A program made the translations under genes and the position numbers. A stretch of 51,427 nt of DNA from Burkholderiales bacterium (GTDB lineage Bacteria > Pseudomonadota > Gammaproteobacteria > Burkholderiales > Burkholderiaceae_C): NCBI GenBank assembly GCA_947453625.1, contig CANGHK010000036.1:1-51427 (forward strand), given 5' to 3'. Under the pieces are notes generated by a model. It saw only the letters and a program-made list of their open reading frames with translations. It was not told where the DNA came from and did not search any database. Shown here piece after piece: positions 1 through 51,427 of the stretch (positions are counted from its first letter, which is position 1; each line of letters begins with the position of its first letter).

Positions 1-1
1 C

Positions 2-271
2 CGTTACGCCACGCTGCCCGAGCAGGCGCCGCGCCAGACCACGCTGCACTTCTTCCACGGCGCCGACGACGCGGTGATCCCGGCGGACCAGGCCAGGGCG
101 GCGATCGAGCGCCTGGCGCTGCTGAGCGGCGACGCGACGATCGATATCGCCCAGGGCGTGGGCCATGCGCTGCCGCCGGCGCTGATCGACCGCGCGGTGG
201 AACGTCTGCGCAGCCATATTCCGCAGCGCACCTGGGACGCGGCGCTGGGCGCGGCGGCCCTCGGCGACTGA
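2..271 (+). CDS. Carboxylesterase/phospholipase (YpfH-like), C-terminal part
   Basis: The reading frame is open from the window edge to a TGA at 269-271, so the N-terminus is missing. The visible 89 residues contain the end of an alpha/beta-hydrolase: an FFHGADDAVIP segment (the Asp of a catalytic triad after a Gly-rich turn) and, some 40 residues on, GVGHALPP (the catalytic His). This spacing fits small esterases of the YpfH / carboxylesterase 2 group, which hydrolyse short-chain esters in the cytoplasm. The nucleophile Ser lies upstream, outside the window. It reads in the same direction as yaaA, 45 bp away. Family is fairly sure; substrate unknown. Confidence 0.75.
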   Translation, partial: RYATLPEQAPRQTTLHFFHGADDAVIPADQARAAIERLALLSGDATIDIAQGVGHALPPALIDRAVERLRSHIPQRTWDAALGAAALGD

Positions 272-316
272 CCCCAGCGCGGGGCTCTAGCCGCGGCGCT
301 GCTTACACTGCCGCGC

Positions 317-1102
317 ATGCTCTTTCTGCTGTCACCCGCCAAGTCCCTGGACTACCAGTCGCCGCTGCCCAGGGGTGTTGCCGCGCGCGCCACCGAGCCG
401 CTGTTCGTGCCGCGCGCGGCCGAGTTGATCGCGCAGTTGGCGCGGCTCACGCCGCCGCAGGTGGCGCAGTTGATGGACTTGTCAGACGAGTTGGCCGCGC
501 TCAACGTCGGCCGCTACGCCGCCTGGTCGGCGCAGGCCAGCGACGAGAACAGCCGGCCGGCGGCGCTGGCCTTCGACGGCGATGTCTACGGCGGGCTGGA
601 CGCCGGCACGCTCAAGCCCGCCCAACTCGACTGGGCCCAAGAGCATCTGGTGATCCTGTCCGGTCTGTACGGCGTGCTGCGCCCGCTCGACCGGCTGCAG
701 CCCTACCGGCTGGAGATGGGCACCCGGCTGGCCAACGCCGCCGGCAAGGACTTGTACGCTTTCTGGGGCGACAGACTGGCCGCCTACCTCGACGACCGTC
801 TCGCCGGCGAGGCCGCTCCGGTGGTGGTCAACCTGGCCTCGCAGGAGTATTTCAAGGCCGTCGATCGCCGCGCCCTGGGCGCGCGGGTAGTCGACTGCGT
901 GTTCGAGGACTGGAAGGGCGACCGTTTCAAGATCATCAGCTTCTTCGCCAAACGCGCCCGTGGCCTGATGGCGCGCTGGGCAGTGCAGCACAAGGCGGCC
1001 ACGGTGGCGGCGCTGCAGCGCTTCGACCTCGAGGGCTATGCTTTCGACGCCGATGCCTCCCGGCCCGACAAACTGGTCTTCCGGCGCCGCGCGGCGGCCT
1101 GA
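317..1102 (+). CDS. yaaA: Peroxide stress protein YaaA (DUF328)
   Basis: A 261-residue protein, the normal length for the YaaA/DUF328 family. It opens with LFLLSPAKSLDY and carries the family segments LYGVLRPLD, YRLEMGTRL and VVNLASQEYFKAV. In E. coli YaaA lowers free intracellular iron during hydrogen peroxide stress, and the fold binds DNA. The start at 317 gives the canonical N-terminus. A TACACT hexamer at 304-309 lies only 7 nt before the ATG and no Shine-Dalgarno sequence is visible, so the mRNA may be leaderless. It stands alone between the esterase and a dioxygenase. Confidence 0.93.
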   Translation: MLFLLSPAKSLDYQSPLPRGVAARATEPLFVPRAAELIAQLARLTPPQVAQLMDLSDELAALNVGRYAAWSAQASDENSRPAALAFDGDVYGGLDAGTLKPAQLDWAQEHLVILSGLYGVLRPLDRLQPYRLEMGTRLANAAGKDLYAFWGDRLAAYLDDRLAGEAAPVVVNLASQEYFKAVDRRALGARVVDCVFEDWKGDRFKIISFFAKRARGLMARWAVQHKAATVAALQRFDLEGYAFDADASRPDKLVFRRRAAA

Positions 1103-1179
1103 GTGCTGCCGTCGCGCGGGCGCTTGGCCGTCGCGTAACCCCCGCTGCGCAGGTTTGAAAGCGCCGGCAGAATATTGCC

Positions 1180-2031
1180 ATGAACTTGCAAGTGGTGACG
1201 CCCGAACTGTCGCAATGGATCGTCGAGCAGGCTCAGGCCGGCTGCCGACCCGAGGACGTGCTGGCCTCGATGCGGTCCAGCGGCTGGGCCGAGGCCGTGG
1301 CCATATCGGCGCTGGAGCGCACGCTGCAGCAGTTTCTGGACAGGCCCGCGGCGGCGGCATCAGCCAACGGGCCGGCGCGCCTGCCCGAGCCTGCGCTGCT
1401 GGGCTCACCCAGTTGCGTCCAGGCCGGCGACCGCCTGGTCACGGTCTTGCTGACGATGCGCCACCCGCGCGTCGTGGTGTTCGCCGGCCTGCTGTCCGAC
1501 GAGGAGTGCGACGCACTGGCCGCCGACGCCGCGCCCCGCCTGTCCCGGTCGGAGACGGTGGTCGTCGAGACCGGTGGCAACGAGGTCAACTCCTCGCGTA
1601 CCAGCCAGGGCATGTTCTTCGGCCTCGGTGAGACGGCGTTGTGCGCGCGCATCGAGGCCCGCATCGCCGCGCTGCTGAACTGGCCGCTGGTCAACGGCGA
1701 GGGCCTGCAGGTGCTGCGCTACCTGTCGGGCGCCGAGTACAAACCGCACCATGACTATTTCGACCCGGCCCAGCCCGGCATGTCGGCGGTGCTGGCGCGC
1801 GGCGGCCAGCGCGTGGCCACGCTGGTGATCTACCTGAACACGCCAGAACTGGGTGGCGGCACCGTGTTTCCGGACGTCGGGCTCGAAGTGGCGCCGGTCA
1901 AGGGCAACGCGGTCTTCTTCAGCTACGACCGCCCGCACGCCAGCACCCGCACGCTGCATGGCGGGGCGCCGGTGCTGGCTGGCGAGAAGTGGGTGGCCAC
2001 CAAATGGCTGCGCGAGCGAGAGTTCATCTGA
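1180..2031 (+). CDS. 2OG-Fe(II) oxygenase, prolyl 4-hydroxylase alpha-subunit-like
   Basis: A 283-residue protein whose C-terminal two thirds form the double-stranded beta-helix of prolyl-4-hydroxylase-type dioxygenases. The iron ligands are visible: H190-x-D192 in KPHHDYFDP and the distal H260 in RTLHGG. K270 in GEKWVATKW is the usual 2-oxoglutarate anchor. The N-terminal 90 residues are a less conserved helical extension. Such bacterial enzymes use O2 and 2-oxoglutarate to hydroxylate prolines or other side chains; the substrate here is unknown. The next gene, 108 bp downstream, encodes a small Ala/Pro/Lys-rich exported protein. A CAGAAT hexamer lies 6 nt before the ATG. Confidence 0.9.
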   Translation: MNLQVVTPELSQWIVEQAQAGCRPEDVLASMRSSGWAEAVAISALERTLQQFLDRPAAAASANGPARLPEPALLGSPSCVQAGDRLVTVLLTMRHPRVVVFAGLLSDEECDALAADAAPRLSRSETVVVETGGNEVNSSRTSQGMFFGLGETALCARIEARIAALLNWPLVNGEGLQVLRYLSGAEYKPHHDYFDPAQPGMSAVLARGGQRVATLVIYLNTPELGGGTVFPDVGLEVAPVKGNAVFFSYDRPHASTRTLHGGAPVLAGEKWVATKWLREREFI

Positions 2032-2139
2032 ACCGGCGCTGGGTATTCCCTGTATCTGCAGGCTGGTGTCAACCACTCTCCGGGCCGCAGCGTTGATAAA
2101 AAACTAATTCCGTTTCTTCAAATTCCAGGACGACCTACC

Positions 2140-2343
2140 ATGAACAGACTCCTCGCTGCCTTGATCGCCGCCACCTTCAGCTTCGGTGCGTTTGCCCAAG
2201 CTGCCACACCGGCCGCGCCGGCGGTTCCCTCTGCCGCCAGCCAGAAGGCCGGTGCCGAGCCGGGCAAGAAGGCCGCCAAGCCGGCGAAGGCGACCAAGGC
2301 AGCCAAGGCCAGCAAGAAGTCGAAGAAGGCCAAGGCCGCCTGA
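2140..2343 (+). CDS. Small exported alanine/lysine-rich protein
   Basis: A 67-residue protein not assigned to a family. Residues 1-21 form a clear Sec signal peptide (Lys/Arg-free hydrophobic core, predicted cleavage after AQA). The mature part is low complexity: Ala-Pro-rich first, then KPAKATKAAKASKKSKKAKAA-type residues like a histone H1 tail, giving a very positive charge. It could bind nucleic acid, LPS or other polyanions in the periplasm, but that is inference. An AT-rich stretch precedes it (2091-2130), and a strong terminator follows at 2368. Reality as a gene is supported by the signal peptide, the own spacing and the terminator. Confidence 0.7.
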   Translation: MNRLLAALIAATFSFGAFAQAATPAAPAVPSAASQKAGAEPGKKAAKPAKATKAAKASKKSKKAKAA

Positions 2344-2367
2344 GATCGGACTCGGGTCCGCGATGAG

Positions 2368-2391
2368 CCCGGTCCCGGACCGGGTTTTTTT
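2368..2391 (+). terminator. Rho-independent terminator
   Basis: CCCGGTCC pairs with GGACCGGG (2368-2384; in practice about 7 bp with a 3-nt loop), followed by seven T residues. It ends transcription of the small exported protein before the convergent ribonuclease gene. Confidence 0.85.
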
Positions 2392-2418
2392 CGCCGTCCG
2401 GCCAGCCCGCGGGCGGCG

Positions 2419-3777
2419 CTACAGCGTCACCTGCTCGCCATGCTGCGGCACCCGCACCGCCCAACCCAGTTCGTCCTGGATGCGCAGGCGCAGCGTGTCG
2501 GCGGCTTCGGGCTCGCCGTGCACGACATAGGTCTGCGCCGGCTTGCGGGGCATCAACCGCAGCCAGGCCAGCAGTTCATCAGCGTCGGCATGGCCTGAAA
2601 AGCCCTCCAGCGCGCTGACGTCCGCGCGCACCGGCACGTACTCGCCGTGGATCTTGACCTGGGTGGCGCCCGCCACCAGGTGCGCGCCCCGGCTGCCGCC
2701 GACCTGGAAGCCGGCGAACACGATGTGATTTTGCGGCCCCGGCGCCAGCGCCTTCAGGTGGTGCAGCACGCGCCCGCCGGTGGCCATGCCGCTGGCCGAG
2801 ATGATCACCGCGGGGTAGCGCGAGGCGGCCAGCCGCTGCGATTGCGTGGCGTCGGCGACGATGCGCACGCCGTCGCACAGCGTGGCGATCTCGCGCTGCG
2901 GTACCCGCAGCAGCCGGCGGTGGCGGATGTAGAGCGCGGTGGCCAGGCTGGCCATCGGGCTGTCGAGAAAAACCGGCAGGGTGTCCGGGATCTCGCCGGC
3001 GCGCTTGAGGCGCTGCAGCAAAAGCAGCAGCGCCTGCGCCCGGCCGACGGCAAACGCCGGCAGAAGCACCTTGCCGCCGCGGTGCACGGTGTCGCGCACG
3101 ATGCGCGCCAGTTCGGCCGGTGCGGTGTCGCCGCTCGGGTGGCTGCGGTTGCCGTAGGTCGACTCCACCAGCAGCACGTCAGCCTGCGGCAGGGGCAGCG
3201 GCGCGGGCATCAGCACATCGTGTTGTCGCCCCACGTCGCCCGAGAACACCAGCGTGCGGCCCTCGTGCGTCAGCGCCACCGAACTGGCCCCCAGCAGATG
3301 GCCCACCGGCGTCAGCGTCACCTCCACGTTGCCGATGGCCAGCCGCCGGCCGGCTGCCAGCGGGACGATCTTGGCGATCGCTCGGCGGGCATCGGCTCGG
3401 TTGTACAGCGGCAGCGCCTTCGCGTGGTGCGAGAAGCCGTAGCGGTTGGCGCGACGGGTGTCCTCCTCCTGCAGGTGGGCACTGTCGAGCAGCAGCACTT
3501 CGGCCAGGTCGCGGGTGGCGGTCGAGGCATGGATGGGCCCGCGAAATCCGGCCTGCACCAGCCTGGGCAGCCAGCCGCTGTGGTCGAGGTGGGCATGGCT
3601 GAGCACGACGGCGTCGATCTCGCGCGGCGCCACTTGCAGCGGCGCCCAGTTGCGCTCGCGCAGCACCTTGTAGCCCTGGAACATGCCGCAATCGAGCAGG
3701 ATGCGCTGGCCGCCCAGCGTGACCAGGTGCCGGGACCCGGTGACGGTGTCGGCGGCGCCGAGGAACTGGATCTGCAT
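2419..3777 (-). CDS. Metallo-beta-lactamase / beta-CASP ribonuclease
   Basis: 452 residues, starting MQIQFLGAADTVTGS. The metal-binding HxHxDH motif is at H61-H63-D65-H66 (SHAHLDHSG), followed by further metal ligands (GHLLGAS, FSGDVG) and the beta-CASP cap (DSPMA, SASGMATGGR) ending in an RMMBL-type segment (SGHADADELL, VHGE). This order is that of single-chain RNA-processing MBL proteins related to CPSF-73 and archaeal aCPSF, common in Proteobacteria. It is probably a cytoplasmic RNA endo- or exonuclease; the physiological substrate is unknown. It is convergent with the preceding gene and has no close operon partner (86 bp to the next minus-strand gene). Confidence 0.92.
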   Translation of the reverse strand: MQIQFLGAADTVTGSRHLVTLGGQRILLDCGMFQGYKVLRERNWAPLQVAPREIDAVVLSHAHLDHSGWLPRLVQAGFRGPIHASTATRDLAEVLLLDSAHLQEEDTRRANRYGFSHHAKALPLYNRADARRAIAKIVPLAAGRRLAIGNVEVTLTPVGHLLGASSVALTHEGRTLVFSGDVGRQHDVLMPAPLPLPQADVLLVESTYGNRSHPSGDTAPAELARIVRDTVHRGGKVLLPAFAVGRAQALLLLLQRLKRAGEIPDTLPVFLDSPMASLATALYIRHRRLLRVPQREIATLCDGVRIVADATQSQRLAASRYPAVIISASGMATGGRVLHHLKALAPGPQNHIVFAGFQVGGSRGAHLVAGATQVKIHGEYVPVRADVSALEGFSGHADADELLAWLRLMPRKPAQTYVVHGEPEAADTLRLRIQDELGWAVRVPQHGEQVTL

Positions 3778-3863
3778 GCTGGGGCTCCGCGGGTTGACCT
3801 GGCCTCAAGTCGACGCCCGCGGGCGCCCGGTCGGCTTGCGCAAGCGCAACGCGGCGGCGCCGC

Positions 3864-4298
3864 TCAGCGCGGATCGTCGCCGTGGGTCTGGTATTCGAAG
3901 AACATCTGCCCGCCAAAGGCCAGCGTGCCCATCAGCGCGGCCCCGCCCACCAGCAGCGCCACCACGGCGCCTATCACCGGCCCCCAGCCGGTGGGGCGCG
4001 GCGGCTGGCCGGGGTTGAAGCGCTCTGCCCATTTCTGGTCTGGCGTCAGGCCGTAGACGATCGCCGTCAGCATGCTGATCGACAGCATCAGGCCGAGCAG
4101 CGGGATCAGCAGCCAGGCGGCATGGTCGTCCTGACCGAGGTTGCGCATGCGCAAGGCCCCGGCTGCGCCCAGCAGCGTGGGCAGCGGGTGCAGCCAGGCC
4201 CAGCCGTCACGCCGGCCATGCAGATAGAAGCGGTGGGCGCCCAGGCTGCCCAGCGTCAGGGCCAGCCAGGTGGCCAGGGTCTTGGATCGGTAGCGCAT
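3864..4298 (-). CDS. TM2-domain-like inner-membrane protein
   Basis: 144 residues. The N-terminal part reads [36 protein letters not shown], which resembles a TM2 domain: hydrophobic helix, a GxxGxHRFYL turn and a second helix. Two more predicted membrane helices follow ([22 protein letters not shown] and [21 protein letters not shown]). Function is unknown; the family is widespread and poorly described. The start codon lies 7 bp after the stop of the upstream acetyltransferase gene, so the two are probably co-transcribed. Confidence 0.8.
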
Positions 4299-4305
4299 CG
4301 GCGGC

Positions 4306-4842
4306 TCAATCCTGCGCGGGCAGGGTCGCGCCGCTGCCCAGCGTGCGCTGCATCAGCACCACGTCGAGCCAGCGGTCGAACTTCCAGCCCGCGGCCTTGA
4401 GCACGCCGCTGTGCTCGAAGCCCAGCGCCGCGTGCACGCCGACCGAGCCCAGGTTCGCCGCGTCGCCTATCACCGCCAGCATCTGCCGCGCGCCGGCGGC
4501 CTCACAGCGGCTGACCAGTTCGGTCAGCAGCAAGCGGCCCACGCCCTGGCCGCGCGCGTCCTGATGCAGGTAGATCGAATCTTCGAGGCAGAAGCGGTAG
4601 GCCAGCCGGGGCCTGAAATGGTTGGCATAGGCATAGCCCAGCACGCGGTCGCCTTGCTGCGCCACCAGCCAGGGCAGGTGCTTGGACAACACGTCGTCGC
4701 GGCGCCTGGCCATCTCGGCCAGGTCGGGCGGTTCGAGTTCGAAAGTGCCGGTGCCCTGCAGCACGGCGTGGGCGTAGACCGCAGTGATGGCCGGCAGGTC
4801 GGCGGCAGTGCTGGGTCGGATCAACAAGGAGGGAGGGGTCAT
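4306..4842 (-). CDS. GNAT-family N-acetyltransferase (phosphinothricin acetyltransferase-like)
   Basis: 178 residues from the ATG at 4842. The frame stays open further upstream, but this start gives the usual [19 protein letters not shown] beginning. The acetyl-CoA loop R97-G-Q-G-V-G102 is intact, followed by [39 protein letters not shown], the signature of the Pat/Bar subgroup of GNATs. Such enzymes acetylate small amines such as amino acids or phosphinothricin; the natural substrate is not known. A GACACT hexamer sits 8 nt before the ATG. The downstream partner is the TM2-like gene. Confidence 0.9.
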
Positions 4843-4893
4843 GTCTGGGTAGTGTCTGTCAATCCGGGCTGGCAAGGGCTGCCCTTGTCAGTT

Positions 4894-5142
4894 TATAATG
4901 TTCGGTTTTCGGCGGCGGTCGGTGGCGACACCGGCGTATCTACGTGGCCGAAATTAGGGATTCCGAATCAAGACTCAGGGATTTGGCATCACGACGCAAG
5001 ACGGTGCTGTGCAAATGGCCAGGCGCTGCGGGCAAGGTGCTGCAGGCGCCTGCTGACCGCAGCAAACCAGATCGACCGGTCTCGAGTGTCTCCGAGGCCG
5101 GCCTGTCACCCACGAATACCCAAGAATCACTGGAACATCACT
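4894..5142 (+). promoter_or_regulatory. rpsP promoter (-10) and long structured leader
   Basis: A perfect TATAAT is at 4894-4899; the -35 region is poor. The rpsP start is at 5143, so the leader would be about 235 nt. It includes a 12-bp palindrome GCAGGCGCCTGC (5042-5053) enclosed by an outer pair GCTGCGG (5025-5031) / CCGCAGC (5057-5063). Apart from this the 300-base gap holds no gene. Autoregulation by S16 is possible but not shown. Confidence 0.6.
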
Positions 5143-5421
5143 ATGGTCGTCATTCGACTCGCACGCGGCGGCGCCAAGAAGCGCCCGTTCTACAACATCG
5201 TGGTCGCCGACTCGCGCGAACGCCGCGACGGTCGCTACCTCGAGCGCATCGGCTTCTACAACCCGATGGCCGCCGGCGCCGAGCAGCCGCTGCGCGTGGC
5301 ACTCGACCGCGTCAGCTACTGGCAAGGCGTGGGTGCACAGATGTCGCCCACCGTCAAGCGCCTGGTCGGCGATGCCGCCAAGGCACAGGTTGTCGCCGCG
5401 GCTGTCGCGGTCGCCGCCTGA
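5143..5421 (+). CDS. rpsP: 30S ribosomal protein S16
   Basis: 92 residues beginning [25 protein letters not shown], the invariant S16 N-terminus, with [14 protein letters not shown] and [18 protein letters not shown]. It ends with an Ala/Val-rich tail typical of betaproteobacterial S16. S16 binds 16S rRNA early in 30S assembly. It heads the conserved rpsP-rimM-trmD-rplS operon; rimM starts 35 bp downstream. The frame is open far upstream, but only the ATG at 5143 fits the family. Confidence 0.98.
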
Positions 5422-5456
5422 GCCTGCTGCATCGGTTTGACGCAGCGCCCGCCGCC

Positions 5457-6059
5457 ATGACGCAGGCGTTGCAATCACCGGGTGACGACCCGGTCTTCCC
5501 GGACGATGCGATCGAGGTCGGTCGGGTGCTCGGGGCCTGGGGCATCAAGGGCGGGATTCGCGTCCAGCCCTTCTCCAAGGATCCCGAGGCGCTGTTTACA
5601 GCGCGCCTCTGGTTCATCCGGCCGCCCGAAAGCCCGTTGGCGGTCAAGTTGGGCACCACCACCTTCCCGCCCTTGCTGCGCATCACGCACAGCAAGTTGC
5701 ATGGCGACAGCGTGGTGGCCACGGCCCAGGAACTGCCCGACCGCAACGCCGCCGAGGCGATGCAGGGCGCCCGCATCTTCGTCGCCCGCGCCAGCTTTCC
5801 CCGGGTGGGCGACGGCGAATATTACTGGATAGACCTGATCGGCCTGGCCGTGGTCAACCGCAAGGGCGAGGACTTGGGCACGGTCATCGACCTGCTCGAC
5901 ACCGGCGCCCACAGCGTGTTGCGCATGCGTCGGCCCGACGCAGCCGAAGGGGCGTCTGTCGAGGCCAGCGAGCGCTTGATCCCGTTCGTGGCCGCCTTCA
6001 TCGACGATGTGAGTCTGGCCGAGCGCCGCATCACGGTCGATTGGGGGCTGGACTATTGA
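5457..6059 (+). CDS. rimM: Ribosome maturation factor RimM
   Basis: 200 residues from the ATG at 5457. The N-terminal RimM domain begins [22 protein letters not shown] (about 19-40), and the C-terminal PRC-barrel contains [37 protein letters not shown] and [11 protein letters not shown]. RimM binds S19 and helps 3' domain assembly of the 30S subunit. The N-terminus has about 18 extra residues ahead of the conserved block, which is common in Burkholderiales. It lies between rpsP and trmD as usual. Confidence 0.97.
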
Positions 6060-6154
6060 TCGCCCCGCAGGATGCCGCCGCGCGGCGTCCTGGCCCCGTG
6101 GTGGGAGAGGGCGATTTGTTGGCAGACGGCCCCGTCCCTGATGCCCGTTGCACC

Positions 6155-6934
6155 ATGCGTTTCGACGTCATCACGCTGTTTCCCGACCTGTTCGGCCCGC
6201 ACCTGACCCTGGGCATCACGCGACGCGCCTACGAGAGCGGCCAGGTCGACGTGCGGCTGTGGCCGCTGCGCGACTTTGCCGAGGACAACTACCGCCGCGT
6301 CGACGACCGTCCCTATGGCGGCGGGCCGGGCATGGTGATGCTGGCCGAGCCCTTGCAGCGCGCCCTGGGCGCGGTGCTGGCCAGCCGTGCCGAGGCTGGC
6401 GACGCCCAAGCGGTGACGGTGGTGCATTTCAGCCCCACCGGCGCGCCCATCACCCAGGCCCTGGTGCGGCAGTTGGCCGAGGGACCGGGCGCGGTGCTGC
6501 TGTGCGGCCGCTACGAGGGCATAGACCAGCGCCTCATCGACCGCCATGTCACGCTCGAGCTCAGCCTGGGCGATTTCGTGTTGTCGGGCGGCGAACTGCC
6601 GGCGCTGGCGCTGCTCGACGCCGTAGCGCGGCTGCAGCCGGGGGTGTTGACGGTCGAGTCGCACCAGCAGGACAGCTTTTCGGCTGACGGCTTGCTCGAT
6701 TGCCCGCATTACAGCCGGCCCGAGGTGTTGGCCGCGCCCGACGGGCCGCAGGCGGTGCCGGCGGTGCTGCTCAGCGGCCACCACGGCCAGATTCAACGCT
6801 GGCGGCGCGACCAGTCGCTGCTGATCACGGCCCGCCGCCGGCCCGAGCTGATCGCCGCGGCGCGTGCTGCCGGGCGGCTGTCCGCAGCTGACGAGAAGAC
6901 GCTGCTGCAGGCCCCGGTCCAGACAGGGTTATAA
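6155..6934 (+). CDS. trmD: tRNA (guanine-N1-)-methyltransferase TrmD
   Basis: 259 residues from ATG 6155 ([13 protein letters not shown]). An upstream ATG in frame at 6041 would overlap rimM and add non-conserved residues, so it was not used. SPOUT knot motifs are complete: [29 protein letters not shown] and [25 protein letters not shown], then the C-terminal PHYSRPEV block. The enzyme makes m1G37 in tRNAs using SAM, preventing +1 frameshifts. A TATAAT overlaps its stop codon and may start rplS transcription. Confidence 0.97.
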
Positions 6935-6935
6935 T
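6930..6935 (+). promoter_or_regulatory. Candidate -10 element of an internal rplS promoter
   Basis: A perfect TATAAT spans the trmD stop codon (TAA at 6932-6934), 69 nt ahead of the rplS start. No good -35 is seen, so it is a candidate only. It would let L19 be made independently of trmD. Confidence 0.45.
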
Positions 6936-7004
6936 CATAGGCTTTTCGATCCTCTACCGGGCCAAATCTTTGAGCGCCGGCATGATCGCACCAGGAGAAC
7001 CGCA

Positions 7005-7358
7005 GTGGATCTGATCCGCACACTAGAGCAGGAAGAGATTGCTCGCCTGAACAAGACGATTCCCGTGTTCGCCCCCGGCGACACCGTGATCGTCAGCGTC
7101 AACGTCGTTGAAGGCACCCGCAAGCGCTTGCAAGCGTATGAGGGCGTTGTGATTGCCAAGCGCAACCGCAGCCTGAACAGCAGTTTCATCGTCCGCAAGA
7201 TTTCCAGCGGTGAAGGCGTCGAGCGCACGTTCCAGCTCTACAGCCCGTTGATTGCGTCGATCGAAGTCAAGCGCCGCGGCGATGTGCGCCGCGCCAAGCT
7301 GTACTACCTGCGCGAACGCTCAGGCAAGTCCGCGCGAATTAAAGAAAAACTTGGCTGA
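7005..7358 (+). CDS. rplS: 50S ribosomal protein L19
   Basis: 117 residues from a GTG start at 7005, preceded by AGGAG (6993-6997) at 8 nt spacing. The protein reads [22 protein letters not shown] and has the L19 core [52 protein letters not shown] and [23 protein letters not shown]19 sits at the 30S-50S interface. The open frame starts earlier at 6864, inside trmD, but the ribosome site and family alignment fix the GTG. The stop codon lies inside a strong hairpin (7353-7371). Confidence 0.98.
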
Positions 7359-7413
7359 CCTGCGGTCAGCCGCGCACGAATTGCGCGGGCGCGCCTAGCG
7401 CGCACCAAGTTTT
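7346..7413 (+). repeat. Cloverleaf-like inverted-repeat element at the rplS 3' end
   Basis: An outer pair AAAACTTGG (7346-7354) / CCAAGTTTT (7405-7413) encloses three hairpins: GGCTGACC-tgc-GGTCAGCC (7353-7371), CGCGCA-cgaat-TGCGCG (7371-7387) and GCGCGC-cta-GCGCGC (7389-7403). The first contains the rplS TGA. No T-tract longer than four follows, so it is not a classical terminator; mRNA 3'-end protection or a REP-like role is possible. Confidence 0.6.
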
Positions 7414-7422
7414 CGGGGCGAC

Positions 7423-7573
7423 GCGGCGCAGCCGCATGTCCCAGAAACTCGGCTGAGCTTCGCTCAGCCTGGCGCCGCAGGCGCCTCAGCGCGCGCAGCG
7501 CGATGGGGAGTGAACGCGGCGCTGCGACGCCAGTCGCAGTGACGCAAAAGCTGGGCTGCTGGGCTGCTGGGCT
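7423..7573. repeat. Row of small-loop hairpins and an 8-bp tandem repeat
   Basis: The 311-base gap between rplS and the NUDIX gene contains GCGGC-gca-GCCGC (7423-7435), GGCTGAGC-ttc-GCTCAGCC (7451-7469), GGCGCC-gca-GGCGCC (7471-7485), CGCGC-gca-GCGCG (7490-7502) and CTGCGAC-gcca-GTCGCAG (7522-7539), then three copies of GCTGGGCT (7550-7573). A further hairpin AAGCCGCC / GGCGGCTT is at 7621-7640. No coding gene is supported in this gap. Confidence 0.6.
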
Positions 7574-7669
7574 GTGGTTTCAGCCTCAAAAGCTCGGCTC
7601 GAACGCCTCCAGCCCTCCCCAAGCCGCCCCCGGGCGGCTTGTTCCATTCCAGGTTCCGGAATCCCCAGG

Positions 7670-8377
7670 ATGACCCAGCCGTCAGCGCCGCCCCGCATCC
7701 TCGACCCGCACGCCATCCCGGTGGTCGGCATCGACGACCACCTGCCACCGGTACACGCCGAGCGTCTGCAGCCCGAGGCCTTGCGGCGGCGCTTTGCCGA
7801 GCCCAGGGTGTGGACCCCCGAGCACCCCGGCGACGGCCAGCGCTTCGATGCGCGCGGCGCGCCCACCGCGGCTTCGGTGCTGGTGCCGCTGGTAATGCGC
7901 GGCGACGGCCTGCATGTGCTGCTGACCCAGCGTACCGCCCACCTGCGCGACCATGCCGGGCAGATCAGCTTTCCCGGTGGACGGGCCGAGGACGAGGACG
8001 TCGACGCGGTGGCCACCGCGCTGCGCGAGACCGAGGAAGAGGTCGGCCTGGACCGCCGCCACATCGAGATCATCGGCACGCTGCCGGTCTACACCACCGT
8101 GACCAGCTACGTCGTCACGCCGGTGGTGGCGCTGGTCGACCCGGACTTCACGCTGACGGTCGACCCCTTCGAGGTGGCCGAGGCCTTCGAGGTGCCGCTG
8201 GGCTTCCTGATGACGCCCGCCCACCACCGCCGCCACAGCGTCGAACTTGGCGGCGTGCAGCGCCAGTTCCTGTCCATGCCCTGGCAAGGCCTGGACGCCG
8301 CCCGCCCGCCTTACTTCATCTGGGGCGCAACAGCCGCCATGCTGCGCAACCTCTACCGCTTCCTGGCCCACGAATGA
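7670..8377 (+). CDS. NUDIX hydrolase, CoA pyrophosphatase-like
   Basis: 235 residues from ATG 7670, preceded by an AGGA at 7667. The Nudix box is GGRAEDEDVDAVATALRETEEEVGL, and just before it the UPF0035 signature LLTQRTAHLRDHAGQISFPGG, which marks the coenzyme A pyrophosphatase (NudL/YeaB-like) subgroup. It probably cleaves CoA or acyl-CoA to 3',5'-ADP and phosphopantetheine in the cytoplasm. About 65 residues precede the catalytic domain. The gene keeps its usual Burkholderiales place between rplS and the CobD-family gene, 28 bp downstream. Confidence 0.92.
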   Translation: MTQPSAPPRILDPHAIPVVGIDDHLPPVHAERLQPEALRRRFAEPRVWTPEHPGDGQRFDARGAPTAASVLVPLVMRGDGLHVLLTQRTAHLRDHAGQISFPGGRAEDEDVDAVATALRETEEEVGLDRRHIEIIGTLPVYTTVTSYVVTPVVALVDPDFTLTVDPFEVAEAFEVPLGFLMTPAHHRRHSVELGGVQRQFLSMPWQGLDAARPPYFIWGATAAMLRNLYRFLAHE

Positions 8378-8405
8378 GCCGGGGCGCTGGGTATGATCAA
8401 GGCCG

Positions 8406-9392
8406 ATGAGTTTCTTCGCCGTCCTGTTTGCACTGGTCATTGAGCAGTTCAAGCCCCTGCCACGTGACAACTGGGTGCACCACACGCTGGTGGCCTGGGT
8501 CGACTGGACCGGCCGCAACTTCGACGCCGGCCGCCAGCGCCACGCCTGGGTGGTCTGGTGTGTCTCGGTGCTGGCCCCCGGCCTGCTGCTGGCAGCGGTC
8601 TACCTGGCGGTGCACCACTGGAGCGTGCTGCTGGCGCTGGTCTTCAACATCGGCGTGCTCTACCTGACACTGGGTTTCCGCCAGTTCAGCCACTACTACA
8701 CCGACATCCGCGACGCGCTCGAGCGGGGCGACGAGAACGAAGCGCGCCGCCTGCTGGCCGAGTGGCGCCACCTCGACGCCAGCGAGTTGCCGCGCACCGA
8801 GGTGCTGCGCCATGTCATCGAGCATTCGCTGCTGGCCGCACACCGCCATGTCTTCGGCGTTTTCTTCTGGTTCGTGCTGCTGTGCTCGCTGGGCCTGGGG
8901 CCGCTGGGCGCGGTGGTCTACCGCATGGCCGAATTCGCCAGCCGCTACTGGAGCTACCCGAGCAAGTCGCTGGGCGTGCCCGCCAATGAGCGCTTGATGG
9001 GGGTGGCGCAGAAGATGTTCGGCCTGATCGACCAGCTGCCCTCGCGCTTGACCGCCTTCGGTTTTGCGGTGGTGGGCAATTTCGAGGAGGCGATCAACGC
9101 CTGGCGGCGCGATGCGTCGTTATGGAAATGGTCTAACGAAGGCGTGATCCTGGCCTCGGCCGCCGGCGCGGTGGGGGTACAGCTCGGCGGCAGCGCGGCG
9201 CCTGGCGTCACGCCCGACCGCACCCGCGGCTTCGAGGCCGGTCCCACCGAGGACGCTTCGGCCGAAGGCTCGACCGGCGGCGACCCGCCCCAGCTCGGTC
9301 ACCTGCGCAGCGTGGTCGGCCTGGTTTGGCGCTCGGTGGTGCTTTGGATGCTGCTGGTGGCACTGCTGACGCTGGCCAACCTGGTGGGGTGA
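8406..9392 (+). CDS. CobD/CbiB (AmpE-like) family inner-membrane protein
   Basis: 328 residues with at least four membrane helices: WVVWCVSVLAPGLLLAAVYL, VLLALVFNIGVLYLTL, HVFGVFFWFVLLCSLGLGPLG and the C-terminal SVVLWMLLVALLTLANLVG. The block GLGPLGAVVYRMAEF and FGLIDQLPSRLTAFGFAVVGNFEEAINAWR resembles CobD/CbiB and AmpE. In this synteny group it is not linked to cobalamin genes, so a true adenosylcobinamide-phosphate synthase role is doubtful. A TATGAT hexamer (8392-8397) lies 8 nt before the ATG. Confidence 0.85.
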   Translation: MSFFAVLFALVIEQFKPLPRDNWVHHTLVAWVDWTGRNFDAGRQRHAWVVWCVSVLAPGLLLAAVYLAVHHWSVLLALVFNIGVLYLTLGFRQFSHYYTDIRDALERGDENEARRLLAEWRHLDASELPRTEVLRHVIEHSLLAAHRHVFGVFFWFVLLCSLGLGPLGAVVYRMAEFASRYWSYPSKSLGVPANERLMGVAQKMFGLIDQLPSRLTAFGFAVVGNFEEAINAWRRDASLWKWSNEGVILASAAGAVGVQLGGSAAPGVTPDRTRGFEAGPTEDASAEGSTGGDPPQLGHLRSVVGLVWRSVVLWMLLVALLTLANLVG

Positions 9393-9398
9393 GCCCGG

Positions 9399-9471
9399 AC
9401 CGAGTGAGCACCTGCGTGCTCGCGAGTGCCTGGCGAACGATCTGCCCGCCTGCAAGCGGGCAAGCTCCTGG
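9399..9471. repeat. 73-bp direct repeat, copy 1
   Basis: Identical to 9478-9550 (period 79 bp). Each copy holds two hairpins: GAGCAC-ctgc-GTGCTC and TGCCCGC-ctgcaa-GCGGGCA. It lies between the stop codons of the CobD-family gene and rsgA. Confidence 0.9.
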
Positions 9472-9477
9472 CGCCGC

Positions 9478-9550
9478 ACCGAGTGAGCACCTGCGTGCTC
9501 GCGAGTGCCTGGCGAACGATCTGCCCGCCTGCAAGCGGGCAAGCTCCTGG
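9478..9550. repeat. 73-bp direct repeat, copy 2
   Basis: Perfect second copy of 9399-9471, separated by six bases. A diverged inverted relative is found at 37258-37291. Confidence 0.9.
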
Positions 9551-9580
9551 GACCCGCCCGCCACGGCAGCGCGCCGCCAC

Positions 9581-10516
9581 TCACCACTTCGTCGCCGACA
9601 GCTCCGCGTGCAGTTCGGTGTAGATGCGGTAGCGCGACGGGTTGATGTCGCCGCGCGCCAGCGCGTCGCGCACACCGCAGCCGGGCTCGTGCAGGTGGCT
9701 GCAGTTGTAGAAGCGGCAGGCCTGGGCCTGGTCGCGGATGTCGGGCATCAGGCGCGGCAGGTCGGTGGCCTGCAACTGGCGCAGGCCAAACTCCTGGAAG
9801 CCGGGTGAATCGATCAGCGCGCTTTCGCGCTGGTCGTCCATCCAGTACCAGTTGGTGCTGGTGGTGGTGTGGCGGCCGGCGTTCAGCGCGATCGAGATCT
9901 CGCCCACCTGCGCCGCGGCGGCCGGGATCATCAGGTTGATCAGCGTGCTCTTGCCCATGCCGCTGGGCCCCAACACCAGCGTGGCGCGCCCGGCCAGCAT
10001 GGGGGTGAGCAGGGCGCGGGCCTCGTCGCCGCGGCTCTTCAGCGACAGCTCGTGCACCGGCACGCCGATTGCCCGGTAAGGCGCCAAACGATCCCGCGCC
10101 GCGCTCAGCGTCGGCAGGTCGGTCTTGTTCAGCACGATCTGGGTCGGGATGCCGGCAAACTCGGCGGCGATCAGGGCGCGGGCCAGCTGGGTTTCGGCAT
10201 ACATCGGCTCGACCGCGACCAGCACCAGCAACTGGTCGATGTTGGCGGCGAAGGACTTGGTCTTCCACTCGTCCTGGCGGAAAAGCAGGTTGCGGCGCTC
10301 GGCTACCTTGTCGATCACGCCGGCGTCACCGGCGATCTGCCAGTGCACGCGGTCGCCGACCACGCAGTCGCTCTTCTTGCCGCGGGTGTGGCACAGCACG
10401 CGCGTGCCGTCGGCGGTTTCCACCATGCATTGCCGGCCATGGGCGGCCACCACCCGGCCGTTGCCGCCCAGGTCCTGGGCGTGGCTGGCTTGCACCGGGG
10501 CGGGCGCGCCGCTCAT
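9581..10516 (-). CDS. rsgA: Ribosome small subunit-dependent GTPase A
   Basis: 311 residues. The circularly permuted GTPase order is clear: OB-fold N-terminus, then G4 N130-K-T-D133, G1 G183-PSGMGKST-191, G3 D236-S-P-G-F, then a zinc-binding tail with C267, C272, H274 and C280. RsgA (YjeQ) checks late 30S maturation and is stimulated by the ribosome. Its ATG overlaps the stop of the upstream M48 peptidase gene by 4 bp (ATGA at 10513-10516), so the two are translationally coupled. Confidence 0.97.
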   Translation of the reverse strand: MSGAPAPVQASHAQDLGGNGRVVAAHGRQCMVETADGTRVLCHTRGKKSDCVVGDRVHWQIAGDAGVIDKVAERRNLLFRQDEWKTKSFAANIDQLLVLVAVEPMYAETQLARALIAAEFAGIPTQIVLNKTDLPTLSAARDRLAPYRAIGVPVHELSLKSRGDEARALLTPMLAGRATLVLGPSGMGKSTLINLMIPAAAAQVGEISIALNAGRHTTTSTNWYWMDDQRESALIDSPGFQEFGLRQLQATDLPRLMPDIRDQAQACRFYNCSHLHEPGCGVRDALARGDINPSRYRIYTELHAELSATKW

Positions 10517-11805
10517 GCCGCGCGAGACGGTTGCGCCAGCAGGGCCGCCAGGCGCTCGCCCGCGGGCGGGTGCGAATAGTAGAAGCGCACGTACAGTGGA
10601 TCGGGTGTCAGCGTCGAGGCGTTGTCCTGGTGCAACTTGAGCAGCGCGCTGGCCAGGTCGGCCGCGCTGGACTGGGCGCTGGCATAGGCATCGGCCTGGA
10701 ACTCATGCTTGCGCGACAGCTGGGCCATCAGCGGCGAGGCGAAGAAGCCGAATACCGGCACCACCGCCATGAACAGCAGCAGCGCCAGCGCGTCGTTGGG
10801 CGCGGCCAGGTTGGGCCGCACCCCCAGGCCGAGGTAGAAGCCGGGCTGCTGAGCCAGCCAGCCCAGCAGCGCCAGCGCGGCCAGGCTGATGGCGAACATC
10901 ATCACCAGCCGCTGCGTGATGTGCTTGTGCTTGAAGTGGCCCAGCTCATGTGCCAGCACAGCCTCCACCTCGGGCCCCGACAGCTTGGCCAGCAGGGTGT
11001 CGAAGAACACCACCCGCTTGGACGCGCCCAGGCCGGTGAAATAGGCGTTGCCATGGGCCGAGCGCCGGCTGCCGTCCATCACGAACAAGCCCTTGGCGGC
11101 AAAGCCGCAGCGCTGCATCAGCGCCTGCACCCTGGCCTTGAGCGCGTCGTCGGCCAGTGGCTCGAAGCGGTTGAACAGCGGCGCGATCATCGTCGGGTAC
11201 AGCACCATCACCAGCAGGTTGAACGCCGCCCAGGTGCCCCAGGCCCACAACCACCACCACGACCCAGTGGCGCCCATGATCCACAGCACCACCGCGGCCA
11301 GTGGCAGGCCGATCAGCGCGCCGATGGCCAGGCCCTTGACCAGGTCGGCCAGGTAGAGGCGCCAGGTGTTGCGGTTGAAGCCGAACTGCTGCTCGATGCG
11401 GAAGGTGCTGTAGAGCTCGAACGGCAGGTCGAGCAGGCCGCCGATCAGCGCGAAGGCGGTCAGCAGCGTCAGCTGGTAGACCAGCGTGCCGAATCGCGGC
11501 GCCAGCGCGTCGTGCAGCAGCAGGTTGAGCGCGTCCAGCCCGCCCAGCAGCGTCCAGCCCAGCAGCACGCAGTGGCCGAAGGCGGTGGCGAGCAGGCCGA
11601 ACCGGCCCTTGGCCAGGGTGTAGTCGGCGGCACGCTGGTGGTCGGCCAGCGTCACGCTGCCGGCAAAGGCGGCGGGCACGCTGTCGCGGTGGCCGGCCAC
11701 ATGGCGCATCTGGCGCGAGGCCAGCCACAGTTTGACGGCCAGCGAGACCACCAGCGCGGCGGCGAACAGCAGGGTGACCGCAGTCGGGGAGGGGTTGGCG
11801 AACAT
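10513..11805 (-). CDS. M48-family (Ste24/CAAX-type) zinc metallopeptidase
   Basis: 430 residues from the ATG at 11805; the frame is open beyond this but antisense to orn. The zinc motif H286-E-L-G-H290 sits in VEAVLAHELGHFKHKH, with a downstream glutamate in SRKHEFQADAYA. Several membrane helices surround it (residues about 10-30, 70-90, 105-125, 155-200, 300-350). The N-terminal Peptidase_M48_N-type domain indicates Ste24/CAAX prenyl protease relatives rather than short HtpX. Likely role: membrane protein quality control, by family. A TACACT hexamer is 8 nt before the start; rsgA follows with a 4-bp overlap. Confidence 0.93.
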   Translation of the reverse strand: MFANPSPTAVTLLFAAALVVSLAVKLWLASRQMRHVAGHRDSVPAAFAGSVTLADHQRAADYTLAKGRFGLLATAFGHCVLLGWTLLGGLDALNLLLHDALAPRFGTLVYQLTLLTAFALIGGLLDLPFELYSTFRIEQQFGFNRNTWRLYLADLVKGLAIGALIGLPLAAVVLWIMGATGSWWWLWAWGTWAAFNLLVMVLYPTMIAPLFNRFEPLADDALKARVQALMQRCGFAAKGLFVMDGSRRSAHGNAYFTGLGASKRVVFFDTLLAKLSGPEVEAVLAHELGHFKHKHITQRLVMMFAISLAALALLGWLAQQPGFYLGLGVRPNLAAPNDALALLLFMAVVPVFGFFASPLMAQLSRKHEFQADAYASAQSSAADLASALLKLHQDNASTLTPDPLYVRFYYSHPPAGERLAALLAQPSRAA

Positions 11806-11883
11806 AGCCTGCGAGTGTAGGGGCGCCTGCCGCGCCCGCGGTCGGCTGTGCTTGGGCGCGGTGGGGGCTGCGACAATCTTGCG

Positions 11884-12462
11884 ATGAGCCTGCCCGACCC
11901 CTCCATCCCCCCTGCGCTGGCCGCCAGCGAGAACAACCTGGTCTGGATAGACCTCGAGATGACGGGGCTGTCGCCTTTCACCGACCGCATCATCGAGATC
12001 GCGGTGGTGGTGACCGATGCGCACCTGACCGTGCGGGTCGAAGGCCCGGTGTTCGCGATCCACCAGAGCGACGCTGCGCTGGACGGCATGGACAAGTGGA
12101 ACAAGGGTACGCATGGCAAGAGCGGCCTGATAGACCGGGTGCGCGCCTCCACGGTGGACGAGGCGGCGGCGCAGGCCGAGCTGATCGCCTGGCTCAAGCC
12201 GTTCGTGCCCAGGGGCAAGAGCCCGATGTGCGGCAACTCGATCTGCCAGGACCGGCGCTTCCTGGCCAAGGACATGCCGCTGCTGGAAGCGTTCTTCCAC
12301 TACCGCAACCTCGACGTCAGCACGCTCAAGGAACTGGCGCGGCGCTGGAAGCCGGCCGTGCTGGCGGGCTTCAAGAAGGCGCAGGCCCATACCGCGCTGG
12401 CCGACATCCACGAGTCCATCGATGAGCTGGTGCATTACCGCACCCATTTCCTGGCGCTTTGA
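11884..12462 (+). CDS. orn: Oligoribonuclease
   Basis: 192 residues from ATG 11884 ([29 protein letters not shown]). DEDDh exonuclease residues are visible: D23 and E25 in WIDLEMTGL, the [12 protein letters not shown] block, and [15 protein letters not shown] with the final His and Asp. Orn degrades 2- to 5-mer RNAs, including pGpG from c-di-GMP turnover. A GACAAT hexamer ends 6 nt before the ATG and there is no ribosome-binding site. It is divergent from the M48 peptidase gene (78 bp apart). Confidence 0.97.
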
Positions 12463-12502
12463 CCGGCTGCCGGCACTGTCCTCACTGCACGGAATCCTGC
12501 CC

Positions 12503-13525
12503 ATGGTCCACGCCCCCCCCGCCCTGGCAGCCCTTCCGGTGGCCACTGAGCGCTCTGCCCAGCCCGCCATCAGCTGCGTCGTGCCGGCCTACAACGAGGC
12601 CGCCAACCTGGGGCCGCTGCTGCGGGCGCTGACGGCCGTGCTGGTCACGCTGTCGACGCGCTGGGAGGTGATCGTCGTCGACGACGGCAGCGCGGACGCG
12701 ACGCCGCTGGCGATCCTGCCCTGGTTGGACCAGCCAGGTGTGCGCTACCTGCGGTTGTCGCGCAACTTCGGCAAGGAGGCGGCGCTGACCGCTGGCATCG
12801 ACCATGCCCAGGGTGACGTGGTGGTGCTGATCGACGCCGACCTGCAGCACCCGCCGGCGATGATTGGCGCGATGGTCGAGGCCTGGCGTGCCGGGGCCGA
12901 CATGGTGTGCACCGCGCGCGCCTCGCGTTCGGACGAGTCCCGGCGCAAGCGGCTGGGCACCTGGCTGTTCTACTGGCTGGTCAACACCGGATCGGCCACA
13001 CCCATCCCGGTCGACGCCGGCGACTTCCGGCTGATGGACCGGCGCGTCGTCGATGCGCTCAAGCGGCTGCCCGAGCGCAACCGCTTCATGAAGGGCTTGT
13101 ACGCCTGGGTCGGCTTCAACACCGTGGTGCTGCCCTACACGCCGGCGGCACGCCATTCCGGCGAGAGCAGTTTCTCGATGAAGCGGCTGTCCAAGCTGGC
13201 CTTCACCGGCGTCACCGCCTTCACCAACGCGCCGCTGCGGCTGTGGAGCGGCCTGGGCGCGGCGATCGCGCTGATCTCGCTGGGCTTCGCGCTGTGGATC
13301 GTGGTGGCCGATTTCATCGTCGGCCACGACGTGCCCGGCTGGGCCACGCTGGTCACCGGCATCGCGTTCTCGATCGGCGTGCAACTGCTGTCGGTCGGCA
13401 TCCTGGGCGAGTACATCGGCCGCATCTTCGACGAGGTCAAGCAGCGGCCCGTCTACATCATCGGCCAGGCGCTGGGCCAGGGCGCGTTGGGCGCCGCGCC
13501 AGGCGATGGATCCGACCATGCCTGA
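12503..13525 (+). CDS. GT2 polyprenyl-phosphate glycosyltransferase (ArnC/FlmF2-like)
   Basis: 340 residues from ATG 12503; upstream in-frame sequence overlaps orn. The GT-A domain shows CVVPAYNEAANLG, VIVVDDGSADATP, KEAALTAGIDHAQGDVVVLIDADLQHPP and GDFRLMDRRVVDALKRLPERNRFMKGLYAW. Two C-terminal membrane helices follow (LGAAIALISLGFALWIVVADFIVG and GIAFSIGVQLLSVGILGEYIGRIFDEVKQRPVY), typical of ArnC, GtrB and DPM1. It should load a sugar onto undecaprenyl phosphate on the cytoplasmic face. The last 20 bp overlap the deacetylase gene, so they form one operon. Confidence 0.92.
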   Translation: MVHAPPALAALPVATERSAQPAISCVVPAYNEAANLGPLLRALTAVLVTLSTRWEVIVVDDGSADATPLAILPWLDQPGVRYLRLSRNFGKEAALTAGIDHAQGDVVVLIDADLQHPPAMIGAMVEAWRAGADMVCTARASRSDESRRKRLGTWLFYWLVNTGSATPIPVDAGDFRLMDRRVVDALKRLPERNRFMKGLYAWVGFNTVVLPYTPAARHSGESSFSMKRLSKLAFTGVTAFTNAPLRLWSGLGAAIALISLGFALWIVVADFIVGHDVPGWATLVTGIAFSIGVQLLSVGILGEYIGRIFDEVKQRPVYIIGQALGQGALGAAPGDGSDHA

Positions 13526-14384
13526 TTTGCGGGCGCCGGCCGGCGCCGCGCGCCCGCTGCTGCTGTGTGCCGACGATTACGGGCTGACCGCGGGCATCGA
13601 TGCGGCGATCGCCGAGCTGGTGCGTGCTGGCCGGCTGAACGCGTTCTCCTGCATGAGCAACGCGCCGGCCTGGGCGCGCGACGGCTGCGAGGTCGCCGGC
13701 CTGCGCGGCCAGGCCCAGGCCGGGCTGCATTTCAACCTGACCGAAGGCCGGCCGCTGAGCGCGTCGCTGGCGCGCTGCTGGCCGCGCTTGCCCAGCCTGC
13801 CGCGTCTGCTGGTGGCGGCGCATACCGGCCGGCTGCCGCTGGGCGCGATCGCCGACGAACTGGCGGCGCAGTGGCAGGTGTTCGTCGCGGTCAGCGGCGC
13901 GGCGCCCGATTTCATCGACGGCCACCAGCATGTGCACCACCTGCCGGGCGTGCGCCGCGTGCTGCTGGACTGGCTGCAGCGCCAGCCGGCGGCCACGCCG
14001 GTGCGCAGCACCGCCAGGCTGGCGGGTCCGGGCCCTGGGTTCAAGCGCTGGGTGATCGAGCACAGCGGCGGGCGGGCGCTGGGGCGTGGCTTGCGGCGCC
14101 AAACCCGGCCGCATGCGCTGCCGCACAACCGCTTGCTGCTGGGCGCCTACGACTTCCAGGACGGCGATTACCGCGCGCTGATGCAGGCCTGGCTGGCGCA
14201 GGTGCCACCCTCGGGCGCGCTGCTGTTCTGCCACCCCGGGCGGGCGTCGGACGGCGCTGCGCGGGATGAGGCTCCCGATCCGATTGCCGCCGCGCGCCAG
14301 CGCGAGCTGGCCTATCTGGCGGGGCAGGACTTTCCGCGCGATCTGGCCGCGGCCGGGGTGATGCTGGCGCCGGTCTGGGGCTGA
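13506..14384 (+). CDS. ChbG/HpnK (YdjC, NaxD-like) carbohydrate deacetylase
   Basis: 292 residues. Metal and catalytic motifs of the YdjC/ChbG family: LLLCADDYGL (D23-D24), QAGLHFNLTEGRPLS and FIDGHQHVHHLPGV, with LLFCHPG near the C-terminus. Family members remove N-acetyl groups from sugars. In Francisella, NaxD of this family deacetylates undecaprenyl-phosphate GalNAc before transfer to lipid A; the neighbouring GT2, GtrA and ArnT-like genes suggest the same kind of step here. An alternative start is Met5 (13518). It overlaps the GT2 gene by 20 bp. Confidence 0.9.
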   Translation: MDPTMPDLRAPAGAARPLLLCADDYGLTAGIDAAIAELVRAGRLNAFSCMSNAPAWARDGCEVAGLRGQAQAGLHFNLTEGRPLSASLARCWPRLPSLPRLLVAAHTGRLPLGAIADELAAQWQVFVAVSGAAPDFIDGHQHVHHLPGVRRVLLDWLQRQPAATPVRSTARLAGPGPGFKRWVIEHSGGRALGRGLRRQTRPHALPHNRLLLGAYDFQDGDYRALMQAWLAQVPPSGALLFCHPGRASDGAARDEAPDPIAAARQRELAYLAGQDFPRDLAAAGVMLAPVWG

Positions 14385-14395
14385 TTCAGCCGAAC

Positions 14396-14773
14396 TCAGC
14401 CAAACGCCCAGCGCTTGTTGACCGAGTAGGTCAGCGCCAGCACCAGCAAGGTGGCCGCGGCCTGCGCCAGCAGGTAGTGCAGCCCCAGCCAGCTGCCCAG
14501 CGCCACCACCGCCATGCTGGTCACCCCGCCCAGCAGCGCAGTGAGCTGGAAGCGCCACCACGCCGGCAGCCAGGGCCCGTGGTGGGCGAAGGTGAAGGCG
14601 CGGTTGCCGACGAAGCCCAGTTGCGCGCCCAGCGCAGCGCCGGCGCCGGCGGCCAGCGGCGCCGGCCAATGGGCCGCCTCGACCAGCAGTGCCAGCAGCG
14701 CGTAATGCGCCGCGGTGGCCAAGCCGCCCACCGCCGCATAGCGCAGCCAGGCCGGACCGGCCGGGCGGCTCAT
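14396..14773 (-). CDS. GtrA-family membrane protein (putative lipid-linked sugar flippase)
   Basis: 125 residues, start at ATG 14773 within a longer open frame. Four membrane helices and the GtrA pattern: RYAAVGGLATAAHYALLALLVE, LGAQLGFVGNRAFTFAHHG, RFQLTALLGGVTSMAVVALGSWL and AAATLLVLALTYSVNKRWAFG. GtrA proteins are thought to flip undecaprenyl-phosphate sugars across the inner membrane. Its ATG overlaps the TGA of the ArnT-like gene by 4 bp (14770-14773). It converges with the deacetylase gene, leaving only 11 bp between stops. Confidence 0.9.
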   Translation of the reverse strand: MSRPAGPAWLRYAAVGGLATAAHYALLALLVEAAHWPAPLAAGAGAALGAQLGFVGNRAFTFAHHGPWLPAWWRFQLTALLGGVTSMAVVALGSWLGLHYLLAQAAATLLVLALTYSVNKRWAFG

Positions 14774-16365
14774 CGGCCAGCCGGGCAGGGTTGGGGCTCG
14801 GCCCGCCAGAGCTGGACGTTGCGGCCCTGCATCACCCGCACGGCGCCGGGCACGGTCGCGGCACGCGGCGCGTCGTCCCGGCCCTCGACCAGCCAGATCC
14901 GCTTGCCGCGGCACACCAGCGCCGGCAAGCTGTCGATCGGGTAGAGCACCGCCGCGACCCGGGCCGCGTCGAAGCGCACCGTGTCGGCCAACTCCTTGCG
15001 CCAACTGTCGCGTCGCCGCACGTCCGGGTCGTCCCAGTGGCTGGCCACCAGCGGCACCTGGCTCAGCCTGGCCTCGAACACGACGTCGTTGAAGCTCTGG
15101 TCGACCAGCACCACCAGGTCGGCCGGCGTGACCCGCATGCGCAGTTCGCGGCCCACATCCTGGCCCGACTTGGGCGCGACCCAGGCCAGCGCGGCGACCA
15201 GGCCCAGGCTGAGCAGCGCGGCCAGTACCACCATGGGCCGCAGCCAGCGCCGGGCGCGGCTGGCCGGGTCGAGGAAGGGCAGGGCCAGCAGGGCGCAGAA
15301 CGGCGCCAGCGCCGGCATGATGTAGCCGACCAGCTTGGACGCCGGCATCGAGAAGAACAGCACCACCACCAGCGCCCACCAGACCAGCAGGCCGTGCCAG
15401 CGGCGCAGCGGCGCGCTGTGGCCACCGGCCCACAGGCGGCGCACGCTGGCCAGCAGCCAGGGGCTCCAGGGCAGGGTCAGCAGCGGCAGCACGCCCCACA
15501 GAAACCACCCGGGCTGAACGTTGTTGAAGCCGGTCGAGGCGTAGCGGCGGAAATGCTGCTCGACGATGAAGTAGTCGAAGAAGTCCGGGTAGCGCTGCTG
15601 CATTGCCAGCATCCACGGCAGGGCCACGGCCAGGCAGGCCAGCATCCCCAGCGGGTGCAGCAGGCGCAGCATGTCGCGCCAGCGGCCCTGGGCCAGCAGC
15701 CAGGGGCCGATCACGATGGCCGGCAGCACGATGCCGATCAGCCCCTTGGACAGGATCGCCAGGCCGCAAAAGGCCCAGCCGGCGATGAGCCAACGCAGTG
15801 CCGGCGAATTGGCAGGCCACCAGCGGAGCGCGGGCGCGCCACCGTCGAGCGCCCGGTACAGGCACAGCACGGCGGCGCTGATCGTGCCAGCCACCAGCAT
15901 GTCGTGGTTGGCGTACTGGCCGCCGATGAAGAAGAACGGGCTGGTGGCCAGCACCAGCAGGCTGATGCCGGCCACCTGCGAGCCCTGCTGGCGGCGCAGC
16001 GTCAGCCACAGCGCCGCGCCCATCAGCCAGGCGCCCAGCGCCGGGCCCAGCCGCACCGTGAACGGTGTCGGCCCGAACAGCGCCATGCCCAGCATGTTCA
16101 CCCAGTAGGTCAGCGGCGGCTTGTGGAAGAAGGGCACGCCGTTGAGCAGCGGCACCAGGCCGTCGCCCAGCCACATCTGGCGCGCCACCTCACCGTAGCG
16201 GCCTTCGTCGGGCAGCAGCAGCGGCCTGACCCAGGCGGTCAACAGCAGCCAGACCGCCAGCAGCGCCAGCACCGCCGGCGCCGAGGCGGTCCAGGCCGGC
16301 CAGGGCGCCGATGGGCCCGTGGCACCTACGGGCGGGGCGCGGCGGGCAGGGTGGAGATCGGCCAT
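14770..16365 (-). CDS. GT39 ArnT-like lipid A glycosyltransferase
   Basis: 531 residues with about ten to twelve membrane helices. The GT39/ArnT motif LLLPDEGRYGEVARQMWLGDGLVPLLNGVPFFHKPPLTYW is intact, including D53-E54, the probable catalytic and cation-binding acidic pair. The C-terminal region is a periplasmic domain. ArnT-type enzymes use undecaprenyl-phosphate aminosugars to decorate lipid A phosphates in the periplasm. Context (GT2, NaxD-like deacetylase, GtrA) points to galactosamine or glucosamine rather than L-Ara4N, since no arnA/arnB is present. It heads a two-gene unit with GtrA. Confidence 0.9.
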   Translation of the reverse strand: MADLHPARRAPPVGATGPSAPWPAWTASAPAVLALLAVWLLLTAWVRPLLLPDEGRYGEVARQMWLGDGLVPLLNGVPFFHKPPLTYWVNMLGMALFGPTPFTVRLGPALGAWLMGAALWLTLRRQQGSQVAGISLLVLATSPFFFIGGQYANHDMLVAGTISAAVLCLYRALDGGAPALRWWPANSPALRWLIAGWAFCGLAILSKGLIGIVLPAIVIGPWLLAQGRWRDMLRLLHPLGMLACLAVALPWMLAMQQRYPDFFDYFIVEQHFRRYASTGFNNVQPGWFLWGVLPLLTLPWSPWLLASVRRLWAGGHSAPLRRWHGLLVWWALVVVLFFSMPASKLVGYIMPALAPFCALLALPFLDPASRARRWLRPMVVLAALLSLGLVAALAWVAPKSGQDVGRELRMRVTPADLVVLVDQSFNDVVFEARLSQVPLVASHWDDPDVRRRDSWRKELADTVRFDAARVAAVLYPIDSLPALVCRGKRIWLVEGRDDAPRAATVPGAVRVMQGRNVQLWRAEPQPCPAGR

Positions 16366-16413
16366 GGCGGGCAGTTCGGGGTCAGCGCGTGGCGTGCCGC
16401 GGTGCGGCAGCGC

Positions 16414-17118
16414 TCAGACCGCCAGCAGTTCGACCTCGAACACCAGCGTGGCGTGGGGCGGGATCGCGCCGCCGGCGCCGCGTGCGCCGTAGCCCAGCTC
16501 GGACGGGATCAGCAGCACGCGCGTGCCGCCCACCTTCATGCCCTGCACGCCCTGGTCCCAGCCGCCGATGACCTGGCCGGCACCGAGGTGGAACTTGAAC
16601 GGGTCGCCGCGGTCCTTGCTGCTGTCGAACTTCTTGCCGCGGCCGCTCTCGGCGTCGGCGTCATGCAGCCAGCCGGTGTAGTGCACGCTGACATGGTCGC
16701 CGGCGCTGGCCTGGGCGCCGCTGCCTTCGACCAGATCGGTGATGCCCACCGTCGGCCGCTCGCGCTCGGCCAGCAGTTCGACCTCGAACACCAGCGTGGC
16801 GTTGGGCGGGATCACGCCGCCAGCGCCGGGCGCGCCATAGCCCAGTTCGGGCGGGATCGTCAGCACCCGGGTGCCGCCGGCCTGCATGCCCTGCACGCCC
16901 TCGTCCCAGCCGCGGATCACGTTGCCGGCGCCGAGGTCGAATTCGAAGGGATCGCCTCTGTCCTTGCTGGAGTCGAACTTGCGGCCGCGGCTGTCGGGTG
17001 CCGCCGGATCGTGCAGCCAGCCGGTGTAGTGCACCGAGACCGGCTGTCCGGCGGCGGCGGCGCCGCCGGTGCCGATGATGATGTCGTCGTATTGCAGTCC
17101 GGATGCGGTGGTGGTCAT
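16414..17118 (-). CDS. Tandem-domain FKBP-type peptidyl-prolyl isomerase
   Basis: 234 residues from the ATG at 17118. Two FKBP domains lie back to back, about 8-117 and 124-234, each with VSVHYTGWLHD, RKFDSSKDRGDPF or KKFDSSKDRGDPF, a VIRGWDEGVQGM-type active-site segment and ELGYGA-GAGG-IPP-ATLVFEVELLA. No signal peptide is seen, so it is probably cytoplasmic. The duplication is recent at DNA level: about 30 bases are identical at 16423 and 16773. An alternative TTG start at 17136 overlaps the gluQ stop (TTGA) and would add six residues; both starts are possible. Confidence 0.9.
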   Translation of the reverse strand: MTTTASGLQYDDIIIGTGGAAAAGQPVSVHYTGWLHDPAAPDSRGRKFDSSKDRGDPFEFDLGAGNVIRGWDEGVQGMQAGGTRVLTIPPELGYGAPGAGGVIPPNATLVFEVELLAERERPTVGITDLVEGSGAQASAGDHVSVHYTGWLHDADAESGRGKKFDSSKDRGDPFKFHLGAGQVIGGWDQGVQGMKVGGTRVLLIPSELGYGARGAGGAIPPHATLVFEVELLAV

Positions 17119-17132
17119 CTTGGTTGTCCAGT

Positions 17133-18062
17133 TCAACGGGGTTCGACAGGGGCCGCATCATGCCACCGCGGCGGCCAGGCGCCGACCGCCTGCGCCAGCC
17201 AGTCGCCGGTTGTGGCGGCGGCGATCGCCGGCAGGCCCAGCACGCGGGCGGCCGCCGCCAGCGCGGCCAGCGGGTCGCTCAGGTCCAGCGCCTGGGCGCC
17301 GTTCTGCTTGCTCAGCTTGTGGCCGTCCGCACCCCGCACCAGCGGTGTGTGCAGATAGCGCGGCCGCGCCAGGCCCAGCGTGCGCTGCAGGTGGATCTGG
17401 CGCGCGGTGTTGTCGGCCAGGTCCTCGCCGCGCACCACGTCGGTGATGCCCTGCGCCGCGTCGTCGACCACCACCGCCAGCTGGTAGGCCCACAAGCCGT
17501 CGGCACGGAGCAGCACGAAGTCGCCCACCTCGCGCGCCAGGTTCTGCCGCTGCGCGCCCAGGCGCCGGTCGCACCAGTCGATCACGACCTCGGCCCCGTC
17601 GACCACGCTGCGCAGCCGGATGGCGCGCGCGCTCTTGCCGTGCAGGCCGTCGCGGCAGGTGCCGGGATAGACAAGGTCGTCGAAGCGCTGGTGCGCTGCG
17701 CCCTGCGCGGCCAGCGCCAGGGTGATGTCGCGCCGGCTGCAGCCGCAGGGGTAGGCCAGGCCGGCCTGGCGCAGACGGTCCAGCGCCTCGGCATAGGCCG
17801 CGCCGCGCGTTGATTGCCAGACCGGCGGCGCGTCGGGCCGCAGGCCGCAGGCCGCCAACTGGGCCAGGATATGGTGGTCCGCGCCGGGGATGCAGCGCGG
17901 TCTGTCCACGTCCTCGATGCGCACCAGCCAGCGGCCGCCGCTGGCCCGTGTGTCCAGCCAGCTGGCCAGCGCCGCGACCAGCGATCCGGCATGCAGCGGG
18001 CCGGTGGGCGAGGGCGCAAAGCGCCCGCTGCGGCGCCAGTCTCGCGGGAGGGTGTCGACCAT
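17133..18062 (-). CDS. gluQ: Glutamyl-Q tRNA(Asp) synthetase
   Basis: 309 residues from ATG 18062. It is a truncated GluRS catalytic core: [24 protein letters not shown] (HIGH-type site), [10 protein letters not shown], a zinc-knuckle CGC...[26 protein letters not shown] and HKLSKQNGA (KMSKS-type). There is no anticodon-binding domain, as expected. GluQ charges queuosine in the anticodon of tRNA-Asp with glutamate, independently of aminoacylation. It lies 13 bp after a LysR gene and abuts the FKBP gene, so all three may form one transcript. Confidence 0.95.
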
Positions 18063-18075
18063 GCCCGCCTGACGA

Positions 18076-19062
18076 TCAGGCCAGCGGCAGGCCCACATGC
18101 CGCTCGAGCAGGGCCTGGCGGGTGACCGGGCTGTCCAGCTGGTCCAGCCACCACTGCAGCGCCAGGCCTTGCGGCGCCTTGCGCGGCTGTGGGGTGGCCG
18201 CGCGCCGCCAGGCGTAGCCGAACAACGCCGGCCGCAGGCTGCGCTGCACCGCCTTGGCCACCAGCCGGCCGGCGCGCAGCTGCTCGCGCACCTGCGGCTC
18301 GGGCACGAAGCCGCAGCCCAGGCAGCGCAGCAAGGCCTCGATCTTGCCGGCCATCGTCGAGACGGTCAGCACATCCTGTCCCGGCAGCAGGTTGACCGTG
18401 ACCGGCGACAGCCGCTGCGCCGAATCGGCCACCGCGACCGCCCGGTGCGCCATGATCTGGTCGTCGCTCAACGGCTCGGCGGCCAGCGCCAGCGGGTGGT
18501 GCGGCGCGACGACGAAGACGAATGCCACCTCGCCCAGCGGGCGCAACTCGATGCCCGGCTGCGGCGGCGTGCTCATCATCGCGCCTATGGCCAGGTCGGC
18601 CTGGCCGCTGACCAGGGCCTCCCACAGCCCGGCCATCACCTCGCCGCGCAGCCGCAGTCTCGTGCCCGGGGCCTGGCCGTCGGCGCCGCGCTGGGCAAAG
18701 AAACCCTCGATCAACTCGAACATCGTCAGCCGCGACATCACGTCGTCGAAAGCCACCGTCAGCTCGCTTTCCCAGCCGGTGGCCACGCGGCGCACCCGGT
18801 TCGCCACCGCGTCCATCTCGGCCAGCAGGCGCCGGCCCTCGGTCAGCAACTCCTGGCCTGCGGCGGTCAGCCTGGCCTGGCGCGAACTGCGGTCGAACAG
18901 CAGCACGTCGAGCGCGTCCTCGAGCTGGCGCACGCTGTAGGTCAGCGCCGACGGCACCCGGCCCAGCTCGCGCGCGGCGGCAGCAAAACTGCCGGTGCGG
19001 GCGATGATGTCCATCATCTGCAGCGCGTCGGGGGTCAGGGCGTTGCGGCGGGGTGAGCTCAT
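18076..19062 (-). CDS. LysR-family transcriptional regulator
   Basis: 328 residues. The N-terminal winged helix-turn-helix is [43 protein letters not shown] (about 16-58), followed by a periplasmic-binding-like effector domain. The gene is divergent from a pirin gene, with overlapping 17-bp dyads in the 94-bp gap; LysR regulators usually control their divergent neighbour and themselves. The effector is unknown. A LysR-pirin pair is common in Proteobacteria, so pirin is the probable target. Confidence 0.95.
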
Positions 19063-19067
19063 GGGGT

Positions 19068-19095
19068 GTTCATCTTATTTGAACGACCGCTTCAA
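19068..19095. promoter_or_regulatory. Overlapping dyads, candidate LysR operator
   Basis: GTTCA-N7-TGAAC (19068-19084) contains a T-N11-A core, and TTGAA-N7-TTCAA (19079-19095) shares its right half. Both are perfect. They lie between the LysR gene start (19062) and the pirin start (19157), as expected for an autoregulated divergent pair. Confidence 0.6.
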
Positions 19096-19156
19096 GACGA
19101 ACGCCGCCATCGCACGTCGCGCGGTGTCACCATGCTGGCCACACGGAGACCACACC

Positions 19157-19858
19157 ATGATCACATTGCGCCGCAGCGCCGACCGCGGGTTTGCCGACCA
19201 CGGCTGGCTCAAGAGTTTCCACACCTTCTCATTCGCCGATTACCACGACCCGGCGCAGATGGGCTTCGGCAACCTGCGGGTGATCAACGAGGACAAGATC
19301 GCCCCCGGCACCGGCTTCGGCACCCATGGCCACCGCGACATGGAGATCGTCAGCTATGTGCTCGAAGGCGCGCTGGCGCACCGCGACAGCATGGGCCAGA
19401 CCACCGCGATCCGGCCCGGCGAGCTGCAGCGCATGACCGCCGGCACGGGCGTGCGGCACAGCGAGTTCAACCATGCGGCCGACGCCACGACGCACTTTCT
19501 GCAGATCTGGCTGCTGCCGCGCGCCGCCAACCTGGCGCCGGGCTACGAGCAGAAGGCTTTCCCCGAGGCCGACAAGCGCGGCCGGCTGCGGCTGCTGGCC
19601 GCGCCCGACGGCCGCGACGGTGCGGTCACGCTGCACGCCGATGCGGCGATCCGCGCCGGCTTGTTCGACGGCGCCGAGGCCGCCGAGCTGGCGCTAGACC
19701 CGGCCCGTCGCACCTGGGTGCATCTGGTGCGCGGCACCTTGACAGTCAACGGCCAGCGCCTGCTGGCGGGCGACGCGCTGGGTCTGCTGGGCGAGGCCAG
19801 CCTGAGCCTGGGCGACGGCGAGGGCGCGGAAGTGCTGGTGTTCGACCTGGCGGCCTGA
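19157..19858 (+). CDS. Pirin family protein
   Basis: 233 residues from ATG 19157 with GGAGA at 19145-19149. The bicupin metal site is visible: GFGTHGHRDMEIVSYVLEGALAHRDSMG and GTGVRHSEFNHA, giving the His-x-His, His and Glu ligands. The N-terminus RRSADRGFADHGWLKSFHTFSFADYHDP is classical pirin (YhhW-type). Some pirins are quercetin 2,3-dioxygenases or redox-sensitive co-regulators. It is divergent from a LysR regulator that probably controls it. Confidence 0.95.
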   Translation: MITLRRSADRGFADHGWLKSFHTFSFADYHDPAQMGFGNLRVINEDKIAPGTGFGTHGHRDMEIVSYVLEGALAHRDSMGQTTAIRPGELQRMTAGTGVRHSEFNHAADATTHFLQIWLLPRAANLAPGYEQKAFPEADKRGRLRLLAAPDGRDGAVTLHADAAIRAGLFDGAEAAELALDPARRTWVHLVRGTLTVNGQRLLAGDALGLLGEASLSLGDGEGAEVLVFDLAA

Positions 19859-19937
19859 CCTGGGCGGTCTGGCCTGGCGGCCTGCGGAGGCGACCCCGGC
19901 GCCGCGGCCGGCCCGGCCAGCCGCTAAAGTGCCGGCC

Positions 19938-20654
19938 ATGGAGACCTTGTTCAAAGCCGTGGCCCTGTTGCCCTGGTCCGACTGGCTGGCGCTGGGGGTG
20001 TTTTTCGGCGGCTGGGCGGGTTATGCGCATTTCGCCAAGCGGCTCGCCGAGCGGCGGCCGTCCATCCTGGCCACCACCAACCAGTGGCGGCGGCGCTGGA
20101 TGCTGCAGGCCACGCGGCGCGAGAACCGCATCGTCGACTCGGCCGTGACGCAGAGCCTGTCGGCCAGCCCGTCGTTCTTCGCGTCCACCAGCATCCTGAT
20201 CATCGGCGGCCTGCTGGCCGCGCTGGGCGCCACCGACAAGGCCAGCGAACTGGTGCACGAGTTGCCGTTCGCCGCCCGCACCTCGCTGCTGGTGTTCGAC
20301 CTCAAGCTGGCGCTGCTGGCGGCGATCTTCGTCCACGCCTTCTTCCGCTTCACCTGGAGCATCCGGCAGTACAGCTTCGGCGCGATCATGGTGGGCGCAG
20401 CGCCCGAGGCGCGGCATTTCACCGACGAGGCTCAGCGCGAGGCCTTTGCCGACCAGGCCGGCCGGGTGATGGGGCTGGCCGCCGAGACCTTCAACGACGG
20501 GCTGCGCGCCTATTACCTGTCGTTTGCCGCGGTGGCCTGGTTCATCTCGCCCTGGGCGTTCATGGCCGCCACCGCGCTGGTGATAGGCGTGCTGTACCAG
20601 CGCGAGTTCCACTCCGAGGTGTTGGTCGCGTTGCGCGACGGCTTGCGGCCCTGA
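19938..20654 (+). CDS. DUF599 family inner-membrane protein
   Basis: 238 residues from ATG 19938. Four predicted membrane helices: WLALGVFFGGWAGYAHFA, FFASTSILIIGGLLAALG, LLVFDLKLALLAAIFVHAFFRFTW and LSFAAVAWFISPWAFMAATALVIGVL. The central RRRWMLQATRRENRIVDSAVTQSL is a family signature of DUF599. Function is unknown. A TAAAGT hexamer (19925-19930) lies 7 nt before the start. Its stop codon directly abuts the stop of the convergent hydrolase gene. Confidence 0.88.
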   Translation: METLFKAVALLPWSDWLALGVFFGGWAGYAHFAKRLAERRPSILATTNQWRRRWMLQATRRENRIVDSAVTQSLSASPSFFASTSILIIGGLLAALGATDKASELVHELPFAARTSLLVFDLKLALLAAIFVHAFFRFTWSIRQYSFGAIMVGAAPEARHFTDEAQREAFADQAGRVMGLAAETFNDGLRAYYLSFAAVAWFISPWAFMAATALVIGVLYQREFHSEVLVALRDGLRP

Positions 20655-21635
20655 TCAGGGCTGCACCGCTGCGGCCAGGCCCAGGAAATCCTTGACCACC
20701 GCCACCGTGCGCGCCGGGTCTTCCTCGTGCGGCACATGGCCCAGGTCGTCGAATACCACCAGCCGGCTGCCCGCGATGTCGGCCGCCAGGCGCTGGCCGT
20801 TGGCCAGCGGGATCAGCCGGTCTTGCCCGCCCCACAGGATCAGCGTCGGTGCGGTCACGCCGCGTACATGGTCTACGCCCTCGGCCGGCGACCAGCGCTG
20901 CAGCCGCTGCACCAACGCGGCCCGGTTGCCGGCGCGCAGCGTCAGCTCGAAGTAGCGGTCGACCAGCGCGTCGCTGACGTGCGCCGGGTGGCCGTAGACC
21001 GCGCGCAGGCCTTGCGCGACCAGCGGGCGGGGCAGGAAATGCTCGATCAGCTGGCCCAGCAGCGGCAGGCGGGCAAACTGCCAGCCCAGCGGCAGGCTGG
21101 CGCTGGCCACCGGGTAGGCCACCGCATCGACCAGCACCAGTTGCGCCACCCGCTGCGGTGCCAGCACGGCCAGATGCCAGGCCACGCCGCCGCCCAGCGA
21201 GTTGCCGGCCACCACGAAGCGCGGCACCGCCAGCCGGTCCAGCAGGTCCAGCATGAAGCGGGCGTAGGCCTCGCCGCTGTAGTCCTGGCCCGCCGGCCCC
21301 ACCGCATACGCGCCGGCAAACGGCCCGGTCAGGCCGAAACCCGGCAGGTCCAGGCTGATCACCCGGCGTTGGCCTTGCAAGGCCTTGGTCCAGCCCTCCC
21401 AGGTGTGCAGGCTGGCCGAGGTGCCGTGCAGCAGCACGATGGGCGCCGGGTCGCTGCGCGGGCCGACGTCGCGGTAATGCACCAGCTGGCCGTTCAGGGC
21501 TATGAACGCCGAGGGCGGCGGCGCCCAGCGCGCCACCAGTGACTCGACGGGTCGGTCGGGTGCCTGCAGCAGCGGCAGCGACAGTGCCGACGCCAGCAGC
21601 AGCAGGCCGAACAGTCGCAACAGCAGCGGGCGCAT
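20655..21635 (-). CDS. Alpha/beta-hydrolase, membrane-anchored or exported
   Basis: 326 residues from ATG 21635; an open frame continues upstream but is antisense to nothing conserved. Residues 1-24 are a signal peptide or membrane anchor (LLLRLFGLLLLASALSLPLL). Catalytic triad segments: oxyanion LLHGTSASLHTW, nucleophile S146 in VVAGNSLGGGVAWHLA, Asp in LILWGGQDRLIP and His in DDLGHVPHEEDP. Likely an esterase, lipase or haloalkane-type hydrolase of the cell envelope; the substrate is unknown. It starts 38 bp after the stop of trhO and is probably co-transcribed with it. Confidence 0.9.
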   Translation of the reverse strand: MRPLLLRLFGLLLLASALSLPLLQAPDRPVESLVARWAPPPSAFIALNGQLVHYRDVGPRSDPAPIVLLHGTSASLHTWEGWTKALQGQRRVISLDLPGFGLTGPFAGAYAVGPAGQDYSGEAYARFMLDLLDRLAVPRFVVAGNSLGGGVAWHLAVLAPQRVAQLVLVDAVAYPVASASLPLGWQFARLPLLGQLIEHFLPRPLVAQGLRAVYGHPAHVSDALVDRYFELTLRAGNRAALVQRLQRWSPAEGVDHVRGVTAPTLILWGGQDRLIPLANGQRLAADIAGSRLVVFDDLGHVPHEEDPARTVAVVKDFLGLAAAVQP

Positions 21636-21673
21636 GGGTGATGGGTGGCTGCGTGGGGGTGAGCTGGGCCGGG

Positions 21674-22411
21674 TCAGGCCGCCAGCGCCTTGTCCAGGCC
21701 GGCGCGCTCGTCGAACACGAAACAGCGCCCTTGCCAGCCGGGCGCCGCGCCGCCGGTATCCTCGAAATACTTCAGGATGCCGCCTTCGAGCTGGTAGCTG
21801 TGGTCCAGCCCCAGGCCCTGCATCACCAGCGCGGCCTTCTCGCAGCGTATGCCGCCGGTGCAGTAGCTGACGATGGTGTGGCCGTCGAACTCGGCGCGGT
21901 GCGCCGCCAGCGCGGCCGGAAAGTCGCTGAACTTGCGCAGCCGCCAATCCACCGCGCCCTCGAACGCCCCGGCATCGACCTCGAAATCGTTGCGTGTGTC
22001 GAGCAACTTGAGCGGCCGGCCGGCGTCGTCCCGGCCCTGGCTGATCCAGCGCGCCAGCGTGGTGGCCGCCACCGCCGGCGCCCGGCCGGCGGCCGGCTGC
22101 ACCGCGGGCTGGTTCATCCGGATGATCTCGCGCTTGATCTTGACCTTCAGGCGCTTGAAGGGCAGTGCCGCGCTCCAGCTCGGCTTGACCGCCAGGCCGG
22201 CAAAGCGCGCATCGGCGCGCAGCAAGGTCAGCCAGGCCTCTACCGCGTCGACCGCGCCGGCCAGGCACAGGTTGATGCCCTCCTCGGCCAGCAGCACCGT
22301 GCCCTTGATGCCACGGGCCTGCGCGTCATCCAACAGCCGCTGGCGCAGCGCTGGCAGGTCGTCCAGCGGCACGAAGCGGTAGGCGGCGATGTTCAGGATG
22401 GGCAGGCTCAC
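21674..22411 (-). CDS. trhO: tRNA uridine(34) hydroxylase / rhodanese-related protein
   Basis: 245 residues from a GTG at 22411. The N-terminal acylphosphatase-like part (ILNIAAYRFVPLDDLPALRQRLLDDAQARGIKGTVLLAEEGIN) is followed by a rhodanese domain with LLDTRNDFEVDAGAF and the catalytic loop VSYCTGGIRCEKAALVMQGLG. This is the TrhO (YceA) family that makes 5-hydroxyuridine at tRNA position 34. It is shorter than the E. coli protein because the C-terminal extension is missing, as in many Burkholderiales. TACAAT on the minus strand lies 7 nt before the GTG. Confidence 0.9.
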   Translation of the reverse strand: MSLPILNIAAYRFVPLDDLPALRQRLLDDAQARGIKGTVLLAEEGINLCLAGAVDAVEAWLTLLRADARFAGLAVKPSWSAALPFKRLKVKIKREIIRMNQPAVQPAAGRAPAVAATTLARWISQGRDDAGRPLKLLDTRNDFEVDAGAFEGAVDWRLRKFSDFPAALAAHRAEFDGHTIVSYCTGGIRCEKAALVMQGLGLDHSYQLEGGILKYFEDTGGAAPGWQGRCFVFDERAGLDKALAA

Positions 22412-22417
22412 GCGGCG

Positions 22418-22445
22418 GATTGTAGAAAACCCGCTCCCTACAATC
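22418..22445. promoter_or_regulatory. 28-bp inverted repeat carrying both divergent -10 hexamers
   Basis: GATTGTAG (22418-22425) and CTACAATC (22438-22445) are perfect reverse complements with a 12-base spacer. Each arm contains a TACAAT facing outward, 7 nt from the trhO GTG (22411) and the dnaE ATG (22452). It could be a double promoter and operator. Confidence 0.6.
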
Positions 22446-22451
22446 TGCCGC

Positions 22452-25400
22452 ATGTCCTTCGTCCATCTGCGCACCCACACCGAATACTCCGTCGTCGACG
22501 GCACGCTGCGCATCGACGACGCCGCGGCCGCCGCGCGCGCCGACGGCCAGCCGGCGCTGGCGATCACCGACTTGTCCAACCTGTTCGGCGCGATCAAGTT
22601 CTACAAGGCCTGCCGCGGCAAGGGGGTCAAGCCCATCATCGGTGCCGACATCTTTGTCGAGCCCGAGGCGTCGGTCTCGGGCAGTCTGACCTCCAACGAT
22701 CGGCAGGCCAGCCGCCTGCTGCTGCTGGTGCAGAACCGCCAGGGTTACCTGAACCTGTGCGAGCTGCTGGCCCGTGCCTGGGTGCTGAACGCCCAGCGCG
22801 CCCAGGCCTGGGTGAAGTGGGACTGGTTGCAGGAACTGGGCGGCGGGCTGATCGCGCTGTCGGGCGCCGATTTCGGCGCCGTCGGGCTGGCGCTGCTTGC
22901 CGGCGACGGGCAGCGGGCGCGGCTGGCGGCGCAGCGGCTCTCGGCGCTGTTTCCCGGCCGCTTCTACCTCGAGTTGCAGCGCGCCGGCCTGCCCACCCAC
23001 GAGGCTCATGTGCGCCTGTGCGTGCCGCTGGCCGCCGAGTTGGGGCTGCCGGTGGTGGCCACGCACCCGATCGAGTTCTCGACGCCCGACGACTTCGACG
23101 CCCATGAGGCCAGGGTCTGCGTCGCCGAGGGCGAGACCCTGGCCAACCCCAAGCGCGTCAAGCGCTTCTCGCGCGAGCAGTATTTCAAGACCCGGGCCCA
23201 GATGGCCGAGTTGTTCGCCGACCTGCCCAGCGCGCTGGCCAACACGCTGCAAATCGCCCAGCGCTGCAACCTGACGCTGGCGATGGGCAAGAACTACCTG
23301 CCCGATTTCCCGACGCCACTGCTGACCGATGGCCCGGACCAGGGCAAGCCGATGCCGATGGGCGACTATTTCCGCCAGGTCAGCTTCGAGGGGCTGGAAG
23401 AGCGTCTGGTCACGCTGTTTCCCGACCCCGTCAAGCGCGACGCGCAGCGGCCGCGCTATGTCGAGCGGCTTGATTTCGAGATCGCCACCATCCTGAAGAT
23501 GGGCTTCCCGGGCTACTTTCTGATCGTCGCCGACTTCATCATCTGGGCCAAGACCCATGGCTGCCCGGTCGGGCCGGGGCGTGGCTCGGGTGCGGGCTCG
23601 CTGGTGGCCTACTCGATGAAGATCACCGATCTGGACCCGCTGCAGTACAACCTGCTGTTCGAGCGCTTCCTGAACCCCGAGCGGGTGTCGATGCCCGACT
23701 TCGACATCGACTTCTGCCAGGCCAATCGCGACCGGGTGATCGACTATGTCAAGGACAAGTACGGCCGCGAGGCGGTGGGCCAGATCGTCACCTTCGGCAC
23801 CATGGCCGCCAAGGCCGCGCTGCGCGACGTCGGCCGGGTGCTGGGCATGGGCTACGGAAATGTCGACTCGATCGCCAAGCTGATCCCGGCGCCGCCGGGC
23901 AAGACGGTGACGCTGGCCCGGGTGCCAGACAACCCCGACCCCGGCGTGATCTACGCCCGCAAGGAGGCGCCCGAGCTCGAGCAGCGCGAGGCGGCCGAGG
24001 AAGAAGTGGCCGAACTGCTGAGCCTGGCGATGCGCTGCGAGGGCCTGGTGCGCAACATCGGCATGCATGCCGGGGGCGTGCTGATCGCGCCCGGCAAGAT
24101 CACCGATTTCTGCCCGCTCTACCAGCAGCCTGGCAGCGATTCGGCGGTCAGCCAGTTCGACAAGGACGACGTCGAGGCGATAGGCCTGGTCAAGTTCGAC
24201 TTTCTGGGCCTGGCCACGCTGACCATCCTGGAACTCGCCAAGGATTTCATCGTCGCGCGCCACCCCGGGCGCGAGAACTTTTCGTTCGAGACCATTCCGC
24301 TCGACGACCCCAGGGTCTACCGGCTGTTTTCCGACGGCCTGACCGAGAGCGTGTTCCAGTTTGAATCGCGCGGCATGCAGGGCATGCTGCGCGACGCCAA
24401 GCCGAGCCGGCTGGAGGACTTGATCGCGCTGAATGCGCTGTACCGGCCGGGCCCGATGGACCTGATCCCCAGTTTCGTCGCGCGCAAGCATGGCCGCGAG
24501 ACGGTGGAGTACCCGCACCCGCTGCTGGCCACCGTGCTGAGTGAGACCTACGGCATCATGGTCTACCAGGAGCAGGTGATGCAGACCGCGCAGGTTCTGG
24601 GCGGCTACTCGCTGGGCGGCGCCGACCTGCTGCGCCGCGCGATGGGCAAGAAGAAGGCCGAGGAGATGGCCGAGCACCGGGCCATCTTCCGCGACGGCGC
24701 GGCCAGGAAGGCGATCTCGGCCGAGACCGCCGACGAGGTCTTCGACCTGATGGAGAAGTTCGCCGGCTATGGCTTCAACAAGAGCCATGCCGCCGCCTAC
24801 TCGCTGCTGGCCTACCACACCGCCTGGCTGAAAGTCCATTTCACGGCCGAGTTCTACGCCGCCAACATGACGGTCGAGATGGGCGACACCGACAAGCTGA
24901 AGGTGTTGTTGAACGACGCCAAGCTGTTCGGCATCAGCTTCCAGTCGCCCGACGTCAACCACGGCACGCACCGCTTCGAGCCCATCAGCGCCAAGGTCGT
25001 TCGCTACGGGCTGGGCGCCGTCAAGGGCAGCGGCCAGAGCGCGGTGGAGGCCATCGTCGAGGCCAGGACCGCGGGCGGACCGTTCCGCAGCTTCTTCGAT
25101 TTCTGCGCCCGGGTCGACCGCAAGCGCGTCAACAAGCGCGCGGTCGAGGCGCTGATCAAGGCCGGGGCTTTCGACTCGCTGCACGCCGACCGGGTCGGCC
25201 TGGGCGCGGGGCCGTCGCCGGCGCGCGACCTCGCCTTGGGCGCTGTCGGCGCGGGCGTGCTGGGCCGTCACCTGCTGCTGGCCAGCGTCGGGTTGGGCTT
25301 CGACTTCGCCGAGCACCAGGTGGTCAACGCCTCGCAGGGCGGGCTGTTCGATGACGGCGACCATGGTTCATCGACGCAGGAGCCGCCACTGCAGGCGGCC

Positions 25401-26105
25401 GAACCCTGGGGCGTGCGCGAGCGCCTGCTGTTGGAGAAGTCGGCGGTCGGCTTCTACCTGTCGGGCCATTTGTTCGAGGAGCACGAGACCGAGGTGCGGC
25501 GCTTCTGCAAGCGCTGCATCGCCGATGTGGCCGACAGCCGCGAGCCGCAGTTGCTGGCCGGCATCGTCAGCGATCTGCGCTTCGTCACCGGCCAGCGCGG
25601 CCGGGTGGCGATCTTCAAGCTCGACGACCGCAGCGAGACCATCGAGGCGGTGGCCAATGAGGAGCTGATCGACGCGAACAAGGACTTGCTGGTTGAGGAC
25701 GAGTTGCTGATCGTGCAGGGCAAGGTCCAGCCCGACCGCTTCTCGGGCGGCTTGCGGCTCAACGTCACCGCCGTCTGGAGCCTGGCGGGCGCGCGCGCGC
25801 GCTTCGGGCGCTACCTGGCGCTGGCGCCTCTGACACTGCTCTCGCAGCCCGTGGCGTCCAAGCCGGGTGCCGCGCGCGACATCCTGCCGCTGACTGAGCT
25901 GGTCAAGACCTGGCCGGCGCGGCGCGAGTCCACCGACCAGGGCGAGCTGGTCCAGGGTCTGGCGCTGCGGCTGCAGATCAACCGGCCCGGCGCCTGCGCC
26001 GAGCTCGACCTCGGCGACGCTGGCCGCTTCTGGCCCACCGACGAGGCGCTGGCGCGCTGCAGGGCGCTGGCGCAGGACGGGCGGGCGGCGATCGTCTACG
26101 AGTAG
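22452..26105 (+). CDS. dnaE: DNA polymerase III subunit alpha
   Basis: 1217 residues from ATG 22452 (MSFVHLRTHTEYSVVDGTLRIDD). The PHP domain comes first, then the C-family polymerase core with PDFDIDF (D416 and D418), GRGSGAGSLVAYS, VKFDFLGL (D583) and GYGFNKSHAAAYSLLAY, then the tandem HhH (KRVNKRAVEALIKAGAFDSL), the OB fold (LLAGIVSDLRFV) and the tail. Replicative polymerase of the cytoplasmic Pol III core. An in-frame insertion of about 25 Gly/Ala-rich residues follows R914. The frame is intact throughout. Divergent from trhO. Confidence 0.98.
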   Translation: MSFVHLRTHTEYSVVDGTLRIDDAAAAARADGQPALAITDLSNLFGAIKFYKACRGKGVKPIIGADIFVEPEASVSGSLTSNDRQASRLLLLVQNRQGYLNLCELLARAWVLNAQRAQAWVKWDWLQELGGGLIALSGADFGAVGLALLAGDGQRARLAAQRLSALFPGRFYLELQRAGLPTHEAHVRLCVPLAAELGLPVVATHPIEFSTPDDFDAHEARVCVAEGETLANPKRVKRFSREQYFKTRAQMAELFADLPSALANTLQIAQRCNLTLAMGKNYLPDFPTPLLTDGPDQGKPMPMGDYFRQVSFEGLEERLVTLFPDPVKRDAQRPRYVERLDFEIATILKMGFPGYFLIVADFIIWAKTHGCPVGPGRGSGAGSLVAYSMKITDLDPLQYNLLFERFLNPERVSMPDFDIDFCQANRDRVIDYVKDKYGREAVGQIVTFGTMAAKAALRDVGRVLGMGYGNVDSIAKLIPAPPGKTVTLARVPDNPDPGVIYARKEAPELEQREAAEEEVAELLSLAMRCEGLVRNIGMHAGGVLIAPGKITDFCPLYQQPGSDSAVSQFDKDDVEAIGLVKFDFLGLATLTILELAKDFIVARHPGRENFSFETIPLDDPRVYRLFSDGLTESVFQFESRGMQGMLRDAKPSRLEDLIALNALYRPGPMDLIPSFVARKHGRETVEYPHPLLATVLSETYGIMVYQEQVMQTAQVLGGYSLGGADLLRRAMGKKKAEEMAEHRAIFRDGAARKAISAETADEVFDLMEKFAGYGFNKSHAAAYSLLAYHTAWLKVHFTAEFYAANMTVEMGDTDKLKVLLNDAKLFGISFQSPDVNHGTHRFEPISAKVVRYGLGAVKGSGQSAVEAIVEARTAGGPFRSFFDFCARVDRKRVNKRAVEALIKAGAFDSLHADRVGLGAGPSPARDLALGAVGAGVLGRHLLLASVGLGFDFAEHQVVNASQGGLFDDGDHGSSTQEPPLQAAEPWGVRERLLLEKSAVGFYLSGHLFEEHETEVRRFCKRCIADVADSREPQLLAGIVSDLRFVTGQRGRVAIFKLDDRSETIEAVANEELIDANKDLLVEDELLIVQGKVQPDRFSGGLRLNVTAVWSLAGARARFGRYLALAPLTLLSQPVASKPGAARDILPLTELVKTWPARRESTDQGELVQGLALRLQINRPGACAELDLGDAGRFWPTDEALARCRALAQDGRAAIVYE

Positions 26106-26172
26106 GCCAGCCGCGGTGGTGGCGGCGGGCCCGACTTCGGCGTGATCCGCTGGCCAACGTAGAGTCGGGGCC

Positions 26173-27417
26173 ATGTACGAAACCCCACTCACCGGTCTGG
26201 TGCTCACTGGCGGCGGTGCGCGCGCGGCCTACCAGGTGGGCGTGCTGGCGGCGATCGCCCGTTTGCGCCGCGAGGCCGGTGCCGATCTGCGGCGCAACCC
26301 CTTCGCGGTCATCTGCGGCACCTCGGCCGGGGCCATCAACTCGGCCGCGTTGGCCTGCCGCTGCGACGATTTCGACGACGCGGTCGCCCAACTCGTCGCG
26401 GTCTGGCGCGACTTCCGCGCCGAGCAGGTCTACCGCGCCGACTCGCTCGGCGTGATCCGCAGCGGCGCGCAGTGGCTGACGATGCTGTCCCTGGGTTGGG
26501 CACTGAACCGGTTTCGCCGCGCCCGACCGCGCTCGCTGCTCGACAACCGTCCGCTCGGCGCATTGCTGGCCGCCGCCGTGCCGCTCGAGCGCCTGCCACG
26601 CCTGCTGGCCACGCGCTACCTGCAGGCGTTGGCGATCACCGCGTCGGGCTATGGCCGGGGCGAGCATGTCACTTTCTACCAATCGGCCTCGTCGATCACG
26701 CCCTGGGCCCGTTCGCAGCGGGTGGCCTTGGCCGCCACGCTGACCCACGCCCACCTACTGGCCAGTTCGGCGATCCCCTTCGTCTTTCCCGCCACCGAAC
26801 TGGCGCGCGACGGCCAGGCCGAGTGGTTTGGTGACGGCTCGATGCGCCAGATGGCGCCGATCTCGCCGGCCATCCACCTGGGGGCGCAGCGCCTGCTGGT
26901 GATCGGTTCGGGCCGGATTCACGAGCCGACCCAGCGCGTCGCGCCCAACATCGGCTACCCCAGCATCGCGCAGATCGCCGGCCATGCACTGTCGGGCATC
27001 TTCCTGGATGCGCTGGCGGTCGATGTCGAGCGCATGGACCGCATCAACCGCACGCTGGCGCTCTTGCCCGAGTCCCAGCGCCTGTCCACCACGCTGCGGC
27101 CGGTACAGGCCCTGGTGATTTCGCCCAGCCAGCGCCTGGACGACATCGCGGCCCAGCACATCGACAGCCTGCCGCGCACGGTGCGGGCCTTGCTGGGTGG
27201 CGTGGGCGTCAGCAGCAAGCTGGCTGCCCAGGGCCCGCGCGGTGCCGTGCTGGCCAGCTACCTGCTGTTCGAGGCCCCGTACACCCGGGCGCTGATGGCC
27301 TTGGGCGAGGCCGACACGCTGGCCCGGCGCGACGAGGTGCTGGCCTTCTTCGACTGGCGCGGTGCGGCGGGCGCGGCGTCGAGCCGGAACCTTGCGGCGG
27401 CCGAGGCGCCGGCCTGA
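26173..27417 (+). CDS. Patatin-like phospholipase
   Basis: 414 residues. Oxyanion-hole glycine loop LTGGGARAAYQVG (11-23), nucleophile elbow G49-T-S51-A-G53 and the catalytic Asp D221 in FGDGSMRQ are all present, so it should be an active serine/aspartate lipid hydrolase. There is no signal peptide. The C-terminal 130 residues are family-specific for proteobacterial patatins. TAGAGT (26160-26165) lies 7 nt before the ATG. It follows dnaE by 67 bp on the same strand but appears to have its own promoter. Confidence 0.93.
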   Translation: MYETPLTGLVLTGGGARAAYQVGVLAAIARLRREAGADLRRNPFAVICGTSAGAINSAALACRCDDFDDAVAQLVAVWRDFRAEQVYRADSLGVIRSGAQWLTMLSLGWALNRFRRARPRSLLDNRPLGALLAAAVPLERLPRLLATRYLQALAITASGYGRGEHVTFYQSASSITPWARSQRVALAATLTHAHLLASSAIPFVFPATELARDGQAEWFGDGSMRQMAPISPAIHLGAQRLLVIGSGRIHEPTQRVAPNIGYPSIAQIAGHALSGIFLDALAVDVERMDRINRTLALLPESQRLSTTLRPVQALVISPSQRLDDIAAQHIDSLPRTVRALLGGVGVSSKLAAQGPRGAVLASYLLFEAPYTRALMALGEADTLARRDEVLAFFDWRGAAGAASSRNLAAAEAPA

Positions 27418-27545
27418 GCGATATCGCGGTGGCGATCCCCGGCCATGCCGGCCTTACATAGATTTACGGCGGCGTCCGACAACGCCGGCCCGCGCAGCCA
27501 CGTTGAACAACGAAGGGCCGTCTCTGCGGACCCGGGAGTGTGACG

Positions 27546-28037
27546 ATGCAACGAACAACGATTTTGGCGCTGGCCCTCGCCAGCGTGGTGGCTGCAGCGG
27601 TGCCAGCGCAGGCTGCTGACGTCGGCGTGTCCATAGGCATCAGCCAGCCGGGGGTCTACGGTCGAATCGACATCGGCCGATTCCCCCAACCCCAATTGAT
27701 CGTCCAGCAGCCGGTGATCATTGCCCGGCCCGAATTCCAGCGCGCGCCTGAACCGGTCTACCTGTGGGTGCCGCCGGCCCACCAGAAGAACTGGCGCCAG
27801 CATTGCCACCAGTACAACGCCTGCGGCCGGCCGGTCTACTTCGTGCAGGACCGCTGGTACCGCGAGAATGGCCCGGGTCGCGAGGTCCACGAAGTTCGCC
27901 GCGGCGAGTACCGGGGCGATGCCGGCCGACATGACGGCCGTGGTGATGGGCGTGGTGAGGGCCGTGGTGATCGGCGCTTCGACGGCCGGGGCGAGGTGCG
28001 TGGCGAAGGACGAGGCATCGGGCATGGCCGCGACTGA
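27546..28037 (+). CDS. Exported protein with Arg/Gly/Asp-rich repeat tail
   Basis: 163 residues from ATG 27546, chosen over an in-frame GTG at 27540 because GGGAG (27534-27538) is spaced 7 nt from the ATG. Signal peptide 1-24 (cleavage near AQA). The mature domain has VGVSIGISQPGVYGRIDIG, VYLWVPPAHQKNWRQHCHQYNACGRPVYFVQDRWYRE with two Cys that could form a disulfide, then about 45 residues of GRGD/GRGE-like repeats. It resembles hypothetical envelope proteins of Burkholderiales; function unknown. Confidence 0.8.
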   Translation: MQRTTILALALASVVAAAVPAQAADVGVSIGISQPGVYGRIDIGRFPQPQLIVQQPVIIARPEFQRAPEPVYLWVPPAHQKNWRQHCHQYNACGRPVYFVQDRWYRENGPGREVHEVRRGEYRGDAGRHDGRGDGRGEGRGDRRFDGRGEVRGEGRGIGHGRD

Positions 28038-28084
28038 TCTGCGGATGAGTTGCGGCTGAGCACCCCGCGTTGCGGGGCGTTGCC

Positions 28085-28104
28085 AAGCCTGTCGGCGCAG
28101 GCTT
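28085..28104. terminator. Possible bidirectional terminator hairpin
   Basis: AAGCCTG pairs with CAGGCTT across a 6-nt loop; an adjacent CCCCGC-gtt-GCGGGG hairpin is at 28063-28077. It sits between convergent genes and overlaps the stop of the helix-hairpin-helix gene. There is no real T-tract, so confidence is modest. Confidence 0.4.
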
Positions 28105-28558
28105 ACTTCTTCGCAGCCGAAGCTGCGGCGTCGGCCTTGGCCGCCTTTTCAGCCTTCTTGGCGGCTTTCCTGTCTGCCTTGTCGTCGGGTTTGGCCGCCG
28201 ACGCCGGTGCGGCGGGGGTTGCCATCTTGTCGTCGGCCTTGGCCTTGGCCGGTTTGTCGGTGCCCGACGCCTTGGCGGCCGGCGCGGCAGCGCCCTTGAA
28301 GGCTTGGCCGCTGACGGTCAGGCCCGCGGTCGAGAACTTGGCGGCGTTGCCTTCGCCCACGCCCTTGACGCGCTCGACCAGATCCGACCAGTCCTTGAAG
28401 CTGGCTTTCTTGCGCTCGTCGAGGATCTTGCCCGAGATCGCCGGGCCTATGCCCTTGACCGTCTCGAGTTCGGCCTGGCTGGCCTTGTTGACATCGACCG
28501 CGGCGAAGGCGGTGGCGGCGATCAGGGCGAACAGCGCGGCAAGCAGGCGTTTCAACAT
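28103..28558 (-). CDS. ComEA-like helix-hairpin-helix protein with Ala/Lys-rich tail
   Basis: 151 residues from ATG 28558 (GGAG 6 nt upstream). Signal peptide about 1-19, then a ComEA-type HhH domain VDVNKASQAELETVKGIGPAISGKILDERKKASFKDWSDLVERVKGVGEGNAAKF (20-75), which binds DNA backbone non-specifically. The last 65 residues are Ala/Lys/Asp low complexity resembling a histone-like tail. ComEA proteins pull DNA into the periplasm during natural transformation; no other competence genes are nearby. A TTG four codons upstream is an alternative start. Confidence 0.88.
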   Translation of the reverse strand: MLKRLLAALFALIAATAFAAVDVNKASQAELETVKGIGPAISGKILDERKKASFKDWSDLVERVKGVGEGNAAKFSTAGLTVSGQAFKGAAAPAAKASGTDKPAKAKADDKMATPAAPASAAKPDDKADRKAAKKAEKAAKADAAASAAKK

Positions 28559-28685
28559 GGCGTACTCCAATGGAGGATCTTGAACTGCGGTCCCGAGGGA
28601 ACCGTCCCTGGCAGCGGATCTGCCGGGTCAGTGGACAACGTGGCGCGACGGCTGGCGGTTGACCCGGAGCTTGCGCGGGCTTGGT

Positions 28686-29741
28686 TCAGCGGGGCTTGCC
28701 GCGTCTGCCCAGCGCCCAGCGCTTGACGGCGAAGCCGGGGGCCAGCAGCGCCGGGCAGGCGGCGTAGACGAATACCCGCAGCCGCAGCAAGGCCGGCACG
28801 TCGCGGTCGCTCAGCAGGCGGCGCAGGCGCGCGGCCAGCGGCCCGGCCGTCAGTTGCGCCGCCACATGCCGCTCGCGCGCCAGTTGCCTGTGCAGCCCGG
28901 GCGCCACTTGCTCGCTGACGCCGGCCAGCGCGGCGTCGCGCAGCAGGCAGGGCAGTTCGACCAGCGAGTGCCTGGCGTTGCTGGCCAGTTTGGCGCTGAC
29001 CTGCGCCGCGCGGGTGGCGCGGCGGCGCTGCGACAGGCCGCCACGCCGGTACTGCACCAGTGCCTCGTCCAGCGTGATCGCGCCGCCCGAGACCACGGCC
29101 CGGAAGACCATGATCAAGTCTTCCGCCACGGTGCCCGCCGGCAAGGGGCCGAAGCGGTCGAAGACGCGCCGGGTCCAGGCCTGGCCGGCACCGATCACAT
29201 GCGGCTGGCGCGCGATCCAGGCCGCCGCGCTGCGCCAGGCCGCCAGGTCGCTGGGCCGCACCGTGCCGTGGGGGCGGCCCTGGCCATCGATGTCGACCAG
29301 CGCACTGGCGATCAGGTCGGGCTGGCGCTGGTGCGCCAGCCAGGCCGCGACCGTGCGCTCGCAGCGCTGCGGCAGCGAGACATCGTCGCCGGCGGCGATG
29401 AAGATCAACTCGCCTTGCGACATCGCCACCAGTTGGGACAGGTGGGCGCCTATGCCCAGGTTGACCGGGTTGCGGTTGCGCACGATGCGGTGCGGCCCGC
29501 GGTAGCCGGCCAGCGCCGCTTCGATCGCGGCCCAGGTGCCGTCGTCCGAGGCATCGTCCGAGACCAGGATCTCGAGCGCCGGGTAGGTCTGCGCCAGCGC
29601 GCCGGCGATCGCTGCGGCCACGGTGTCGGCCTGGCGGTAGGCGATTAGCAGCATCGACACCCAAGGCATTTGCCCGGATGTTGCCCGGGATGTCGCTCCG
29701 GATGTGGTCGGGCGCGCGCCGCCAGCGGCGGCGGAGATCAT
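28686..29741 (-). CDS. GT2-family glycosyltransferase
   Basis: 351 residues. GT-A motifs: WVSMLLIAYRQADTVAAAIAGALAQTYPALEILVSDDASDDGT (about 26-69), NLGIGAHLSQLVAMSQGELIFIAAGDDVSLP and a late VAEDLIMVFRAVVSGG that may hold the catalytic acid. There are no clear membrane helices except a hydrophobic stretch near the C-terminus. It probably builds surface polysaccharide or LPS outer core. The start codon overlaps the stop of the upstream methyltransferase by 4 bp (ATGA 29738-29741), and a start at Met25 (29669) is also possible. Confidence 0.88.
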   Translation of the reverse strand: MISAAAGGARPTTSGATSRATSGQMPWVSMLLIAYRQADTVAAAIAGALAQTYPALEILVSDDASDDGTWAAIEAALAGYRGPHRIVRNRNPVNLGIGAHLSQLVAMSQGELIFIAAGDDVSLPQRCERTVAAWLAHQRQPDLIASALVDIDGQGRPHGTVRPSDLAAWRSAAAWIARQPHVIGAGQAWTRRVFDRFGPLPAGTVAEDLIMVFRAVVSGGAITLDEALVQYRRGGLSQRRRATRAAQVSAKLASNARHSLVELPCLLRDAALAGVSEQVAPGLHRQLARERHVAAQLTAGPLAARLRRLLSDRDVPALLRLRVFVYAACPALLAPGFAVKRWALGRRGKPR

Positions 29742-30403
29742 GGCTGCGAAAGGCGATCGCCCAGCAGCCTGCTCTTGAGCCCGCGGCGCAACGCCTTCGC
29801 GCTTGCAGTCATGGCATAGCGGGTATCCAGCGACTGCAGCAATGCCGCGTCGAGCTGCGCTGTGCCGCCCAGTCGCAGGCCGAGGAAATACAGGTCGCGG
29901 CTGATGTAGTTGGTCCAGCTGTGCCAGTCGGCAAGCCAGCCTGGCAGATGGGCGCCACGCTCAAGCTGTGCCGCGGTCAGGTTGAGGTAGTAGTCCCAGC
30001 GTGCTTCGACCGTGAACGGCGAGGCGTCTGGATTGGTGCGCGTCGTGCCATGCTCTTTTCGACCCGTGGTGGCGCAACTGATCACCACCAAACCGCCAGG
30101 GCGCGTCATGCGCAGCATGTTGGCGAGCGTCTCGCGCCAGAACGGGTTGTGCTCAAAGCACTCCGCCGAAATCACGGTGTCGAACTGTGCCGTGGGCAGC
30201 GCCAGCAGGTGGCCCGGGCACGCGAGGTCCACGCCGGGGCCGGGCTGCAGGTCGACGCCGGTGTAGTCGCAACCCTCGAACAGATCGCGCACCGACCCGT
30301 TGATGTCCAGCGAGCCGACCTCCAGCACACTTGCGCTGCTGAAATGTGCCGGGTAGCGCTCGCGGACACTGAGGAAGAATTCGGCTTGCTGGGGATGTGC
30401 CAT
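29738..30403 (-). CDS. SAM-dependent methyltransferase (class I)
   Basis: 221 residues from ATG 30403. SAM-binding motif I is the slightly unusual SVLEVGSLDINGSVRDLF, followed by YTGVDLQPGPGVDLACPGHLLALP (motif II) and FDTVISAECFEHNPFWRETLANMLRMTRPGGLVVISCATTG (motifs III-IV). Such enzymes in sugar clusters methylate sugars or lipid-linked precursors; the substrate is unknown. It is translationally coupled to the GT2 gene downstream. The frame is open to 30661 upstream, but the family start fits 30403. Confidence 0.88.
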   Translation of the reverse strand: MAHPQQAEFFLSVRERYPAHFSSASVLEVGSLDINGSVRDLFEGCDYTGVDLQPGPGVDLACPGHLLALPTAQFDTVISAECFEHNPFWRETLANMLRMTRPGGLVVISCATTGRKEHGTTRTNPDASPFTVEARWDYYLNLTAAQLERGAHLPGWLADWHSWTNYISRDLYFLGLRLGGTAQLDAALLQSLDTRYAMTASAKALRRGLKSRLLGDRLSQP

Positions 30404-30558
30404 GGTGCAGTGTTTCCGGGAGGGTGAACGGAGTCCAGAGATTGATTGTCCCCGCTTGGCGCGCAGGTTCGCGTTTGGGCGCTGGTGGCGTGCTGAACCT
30501 GCCTGTTGCCTCGACTTCGAGGCCTGGTGTCCGTCAGCGGACTGAAGCGGGCCGTGCT

Positions 30559-31527
30559 TCAGCGCCCGAAGCGCGTGCGCACCGCCGCTTCGACCTGATC
30601 GACCGTCGGCCAATCCGGCCGCGCCGACAGCAGCGTGATGTTCGGTCCCCAGGGCCGCCATTGCTCGACCTTGGTCGGGCCCAGCACGCTGATCAGCGGC
30701 GCGCCGGTGGCCGCGGCGATGTGGCCAGGGCCGGTGTCGTTGGCGATCACGCCGCGGCTGGCCTGCAGCAGCGCGGCGTAGGCGTCGAGCGGCAGGTTCT
30801 CCACCACTTCGGCCTGTGGGTAGGCGCTGCGCGCGACCTCGGCTTCGCCGGGGCCGGGGCAGACCACCACCGTCAGTCCGCTCGCGACCAGCCGCTGCGC
30901 CAGTTCGGGAAATCCGGGCCAGCGCTTGTCCAACTTGTGCACCGTGCCAGCGGCAAATGGCGCGATGCAGAAATAGCCGCCCCGCTCAGCCGTCCAGCCG
31001 CGCTCGGCCACCAGCGCCTGGGCGCGCAGCCGCGCTGGGGCGGCGATGCGCATCGCGATCGATTCCGGCGGCGCCATGCCGCTGCTGCCGGCCCCGCCGA
31101 TCAGGCCTCCGGCCAAGGCCCAGAACGACTCGAGCGCGTGCGGCCCGGTGGCCGGGGCGATGCGCTGGCCCAGCATCAGGCTGCGGCCGTCCTTCGCAAA
31201 GCCGGCGACCGACAGGCCGGCCAGGCGCAACTCCAGCGCGCTGGAAAACGAGTTCGGCATCGCCAGCGCATTGATGCGGCGCCCGAATCCCGGATCACGC
31301 GCGGCGCATTGCTGGCGGATCGCCTTGAGCTGCCGCACCTGCTCGCGCAGCGTCTTGGCGCGCACGGTGACCGGCCAGTCGTAGCCCGACAGCAGTGTCG
31401 GCGCCCAGCCTTTGCCGTACAGATGCAGGTCGTAGCCGGCGTCCTGCAGGCGCTGCAGCGCGGGCAGGCCCAGCACGACATCGCCAATCCAGTTGCACAG
31501 GCGGACGATCAGCGGGCGGGATGTCAT
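30559..31527 (-). CDS. GT9 glycosyltransferase (ADP-heptose:LPS heptosyltransferase type)
   Basis: 322 residues from ATG 31527. GT-B fold with the family 9 marks: RLCNWIGDVVLGLPALQRL at the N-terminus, IAPFAAGTVHKLDKRWPGFPELAQRL and the C-terminal VIANDTGPGHIAAATGAPLISVLGPTKVEQWRPWG. Heptosyltransferases add L-glycero-D-manno-heptose to the LPS inner core on the cytoplasmic face. WaaF-like by position, but the acceptor cannot be told from sequence. It is divergent from a DUF4254 gene, 141 bp apart. Confidence 0.9.
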   Translation of the reverse strand: MTSRPLIVRLCNWIGDVVLGLPALQRLQDAGYDLHLYGKGWAPTLLSGYDWPVTVRAKTLREQVRQLKAIRQQCAARDPGFGRRINALAMPNSFSSALELRLAGLSVAGFAKDGRSLMLGQRIAPATGPHALESFWALAGGLIGGAGSSGMAPPESIAMRIAAPARLRAQALVAERGWTAERGGYFCIAPFAAGTVHKLDKRWPGFPELAQRLVASGLTVVVCPGPGEAEVARSAYPQAEVVENLPLDAYAALLQASRGVIANDTGPGHIAAATGAPLISVLGPTKVEQWRPWGPNITLLSARPDWPTVDQVEAAVRTRFGR

Positions 31528-31668
31528 GCGGTGGTGGGGCGCAACGCGGCGCAGTGGGGGCGGGTCAGGCCGGATCAGGCCGGGTGGGGCGGGCGGAGGT
31601 GGCGGGGGGAGTCGCCGGCCGGGTCGGGCAGCGCCGATAATTCGGTCTTTGCATTCTGCCAGCCCACC

Positions 31669-32322
31669 ATGCGCCCCCATCTGCCCACCGCCGCCGAGGT
31701 CATCGCCTTGCACGACCGCCTGCTCGTCACCGCCGGCTGGCCCGCTGACGAGCCTGCCGCGCCTGATGACGGCCTGTGGCGTTGGGTGCAGACCAACCAC
31801 CGCTTCAACTGCCGGCTCTGGGCCGAAGAGGACTTGGCGCGCCGCACGACGGTGGGCGACGCCGAGATCGCCGCCAACAAGCGGGCGATCGACGGCTTCA
31901 ACCAGGCCCGCAACGACGCCACCGAGCGGGTCGACGAGTTGCTGCTGATGGCGCTGGGACTGGTGGACGCGGCCTCGGCCCGCACCGACGCGCCGCTGGC
32001 CACCGTGCCGGCCGGTGCACGCCTGAACAGCGAGACCGCCGGCAGCATCGTCGACCGGATGTCGATCATGGCGCTGAAGGTCACCGCGATGCGGGCCCAG
32101 ACCTTGCGCGGCGACGTCGATGCGGACCATGTCGACGCCAGCCGCGTCAAGCTGGCCCGGTTGCAGCAGCAACGCGCCGACCTGGGCGATTGCCTGGAGG
32201 CGCTGCTCGCCGACTCGCTGGCCGGTCTGGCCTATTTCAAGGTCTACCGGCAGTTCAAGATGTACAACGATCCGCGCTTCAATCCGGCGCTGGTTGCTGA
32301 ACGGGCGCGGGCCCGGCGCTGA
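31669..32322 (+). CDS. DUF4254 domain protein
   Basis: 217 residues, matching the DUF4254 pattern: LWRWVQTNHRFNCRLWAEEDLARR, IAANKRAIDGFNQARNDATERVDELLL, LNSETAGSIVDRMSIMALKVTAMRAQT and QFKMYNDPRFNP. It is all-helical and cytoplasmic, with no signal peptide. Function is unknown. DUF4254 genes are typically found beside heptosyltransferases, as here, so a regulatory or accessory role in LPS core synthesis is inferred. A GATAAT hexamer (31635-31640) may be its -10 element. It is the only plus-strand gene inside the minus-strand sugar cluster. Confidence 0.87.
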   Translation: MRPHLPTAAEVIALHDRLLVTAGWPADEPAAPDDGLWRWVQTNHRFNCRLWAEEDLARRTTVGDAEIAANKRAIDGFNQARNDATERVDELLLMALGLVDAASARTDAPLATVPAGARLNSETAGSIVDRMSIMALKVTAMRAQTLRGDVDADHVDASRVKLARLQQQRADLGDCLEALLADSLAGLAYFKVYRQFKMYNDPRFNPALVAERARARR

Positions 32323-32345
32323 GCGCCCGCGATCAACGCCGATGA

Positions 32346-33188
32346 TCAACGCCGGCGCGGCGGCAGTTCGTGCGGCTGGGGCCGGCCGTCCAGCCACAGC
32401 TTCAGGTAGCGGGTGCACGAGGCCTGGGCGTCCAGCATCGCCAGCACGAAGCCGAGCCGGCCGTCGCGGAATCCCTGGCGCAACAGGTAGGCCCGGATGA
32501 AGGCCCACAGGCCATGGCCGATGGCGCTGGCCAGTCCACCCCGCCGGCCGCGGGCGCGCTGGTCGGCGGCGCGTCCGGTGCTGTAGCAGTTCATCTTGTC
32601 GATGCCATCGTGCAGGCTGGTGATGCTGTTGTGCAGCAGCAGACCGGGCAGGCGGCCTGTGGCGCCTTGCAGCAGCAGGCGCTCGTGCACCAGGTCGTCG
32701 GAGAACCTGGCGCTGCCGCGCCGGAACAAGCGCACGCCCAGATCGGGATACCAGCTGCCGGCCGTCATCCACTGGCCGCAGAAGGCCGACATCCGGCCGA
32801 CGACATAGCCCGAGACGCCGCCGCTCGCCGCGTCGACCGGGGTCGGCCCTTCGACCACGCCGCGGACTGCCGATGCCAACTCGGCGTCCAGCCATTCGTC
32901 GGCGTCCAGCGCCAGCACCCAGGTGCCGGTGGCCGCGTCGAGCGCACGCTGTTTCTGTTTGCCGAAGCCCGGCCAGTCGGTGGTCACGATCACCCGCGCG
33001 CCCATGCGGCGCGCCAGGTCCGCCGTGCCGTCGCTGCTGCCCGAGTCGACCACGATCAGCTCGTCGGCAAACGCCACCGAGGCCAGGCAGGTCGGCAGCC
33101 GAGCGGCCTCGTTCTTGGTGATCACGATCACCGATAGCCGGGGTGCGGCGGGCGGTGCGGGGCTGATGCGGGCGTCGGCCATGCTCAT
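32346..33188 (-). CDS. GT2 glycosyltransferase, WaaE/KdtX-like
   Basis: 280 residues. The family signature is strong: LSVIVITKNEAARLPTCLASVAFADELIVVDSGSSDGTADLARRMGARV, WPGFGKQKQRALDAATGTWVLALDADEWLD and YPDLGVRLFRRGSARFSDDLVHERLLL. WaaE-type enzymes add a beta-1,4-glucose to heptose I of the LPS core. The start ATG at 33188 overlaps the stop of the upstream GT4 gene (ATGA), making a coupled pair; Met3 (33182) is an alternative start. It converges with DUF4254. Confidence 0.9.
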   Translation of the reverse strand: MSMADARISPAPPAAPRLSVIVITKNEAARLPTCLASVAFADELIVVDSGSSDGTADLARRMGARVIVTTDWPGFGKQKQRALDAATGTWVLALDADEWLDAELASAVRGVVEGPTPVDAASGGVSGYVVGRMSAFCGQWMTAGSWYPDLGVRLFRRGSARFSDDLVHERLLLQGATGRLPGLLLHNSITSLHDGIDKMNCYSTGRAADQRARGRRGGLASAIGHGLWAFIRAYLLRQGFRDGRLGFVLAMLDAQASCTRYLKLWLDGRPQPHELPPRRR

Positions 33189-34273
33189 TCGCGCTGCAAT
33201 ACGGTGTTGATCAGGGCTTGCGCCGAGAACTCGGCCCGCACGCTGGCCGCGGCGACCCGGGCCCGGGCCGCATAGCCCGGATGATCTGCCAGCACCCGTT
33301 CGATCGCCGACAGCAGCCCGCCGGCGGACAGGTCGGCGGTGGCCACGCCGGCATCGAAGCGCCGCACCAGCGCGGCCATCCAGGTGCCGTCGGTTGTGAC
33401 CACCGGCGCGCCCGCACCGAGCGCGTCGAGCGTGACGCCGCTGACCCGGTCCTTGAAGTCGGCCAAGCTGTAGGGCTGCAGCGCGACCGCACCGTCGAAC
33501 AGCGCGCGGTAATCGGCCGGGCCCAGCGTGTCGTCGACCAGGCGCAGCCCGGCATAGCCGCTGCGGCGCAGGCGGGCCAGCGCGGCGGCCAGCGCCGGGT
33601 CATGCTGGTGGCGCTGCTCGCTGGAGGCCTGCACGACGATGGGCAGGTCCAGGCCGCGCCGCTGCATCTCGCACACCAGGTCGACCACCCGGGCCAAGCC
33701 CTTGTCGATGCGCGCGCCGCCGGCCACCAGCAGATGCTTGAAGGCTTGCGGCGCGGCGGGCTCGGCCGCGCGCGGGATGCCTGCGGCCGGCTCGACCGGG
33801 TAGGGCACGATGGTGGCGTGGAAGCCGCAGTGGCGGAAGAACTCGGCCACCGAGGCGGTGGGCGCCAGGATCTCGATGTGCGGCTGCTTGCGCGCCAGCG
33901 ACGTCCACAAGTTGGCCTTGGCGGCCTTGTTGCCCAGCCAGTGCACGAAGAGGAAGAGCTTGTGCGGCGGGATCACGCCGGGTGCCGCCCAATGCGCCGT
34001 CACCGCGTCGCTGCTGCCGGCGGTCGACACCAGGATGCGGCCGGGCTGGCGCAGCAGCTTGCGGTACAGCCCATACGCCTGCAGCCGGCGCCAGCGCCGG
34101 TGGAAGTGCGGCATCAATCGGCCATGGGCCGGCCAATCCGGCCCGGCATCGACGCCGGCCCAGACGGTGACAGCGTGTGGAGCTGCCGCGCCGGCCAGCG
34201 CGCGGACCAGGCTGAGGCAATGGCCGGCGTCGCCGCTGAGCGTGGGCTCGACGATGTGGAGGGGGGCAGTCAT
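33185..34273 (-). CDS. GT4/GT1 glycosyltransferase
   Basis: 362 residues from ATG 34273. GT-B fold: N-terminal LHIVEPTLSGDAGHCLSLVRALAG, middle HLLVAGGARIDKGLARVVDLV and the C-terminal donor site DRVSGVTLDALGAGAPVVTTDGTWMAALV. It is likely an LPS core or capsule transferase; the donor is unknown. A GACAAT hexamer lies 11 nt upstream. It is followed with 4-bp overlap by the WaaE-like gene. Confidence 0.85.
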   Translation of the reverse strand: MTAPLHIVEPTLSGDAGHCLSLVRALAGAAAPHAVTVWAGVDAGPDWPAHGRLMPHFHRRWRRLQAYGLYRKLLRQPGRILVSTAGSSDAVTAHWAAPGVIPPHKLFLFVHWLGNKAAKANLWTSLARKQPHIEILAPTASVAEFFRHCGFHATIVPYPVEPAAGIPRAAEPAAPQAFKHLLVAGGARIDKGLARVVDLVCEMQRRGLDLPIVVQASSEQRHQHDPALAAALARLRRSGYAGLRLVDDTLGPADYRALFDGAVALQPYSLADFKDRVSGVTLDALGAGAPVVTTDGTWMAALVRRFDAGVATADLSAGGLLSAIERVLADHPGYAARARVAAASVRAEFSAQALINTVLQRE

Positions 34274-34324
34274 GGGGCGGCCGGATTGTCCCATCCCGCC
34301 AGTGACGGCATACCGGCGTGCCGG

Positions 34325-35404
34325 CTACGCGGCCTGACGCGCCGCCCGCAGCCGCGCGACCCAGTCCAGCAAGACGTCGAGATGGGCGTCGACCGAGGGG
34401 TCGTAGCGCAGGGATTCGAGCGGGTTCGCCAGCGTCAACTGGCCTGCACGCCAGCGCGCCAGGGTTCGCGTGATGGCTGAGGCCAGGCTGTCGGGCTGGT
34501 CGACCCGGAACGGCGTCGCCGCGTCGCCCCGCAACACCTCCATGCAGCCCATGCCTTCGGCACCGATCAGCGGCGTGCCGCACAGCACCGACTCGACGCC
34601 GACCAGCCCGAAGGGCTCGTAGCGCGAGGCCATCACGGTGCAATCGACCGCGCGGTAGACGTCCTCGATGTCGCTGCGGTAGCCGAGGTAGCGCAGATTG
34701 GGCGCCTGCATCTCGACCGGCCGACCCGCCACCACCAGCAGCACCGGCTGTTCGCTGTGGCCGAGTGCGCGCACCAGCAGGTCCAGGCCCTTGCGCGCAT
34801 GCCCGGTCGACGCCAGCAGGAACACCGCGCGGTCGTGCGGCAACCCCAGGCGCTCACGCAGCGCGCGCCGCTGGGCCGGCGGCACCGGGTGGAAGCGCTG
34901 GCGGTCCACTGGCGGGTAGAGCACCTGCACCTTGGCTTCGGCGATGCCGTAGAACTGCTGGACTTGTTCGGCCATCAGCGTCGAGTGCGCGATCACCACC
35001 GCGGCGGCTTCGAGGTGGCGCCGTTCCAGCGCGATCGCCAGGCGGTCTTTCCAGCCCGCGCGCTTGCCGGTGGCGGCCAGAAAACCCGGGTGCGTGCCGC
35101 CGCAGATCGCGATGTCGGCGGCCGCGGTCTGGTTCAGCGCGATCAACGGGTACCAGCCCTGTTGCCGCTTGAGCCGGCGCAGCCGCTGGTCGAACCAGCG
35201 GTCGCGCAGCGCGCCGCCCAGCCCCCAGGTGTTGATGCGGACCGGGTCGACCCAGCCGAACTCGTGCAAGGTCGGGTCAAAGCGCCGCGCCACCACCGTC
35301 GGCCGGATCTGGCGCTGGTGCAGCGCGTCGACCAGTGTCAGCAGGTAGCGCTCGATGCCGCCCGAATGCCGCAGCGCGTGGTTGGAGAAGACAATGGGCG
35401 GCAT
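34325..35404 (-). CDS. GT4 glycosyltransferase (WaaG-like)
   Basis: 359 residues. N-terminal IVFSNHALRHSGGIERYLLTLVDAL (acceptor domain), FLLASTGHARKGLDLLVRALG (phosphate-binding Lys) and the donor domain VDCTVMASRYEPFGLVGVESVLCGTPLIGAEGMGCMEVL with the E-x7-E motif. This resembles LPS glucosyltransferase I (WaaG/RfaG), although the overall assignment to that exact step is uncertain. It is divergent from waaC, 108 bp apart, and upstream of two more transferase genes. Confidence 0.88.
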   Translation of the reverse strand: MPPIVFSNHALRHSGGIERYLLTLVDALHQRQIRPTVVARRFDPTLHEFGWVDPVRINTWGLGGALRDRWFDQRLRRLKRQQGWYPLIALNQTAAADIAICGGTHPGFLAATGKRAGWKDRLAIALERRHLEAAAVVIAHSTLMAEQVQQFYGIAEAKVQVLYPPVDRQRFHPVPPAQRRALRERLGLPHDRAVFLLASTGHARKGLDLLVRALGHSEQPVLLVVAGRPVEMQAPNLRYLGYRSDIEDVYRAVDCTVMASRYEPFGLVGVESVLCGTPLIGAEGMGCMEVLRGDAATPFRVDQPDSLASAITRTLARWRAGQLTLANPLESLRYDPSVDAHLDVLLDWVARLRAARQAA

Positions 35405-35512
35405 GGGCGATAGGGTTGGTTGGGCAGTTTACCGGGCGGGTTGCTGGGCATCGATCCGACCGGTCGCGGGCGCGCCGCGCCGGTTCGGGCGCTCGCTCAC
35501 CTTGGAGGCCGG

Positions 35513-36472
35513 GTGCGCATCCTGATCGTCAAGACCTCGTCGATGGGCGACGTGGTCCATGCGCTGCCGGCCGTCAGCGACATGCTGCGGGCCCTGCCGG
35601 GGCTGCAGGTGGACTGGTTGGTGGAGGCGCCGTTCGCCGCAATCCCGGGCTTGCATCCCGGCGTGCGGCGCGTGCTGCCGCTGGCCTGGCGCAAGTGGCG
35701 CAAGTCGCTCGGCCAGCCGGCCACCCGGGCCGCGATTGTCCTGTTGCGCACCGAGTTGCGGCGCGAGCGCTACGACCTGGTGCTCGACCTGCAAGGCCTG
35801 CTCAAGAGCGTGCTGTGGGGGCTGCAGGCGCGTGGGCCGCTGGTGGGTTATGGATTTTCCAGCGCACGTGAACCGGCGGCGGCCTTGTTCTACCGCCAGC
35901 GCGCCGACGTGCCGCGCAGCCTGCAGGCGGTCGAGCGCAACCGGCGCCTGGCCGCTGCCCACCTGGGCTATGCGATGCCCGCCAGCGCACCGGATTTCGG
36001 CATCGCCGCGCCGGCCGGCGGCTGGGCCGCGCCGGGGCCGAGTGCCGCGCTGATCCCCTGCGCCAGCCGGCCCGAGAAGCTCTGGCCCGAGGACCGCTGG
36101 ATCGCCGTCGGCCAGCGCCTGCGCGGCGCCGGGCTGACGCCGGTGCTGGTCTGGGGCAGCGACGACGAACGCCAGCGCGCCGAGCGCATCGCCGCGGGCT
36201 GCGGCGGCGTGGTGCCGCCTTTCCTGAGCGTGGCCGACACCGCTGCGGTGCTGGGCCGGGCGCGCCAGATCGTCGGGCTAGACACCGGCTTCTCGCACCT
36301 GGGCGCGGCCTTTGGCGCACCGACTATCGGCATCTACTGCGACCACGCACCCGGTTTGGCCGGCATCACCGGGCCGGGGCCGGTGGCCAGCTTGGGCGGC
36401 AAGGGGCAGGTGCCGGCGCTGGCCGAGGTGCTGGCGTTGCTCGAGCGGCATTTGGGCGCGTCGGCTGGCTGA
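35513..36472 (+). CDS. waaC: Lipopolysaccharide heptosyltransferase I
   Basis: 319 residues from GTG 35513, with GGAGG at 35504-35508 (short spacing of 4). The N-terminus MRILIVKTSSMGDVVHALPAVSDM is characteristic of WaaC, with VLDLQGLLKSVLWGLQARG, IPCASRPEKLWPEDRWIAVGQRL and VGLDTGFSHLGAAFGAPTIGIYCDHAPGLAG. The enzyme adds the first heptose to Kdo2-lipid A. The frame is open from 35420, but those residues are not conserved. It is divergent from the GT4 gene and shares the LPS-core context. Confidence 0.95.
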   Translation: MRILIVKTSSMGDVVHALPAVSDMLRALPGLQVDWLVEAPFAAIPGLHPGVRRVLPLAWRKWRKSLGQPATRAAIVLLRTELRRERYDLVLDLQGLLKSVLWGLQARGPLVGYGFSSAREPAAALFYRQRADVPRSLQAVERNRRLAAAHLGYAMPASAPDFGIAAPAGGWAAPGPSAALIPCASRPEKLWPEDRWIAVGQRLRGAGLTPVLVWGSDDERQRAERIAAGCGGVVPPFLSVADTAAVLGRARQIVGLDTGFSHLGAAFGAPTIGIYCDHAPGLAGITGPGPVASLGGKGQVPALAEVLALLERHLGASAG

Positions 36473-36548
36473 AATGCCAGACCAGTCTGCCGGGCGGCAC
36501 CCTCAGGTCGGCGCCAGCCTGTTTCGAGCGAGCAACCCCCGTCAGCAA

Positions 36549-36554
36549 TATACT
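36549..36554 (+). promoter_or_regulatory. Candidate -10 element for vapBC
   Basis: TATACT lies 25 nt ahead of the antitoxin start and 13 nt before its GGAGG; the surrounding 36545-36570 is AT-rich for this genome. No convincing -35. VapB-type antitoxins normally bind such a promoter. Confidence 0.45.
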
Positions 36555-36579
36555 TGCCTATGTAATTGGAGGCTTGGCC

Positions 36580-36807
36580 ATGGCCCAGATCACCCTGTAC
36601 ATCGACGAAGCCACCCAGGCGCGACTGCGCCAGGCAGCGGCGCAGCAAAAGGTGTCGCAAAGCCAGTTCGTGGCTGACCTGATCCGGCGCGCCACCGACA
36701 ATGTCTGGTCGCCGCAGGCGCTTGCGCTGTTTGGGTCGGACCCCGACTTTCCGCTGGCCGACGAATTGCGGTCGGGTCTGCCGCCCGACCCCGAGCGCGA
36801 CCTCTGA
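36580..36807 (+). CDS. vapB: VapB-type ribbon-helix-helix antitoxin
   Basis: 75 residues from ATG 36580, preceded by GGAGG (36568-36572). The N-terminus MAQITLYIDEATQARLRQAAAQQKVSQSQFVADLIRRAT is a CopG/RHH DNA-binding fold. The acidic, proline-rich C-terminal tail (SDPDFPLADELRSGLPPDPERDL) should wrap the toxin. The stop TGA overlaps the toxin ATG by one base (TGATG, 36805-36809), the classical type II toxin-antitoxin arrangement. Confidence 0.92.
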   Translation: MAQITLYIDEATQARLRQAAAQQKVSQSQFVADLIRRATDNVWSPQALALFGSDPDFPLADELRSGLPPDPERDL

Positions 36808-37199
36808 TGCCCTACGCGCTCGACACCAACACGCTCAGCTACGCCATGCGTGAAGAAGGCGGGGTGGCCGAGCGGATGCGGCAAATCGGCCCCGCCACGC
36901 TGGCCTTGCCGGCCGTGGTCGTTTTCGAGTTGCGCTATGGCCTGTTGCGCGCGGGCCGTTTGCGGCAACTTGTCGCCTTCGAGGCCGTCATGGCGAGCCT
37001 GGCTCAACTCGACTTCGACGCCGAAGCCGCCGATCACGCGGCCCGCATCCGGCTCGCACTGGAGGCTGCCGGCACCCCCATCGGGCTGGCCGACCTGCTG
37101 ATCGCGGCCACGGCCCGCCGCCATGGCTGCACGCTGGTGACCCACAACACCCGCGAGTTCTCGCGCGTGCCTGGCCTGCCGATCGAAGACTGGTATTGA
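36807..37199 (+). CDS. vapC: VapC-type PIN-domain ribonuclease toxin
   Basis: 130 residues. PIN acidic residues are in place: D6 in MPYALDTNTLSY, E in VVVFELRYGLLRAG, D in GLADLLIAATARRHG, and the THNTREFSRVPGL end block. VapC toxins cleave tRNA or rRNA when freed from VapB. The toxin appears intact. It belongs to the FitB/VapC group whose antitoxins are RHH proteins. It ends 99 bp before the convergent pyrD, with a repeat element in between. Confidence 0.93.
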   Translation: MPYALDTNTLSYAMREEGGVAERMRQIGPATLALPAVVVFELRYGLLRAGRLRQLVAFEAVMASLAQLDFDAEAADHAARIRLALEAAGTPIGLADLLIAATARRHGCTLVTHNTREFSRVPGLPIEDWY

Positions 37200-37257
37200 T
37201 GGCCCTGATTGCCTTGATTGGCTTGACCGATCAAGCGCTTGCCTGCAAGCCTGTAGT

Positions 37258-37291
37258 CAGATCCTTCGCCCGCCACTCCCGAGCGCGCAGG
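37258..37291. repeat. Diverged inverted copy of the 9399/9478 repeat
   Basis: On the plus strand this stretch matches the reverse complement of the 73-bp repeat at 29 of 34 positions; the weaker similarity extends left to about 37238 without gaps. It lies between the convergent vapC and pyrD genes. Confidence 0.65.
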
Positions 37292-37298
37292 CGCCGGC

Positions 37299-38339
37299 TC
37301 AGCGCCCGGACAGGGCCTTGGCGCAGTCGGCCACCAGCCCCGGTCCGCGGTAGATCAACCCGGTGTAGAGCTGCACCAGGTCGGCGCCGGCCTCGATCTT
37401 GGCGCGGGCGTCGCGCCCGCTGATCACGCCGCCCACGCCGATCACCGGGTAGTCGCGGCCCAGCGCGGCGCGCAGCAGCCGGATCACCCGGTTGCTGGCC
37501 TCGAACACCGGCTTGCCCGACAGCCCGCCCAACTCGTCGGCATGGGGCAGGCCGGCCACGCCGTCGCGGGCGATCGTGGTGTTGGTGGCGATCACGCCGT
37601 CGATGCCGTTGAGCTTGAGCGTGCCGGCGATCAACCCGACCTGCGCTTCGTCCAGGTCGGGCGCGATCTTGACGAACATCGGCACGCTGCGGCCATGCTG
37701 CTGGGCCAAGGTGGCCCGGCGGGCCTGCAACGCGCCCAGCAGCGCGTCCAGCGCGGCGTCGCTTTGCAGCGCGCGCAGGTTCTGCGTGTTGGGGCTGGAG
37801 ATGTTGACCGCCACGTAGTCGGCGAAGGGGTAGACGCCGTCCAGCGCCAGCAGGTAGTCGCTGGCCGCGTCTTCTATCGGCGTGGCGGCGTTCTTGCCGA
37901 TGTTCAGGCCCAGGATGCCGCCGCCGGCGCGAAAGCTGCGCGCGCGCCGCACGTTGGCGATGAAGGCGTCCAGCCCCTGGTTGTTGAAGCCCAGCCGGTT
38001 GATCAGCGCCTCGCGCTCCGGCAGGCGGAACATGCGCGGCTTGGGGTTGCCGGGCTGGCCCTTGGGCGTGACGGTGCCGACCTCGATGAAGCCGAAGCCC
38101 ATCGCGCCCAGGCCGTCGATGCAGCGGCCGTTCTTGTCCAGCCCGGCGGCCAGGCCGACGCGGTTCGGGAACTTCAGCCCGGCCAGTGTCACCGGGTCGT
38201 CGATGCGCGCCTGCTGCCACAGGCATTGCGCCGGCGTGCCCTGCAGCGTGGCGATGGCCTCCATCGTCAGGTCATGGGCGCGCTCGGGGTCGAGGCCGAA
38301 CAGGAAGGGGCGGGTCAGTGCGTAGGGGACGAAAGCCAT
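37299..38339 (-). CDS. pyrD: Dihydroorotate dehydrogenase (quinone), class 2
   Basis: 346 residues. An N-terminal membrane-association helix ([21 protein letters not shown]) precedes the FMN barrel: [61 protein letters not shown] with the catalytic Ser and [28 protein letters not shown] and [12 protein letters not shown]. It catalyses the fourth step of pyrimidine synthesis with ubiquinone as acceptor. GACAAT lies 5 nt before the ATG. It is divergent from rpiA. Confidence 0.97.
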
Positions 38340-38388
38340 AATTCATTGTCTCCCACCGCTGCCCTCGCCCTTGCCGCAGGCCCTCACC

Positions 38389-39054
38389 ATGACCCAGGAT
38401 GAACTGAAGGCCCTCGTCGGGCGCGCCGCGCTGGACTATGTGGTGCCGGGCAGCGTGGTCGGCGTCGGCACCGGATCCACCGTCAACTGTTTCATTGACG
38501 CGCTGGCCTCGGTCAAGGGCCGCATCGCCGGTGCGGTGTCGAGCTCGCTGCAGAGCACGGCGCGCTTGCAGGCCCTGGGCATCCGGGTCTTCGACGCCAA
38601 CGAGTTGACGGGCATCCCGGTCTACGTCGACGGCGCCGACGAGATCGACGCGGCCGGCTTCATGGTCAAGGGCGGCGGCGCCGCGTTGACGCGCGAGAAG
38701 ATCGTCGCCGACCTGGCCGAGCGCTTCGTCTGCATCGCCGACGAGAGCAAACTGGTCGCGGTGATGGGCAATTTCCCGCTGCCGGTGGAGGTGATTCCGA
38801 TGGCCGCGGCGCAGGTGACCCGGCGCTTTGCCGCGGCCTTCGGCGGCGTGGCCACGCTGCGCGCCGGCGTGACCACCGACAACGGCAATGTCCTGCTGGA
38901 TGTGCGTGGCCTGGCCCTCACCGACCCGCTGGCGATGGAGACCGAGATCAACCAATGGCCCGGCGTGGTGACGGTGGGCATCTTCGCCCGCCACCGCGCC
39001 CGGGTCTGCCTGCTGGGCACGACGCAGGGCGTGCGCAGGCTGAGCTTCGACTGA
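38389..39054 (+). CDS. rpiA: Ribose-5-phosphate isomerase A
   Basis: 221 residues from ATG 38389. Family motifs: [17 protein letters not shown] (phosphate loop), [41 protein letters not shown] with catalytic Asp and Lys, and a C-terminal half with [25 protein letters not shown] and [20 protein letters not shown]. It interconverts ribose-5-P and ribulose-5-P in the pentose phosphate pathway. A CATAAT (38337-38342) is a possible -10. An in-frame TTG at 38371 is a less likely start. Convergent with mnmC. Confidence 0.96.
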
Positions 39055-39083
39055 CGCGGCCTGGGCTGACGCCGCGCCGTGGC

Positions 39084-41051
39084 CTACGCGCCCGGCGTTG
39101 GCTTGCGCACCGCCCGCGCGACCAGCCGCGCCGGGTCCAAGGCGTCGAGCAGTGAGGCGGGCGCGGCCAGCGGGTCGCCGGTCAGCCAGGCTGCCAGCAA
39201 CTCGCCGCCCAGCGCGGCCTGGGTGATGCCGCGCGAGCCGAGCGCGATGAAGACATAGAGCCCGGGCTGGCGCGGCACGAAGCGCGGCTGGTCGAGCCGC
39301 CGCGGGCCTTGCCGCGCCGCTGCCGCCAGCCCGGGTTCCCGCGTCGGCACCGGCCCCAGCAGCGGCAGGCGGTCGTCGCTCTGCAAGCGCCAGCCTACCC
39401 GGCCGGCCAGCGGGGCCGCTGCGGCGCCGGCCCAGCCGGTCAGCCGCTGCAACTGCGCCAGGTTGTGGGCCTGGTCCTCGGCGCGAAGCGTGCCGTCGTC
39501 GTCATCGGGCTGCGCGCTGGCGCCGCACAGCAGGCCGCCGTCGTCCAGCCGCAAGGCGTAGCCGGTGTCGGCCAGCGGCCAGGGCAGCGCCGGCAGGCCA
39601 GCCGTGCCGGCCGCCAGCTGGGTGGTCTGGCCGCGCACCCGGCGCAGCGGCCAGGGGGCTGCACCGGCACCGGCGTCGGTGCCGTTGAGCGCCGCCGTGC
39701 CGGCGCCCAGCAGCCGCGTGGCGTCGCCCGCGTTGCACAGCACCACCGCATCGGCCTGGCCCATCAGCCGGCCCGCGGCGTCCAGCAGTTGCCAGCCCGC
39801 GCCGGCCGGCCGCAGCCGGTCCACAGCGCAGCCGTAGTGGGTGTCTAGGCCCGGCGCCGCCAGCCAGTGGGCGCACAGGCCGGCCGGCGACACCCAGCCG
39901 CCGCCCGGGTAGGCCCAGGCCGGGCCGCCGCCGGCCAGCGCGGCGGGGCGCACCTGCACAAAGTCGGCCGGCAGCGCCAGGTGATCGAGCAAGGCCTGCA
40001 TCGCCGCCGGCGCCAGCGTGCGCTCGCCGCGCAGCAGGCCGGCGACGGCGCCCGCCACCTGCCCGCCGGCCACGAGCGGCCGCAGCACCCGCTCGGTGTG
40101 CAGCGCCGCCGCCCGCAGCCAGCGGGCATGGGGGCCGTCGTGGCCATGCACGATGCCGTGGAACAGCCCGCCGGCATTGCCCGAGGTCTCACCGGCCGGG
40201 CCGGCTTGGCGGTCGAACACCTGCACCGCCAGGCCGCTGGCGGCCAGCGCCCGCGCCACCGCCGCACCGGCCAGGCCGGCGCCGATCACCGCCACCCGCT
40301 GCACGCCAGCCATCGCCTGCCGGCCCGGCGGCCCGGCGGTCGAGAAGCGCGGCGCGAAACGCCCGACGGTCATGCCCTGGCCGGCTGCATCGTCTGGCGT
40401 CTGCGTCACCTCGAAGCCGGCCGCGCCCAAGCCCTGGCGCAGCGCGCTGCTGGTGTTGGCGCTGGCCAGCGTGGCGCCTGCGGCCGCCAGGCGCGGCAGA
40501 CAGCGCAGCCGGTAGCCGTCCCACATCGCCGGGTTGCGGTCCGGTGCGAAGCCGTCCAGGTAGAAGGCGTCGACGCCGGCCACCAGCTCGGGCAGCACCT
40601 GGCCTACGTCGCCCAGCGCCAGCAGCAGGCGCACCCGGCCGGCGTCGAAATCGAGCAGGTGCAGGTCGGGTGTCAGCGGCGGCCAGGCGGCGGCCAGTGC
40701 GGCGGCCAGCGCTGGCAAGGCCGAGCCGGCATGGGCGCGCACCAGGTCGGCGCGCGGCAGTGGGTGTTTTTCGACCGCCACATACCAGAGCCGGTCGCAG
40801 CGCCTGGTGTCCTGCTGCCAGGCGGCCCAGGTGGCCAGGAAGTTGTGGCCCAGGCCGAAGCCGGTTTCCAGCACCACGAAGCGGCGCCGCCCGGCCCAGC
40901 GTCCGGGCAACTGGTTGCCGCCGAGGAAGACCTGACGGGCCCGCGCCAACGCGCCGGCGCCGGCCGGGTAGACCGCGTCGAACTCGGGCGCCACCGGGGC
41001 GTCGGCCTGGCTGAAATCGATGCGCGCCGGGCGCAGCGGGCCCCAGCTCAA
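39084..41051 (-). CDS. mnmC: Bifunctional tRNA mnm5s2U biosynthesis protein MnmC
   Basis: 655 residues. N-terminal methyltransferase domain (about 1-240): RQVFLGGNQLPGRW, FVVLETGFGLGHNFLATWAAW and VDAFYLDGFAPDRNPAMWD. C-terminal FAD oxidoreductase (about 255-640): VAVIGAGLAGAAVARALAASG, SGNAGGLFHGIVH and GLYVFIALGSRGITQAALGGELLAAWL. MnmC converts cmnm5U34 to mnm5U34 in two steps. The only fitting start is a TTG at 41051 that overlaps the upstream stop (TTGA), so translation depends on coupling. Confidence 0.93.
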   Translation of the reverse strand: MSWGPLRPARIDFSQADAPVAPEFDAVYPAGAGALARARQVFLGGNQLPGRWAGRRRFVVLETGFGLGHNFLATWAAWQQDTRRCDRLWYVAVEKHPLPRADLVRAHAGSALPALAAALAAAWPPLTPDLHLLDFDAGRVRLLLALGDVGQVLPELVAGVDAFYLDGFAPDRNPAMWDGYRLRCLPRLAAAGATLASANTSSALRQGLGAAGFEVTQTPDDAAGQGMTVGRFAPRFSTAGPPGRQAMAGVQRVAVIGAGLAGAAVARALAASGLAVQVFDRQAGPAGETSGNAGGLFHGIVHGHDGPHARWLRAAALHTERVLRPLVAGGQVAGAVAGLLRGERTLAPAAMQALLDHLALPADFVQVRPAALAGGGPAWAYPGGGWVSPAGLCAHWLAAPGLDTHYGCAVDRLRPAGAGWQLLDAAGRLMGQADAVVLCNAGDATRLLGAGTAALNGTDAGAGAAPWPLRRVRGQTTQLAAGTAGLPALPWPLADTGYALRLDDGGLLCGASAQPDDDDGTLRAEDQAHNLAQLQRLTGWAGAAAAPLAGRVGWRLQSDDRLPLLGPVPTREPGLAAAARQGPRRLDQPRFVPRQPGLYVFIALGSRGITQAALGGELLAAWLTGDPLAAPASLLDALDPARLVARAVRKPTPGA

Positions 41052-42061
41052 GCCGCGCCCGGGCTGGCCGGCGGCGCCGGCTGGTCCGCGCCGGCCTGGC
41101 GCGCCAGCCAGCGCAGCAGCGGCGCCTGCGCCGACGCCAGGCTGCGGTAGACCAGCACCGCGGGGCTCATCGAGGCCAGGGCGTCGTGCAGCCGGGCCGC
41201 CTGGCCGGGCCCGGCCAGCGCCAGGGTCAGCGGCGTCACCTCGACCAGGATGGTGAACACCGCCTGCGCCTTGCCCTTGGCGTCGCGCGGCAGCGGGATG
41301 AAAGTCTGGCGCTCGGTGCGCCACCAGGTCTGGGCCGCCAGCGCGTCGTCGCCCAGCCCGGTTGGCCAGCCTGCGGGGTCGACCCGCCGCGGATGGGCGT
41401 GCAGGCGCGGGTGCGCGCTCAGCGTCCAGACGAAGCGCTCCCAGCGCTCGGACCGGTCGGCGTCGCCAGTGACCAGCCGGACCAGCTGCGGCGCGGCGCC
41501 GACGATCAGCCGGTTGTCGGCCACTGGCGCGTGCACCTCGCTGAAGTGGCGGCCTATCTTGTCCTCCGGCGCCCACATCGACGGCAGCGCCACCGCCAGC
41601 CAGGGCAGGGTGCCGGTGGCGCCGTCGAGCAGCGCAAAGTCCTCGGCAAAGGCCAGCGACAGCAGCGCGGCACGCCGCCACGGCGCCGGCAGCGCGCTCA
41701 GCAGGCTGCCGATCTCGGGCCAGCCGGTGCCGATGTCGCGCGGCTGTTCGTCGGCGTCCAGCGCCCAGCCCAGCCAGGGTGCGGCCCAGGTCGCGCCGTC
41801 GACCACCCAGGCCCGCGGGTGTTCGGCTGCGGCATGGGCGGCCAGCGCGTCCAGTGCCGGGCCGGCGTCGAAGCTGGGCGCGCACAGCAGCGCCTGGCCG
41901 GGGAAGGCGCCCAGCACGGCCAGTTTCTCGCGCAGGTGGCGGGCCAGGCCGCGATTCGGGGCCACTGTCGGCGTCAGGTGGGCGGCGCCCGGCGCCAGGC
42001 GGCGCAGCCCGGGCTGCATGCGGTGCGGAACGTGGACTGCGGCTTCGAAGTCGAAACTCAT
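41048..42061 (-). CDS. DUF3445 (heme-dependent oxidative N-demethylase-like) protein
   Basis: 337 residues from ATG 42061. The sequence matches the DUF3445 pattern: LAPDW-type N-terminal region, ALLSLAFAEDFALLDGATGTLPWLAVALPSMWAPEDKIGRHFSEVHAPVADN, HPRRV, WWRTERQTFIPLPRDAKGKAQAVFTILVEVTPL and a helical end. Members of this family bind heme and demethylate amines, but the link to this protein is by family only. It ends with a TTGA overlap into mnmC, an arrangement that forces co-expression. Confidence 0.82.
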   Translation of the reverse strand: MSFDFEAAVHVPHRMQPGLRRLAPGAAHLTPTVAPNRGLARHLREKLAVLGAFPGQALLCAPSFDAGPALDALAAHAAAEHPRAWVVDGATWAAPWLGWALDADEQPRDIGTGWPEIGSLLSALPAPWRRAALLSLAFAEDFALLDGATGTLPWLAVALPSMWAPEDKIGRHFSEVHAPVADNRLIVGAAPQLVRLVTGDADRSERWERFVWTLSAHPRLHAHPRRVDPAGWPTGLGDDALAAQTWWRTERQTFIPLPRDAKGKAQAVFTILVEVTPLTLALAGPGQAARLHDALASMSPAVLVYRSLASAQAPLLRWLARQAGADQPAPPASPGAA

Positions 42062-42089
42062 GGCTGCGAAGGTATCACCGCCGCCCAGC

Positions 42090-42112
42090 AAAAAGGGCAC
42101 CGAAGTGCCCCT
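42090..42112 (-). terminator. efp terminator with UUCG tetraloop
   Basis: Read on the minus strand: GGGCAC-TTCG-GTGCCC followed by five T. The TTCG loop is the classic extra-stable tetraloop. It lies 25 nt past the efp stop and before the DUF3445 gene. Confidence 0.85.
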
Positions 42113-42136
42113 TGCGCAAAGCGATACGGTGATCGC

Positions 42137-42691
42137 TCAGACCCGCTTGCGGTACTCGTGGGTGCGGGTGTCGATCTCGATCTTGTCGCCCTGGGCGACG
42201 AAGATAGGCACCGGGATGTCGAAGCCGGTGGAGATCTTGGCCGGCTTGAGCACCTTGCCCGAGGTGTCGCCCTTGACGGCCGGCTCGGTCCAGGTCACTT
42301 CGCGCACCAGCGAGGTGGGCAGCTCGACCGAGATCGCCTTGCCGTCGTAGAACACCACTTCGACCGGCATCGCGTCTTCGAGGTAGTTGATCGCGTCGCC
42401 CATGTTCTCGGCCTCGACCTCGAACTGGTTGTAGTCCGCGTCCATGAAGACGTACATCGGGTCGGCGAAGTAGGTGTAGGTGCAATCCTTCTTGTCGAGG
42501 ATGACCTGGTCCATCTTGTCGTCGGCCTTGTACACCAGCTCGGTGGCCTGGTTGTTGAGCAGGCTCTTCAACTTCATGCGCACCGTGGCGGCGTTGCGGC
42601 CGCCGCGGGAGTACTCGGTCCTGAGCACGACCCAGGGGTTCTTGTCCTGCATGATCACGTTGCCGGCGCGGATTTCTTGAGCGGTTTTCAT
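42137..42691 (-). CDS. efp: Elongation factor P
   Basis: 184 residues, normal length, starting [23 protein letters not shown]. The tip of domain I reads [15 protein letters not shown], with Arg at position 32; EF-P of this type is rhamnosylated on R32 by EarP, which is encoded just upstream. Domains II and III ([32 protein letters not shown] and [45 protein letters not shown]) are intact. EF-P relieves ribosome stalling at polyproline. A UUCG terminator follows. Confidence 0.98.
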
Positions 42692-42732
42692 GGGTTTCCC
42701 GAAGATGGGCTTCTGACGACTGTCTGGGCACT

Positions 42733-42750
42733 CCGCGGCGTTCGCCGCGG
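42733..42750. repeat. Perfect inverted repeat in the efp 5' region
   Basis: CCGCGGCG and CGCCGCGG with a 2-nt loop, within the 173-bp gap between earP and efp. If transcribed from the TAAAAT at 42851 it would fold as a strong hairpin in the efp leader. No Ts follow. Confidence 0.5.
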
Positions 42751-42850
42751 CGGCCGCGCCGCTCGCGTCGCGCGCTGTCCGTCGACAGCCTGCTGGCGAA
42801 TGGCGCGCCGATGTCGGTTTCGGCGAAGCGGTGGTGGAGCAAAGCCGGCT

Positions 42851-42856
42851 ATTTTA
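42851..42856 (-). promoter_or_regulatory. Candidate -10 element for efp
   Basis: TAAAAT on the minus strand, 8 bp past the earP stop and 159 nt before the efp ATG. The -35 is not evident. It would allow efp expression independent of earP. Confidence 0.45.
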
Positions 42857-42864
42857 GACCCTTC

Positions 42865-43935
42865 TCACGCCAGGCTGGCCGTCACGAAGCGTTGCAGCCG
42901 GCTGCACAAGTCTTCCTGGGCCAGCAGCCTGGCCCGCCAGCCGGCGTGCAACTGTTGCCAGGAGCCGCGCTCGGGCAGGGCGAAAGTCCCCGGTTTGCGT
43001 CCCGCCGGCACGCCGTTGAAGGCGCGGAAGGCATCGCCCACCGCCTGGGCCAGCGGCGCCGGGCTGCCGGCCAGGTAGCGGTCCAGAAAGGCGTCCAGCT
43101 TGGCCGCGTGGGCGCCGTCGTGCTGAGGGTAGATCTGCCACAGCAAGGGGCTGGCCGCGGCCAGCTGCGCCCGCACGAACGAATCCTCGCCGCGCACCAG
43201 ATTGAGGTCGGTGCTGGCCAGCAGGCGGTCGAAGTCGGGCTGGGCCAGCCAGGGCAGGGCGACGGTGCGCAGGCCCGCCGGCAGGGCCAGGGCCAGCACC
43301 TGGGCGCGCGCTGCGCCGGGCGGCAGCAGCAGCAGCGTGGGCTGCCCCGCCAGCGCCCGCAGCAGGTCGGGCAAGGCGGGGTTGGTGTAGCAGAAGACCA
43401 GCACTGCCTGTTCGCCGCCGCCGCCGGCCCAACCTCGTTCCTGCGCCCAGGCCCGCGCCTGTGTCTGGGCTTGCGGGCTGGCGTCGACCTCGTGCAGCAG
43501 GCCGCCGGTGGTCGCGGTGAAGCCGGGGTAGAAGAACCACTTCGTCAAGCCCGCCCCGGGGCCGCTGAACTGCGGCGACGGCAGGCCGTGCGAACGTTCG
43601 ACATAGGCCTCGGCGCTGAGGTACTCGAGGTTGATCCAGACCGGCCGGCGCGCCGCGGCCGCCATCCGCGCGACGAAGTCGTCAGGCGGATCGCAGCCGA
43701 AGGTCTCGACCACCACGTCGCCGGGGATGCGGGCGGTGGGCGCATCGGGCCAGAGGATCACCTCGACCCCCGGTGCGCCCTGCGGCGCCATCCAGTCCAG
43801 CGCTTGCGGTGCGTCTATCCAGAGCCGCACGGTCTGGCCGCGCCGCGCCAGCGCGGCCGCCAGCCGCCAGCTGACGCCGACATCGCCGAAGTTGTCTATC
43901 ACCCGGCAGAACAGATCCCATTGCAGCGCGGCCAT
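42865..43935 (-). CDS. earP: EF-P arginine rhamnosyltransferase EarP
   Basis: 356 residues from ATG 43935. The N-terminus ALQWDLFCRVIDNFGDVGVSWRLAAALARRG is the EarP signature (Asn-Phe-Gly-Asp), with ILWPD, VVETFGCDPPD, WINLEYLSAEAYVERSHGLPSPQ, KWFFYPGFTATTGGLL and the donor site NLVRGEDSFVRAQLAAASPLLWQIYPQHDGAH. It is a GT-B inverting transferase that uses dTDP-L-rhamnose to modify EF-P Arg32. An AATAAT hexamer is 7 nt before the ATG. It lies upstream of efp, same strand, divergent from uvrC. Confidence 0.95.
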   Translation of the reverse strand: MAALQWDLFCRVIDNFGDVGVSWRLAAALARRGQTVRLWIDAPQALDWMAPQGAPGVEVILWPDAPTARIPGDVVVETFGCDPPDDFVARMAAAARRPVWINLEYLSAEAYVERSHGLPSPQFSGPGAGLTKWFFYPGFTATTGGLLHEVDASPQAQTQARAWAQERGWAGGGGEQAVLVFCYTNPALPDLLRALAGQPTLLLLPPGAARAQVLALALPAGLRTVALPWLAQPDFDRLLASTDLNLVRGEDSFVRAQLAAASPLLWQIYPQHDGAHAAKLDAFLDRYLAGSPAPLAQAVGDAFRAFNGVPAGRKPGTFALPERGSWQQLHAGWRARLLAQEDLCSRLQRFVTASLA

Positions 43936-43983
43936 GGCCTGGATTATTGAGGCGGCAGAATCGGGCCCACCGCGATCGCCACC

Positions 43984-46065
43984 ATGCCTGCCACTTCCGA
44001 CCTGCCCCTGCCTGCCGACGAAGCCATCGCCGCCGCCGCCGTGACGGCGCCGCCCGACGCGCCCGACACGCTGAACCGCGCGCGCCTGCTGGCCGAGGTG
44101 GCGTCGCTGCCGGCGCTGCCGGGTGTCTACCGCTATTTCGACGCCCATGGCGGCGTGCTCTATGTCGGCAAGGCGCGCAGCCTGAAGAAGCGGGTCGCCA
44201 GCTACTTCCAGAAAGACCATGCCGGCACCCGCATCGGCCAGATGATCAGCCGCATCGCCCGCATGGAGACCACGGTGGTGCGCACCGAGGCCGAGGCGCT
44301 GCTGCTGGAAAACAACCTGATCAAGACGCTGGCGCCGAAGTTCAACATCCTGTTCCGCGACGACAAGAGCTACCCCTACCTCAAGCTGCAGCGCCACGCC
44401 TTCCCGCGCATCGCCTACTACCGCGGCGCGGTCGACCGCAAGCACAGCTACTTCGGGCCCTATCCGGGCGCCTGGGCGGTCAAGGAGACCATCCTGCTGC
44501 TGCAGAAGGCCTTCCGGCTGCGCACCTGCGAGGACACGGTCTACGCCAACCGCTCGCGGCCCTGCCTGCTGTACCAGATCCGGCGTTGTTCGGCACCCTG
44601 CGTCGGGCTGATCGGGCCGGCCGACTACCAGCGCGACGTGTCGAACGCCGAGCGCTTCCTGCTTGGTGACGCCGGCGAGGTGATCGAGACCTTGCAGCAG
44701 CAGATGATGGCCTACGCCGACGCGCTGGAATTCGAGCGCGCCGCCGAGGTGCGCAACCAGATCAGTGCGCTCTCCACCGTGCTGCACCAGCAGAGCATGG
44801 ACGAGAGCAGCCTGTCGTCGGCACGCGACCGCGACGTCGACATGCTGGCGGTGCGCGTGCTGGGCGGGCGCGCCTGCGTCAACCTGGCGATGGTGCGCGG
44901 CGGCCGGCACCTGGGCGACCGGGCCTACTTTCCGACCCATGTCGAGGACGCCACCGCGCTGTCGATAGCGCAGGCCGATGAGCGCAGCGAGGCCGACTCG
45001 GTCGAGCGCCAGGTGCTGGAGGCCTTCATCGCTCAACATTACCTGGGCGTGGCGCCGCCGCCGGTGCTGGTGCTGAGCCACGCGGTCGCGCCCGAGTTGC
45101 TGGCTGCGCTGGGCGAGCAGCTGGGGGTCAAGATCAACGCCCAGCACCAGCCGCGCGAGCAGCGCAAGCTGTGGCTGGAGATGGCCGAGAAGGGCGCGCA
45201 GATCGCGCTGGCCCGGCTGCTGTCCGAGGAGGGCTCGCAGCGCGAGCGCACCCGCGCGCTGGTCGAGGCGCTGGACCTGGACGTGGACGACCTCGACGCG
45301 CTGCGCATCGAGTGCTTCGACATCAGCCACACCGCCGGCGAGGCCACCCAGGCCAGCTGCGTGGTCTACGAGAACCACGCGATGCGGTCGGCCGAGTACC
45401 GGCGCTACAACATCGAGGGCATCACCGGTGGCGACGACTATGCCGCGATGCGCCAGGTGCTGACCCGGCGCTACGCCAAGGTGGCCGAGGCGCGGGCCGC
45501 GGCGCTGGCGGGCGAGCCCGCGGGTGAGTCGGTGGCAGGCAGTGGACCGGCTCCCGAGCGAGGTGATCCGGCGTCTGCCGTGACGTCTGCCAAGGCCGCG
45601 CCGCCCAAGGTCTTGCGCCTGCCCGGGCTGGTGCTGGTCGACGGCGGCCGCGGCCAGGTGGCGATGGCGCGCGAGGTGTTCACGGCGCTGGGCCTGGACC
45701 TGGCGCTGATCGTCGGTGTCGAGAAAGGCGAGGGCCGCAAGGTCGGGCTGGAGGAACTCGTGTTCGCCGATGGCCGCGAGAAGGTCTATCTCGGCCACGA
45801 CTCGGCCGCGCTGATGCTGGTGGCGCAGATCCGCGACGAGGCGCACCGCTTCGCCATCACCGGCATGCGGGCCAAGCGTGCCAGCGTGCGCACCGGCGGC
45901 AGCAAGATCGAGGAGATCGCCGGCATCGGCCCGAAGAAACGCGCCAAGCTGCTGCAGCGCTTCGGCGGGCTGCGCGGCGTGGCGGCGGCCAGCGTGGACG
46001 AGTTGTGCAGCGTGGAAGGCATTTCGCATGAGCTGGCCGAGGAGATCTACCGTGTCTTGCGTTGA
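43984..46065 (+). CDS. uvrC: Excinuclease ABC subunit C
   Basis: 693 residues, somewhat long. GIY-YIG nuclease domain at about 42-120 (G47[17 protein letters not shown]), the Cys-rich [26 protein letters not shown], a UVR motif ([15 protein letters not shown]), the RNase H-like 5' nuclease ([38 protein letters not shown]) and C-terminal tandem HhH ([26 protein letters not shown]). It makes both incisions in nucleotide excision repair. About 40 Ala/Gly/Pro-rich linker residues (around 505-540) add length. The N-terminal 30 residues are also extra. Confidence 0.97.
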
Positions 46066-46603
46066 TTTGTCGCGGGCCAGACGCCCGCCGGCCCGCGCCG
46101 CGCTGGCCGTACCGCTGTGGCTGGCCTTGCTGGGCGCGGGTTGCAGCAACGCCCCGGCCCCGGCCCATCCTGGCGCGAGCAGCGTCAGGGCGCCGGCGGC
46201 GGACGGGTCGGGCGCCACCGGGCTGCCGGCGCTGGCCGGCAAACCCAGGCCGGCCGCCGCGCCGCCGACGGGCCGCGCCCGCCACTGGGACGACTACCGG
46301 CTGCAGGCGGCCGAGCGCATCGTTGCGCTGAACCCGGCGCTGACCTACGACGGCCCGGTGCCCGAGCCGCTGCTGGCCATCCCGGTGCTGGAGATCGAAC
46401 TCAACGCCGACGGCGGCGTGCGCGCCATCCAGGTGATGCGCAAGCCCGGCCAGGCGGTCGACACGGTGCAGATCGCCATCGACGCGGTGCGCCGCGCCGC
46501 GCCGTTCGGCCAGGTCAGCCACCTGCCCCGGCCGTGGAAGTTCACCGAGGTGTTTCTGTTCAACGACGACCGGCTTTTCAAGCCGCGCTCGCTCGACCTC
46601 TGA
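46052..46603 (+). CDS. Lipoprotein with TonB C-terminal-like region
   Basis: 183 residues from GTG 46052, preceded by GGAG (46041-46044) inside uvrC and overlapping uvrC by 14 bp. Lipobox LLGAGCSN gives a lipidated Cys, so it should sit in the periplasmic face of a membrane. A Pro/Ala-rich linker is followed by [49 protein letters not shown], similar to a TonB/TolA C-terminal domain. Function unknown. Gene order uvrC - this gene - pgsA suggests one transcript. Confidence 0.82.
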
Positions 46604-46650
46604 TCGCTGGCGTGGCCGGGTCGGTCTACGCGTCCTGCACAATGCCTTCC

Positions 46651-47217
46651 ATGTTCCTGACGCTGCCGACACTGCTGACCTGGGCCCGCATCGCCGCGAT
46701 CCCCTTGATCGTCGGCGTGTTCTACCTGCCGCTCGACAGCGCCACCCGCAACCTGCTGGCCACCGCGATGTTCGTGGTGTTCGCGGCCACCGACTGGCTA
46801 GACGGCTGGCTCGCCCGCAAGCTCAACCAGACCTCGGCCTTCGGTGCCTTTCTCGACCCGGTGGCCGACAAGATCCTGGTCTGCGCCGCGCTGCTGGTGC
46901 TGGTCAAGCTCGACCGGGTGGACGTGCTGATCGCGTTGGTGATCATCGGCCGCGAGATCGCGATCTCGTCGCTGCGCGAGTGGATGGCGCAGATCGGCGC
47001 GTCGCGCAGCGTCGCGGTGCACATGCTGGGCAAGCTCAAGACCGCCACCCAGATGACGGCGATCCCCTTCCTGCTCTACGACGGGGCCTTGTTCAGCGTC
47101 ATCGACACGCGGATCTGGGGCAAGGTGCTGATCGTCGTGGCGGCCGTGCTGACGATCTGGTCGATGGTGTATTACCTGCGGCGCGCCCTGCCTGAAATCC
47201 GGGCCAAGGGGCGGTGA
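46651..47217 (+). CDS. pgsA: CDP-diacylglycerol-glycerol-3-phosphate 3-phosphatidyltransferase
   Basis: 188 residues from ATG 46651. CDP-alcohol phosphatidyltransferase motif D-G-x2-A-R-x8-G-x3-D-x3-D is in DWLDGWLARKLNQTSAFGAFLDPVADK. Multiple membrane helices. It makes phosphatidylglycerophosphate at the inner membrane. Start choice: an ATG at 46642 is also in frame, but CACAAT (46638-46643) lies 7 nt before 46651, matching the spacing pattern seen at other genes. Its stop overlaps the next gene (GTGA, 47214-47217). Confidence 0.96.
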   Translation: MFLTLPTLLTWARIAAIPLIVGVFYLPLDSATRNLLATAMFVVFAATDWLDGWLARKLNQTSAFGAFLDPVADKILVCAALLVLVKLDRVDVLIALVIIGREIAISSLREWMAQIGASRSVAVHMLGKLKTATQMTAIPFLLYDGALFSVIDTRIWGKVLIVVAAVLTIWSMVYYLRRALPEIRAKGR

Positions 47218-48104
47218 GCGCGGTGATCTCCTCACGCCAGCAGGGCTTGCTGGCCGCGATGCCCTGGGTCTTCGTCGGGGTCTGGAGCACTGGCTTCGTG
47301 GTCGCCCGGCTGGCGATGCCGCACGCCCCGCCCATCACCTTCCTGTGCTGGCGCTATGCCTTCTCCTTGCTCGCCTTCGGGCTGTGGATCAAGGCCGCTG
47401 GCCTGCCCTGGCCCCAGGGCCGGGCCCAGTGGGCCCACTTGGCGGTCAGCGGCACGCTGATGCACGCCGGCTACCTGGGCGGCGTCTGGGCGGCGGTCAA
47501 GGCCGGCATCCCGGCCGGCACCGTGGCGTTGATCGTCGGTCTGCAGCCGCTGCTGACCGCACTGTGGGTCACCAGCCGCGGCCAGCACCGGGTGGGCCCG
47601 GGGCAGTGGCTGGGCCTGGGGCTGGGGCTGGCCGGCTTGGCGCTGGTGGTCTGGCCCAAGATCGGCTTGGGCGAGGTCACGCCCTTCAACCTGGGCCTGT
47701 CGGTGCTGGCGCTGTTGTCCATCACCGCCGGCACGCTGTACCAGAAGCGCCATGTGCGCCCGGGCGACGTGCGCTCGGCCAACTTCGTCCAGTTGGCCGC
47801 GGCGCTCGCGCTGTCGCTGCCGCTGGCCCTGCTCGAGCCCGGCGCGATGCAGTGGCAGCCCGAACTGGTGGTGGCGCTGGCCTGGTCGGTGCTGGGCTTG
47901 TCGCTGGGCGCCAGCTCGCTGTTGTTCCTGTTGATCCAGCGCGGCGCGGCCACCCGCGTGGCCAGCCTGTTCTACCTGGTGCCGCCTTGCACCGCCGTGC
48001 TGGCCTGGTGGTTGTTCGACGAACGCATGACCGCGGCGTCCTGGTCGGGCATGGCGCTGTGCGCGCTGGGTGTAGGCTTGGTGCTGCGGGCCGACCCGGC
48101 ATGA
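47214..48104 (+). CDS. EamA/DMT-family transporter
   Basis: 296 residues, ten predicted membrane helices in two EamA repeats: AAMPWVFVGVWSTGFVVARLAMPHAPPITFLCWRY starts the first, and LGLSVLALLSITAGTLYQKRH the second. Translation starts at a GTG that overlaps the pgsA stop by 4 bp. Drug/metabolite transporters of this kind export amino acids or metabolites; substrate unknown. Confidence 0.9.
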   Translation: MSAVISSRQQGLLAAMPWVFVGVWSTGFVVARLAMPHAPPITFLCWRYAFSLLAFGLWIKAAGLPWPQGRAQWAHLAVSGTLMHAGYLGGVWAAVKAGIPAGTVALIVGLQPLLTALWVTSRGQHRVGPGQWLGLGLGLAGLALVVWPKIGLGEVTPFNLGLSVLALLSITAGTLYQKRHVRPGDVRSANFVQLAAALALSLPLALLEPGAMQWQPELVVALAWSVLGLSLGASSLLFLLIQRGAATRVASLFYLVPPCTAVLAWWLFDERMTAASWSGMALCALGVGLVLRADPA

Positions 48105-48148
48105 TTCGGCGCGGGTCTGAAGTGTCGCGCGGCTGCGGAGGGTTGTGC

Positions 48149-48178
48149 TTGACACCGCATCGCGGGCCCGGCTGTAAT
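48149..48178 (+). promoter_or_regulatory. Sigma70 promoter of hup
   Basis: TTGACA (48149-48154) and TGTAAT (48173-48178) with an 18-bp spacer, the best consensus promoter in the window. Leader to the hup GTG is about 115 nt and contains a possible 13-codon ORF. Confidence 0.7.
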
Positions 48179-48241
48179 TGGGGGATGCCCAGATTCCGGC
48201 CGCCATTCCGCCGCCAACCGGCCGGGGCGACAATGAGAGCC

Positions 48242-48283
48242 ATGCTGGCAGCCAGAGCCTTGCCTGGTGCCGAGACAAGATGA
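48242..48283 (+). CDS. Possible 13-codon leader peptide ahead of hup
   Basis: ATG 48242 to TGA 48281-48283 encodes [20 protein letters not shown] (48229-48234) lies 7 nt before this ATG, the same geometry as at many genes here, so a leaderless transcript could begin at its start codon. The stop is 16 nt before the hup GTG. It is speculative; a chance ORF is possible. Confidence 0.25.
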
Positions 48284-48299
48284 AAACGAGGGCATTTCC

Positions 48300-48572
48300 G
48301 TGAATAAAGCCGAGCTGATCGAATACATTGCCGAGCAGGCTGATCTGTCTAAGCTGTCCGCCACGCGGGCCCTTGAGGCGATGATCGGGGCGGTTCAGAC
48401 CACGCTCAAGGACAGTGGCAGTGTCGCCATCGTCGGCTTCGGCACTTTTGCCGTCACCAAGCGCGCGGCACGCGAGGGTCGCAACCCCCGCACCGGCGCG
48501 GCGATCAAGATCAAGGCCGCCAAGGTGCCAAAATTCCGCCCTGGCAAGGGTTTGAAGGACGCGCTGAATTGA
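48300..48572 (+). CDS. hup: HU-family nucleoid protein
   Basis: 90 residues from GTG 48300 with GAGGG (48288-48292) 7 nt upstream. [90 protein letters not shown] is a complete HU, including the GRNPRTG arm that inserts proline into the minor groove. HU compacts and bends DNA as a dimer. Which paralog (hupA/hupB) cannot be told. It is followed by tRNA-Val and ppiD, a conserved order. Confidence 0.97.
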
Positions 48573-48615
48573 GGCGCGGCCGGCGCGGTGCAAGCCGTCC
48601 GGACAGCAGCAACGC

Positions 48616-48691
48616 GGGTGCTTAGCTCAGTTGGTAGAGCGTCGCCCTTACACGGCGCAGGTCGGCGGTTCGAGCCCGTCAGCACCCACCA
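48616..48691 (+). tRNA. tRNA-Val (anticodon TAC)
   Basis: 76 nt cloverleaf: acceptor GGGTGCT / AGCACCC, D-stem GCTC/GAGC, anticodon loop CTTACAC, T-loop TTCGAGC, discriminator A, encoded CCA (48689-48691). The first anticodon-stem pair (T27-C43) is mismatched. Confidence 0.96.
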
Positions 48692-48731
48692 CCGCGTTGC
48701 CCAGCCCGGCCGGCGCACTGGCCAGCGCCCT

Positions 48732-48802
48732 TAGAATCAGGAGTTTGGCGCCGTTTGCGCTGCGGTCGGACCCCGCCAAGGCGAACCGCGGTTCGCTTTT
48801 TT
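48732..48802 (+). ncRNA. Possible short RNA or attenuator upstream of ppiD
   Basis: A TAGAAT (48732-48737) that could be a -10 is followed 43 nt later by an excellent intrinsic terminator GCGAACC-gc-GGTTCGC-TTTTTT (48781-48802). A transcript of about 60 nt would end there, or readthrough would give ppiD (start 48908). The terminator may instead serve tRNA-Val. Confidence 0.45.
48781..48802 (+). terminator. Rho-independent terminator between tRNA-Val and ppiD
   Basis: 7-bp stem GCGAACC/GGTTCGC with 2-nt loop (48781-48796) and six T (48797-48802). Confidence 0.85.
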
Positions 48803-48907
48803 GCATCTTCCGGTCGCGCCGAGGCCATGTCGAGCGTTTGCTGACTTTCCACCGCGGCCAAGTTCCGCAGGCCCAATTCCCGCACGCCCAATTTCGAGGC
48901 CGTCACC

Positions 48908-50836
48908 ATGTTTGAATTCGTCCGTACGCACACCCGGCTGCTGCAGTTCCTGCTGCTGATCCTGATCCTGCCGTCGTTCGTGGTCTTTGGCATCCAGGGC
49001 TATTCCAAGTTCACCGAAGGCGGCAACGCCACGGTGGCCAAGGTGGCCGGGGTGGCCGTGACCCAGGGCGAGTGGGATGCCAGCCACCAGCAACAGGTCG
49101 AGCGGGTTCGCCGCCAGTCGCCCAACGCCGACATCAAGTTCCTCGACTCGCCGGCGGTGCGGGCCGAGACGCTGGACGCCTTGCTGCGTGAGCGGGTGCT
49201 CGCCACCGCGATGGACAAGCTGCACCTGACGGTGTCGGATGAGCGCCTGCAGCGCCTGTTCATCAGCGACCCCCAGTTCGCGCAGATCCGCAACGCCGAC
49301 GGCAGCGTCAACAAGGACTTGCTGGCGGCTCAGGGCATGAGCTCGGAGATGTTCGCCGCCCGGCTGCGCCAGGACCTGTCGCTACAGCAGGTGCAGGGTG
49401 GCATCACCGCCTCGGCGTTGTCGCCGGCCACCAACGTCGGCCAGGCCCTCGACGCGTTGCTGCAGCGCCGCGAGGTCCGCAGCGCCCGCTTCGAGACCAA
49501 GGACTACCTGGCCAAGGTCAACCCGAGCGACGCCGAGATCGAGGCCTTCTACAAGTCGCACGAGGCCGAATTCCGCGCTGCCGAGCAGGCCACCATCGAC
49601 TATGTGCTGCTCGACCTGGCCGGCATCAAGAAGGGCATCACCGTGCCCGAGGACGACCTGCGCAAGTACTACGCCGAGAACGCCAGCCGCTTCACGGCGG
49701 TCGAGGAGCGCCGCCCGCGCCATATCCTGATCAAGGCCGACAAGGACGTCGCACCCGACGTCAAGCAAAAAGCCCGCGCCCGTGCCGAGGCCTTGCTGGC
49801 CGAGGTACGCAAGTCGCCGGCCAGCTTTGCCGAACTGGCCAAGAAGAATTCGGACGATCCCGGGTCGGCTGCGCAAGGCGGCGACCTCCCTTTCTTCAGC
49901 CGTGGCGCGATGGTCAAGCCCTTCGAGGACGCGGCTTTCGCGATGAAGCCGGGCGAGATCAGCGGCCTGGTGGAGTCCGAGTTCGGCTTCCACATCATCA
50001 AGCTCGAGGCGGTGCGCGGCGGCGAGAAGAAGCCGTTCGAGGTGGTGCGCGCCAGCATCGAGGAGGATGTCCGCCAGCAACTCGCGATCAAGCGCTGGGC
50101 CGAAGCCGCCGAGCAGTTCACCAACACCGTCTACGAGCAGTCCGACAGCCTGCAGCCGGTGATCGACAAGCTCAAGCTCGAGAAGCGCACGGCCGTGGTG
50201 ACCCGCAACCCCGCGCCCGGCGCGACCGGCGCGTTGGCGTCGGCCAAGCTGCTGGAATCGGTGTTCGGCAACGACGCCATCAAGAACAAGCGCAACACCG
50301 ACGCGGTCGAGGTCGGGCCTAACCAGTTGGCGTCGGCCCGCATCGTGCAGCACCAGCCGGCCCGCACCTTGCCGCTGGCCGATGTGCGCGATTCGGTACG
50401 TCAGCGCCTGATCGCCAGCCAGGCCGAAGCCCTGGCTCGCAAGGAGGGCGAGGCCCGGTTGGCGCAACTCAAGGCCGACCCCGCCAGCGGCACCCTGACC
50501 GGCCCGGTGACGGTGTCGCGGTCCCAGCCCGAGGGCCTGCCGCGCAAGGCCTTGGAGGCCGTGCTGGCCGCCGATGCCGGCAAGTTGCCGGCAGTCGTCG
50601 GCGTGGCGCTGGGCGGCCAGGGCTATGTGGTGGCGCGCATCGACAAGGTTCTGGCGCGCGAGCTCAAGCCCGAGGAGAACAAGGCGCTGCAAAGCCAGTA
50701 TGGCCAAGCCTGGGCCAGGGCCGAAGCCGAGGCCTACTACCAGGCGCTGAGCCAACGCTACAAGGTCGAGAAGCGGGTCGATCCGCTGGTGGCCGCTGCG
50801 GCAGCCAACGCCGCATCGGCGCCCGCCAAGCCCTGA
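48908..50836 (+). CDS. ppiD: Periplasmic folding chaperone PpiD (parvulin-type, SurA-N)
   Basis: 642 residues. N-terminal inner-membrane anchor [31 protein letters not shown], a SurA-N-type chaperone domain, one parvulin domain at about 266-365 ([75 protein letters not shown]) and a C-terminal chaperone-like region ending in Ala-rich residues. PpiD sits at the SecYEG exit and helps periplasmic proteins fold. tRNA-Val and tRNA-His flank it. Confidence 0.95.
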
Positions 50837-50841
50837 CGAGG

Positions 50842-50847
50842 TATACT
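50842..50847 (+). promoter_or_regulatory. -10 element of tRNA-His
   Basis: TATACT 14 nt before the mature tRNA start; a weak -35 only. A GC-rich stretch (GCAAGGCTGC) lies between, as in stringent tRNA promoters. Confidence 0.55.
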
Positions 50848-50861
50848 GCAAGGCTGCAGCG

Positions 50862-50937
50862 GTGGCTGTAGCTCAGTTGGTAGAGTCCAGGATTGTGATT
50901 CCTGTTGTCGTGGGTTCGAGCCCCATCAGCCACCCCA
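50862..50937 (+). tRNA. tRNA-His (anticodon GTG)
   Basis: Acceptor GTGGCTG / CAGCCAC, anticodon loop TTGTGAT, T-loop TCGAGCC, discriminator C and encoded CCA (50935-50937). An extra G precedes position 1 (50861), the G-1 needed by histidyl-tRNA synthetase. Confidence 0.97.
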
Positions 50938-50956
50938 AGAAATACCAGCAAAATCA

Positions 50957-50994
50957 ACGGGTTAGAAGTTCAGGCTTCTAGCCCGTTTTTCTTT
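50957..50994 (+). terminator. Strong terminator after tRNA-His
   Basis: ACGGGTTAGAAG (50957-50968) pairs with CTTCTAGCCCGT (50975-50986) over 12 bp with one G-T pair, then TTTTCTTT. Confidence 0.92.
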
Positions 50995-51427
50995 GGGTCG
51001 CCCGATGTAACGGCGGATGTAAGACGATTTCCCGAATCCATCGGGGCGGCGATGACCACGGCGCTGCCGGGCTTGGGGTGACGGTTGCCGGCCAGCAGCA
51101 CATGGGCCGCTCGGTCGCAGGGTCTCGGGCTGGCGCTGGTCAATGCCCGGGGCGGCAGCGCAGGTGACGGGCCACAGCCGCGGCAGGATGCCCGCCAGCG
51201 CACGGGCCGGCGGATCGGGTTGGCGCGTTGATCACCGGTTCGCCCAGCAGCGCACGAGAAGACGTCTATCGCGGCAACATCGCATTCTCAACGAGCGGCA
51301 ATTGCCTTGACCAGCCGATCCGCAAGGGCATGAAGGCGCCTGGGGTGGGAGCGAACCCGCACCGGCTGCCACCGGACAGCAGCCCCGTATGCTGGCGGCG
51401 CCAATAACAGTCCGGTCGGCACATCCC
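50995..51427. other. Gene-free window end
   Basis: No coding region with recognizable family features was found in these 433 bases. Two GATGTAA repeats (51004-51010 and 51016-51022) follow the terminator. Codon-like third-position bias is weak in all frames. It may be a degenerate region or the beginning of a different locus. Confidence 0.5.

Follow-up and report, generated by a model that had tools for sequence, protein, structure and literature searches.

-10-like hexamers adjoining start codons suggest leaderless mRNAs in a Burkholderiales genome

The window analysed here is a stretch of 51,427 nucleotides (contig CANGHK010000036.1) from the genome of an environmental Burkholderiales bacterium (assembly GCA_947453625.1), which has a GC content of 71%. 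Thirteen of its genes, including yaaA, orn, trhO, dnaE, pyrD, earP and pgsA, are each preceded at a distance of 5-8 nt from the start codon by a hexamer resembling a -10 promoter element (Table 1). These 13 hexamers, with their gaps and start codons, had been listed in an earlier note on this DNA, and all of them were confirmed at their positions.

Table 1. Hexamer boxes ahead of start codons in the window, and the trhO/dnaE inter-start region
Feature	Position	Strand	Start codon and gap	Relatives
Box TACACT	304..309	+	yaaA ATG (317), 7 nt	kept in 4/7 same-genus stretches, lost in 3/7
Box CAGAAT	1168..1173	+	2OG-Fe(II) oxygenase ATG (1180), 6 nt	kept in 5/7
Box GACACT	4851..4856	-	GNAT ATG (4842), 8 nt	
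Box TATGAT	8392..8397	+	CobD/CbiB-family ATG (8406), 8 nt	TATGAT/TATCAT in 4/4
Box TACACT	11814..11819	-	M48 peptidase ATG (11805), 8 nt	
Box GACAAT	11872..11877	+	orn ATG (11884), 6 nt	
Box TAAAGT	19925..19930	+	DUF599 ATG (19938), 7 nt	kept in 5/6
trhO/dnaE inter-start region, 40 bp	22412..22451	.	two back-to-back TACAAT boxes, 14 bp between	
Box TACAAT	22419..22424	-	trhO GTG (22411), 7 nt	kept in 5/6
Box TACAAT	22439..22444	+	dnaE ATG (22452), 7 nt	
Box TAGAGT	26160..26165	+	patatin-like phospholipase ATG (26173), 7 nt	kept in 3/4
Box GACAAT	38345..38350	-	pyrD ATG (38339), 5 nt	
Box AATAAT	43943..43948	-	earP ATG (43935), 7 nt	no ortholog in stretches compared
Box CACAAT	46638..46643	+	pgsA ATG (46651), 7 nt	no ortholog in stretches compared

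The mixture model described below placed nine of the 13 boxes in a strict -10 class. The DUF599 and patatin boxes received posteriors below 0.5, and the CobD box was not scored, because its gene lies 28 bp behind the preceding one and was counted as operon-internal. For GNAT, none of four relatives passed the threshold at gaps 5-8, one of them (G008) having GACACT at gap 9; similarly, the single relative available for pyrD (0/1 at gaps 5-8) has GACAAT at gap 9. The window is richer in class members than the other stretches of the genome (9/38 against 60/672 heads, Fisher P 0.007), so the frequency of leaderless starts asserted earlier is locally inflated.

The counts covered 1.25 Mb of the same genome, with 710 operon-head and 276 operon-internal genes. 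Starts were picked from coding potential and start codon alone, blind to the upstream sequence, and the expected number of boxes at gaps 5-8 was derived from gaps 20-60. The earlier note had proposed counting NANNNT hexamers; this bare pattern gave a weak, 1.6-fold enrichment (130 against 82.3 expected), whereas the tighter NANAAT/NANACT was strongly enriched, occurring ahead of 53 of the 710 head genes against 10.0 expected (Poisson P 1.6e-21). The signal resides in nA(C/G)A(A/C)T, and NANNNT is too loose to support the claim. A de novo motif search, using a mixture model with a second-order background, recovered nA(C/G)AAT(C/G) alongside the Shine-Dalgarno (SD) motif AGGAG, with the -10 motif in 10-14% of heads; runs with a single-base background recovered the SD and a composition motif and no -10. 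The commonest distance from motif to start was 7 nt (27/79), followed by 6 (18) and 8 (11).

The strict -10 class comprises 69 head genes, which were compared with 641 other heads. Its boxes keep A2 (96%), T6 (99%) and also A4, while position 1 is divided among T (29%), G (32%) and C (30%). With six -10 cores counted at gaps 5-8, T1 is present in 13 of 51 boxes against 160 of 1668 such cores genome-wide. ATG is the start codon of 61 of the 69 genes. Of 26 matches to the combination (T/G)A(C/G)AAT-6/8-ATG, 15 coincide with a called start, compared with 0 of 10 for the form spaced by 15-17. Judged from these counts, genes of the leaderless kind would make up from about 6% (excess over background) to about 14% (model) of head genes. 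Among the class members that were annotated, housekeeping, replication/repair and tRNA genes predominate. Two small comparison sets gave no excess of boxes: 92 annotated starts from E. coli stretches (2 against 5.0 expected) and 102 heads around orn in Burkholderiaceae sensu stricto (0 against 1.5).

It could be argued that a loose NANNNT lies near many starts in a genome of 71% GC, and that only the good examples were retained. The modest enrichment of the bare pattern and the richness of the window agree with such selection. Against it, the tighter nA(C/G)AAT emerged unprompted from starts chosen without regard to upstream sequence, and the six -10 cores at gaps 5-8 numbered 51 in the sense orientation and 2 in antisense. 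Selection is refuted as a full account and is valid solely for the looseness of the pattern as first worded; its probability as an explanation of the data is close to negligible.

The statement that these genes mostly lack an SD sequence and a -35 box holds for the class as a whole. An SD-like 4-mer precedes 6 of the 69 class genes, compared with 210 of the 641 other heads, so the box substitutes for the SD sequence. At spacers of 15-19 the best match to TTGACA averaged 2.59 of 6, compared with 2.59-2.67 in five other spacer windows, and a match of at least 5 of 6 was seen at these spacers in only two of 69 genes. An extended -10 was also considered and rejected, as TG at -3/-2 relative to the hexamer occurs in 5/69, close to a background that averages 4.38 per position. 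At -5/-4 the dinucleotide is more frequent (10/69). Were transcription to begin on the A of ATG, a pyrimidine would be preferred at -1. No enrichment was found there (42/69 class genes, 124/191 SD genes), and this test is weak, since C is common at that position regardless.

A box that occupies the place of the ribosome site and replaces the SD sequence might act in translation instead of as a promoter element, serving as an unstructured, AT-rich ribosome site of non-SD type on mRNAs with ordinary 5' leaders. Some operon-internal genes do carry it: 5 of 276 in this genome against 1.3 expected, and 3 of 37 in Comamonadaceae loci against 0.1. However, operon-internal genes need ribosome sites and no promoter, yet here they hardly carry the box. 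The hexamer, moreover, matches the sigma70 -10 consensus and not the anti-SD; the 16S rRNA, sought for its anti-SD, was not found in assembly GCA_947453625.1. Together with the behaviour of the orn box described below, these points make a translation signal highly improbable.

Conservation was followed in relatives at the genes listed in the earlier note. Among same-genus relatives, 40 of 54 orthologous upstream regions keep the box, compared with 3 of 70 regions upstream of other heads (P 4e-17), counts that are not phylogenetically independent; the chance of a box at the same threshold in far windows is 4%. This retention also speaks against mere selection of good examples. Position-wise identity did not separate the box from its flanks in relatives, probably because gaps shift by a base or two. 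The dnaE box lies at 5-8 nt in all 20 same-genus genomes (its own included) and, outside the genus, in 10 of 18 genera from the same order. The M48 box lies at this distance in 21 of 22 Sphaerotilaceae-like loci and in 13 of 15 from Comamonadaceae. For orn, a box at 5-8 nt was found in all 15 Comamonadaceae loci with a start (at 6-7 nt) and in 4 of 22 Sphaerotilaceae-like loci, while 15 of these 22 retain a similar box 20-35 nt from the start codon. Retention of the orn box at a differing distance marks it as a transcription element and speaks against a ribosome site. That start codons apparently shift relative to a kept box is a new detail.

These alignments also bear on the possibility that the -10 elements are real and the start codons misplaced, with true starts further downstream behind short leaders. 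Start choice is error-prone in GC-rich genomes; for the dioxygenase the start-finder preferred a codon 12 nt downstream of the one listed earlier, and for dnaE its initial choice lay 63 nt upstream. On the other hand, the dnaE and yaaA start codons are constant in alignments across the readable same-genus genomes, and ATG predominates among the class starts as given above. Misplacement of the start codons is rated as highly improbable.

The best explanation, and a very probable one, is that -10-only promoters of the sigma70 type make leaderless mRNAs. The hexamers would be the -10 elements of such promoters, and transcription would begin on the start codon or no more than two bases from it. 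Translation of the resulting mRNAs would proceed without an SD sequence, with the 5' AUG (or GUG) recognised by a ribosome that already carries the initiator tRNA. What can be read directly from the DNA is the box with its spacing, its preference for operon heads and for a single strand, the lack of -35 and SD elements, and the conservation; use of the box by RNA polymerase, the position of the RNA 5' end and the route of translation we infer. The proposal of leaderless starts agrees with head confinement, strand bias, SD replacement, the lack of a -35 and the nearly fixed distance in relatives, and it finds no signal at -1. The relatives without a box at 5-8 nt ahead of GNAT, pyrD and, in part, yaaA count against it, as do the few boxes of operon-internal genes. 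It fits nearly all discriminating sequence tests, and can be regarded as partly supported.

The trait looks family-wide in the GTDB sense. TACAAT-6/8-ATG outnumbered TACAAT-15/17-ATG in all 59 other sampled genomes of the family (totals 1012 and 282), individually at P < 0.05 in 46 of them. By the TACAAT ratio the genome ranks second of 114 within its class; the ranking used an independent control, as binning genomes by their own control count is biased.

Divergent gene pairs are a further aspect of this organisation. The two back-to-back boxes within the 40 bp between trhO and dnaE, a new detail if they act as proposed, do not overlap, and their inferred starts are 41 bp apart. In E. coli bidirectional promoters the commonest distance between divergent transcription start sites (TSSs) is 18 bp, and distances of 10 and 23 bp also occur (PMC12825309). 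What the pair shares with those promoters is a closeness at which a polymerase bound on one side should interfere with binding on the other; it differs in its separate boxes and wider spacing, and was therefore rejected as a symmetric bidirectional promoter. Among divergent heads, 33 of 234 belong to the class, and 3 of 117 divergent pairs are doubly of this type, which is close to expectation under independence, so no excess is claimed. A broader proposal is that the whole family keeps a conserved set of leaderless genes on -10-only promoters, among them dnaE across many of the order's genera, with orn start codons sliding onto and off a kept box and compact divergent pairs (trhO/dnaE, M48/orn, mutL/dedA) expressed both ways from a few dozen bp with neither -35 nor SD. 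This is considered more probable than not.

The discussion of leaderless mRNAs has centred on Actinobacteria, Deinococcus-Thermus and archaea. If a Gram-negative family keeps such starts across many genera, it would offer a tractable beta-proteobacterial model, and family-wide leaderless starts could help to explain misplaced gene starts in the family. Since the -10 box and start codon of orn and M48 can be traced across related genera, a direct test of leader gain and loss would be possible. If dnaE, an essential gene that encodes the replicative polymerase, is indeed leaderless in many of the order's genera, the capacity for replication would be linked to leaderless initiation.

The view that frequent leaderless starts are out of the ordinary in Proteobacteria is correct only in part. 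Zheng et al. (2011) had already reported leaderless genes, at 2.8-10.6%, for 9 of the 71 beta-Proteobacteria in their list (PMC3160421), and TSS mapping has documented leaderless mRNAs in two members of the same order. In Burkholderia cenocepacia, 72 genes have a TSS that coincides with the start codon and another 42 have one no more than 10 nt away; 24 of these transcripts are tRNAs, and a TA-rich motif lies directly upstream (PMC4603805). In Cupriavidus metallidurans, 4.67% of primary TSSs fall within 5 nt of the start codon (PMC7563307). The leaderless kind is therefore already documented for beta-Proteobacteria, and what is new is its family-wide conservation and a dnaE of leaderless type. 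No paper was found on leaderless dnaE, or on leaderless genes in Comamonadaceae, Rubrivivax, Variovorax or Acidovorax, in a search that left out most subscription literature.

The reports on B. cenocepacia and C. metallidurans stress transcription regulators (PMC4603805, PMC7563307), unlike the mainly housekeeping, replication/repair and tRNA genes among the class members annotated here, and replication/repair is also stressed for C. metallidurans (PMC7563307). The genome fits the range of Zheng et al. and shares with their TA-led genes a TANNNT-like box that lies some 12 bp upstream of the start and replaces the SD sequence. It differs in that the first T is barely kept, A2, A4 and T6 being the conserved positions; the near form was ahead in every family genome sampled here, by a measure different from that behind their nine of 71 (PMC3160421). 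A further parallel lies in another phylum, Deinococcus-Thermus, in which the -10 element likewise adjoins the ORF at a set spacing (PMC12340547). The element there is TANNNT and its leaderless output was demonstrated experimentally, whereas here it is nA(C/G)AAT and the output is predicted.

All 13 of the -10-like hexamers listed in the earlier note (before yaaA, a dioxygenase gene, GNAT, CobD, M48, orn, DUF599, trhO, dnaE, patatin, pyrD, earP and pgsA) were recovered exactly, with the same gap to the start codon and the same start codon. The gene names agree as well: YaaA, TrhO, the CobD/CbiB family, PyrD and EarP passed NCBIfam cut-offs, while Pfam matched 2OG-Fe(II) oxygenase, GNAT, M48 peptidase, DUF599, patatin, CDP-alcohol phosphatidyltransferase (pgsA), exonuclease (orn) and DNA polymerase III alpha (dnaE). 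Below the curated cut-off, GNAT is similar to arsinothricin/phosphinothricin N-acetyltransferases (ArsN1 family B). A second copy of the initial 55 codons of yaaA, 100% identical, sits at a contig end and is probably an assembly duplicate. The source genome is a 5.18 Mb draft with a GC content of about 71% (window average), and the closest relatives of its orn belong to the Methylibium / Piscinibacter / Rubrivivax group of Burkholderiales.

Coordinates of features in the window and in other sequences
Feature	Sequence	Positions	Strand
GNAT gene	window	4309-4842	-
LysR-family gene	window	18076-19062	-
Bases 5' of the dnaE box	window	22431-22438	
Second copy of the yaaA start	this draft (G000), contig 62	2-166	
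mutL / DedA-family gene pair	sampled sequence L018	9309-11954	
Paired TACAAT-ATG sites	G181 (another genus of the family), contig 15	329346-329410	

Enrichment was assessed in the window plus 60 stretches of 20 kb (1.25 Mb), with genes called from coding potential and start codon alone, ignoring upstream sequence; the start calls are our own and some are wrong, including that of the dioxygenase gene, and dnaE was called correctly only with a larger training set. The 1005 called genes with upstream sequence comprised 710 heads (divergent, or separated from the preceding gene by 30 bp or more), 276 operon-internal genes, and 19 that were dropped as having no neighbour in the stretch. NANAAT or NANACT at gaps 5-8 precedes 53 of the 710 heads where 10.0 were expected (P = 1.6e-21); among the 276 operon-internal genes, 5 have it, with 1.3 expected. 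The looser NANNNT pattern proposed earlier is indeed enriched (130 vs 82.3 expected), but less so than these two forms; TANNNT occurs at 27 heads against 10.0 expected. At gaps 5-8 of heads, six -10 cores (nACAAT, nAGAAT, nAAAAT, nATAAT, nACACT and nAGACT) occur 51 times on the sense and twice on the antisense strand; their density there is 18 per 1000 positions, compared with 0.67 genome-wide on both strands. Matches to (T/G)A(C/G)AAT-6/8-ATG number 26 in the 1.25 Mb, 15 of them at a called start, versus 10 and 0, respectively, for the form spaced by 15-17. The excess is absent from 92 annotated starts of E. coli (2 vs 5.0 expected).

A mixture model run on the 710 heads with no motif supplied recovered the Shine-Dalgarno sequence AGGAGA in 29% of heads and nA(C/G)AAT(C/G) in 14%, the third motif being a C-rich composition at the start. 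At a posterior above 0.5 the second class holds 79 heads, 69 of them with gaps of 4-9, mainly 7 (27), 6 (18) and 8 (11). These 69 leaderless-class genes start with ATG (61) or GTG (8), and their box is conserved at A2 (96%), A4 (90%) and T6 (99%), with T1 at merely 29%. The window contributes 9 of its 38 heads, against 60 of 672 in the other stretches, so its sample overstated the share of such genes.

The view that these genes mostly lack a Shine-Dalgarno sequence and a -35 box was borne out for the 69 leaderless-class genes: an SD-like 4-mer precedes 6 of them, compared with 210 of the 641 other heads, and no -35 signal stands out at spacers of 15-19. TG immediately 5' of the box is at background level, and TG two places further upstream is slightly raised (10/69 vs 4.4). 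With neither a -35 element nor a TG directly before the box, the boxes would be, by sequence, -10-only promoters. Since the optimum from the -10 to the transcription start is 7 bp in sigma70 promoters (PMC12825309), the predicted RNA start falls on or beside the start codon. A pyrimidine at minus 1 proved uninformative for this reading in the leaderless-class genes, and the anti-SD could not be read because the draft yielded no 16S rRNA gene.

The divergent genes trhO (GTG, minus strand) and dnaE (ATG, plus strand) are separated by 40 bp holding two back-to-back TACAAT boxes; each box is 7 nt away from its own start codon, and the two are 14 bp apart. If either gene had a usual -35, this would necessarily overlap the box of its neighbour or the surroundings of that box. 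Five of the six divergent pairs 40-60 bp apart in the sampled genome include at least one leaderless-class gene, and doubly leaderless-class pairs (3/117) show no excess over independence. The divergent mutL and DedA-family genes, 57 bp apart, have GATAAT 6 or 8 nt before each start, and the two G181 sites, pointing outward on opposite strands with 35 bp between matches, resemble the back-to-back trhO/dnaE layout.

In stretches of eight same-genus genomes, whose counts are not phylogenetically independent, the box was found at gaps 5-8 in 40 of 54 ortholog upstreams of the 13 genes vs 3 of 70 of other window heads (P = 4e-17; far-window chance, 4%): dnaE 7/7, orn and CobD 4/4 each, trhO and DUF599 5/6 each, the dioxygenase gene 5/7, M48 and patatin 3/4 each, yaaA 4/7, GNAT 0/4 and pyrD 0/1, with no ortholog of earP or pgsA in these stretches. 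For dnaE, 40 genomes were searched and 38 read (one lacked a match and one gave a weak paralog-like match); the box lies at 5-8 nt in 20/20 same-genus genomes, own included, and in 10/18 from other genera of the order, the chance rate being about 1% in the own genome and higher in AT-rich ones. Several of the eight bases 5' of this box (C.GCT.CC) are kept at 75-90% in the same-genus loci (L174-L193), and no column exceeds 60% at 9-30 bases 5'.

Eighty named loci around orn, grouped by us from record names, show how the arrangement varies. The M48 box lies at 5-8 nt in 21/22 Sphaerotilaceae-like and 13/15 Comamonadaceae loci, 0/24 Oxalobacteraceae, 0/9 Burkholderiaceae s.s. and 1/9 unplaced or Methylophilales; for orn the values are 4/22, 15/15 (one Comamonadaceae locus has no readable start), 0/24, 0/9 and 2/9. 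Among the 22 Sphaerotilaceae-like loci, 15 have their nearest orn box at a distance of 20-35 nt from the start codon. A ribosome site would be expected to move with the start codon; the orn box stays put while the start shifts, which argues for a promoter element. Two Comamonas loci (L051, L081) have their divergent orn and M48 starts just 29 bp apart, with both boxes in between. Over all heads in these loci, boxes are raised in Sphaerotilaceae-like (22/280 vs 4.7 expected) and Comamonadaceae (9/163 vs 1.7), with no clear rise in Oxalobacteraceae (11/223 vs 8.2) and none in Burkholderiaceae s.s. (0/102 vs 1.5). Boxes before 3 of 37 Comamonadaceae operon-internal genes run counter to a simple heads-only picture.

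Twenty of the 60 leaderless-class genes outside the window were compared with NCBIfam: nine passed the cut-off (mnmA, argS, radA, hpnC, ysxC, hemA, mutL, tgt, recG), seven fell below it (a DedA protein, an OYE-type reductase, an acyl-CoA dehydrogenase, YqiA, an RNase II-like protein, a beta-ketoacyl synthase and an oxidoreductase/hydrolase-like protein) and four had no match at 1e-15. Judged by these matches, the annotated genes seem to serve mostly housekeeping, replication/repair and tRNA functions. Separately, TTCAAATAAGATGAA just upstream of the LysR-family gene is kept in the own genome and 6/6 relatives, preceded by TTGAA-N7 in the own genome and the four relatives whose shown upstream reaches that far; it is likely to be an operator next to a -10 element.

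With TACAAT-15/17-ATG as the frame-matched control, TACAAT-6/8-ATG occurs 22 times in the own genome against 3. Across 59 other genomes evenly drawn from the family the sums are 1012 and 282, and the near form leads in all 59, individually at P < 0.05 in 46. Among 113 other genomes of the taxonomic class, grouped by chance background, the excess is clear at the lowest background (n = 20; 218 vs 134), small at the two middle levels (n = 22, 412 vs 390; n = 29, 1048 vs 956) and absent at the highest (n = 42; 3220 vs 3207).

By this comparison the own genome is second of 114 in its class. Such starts had been called unusual for Proteobacteria, which holds only in part: by the published record the leaderless kind is already known in the order Burkholderiales. 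The same signal was described by Zheng 2011 (PMC3160421), where leaderless genes are listed at 2.8-10.6% in 9 of 71 beta-Proteobacteria. Two transcription start site (TSS) studies report, for B. cenocepacia, 72 primary TSSs exactly at start codons plus 42 others no more than 10 nt away, tRNAs making up 24 of the start-codon-associated transcripts (PMC4603805), and, for C. metallidurans, 4.67% of primary TSSs lying within 5 nt of the start codon (PMC7563307). These mapped starts lend experimental backing from the same order to the reading proposed here.
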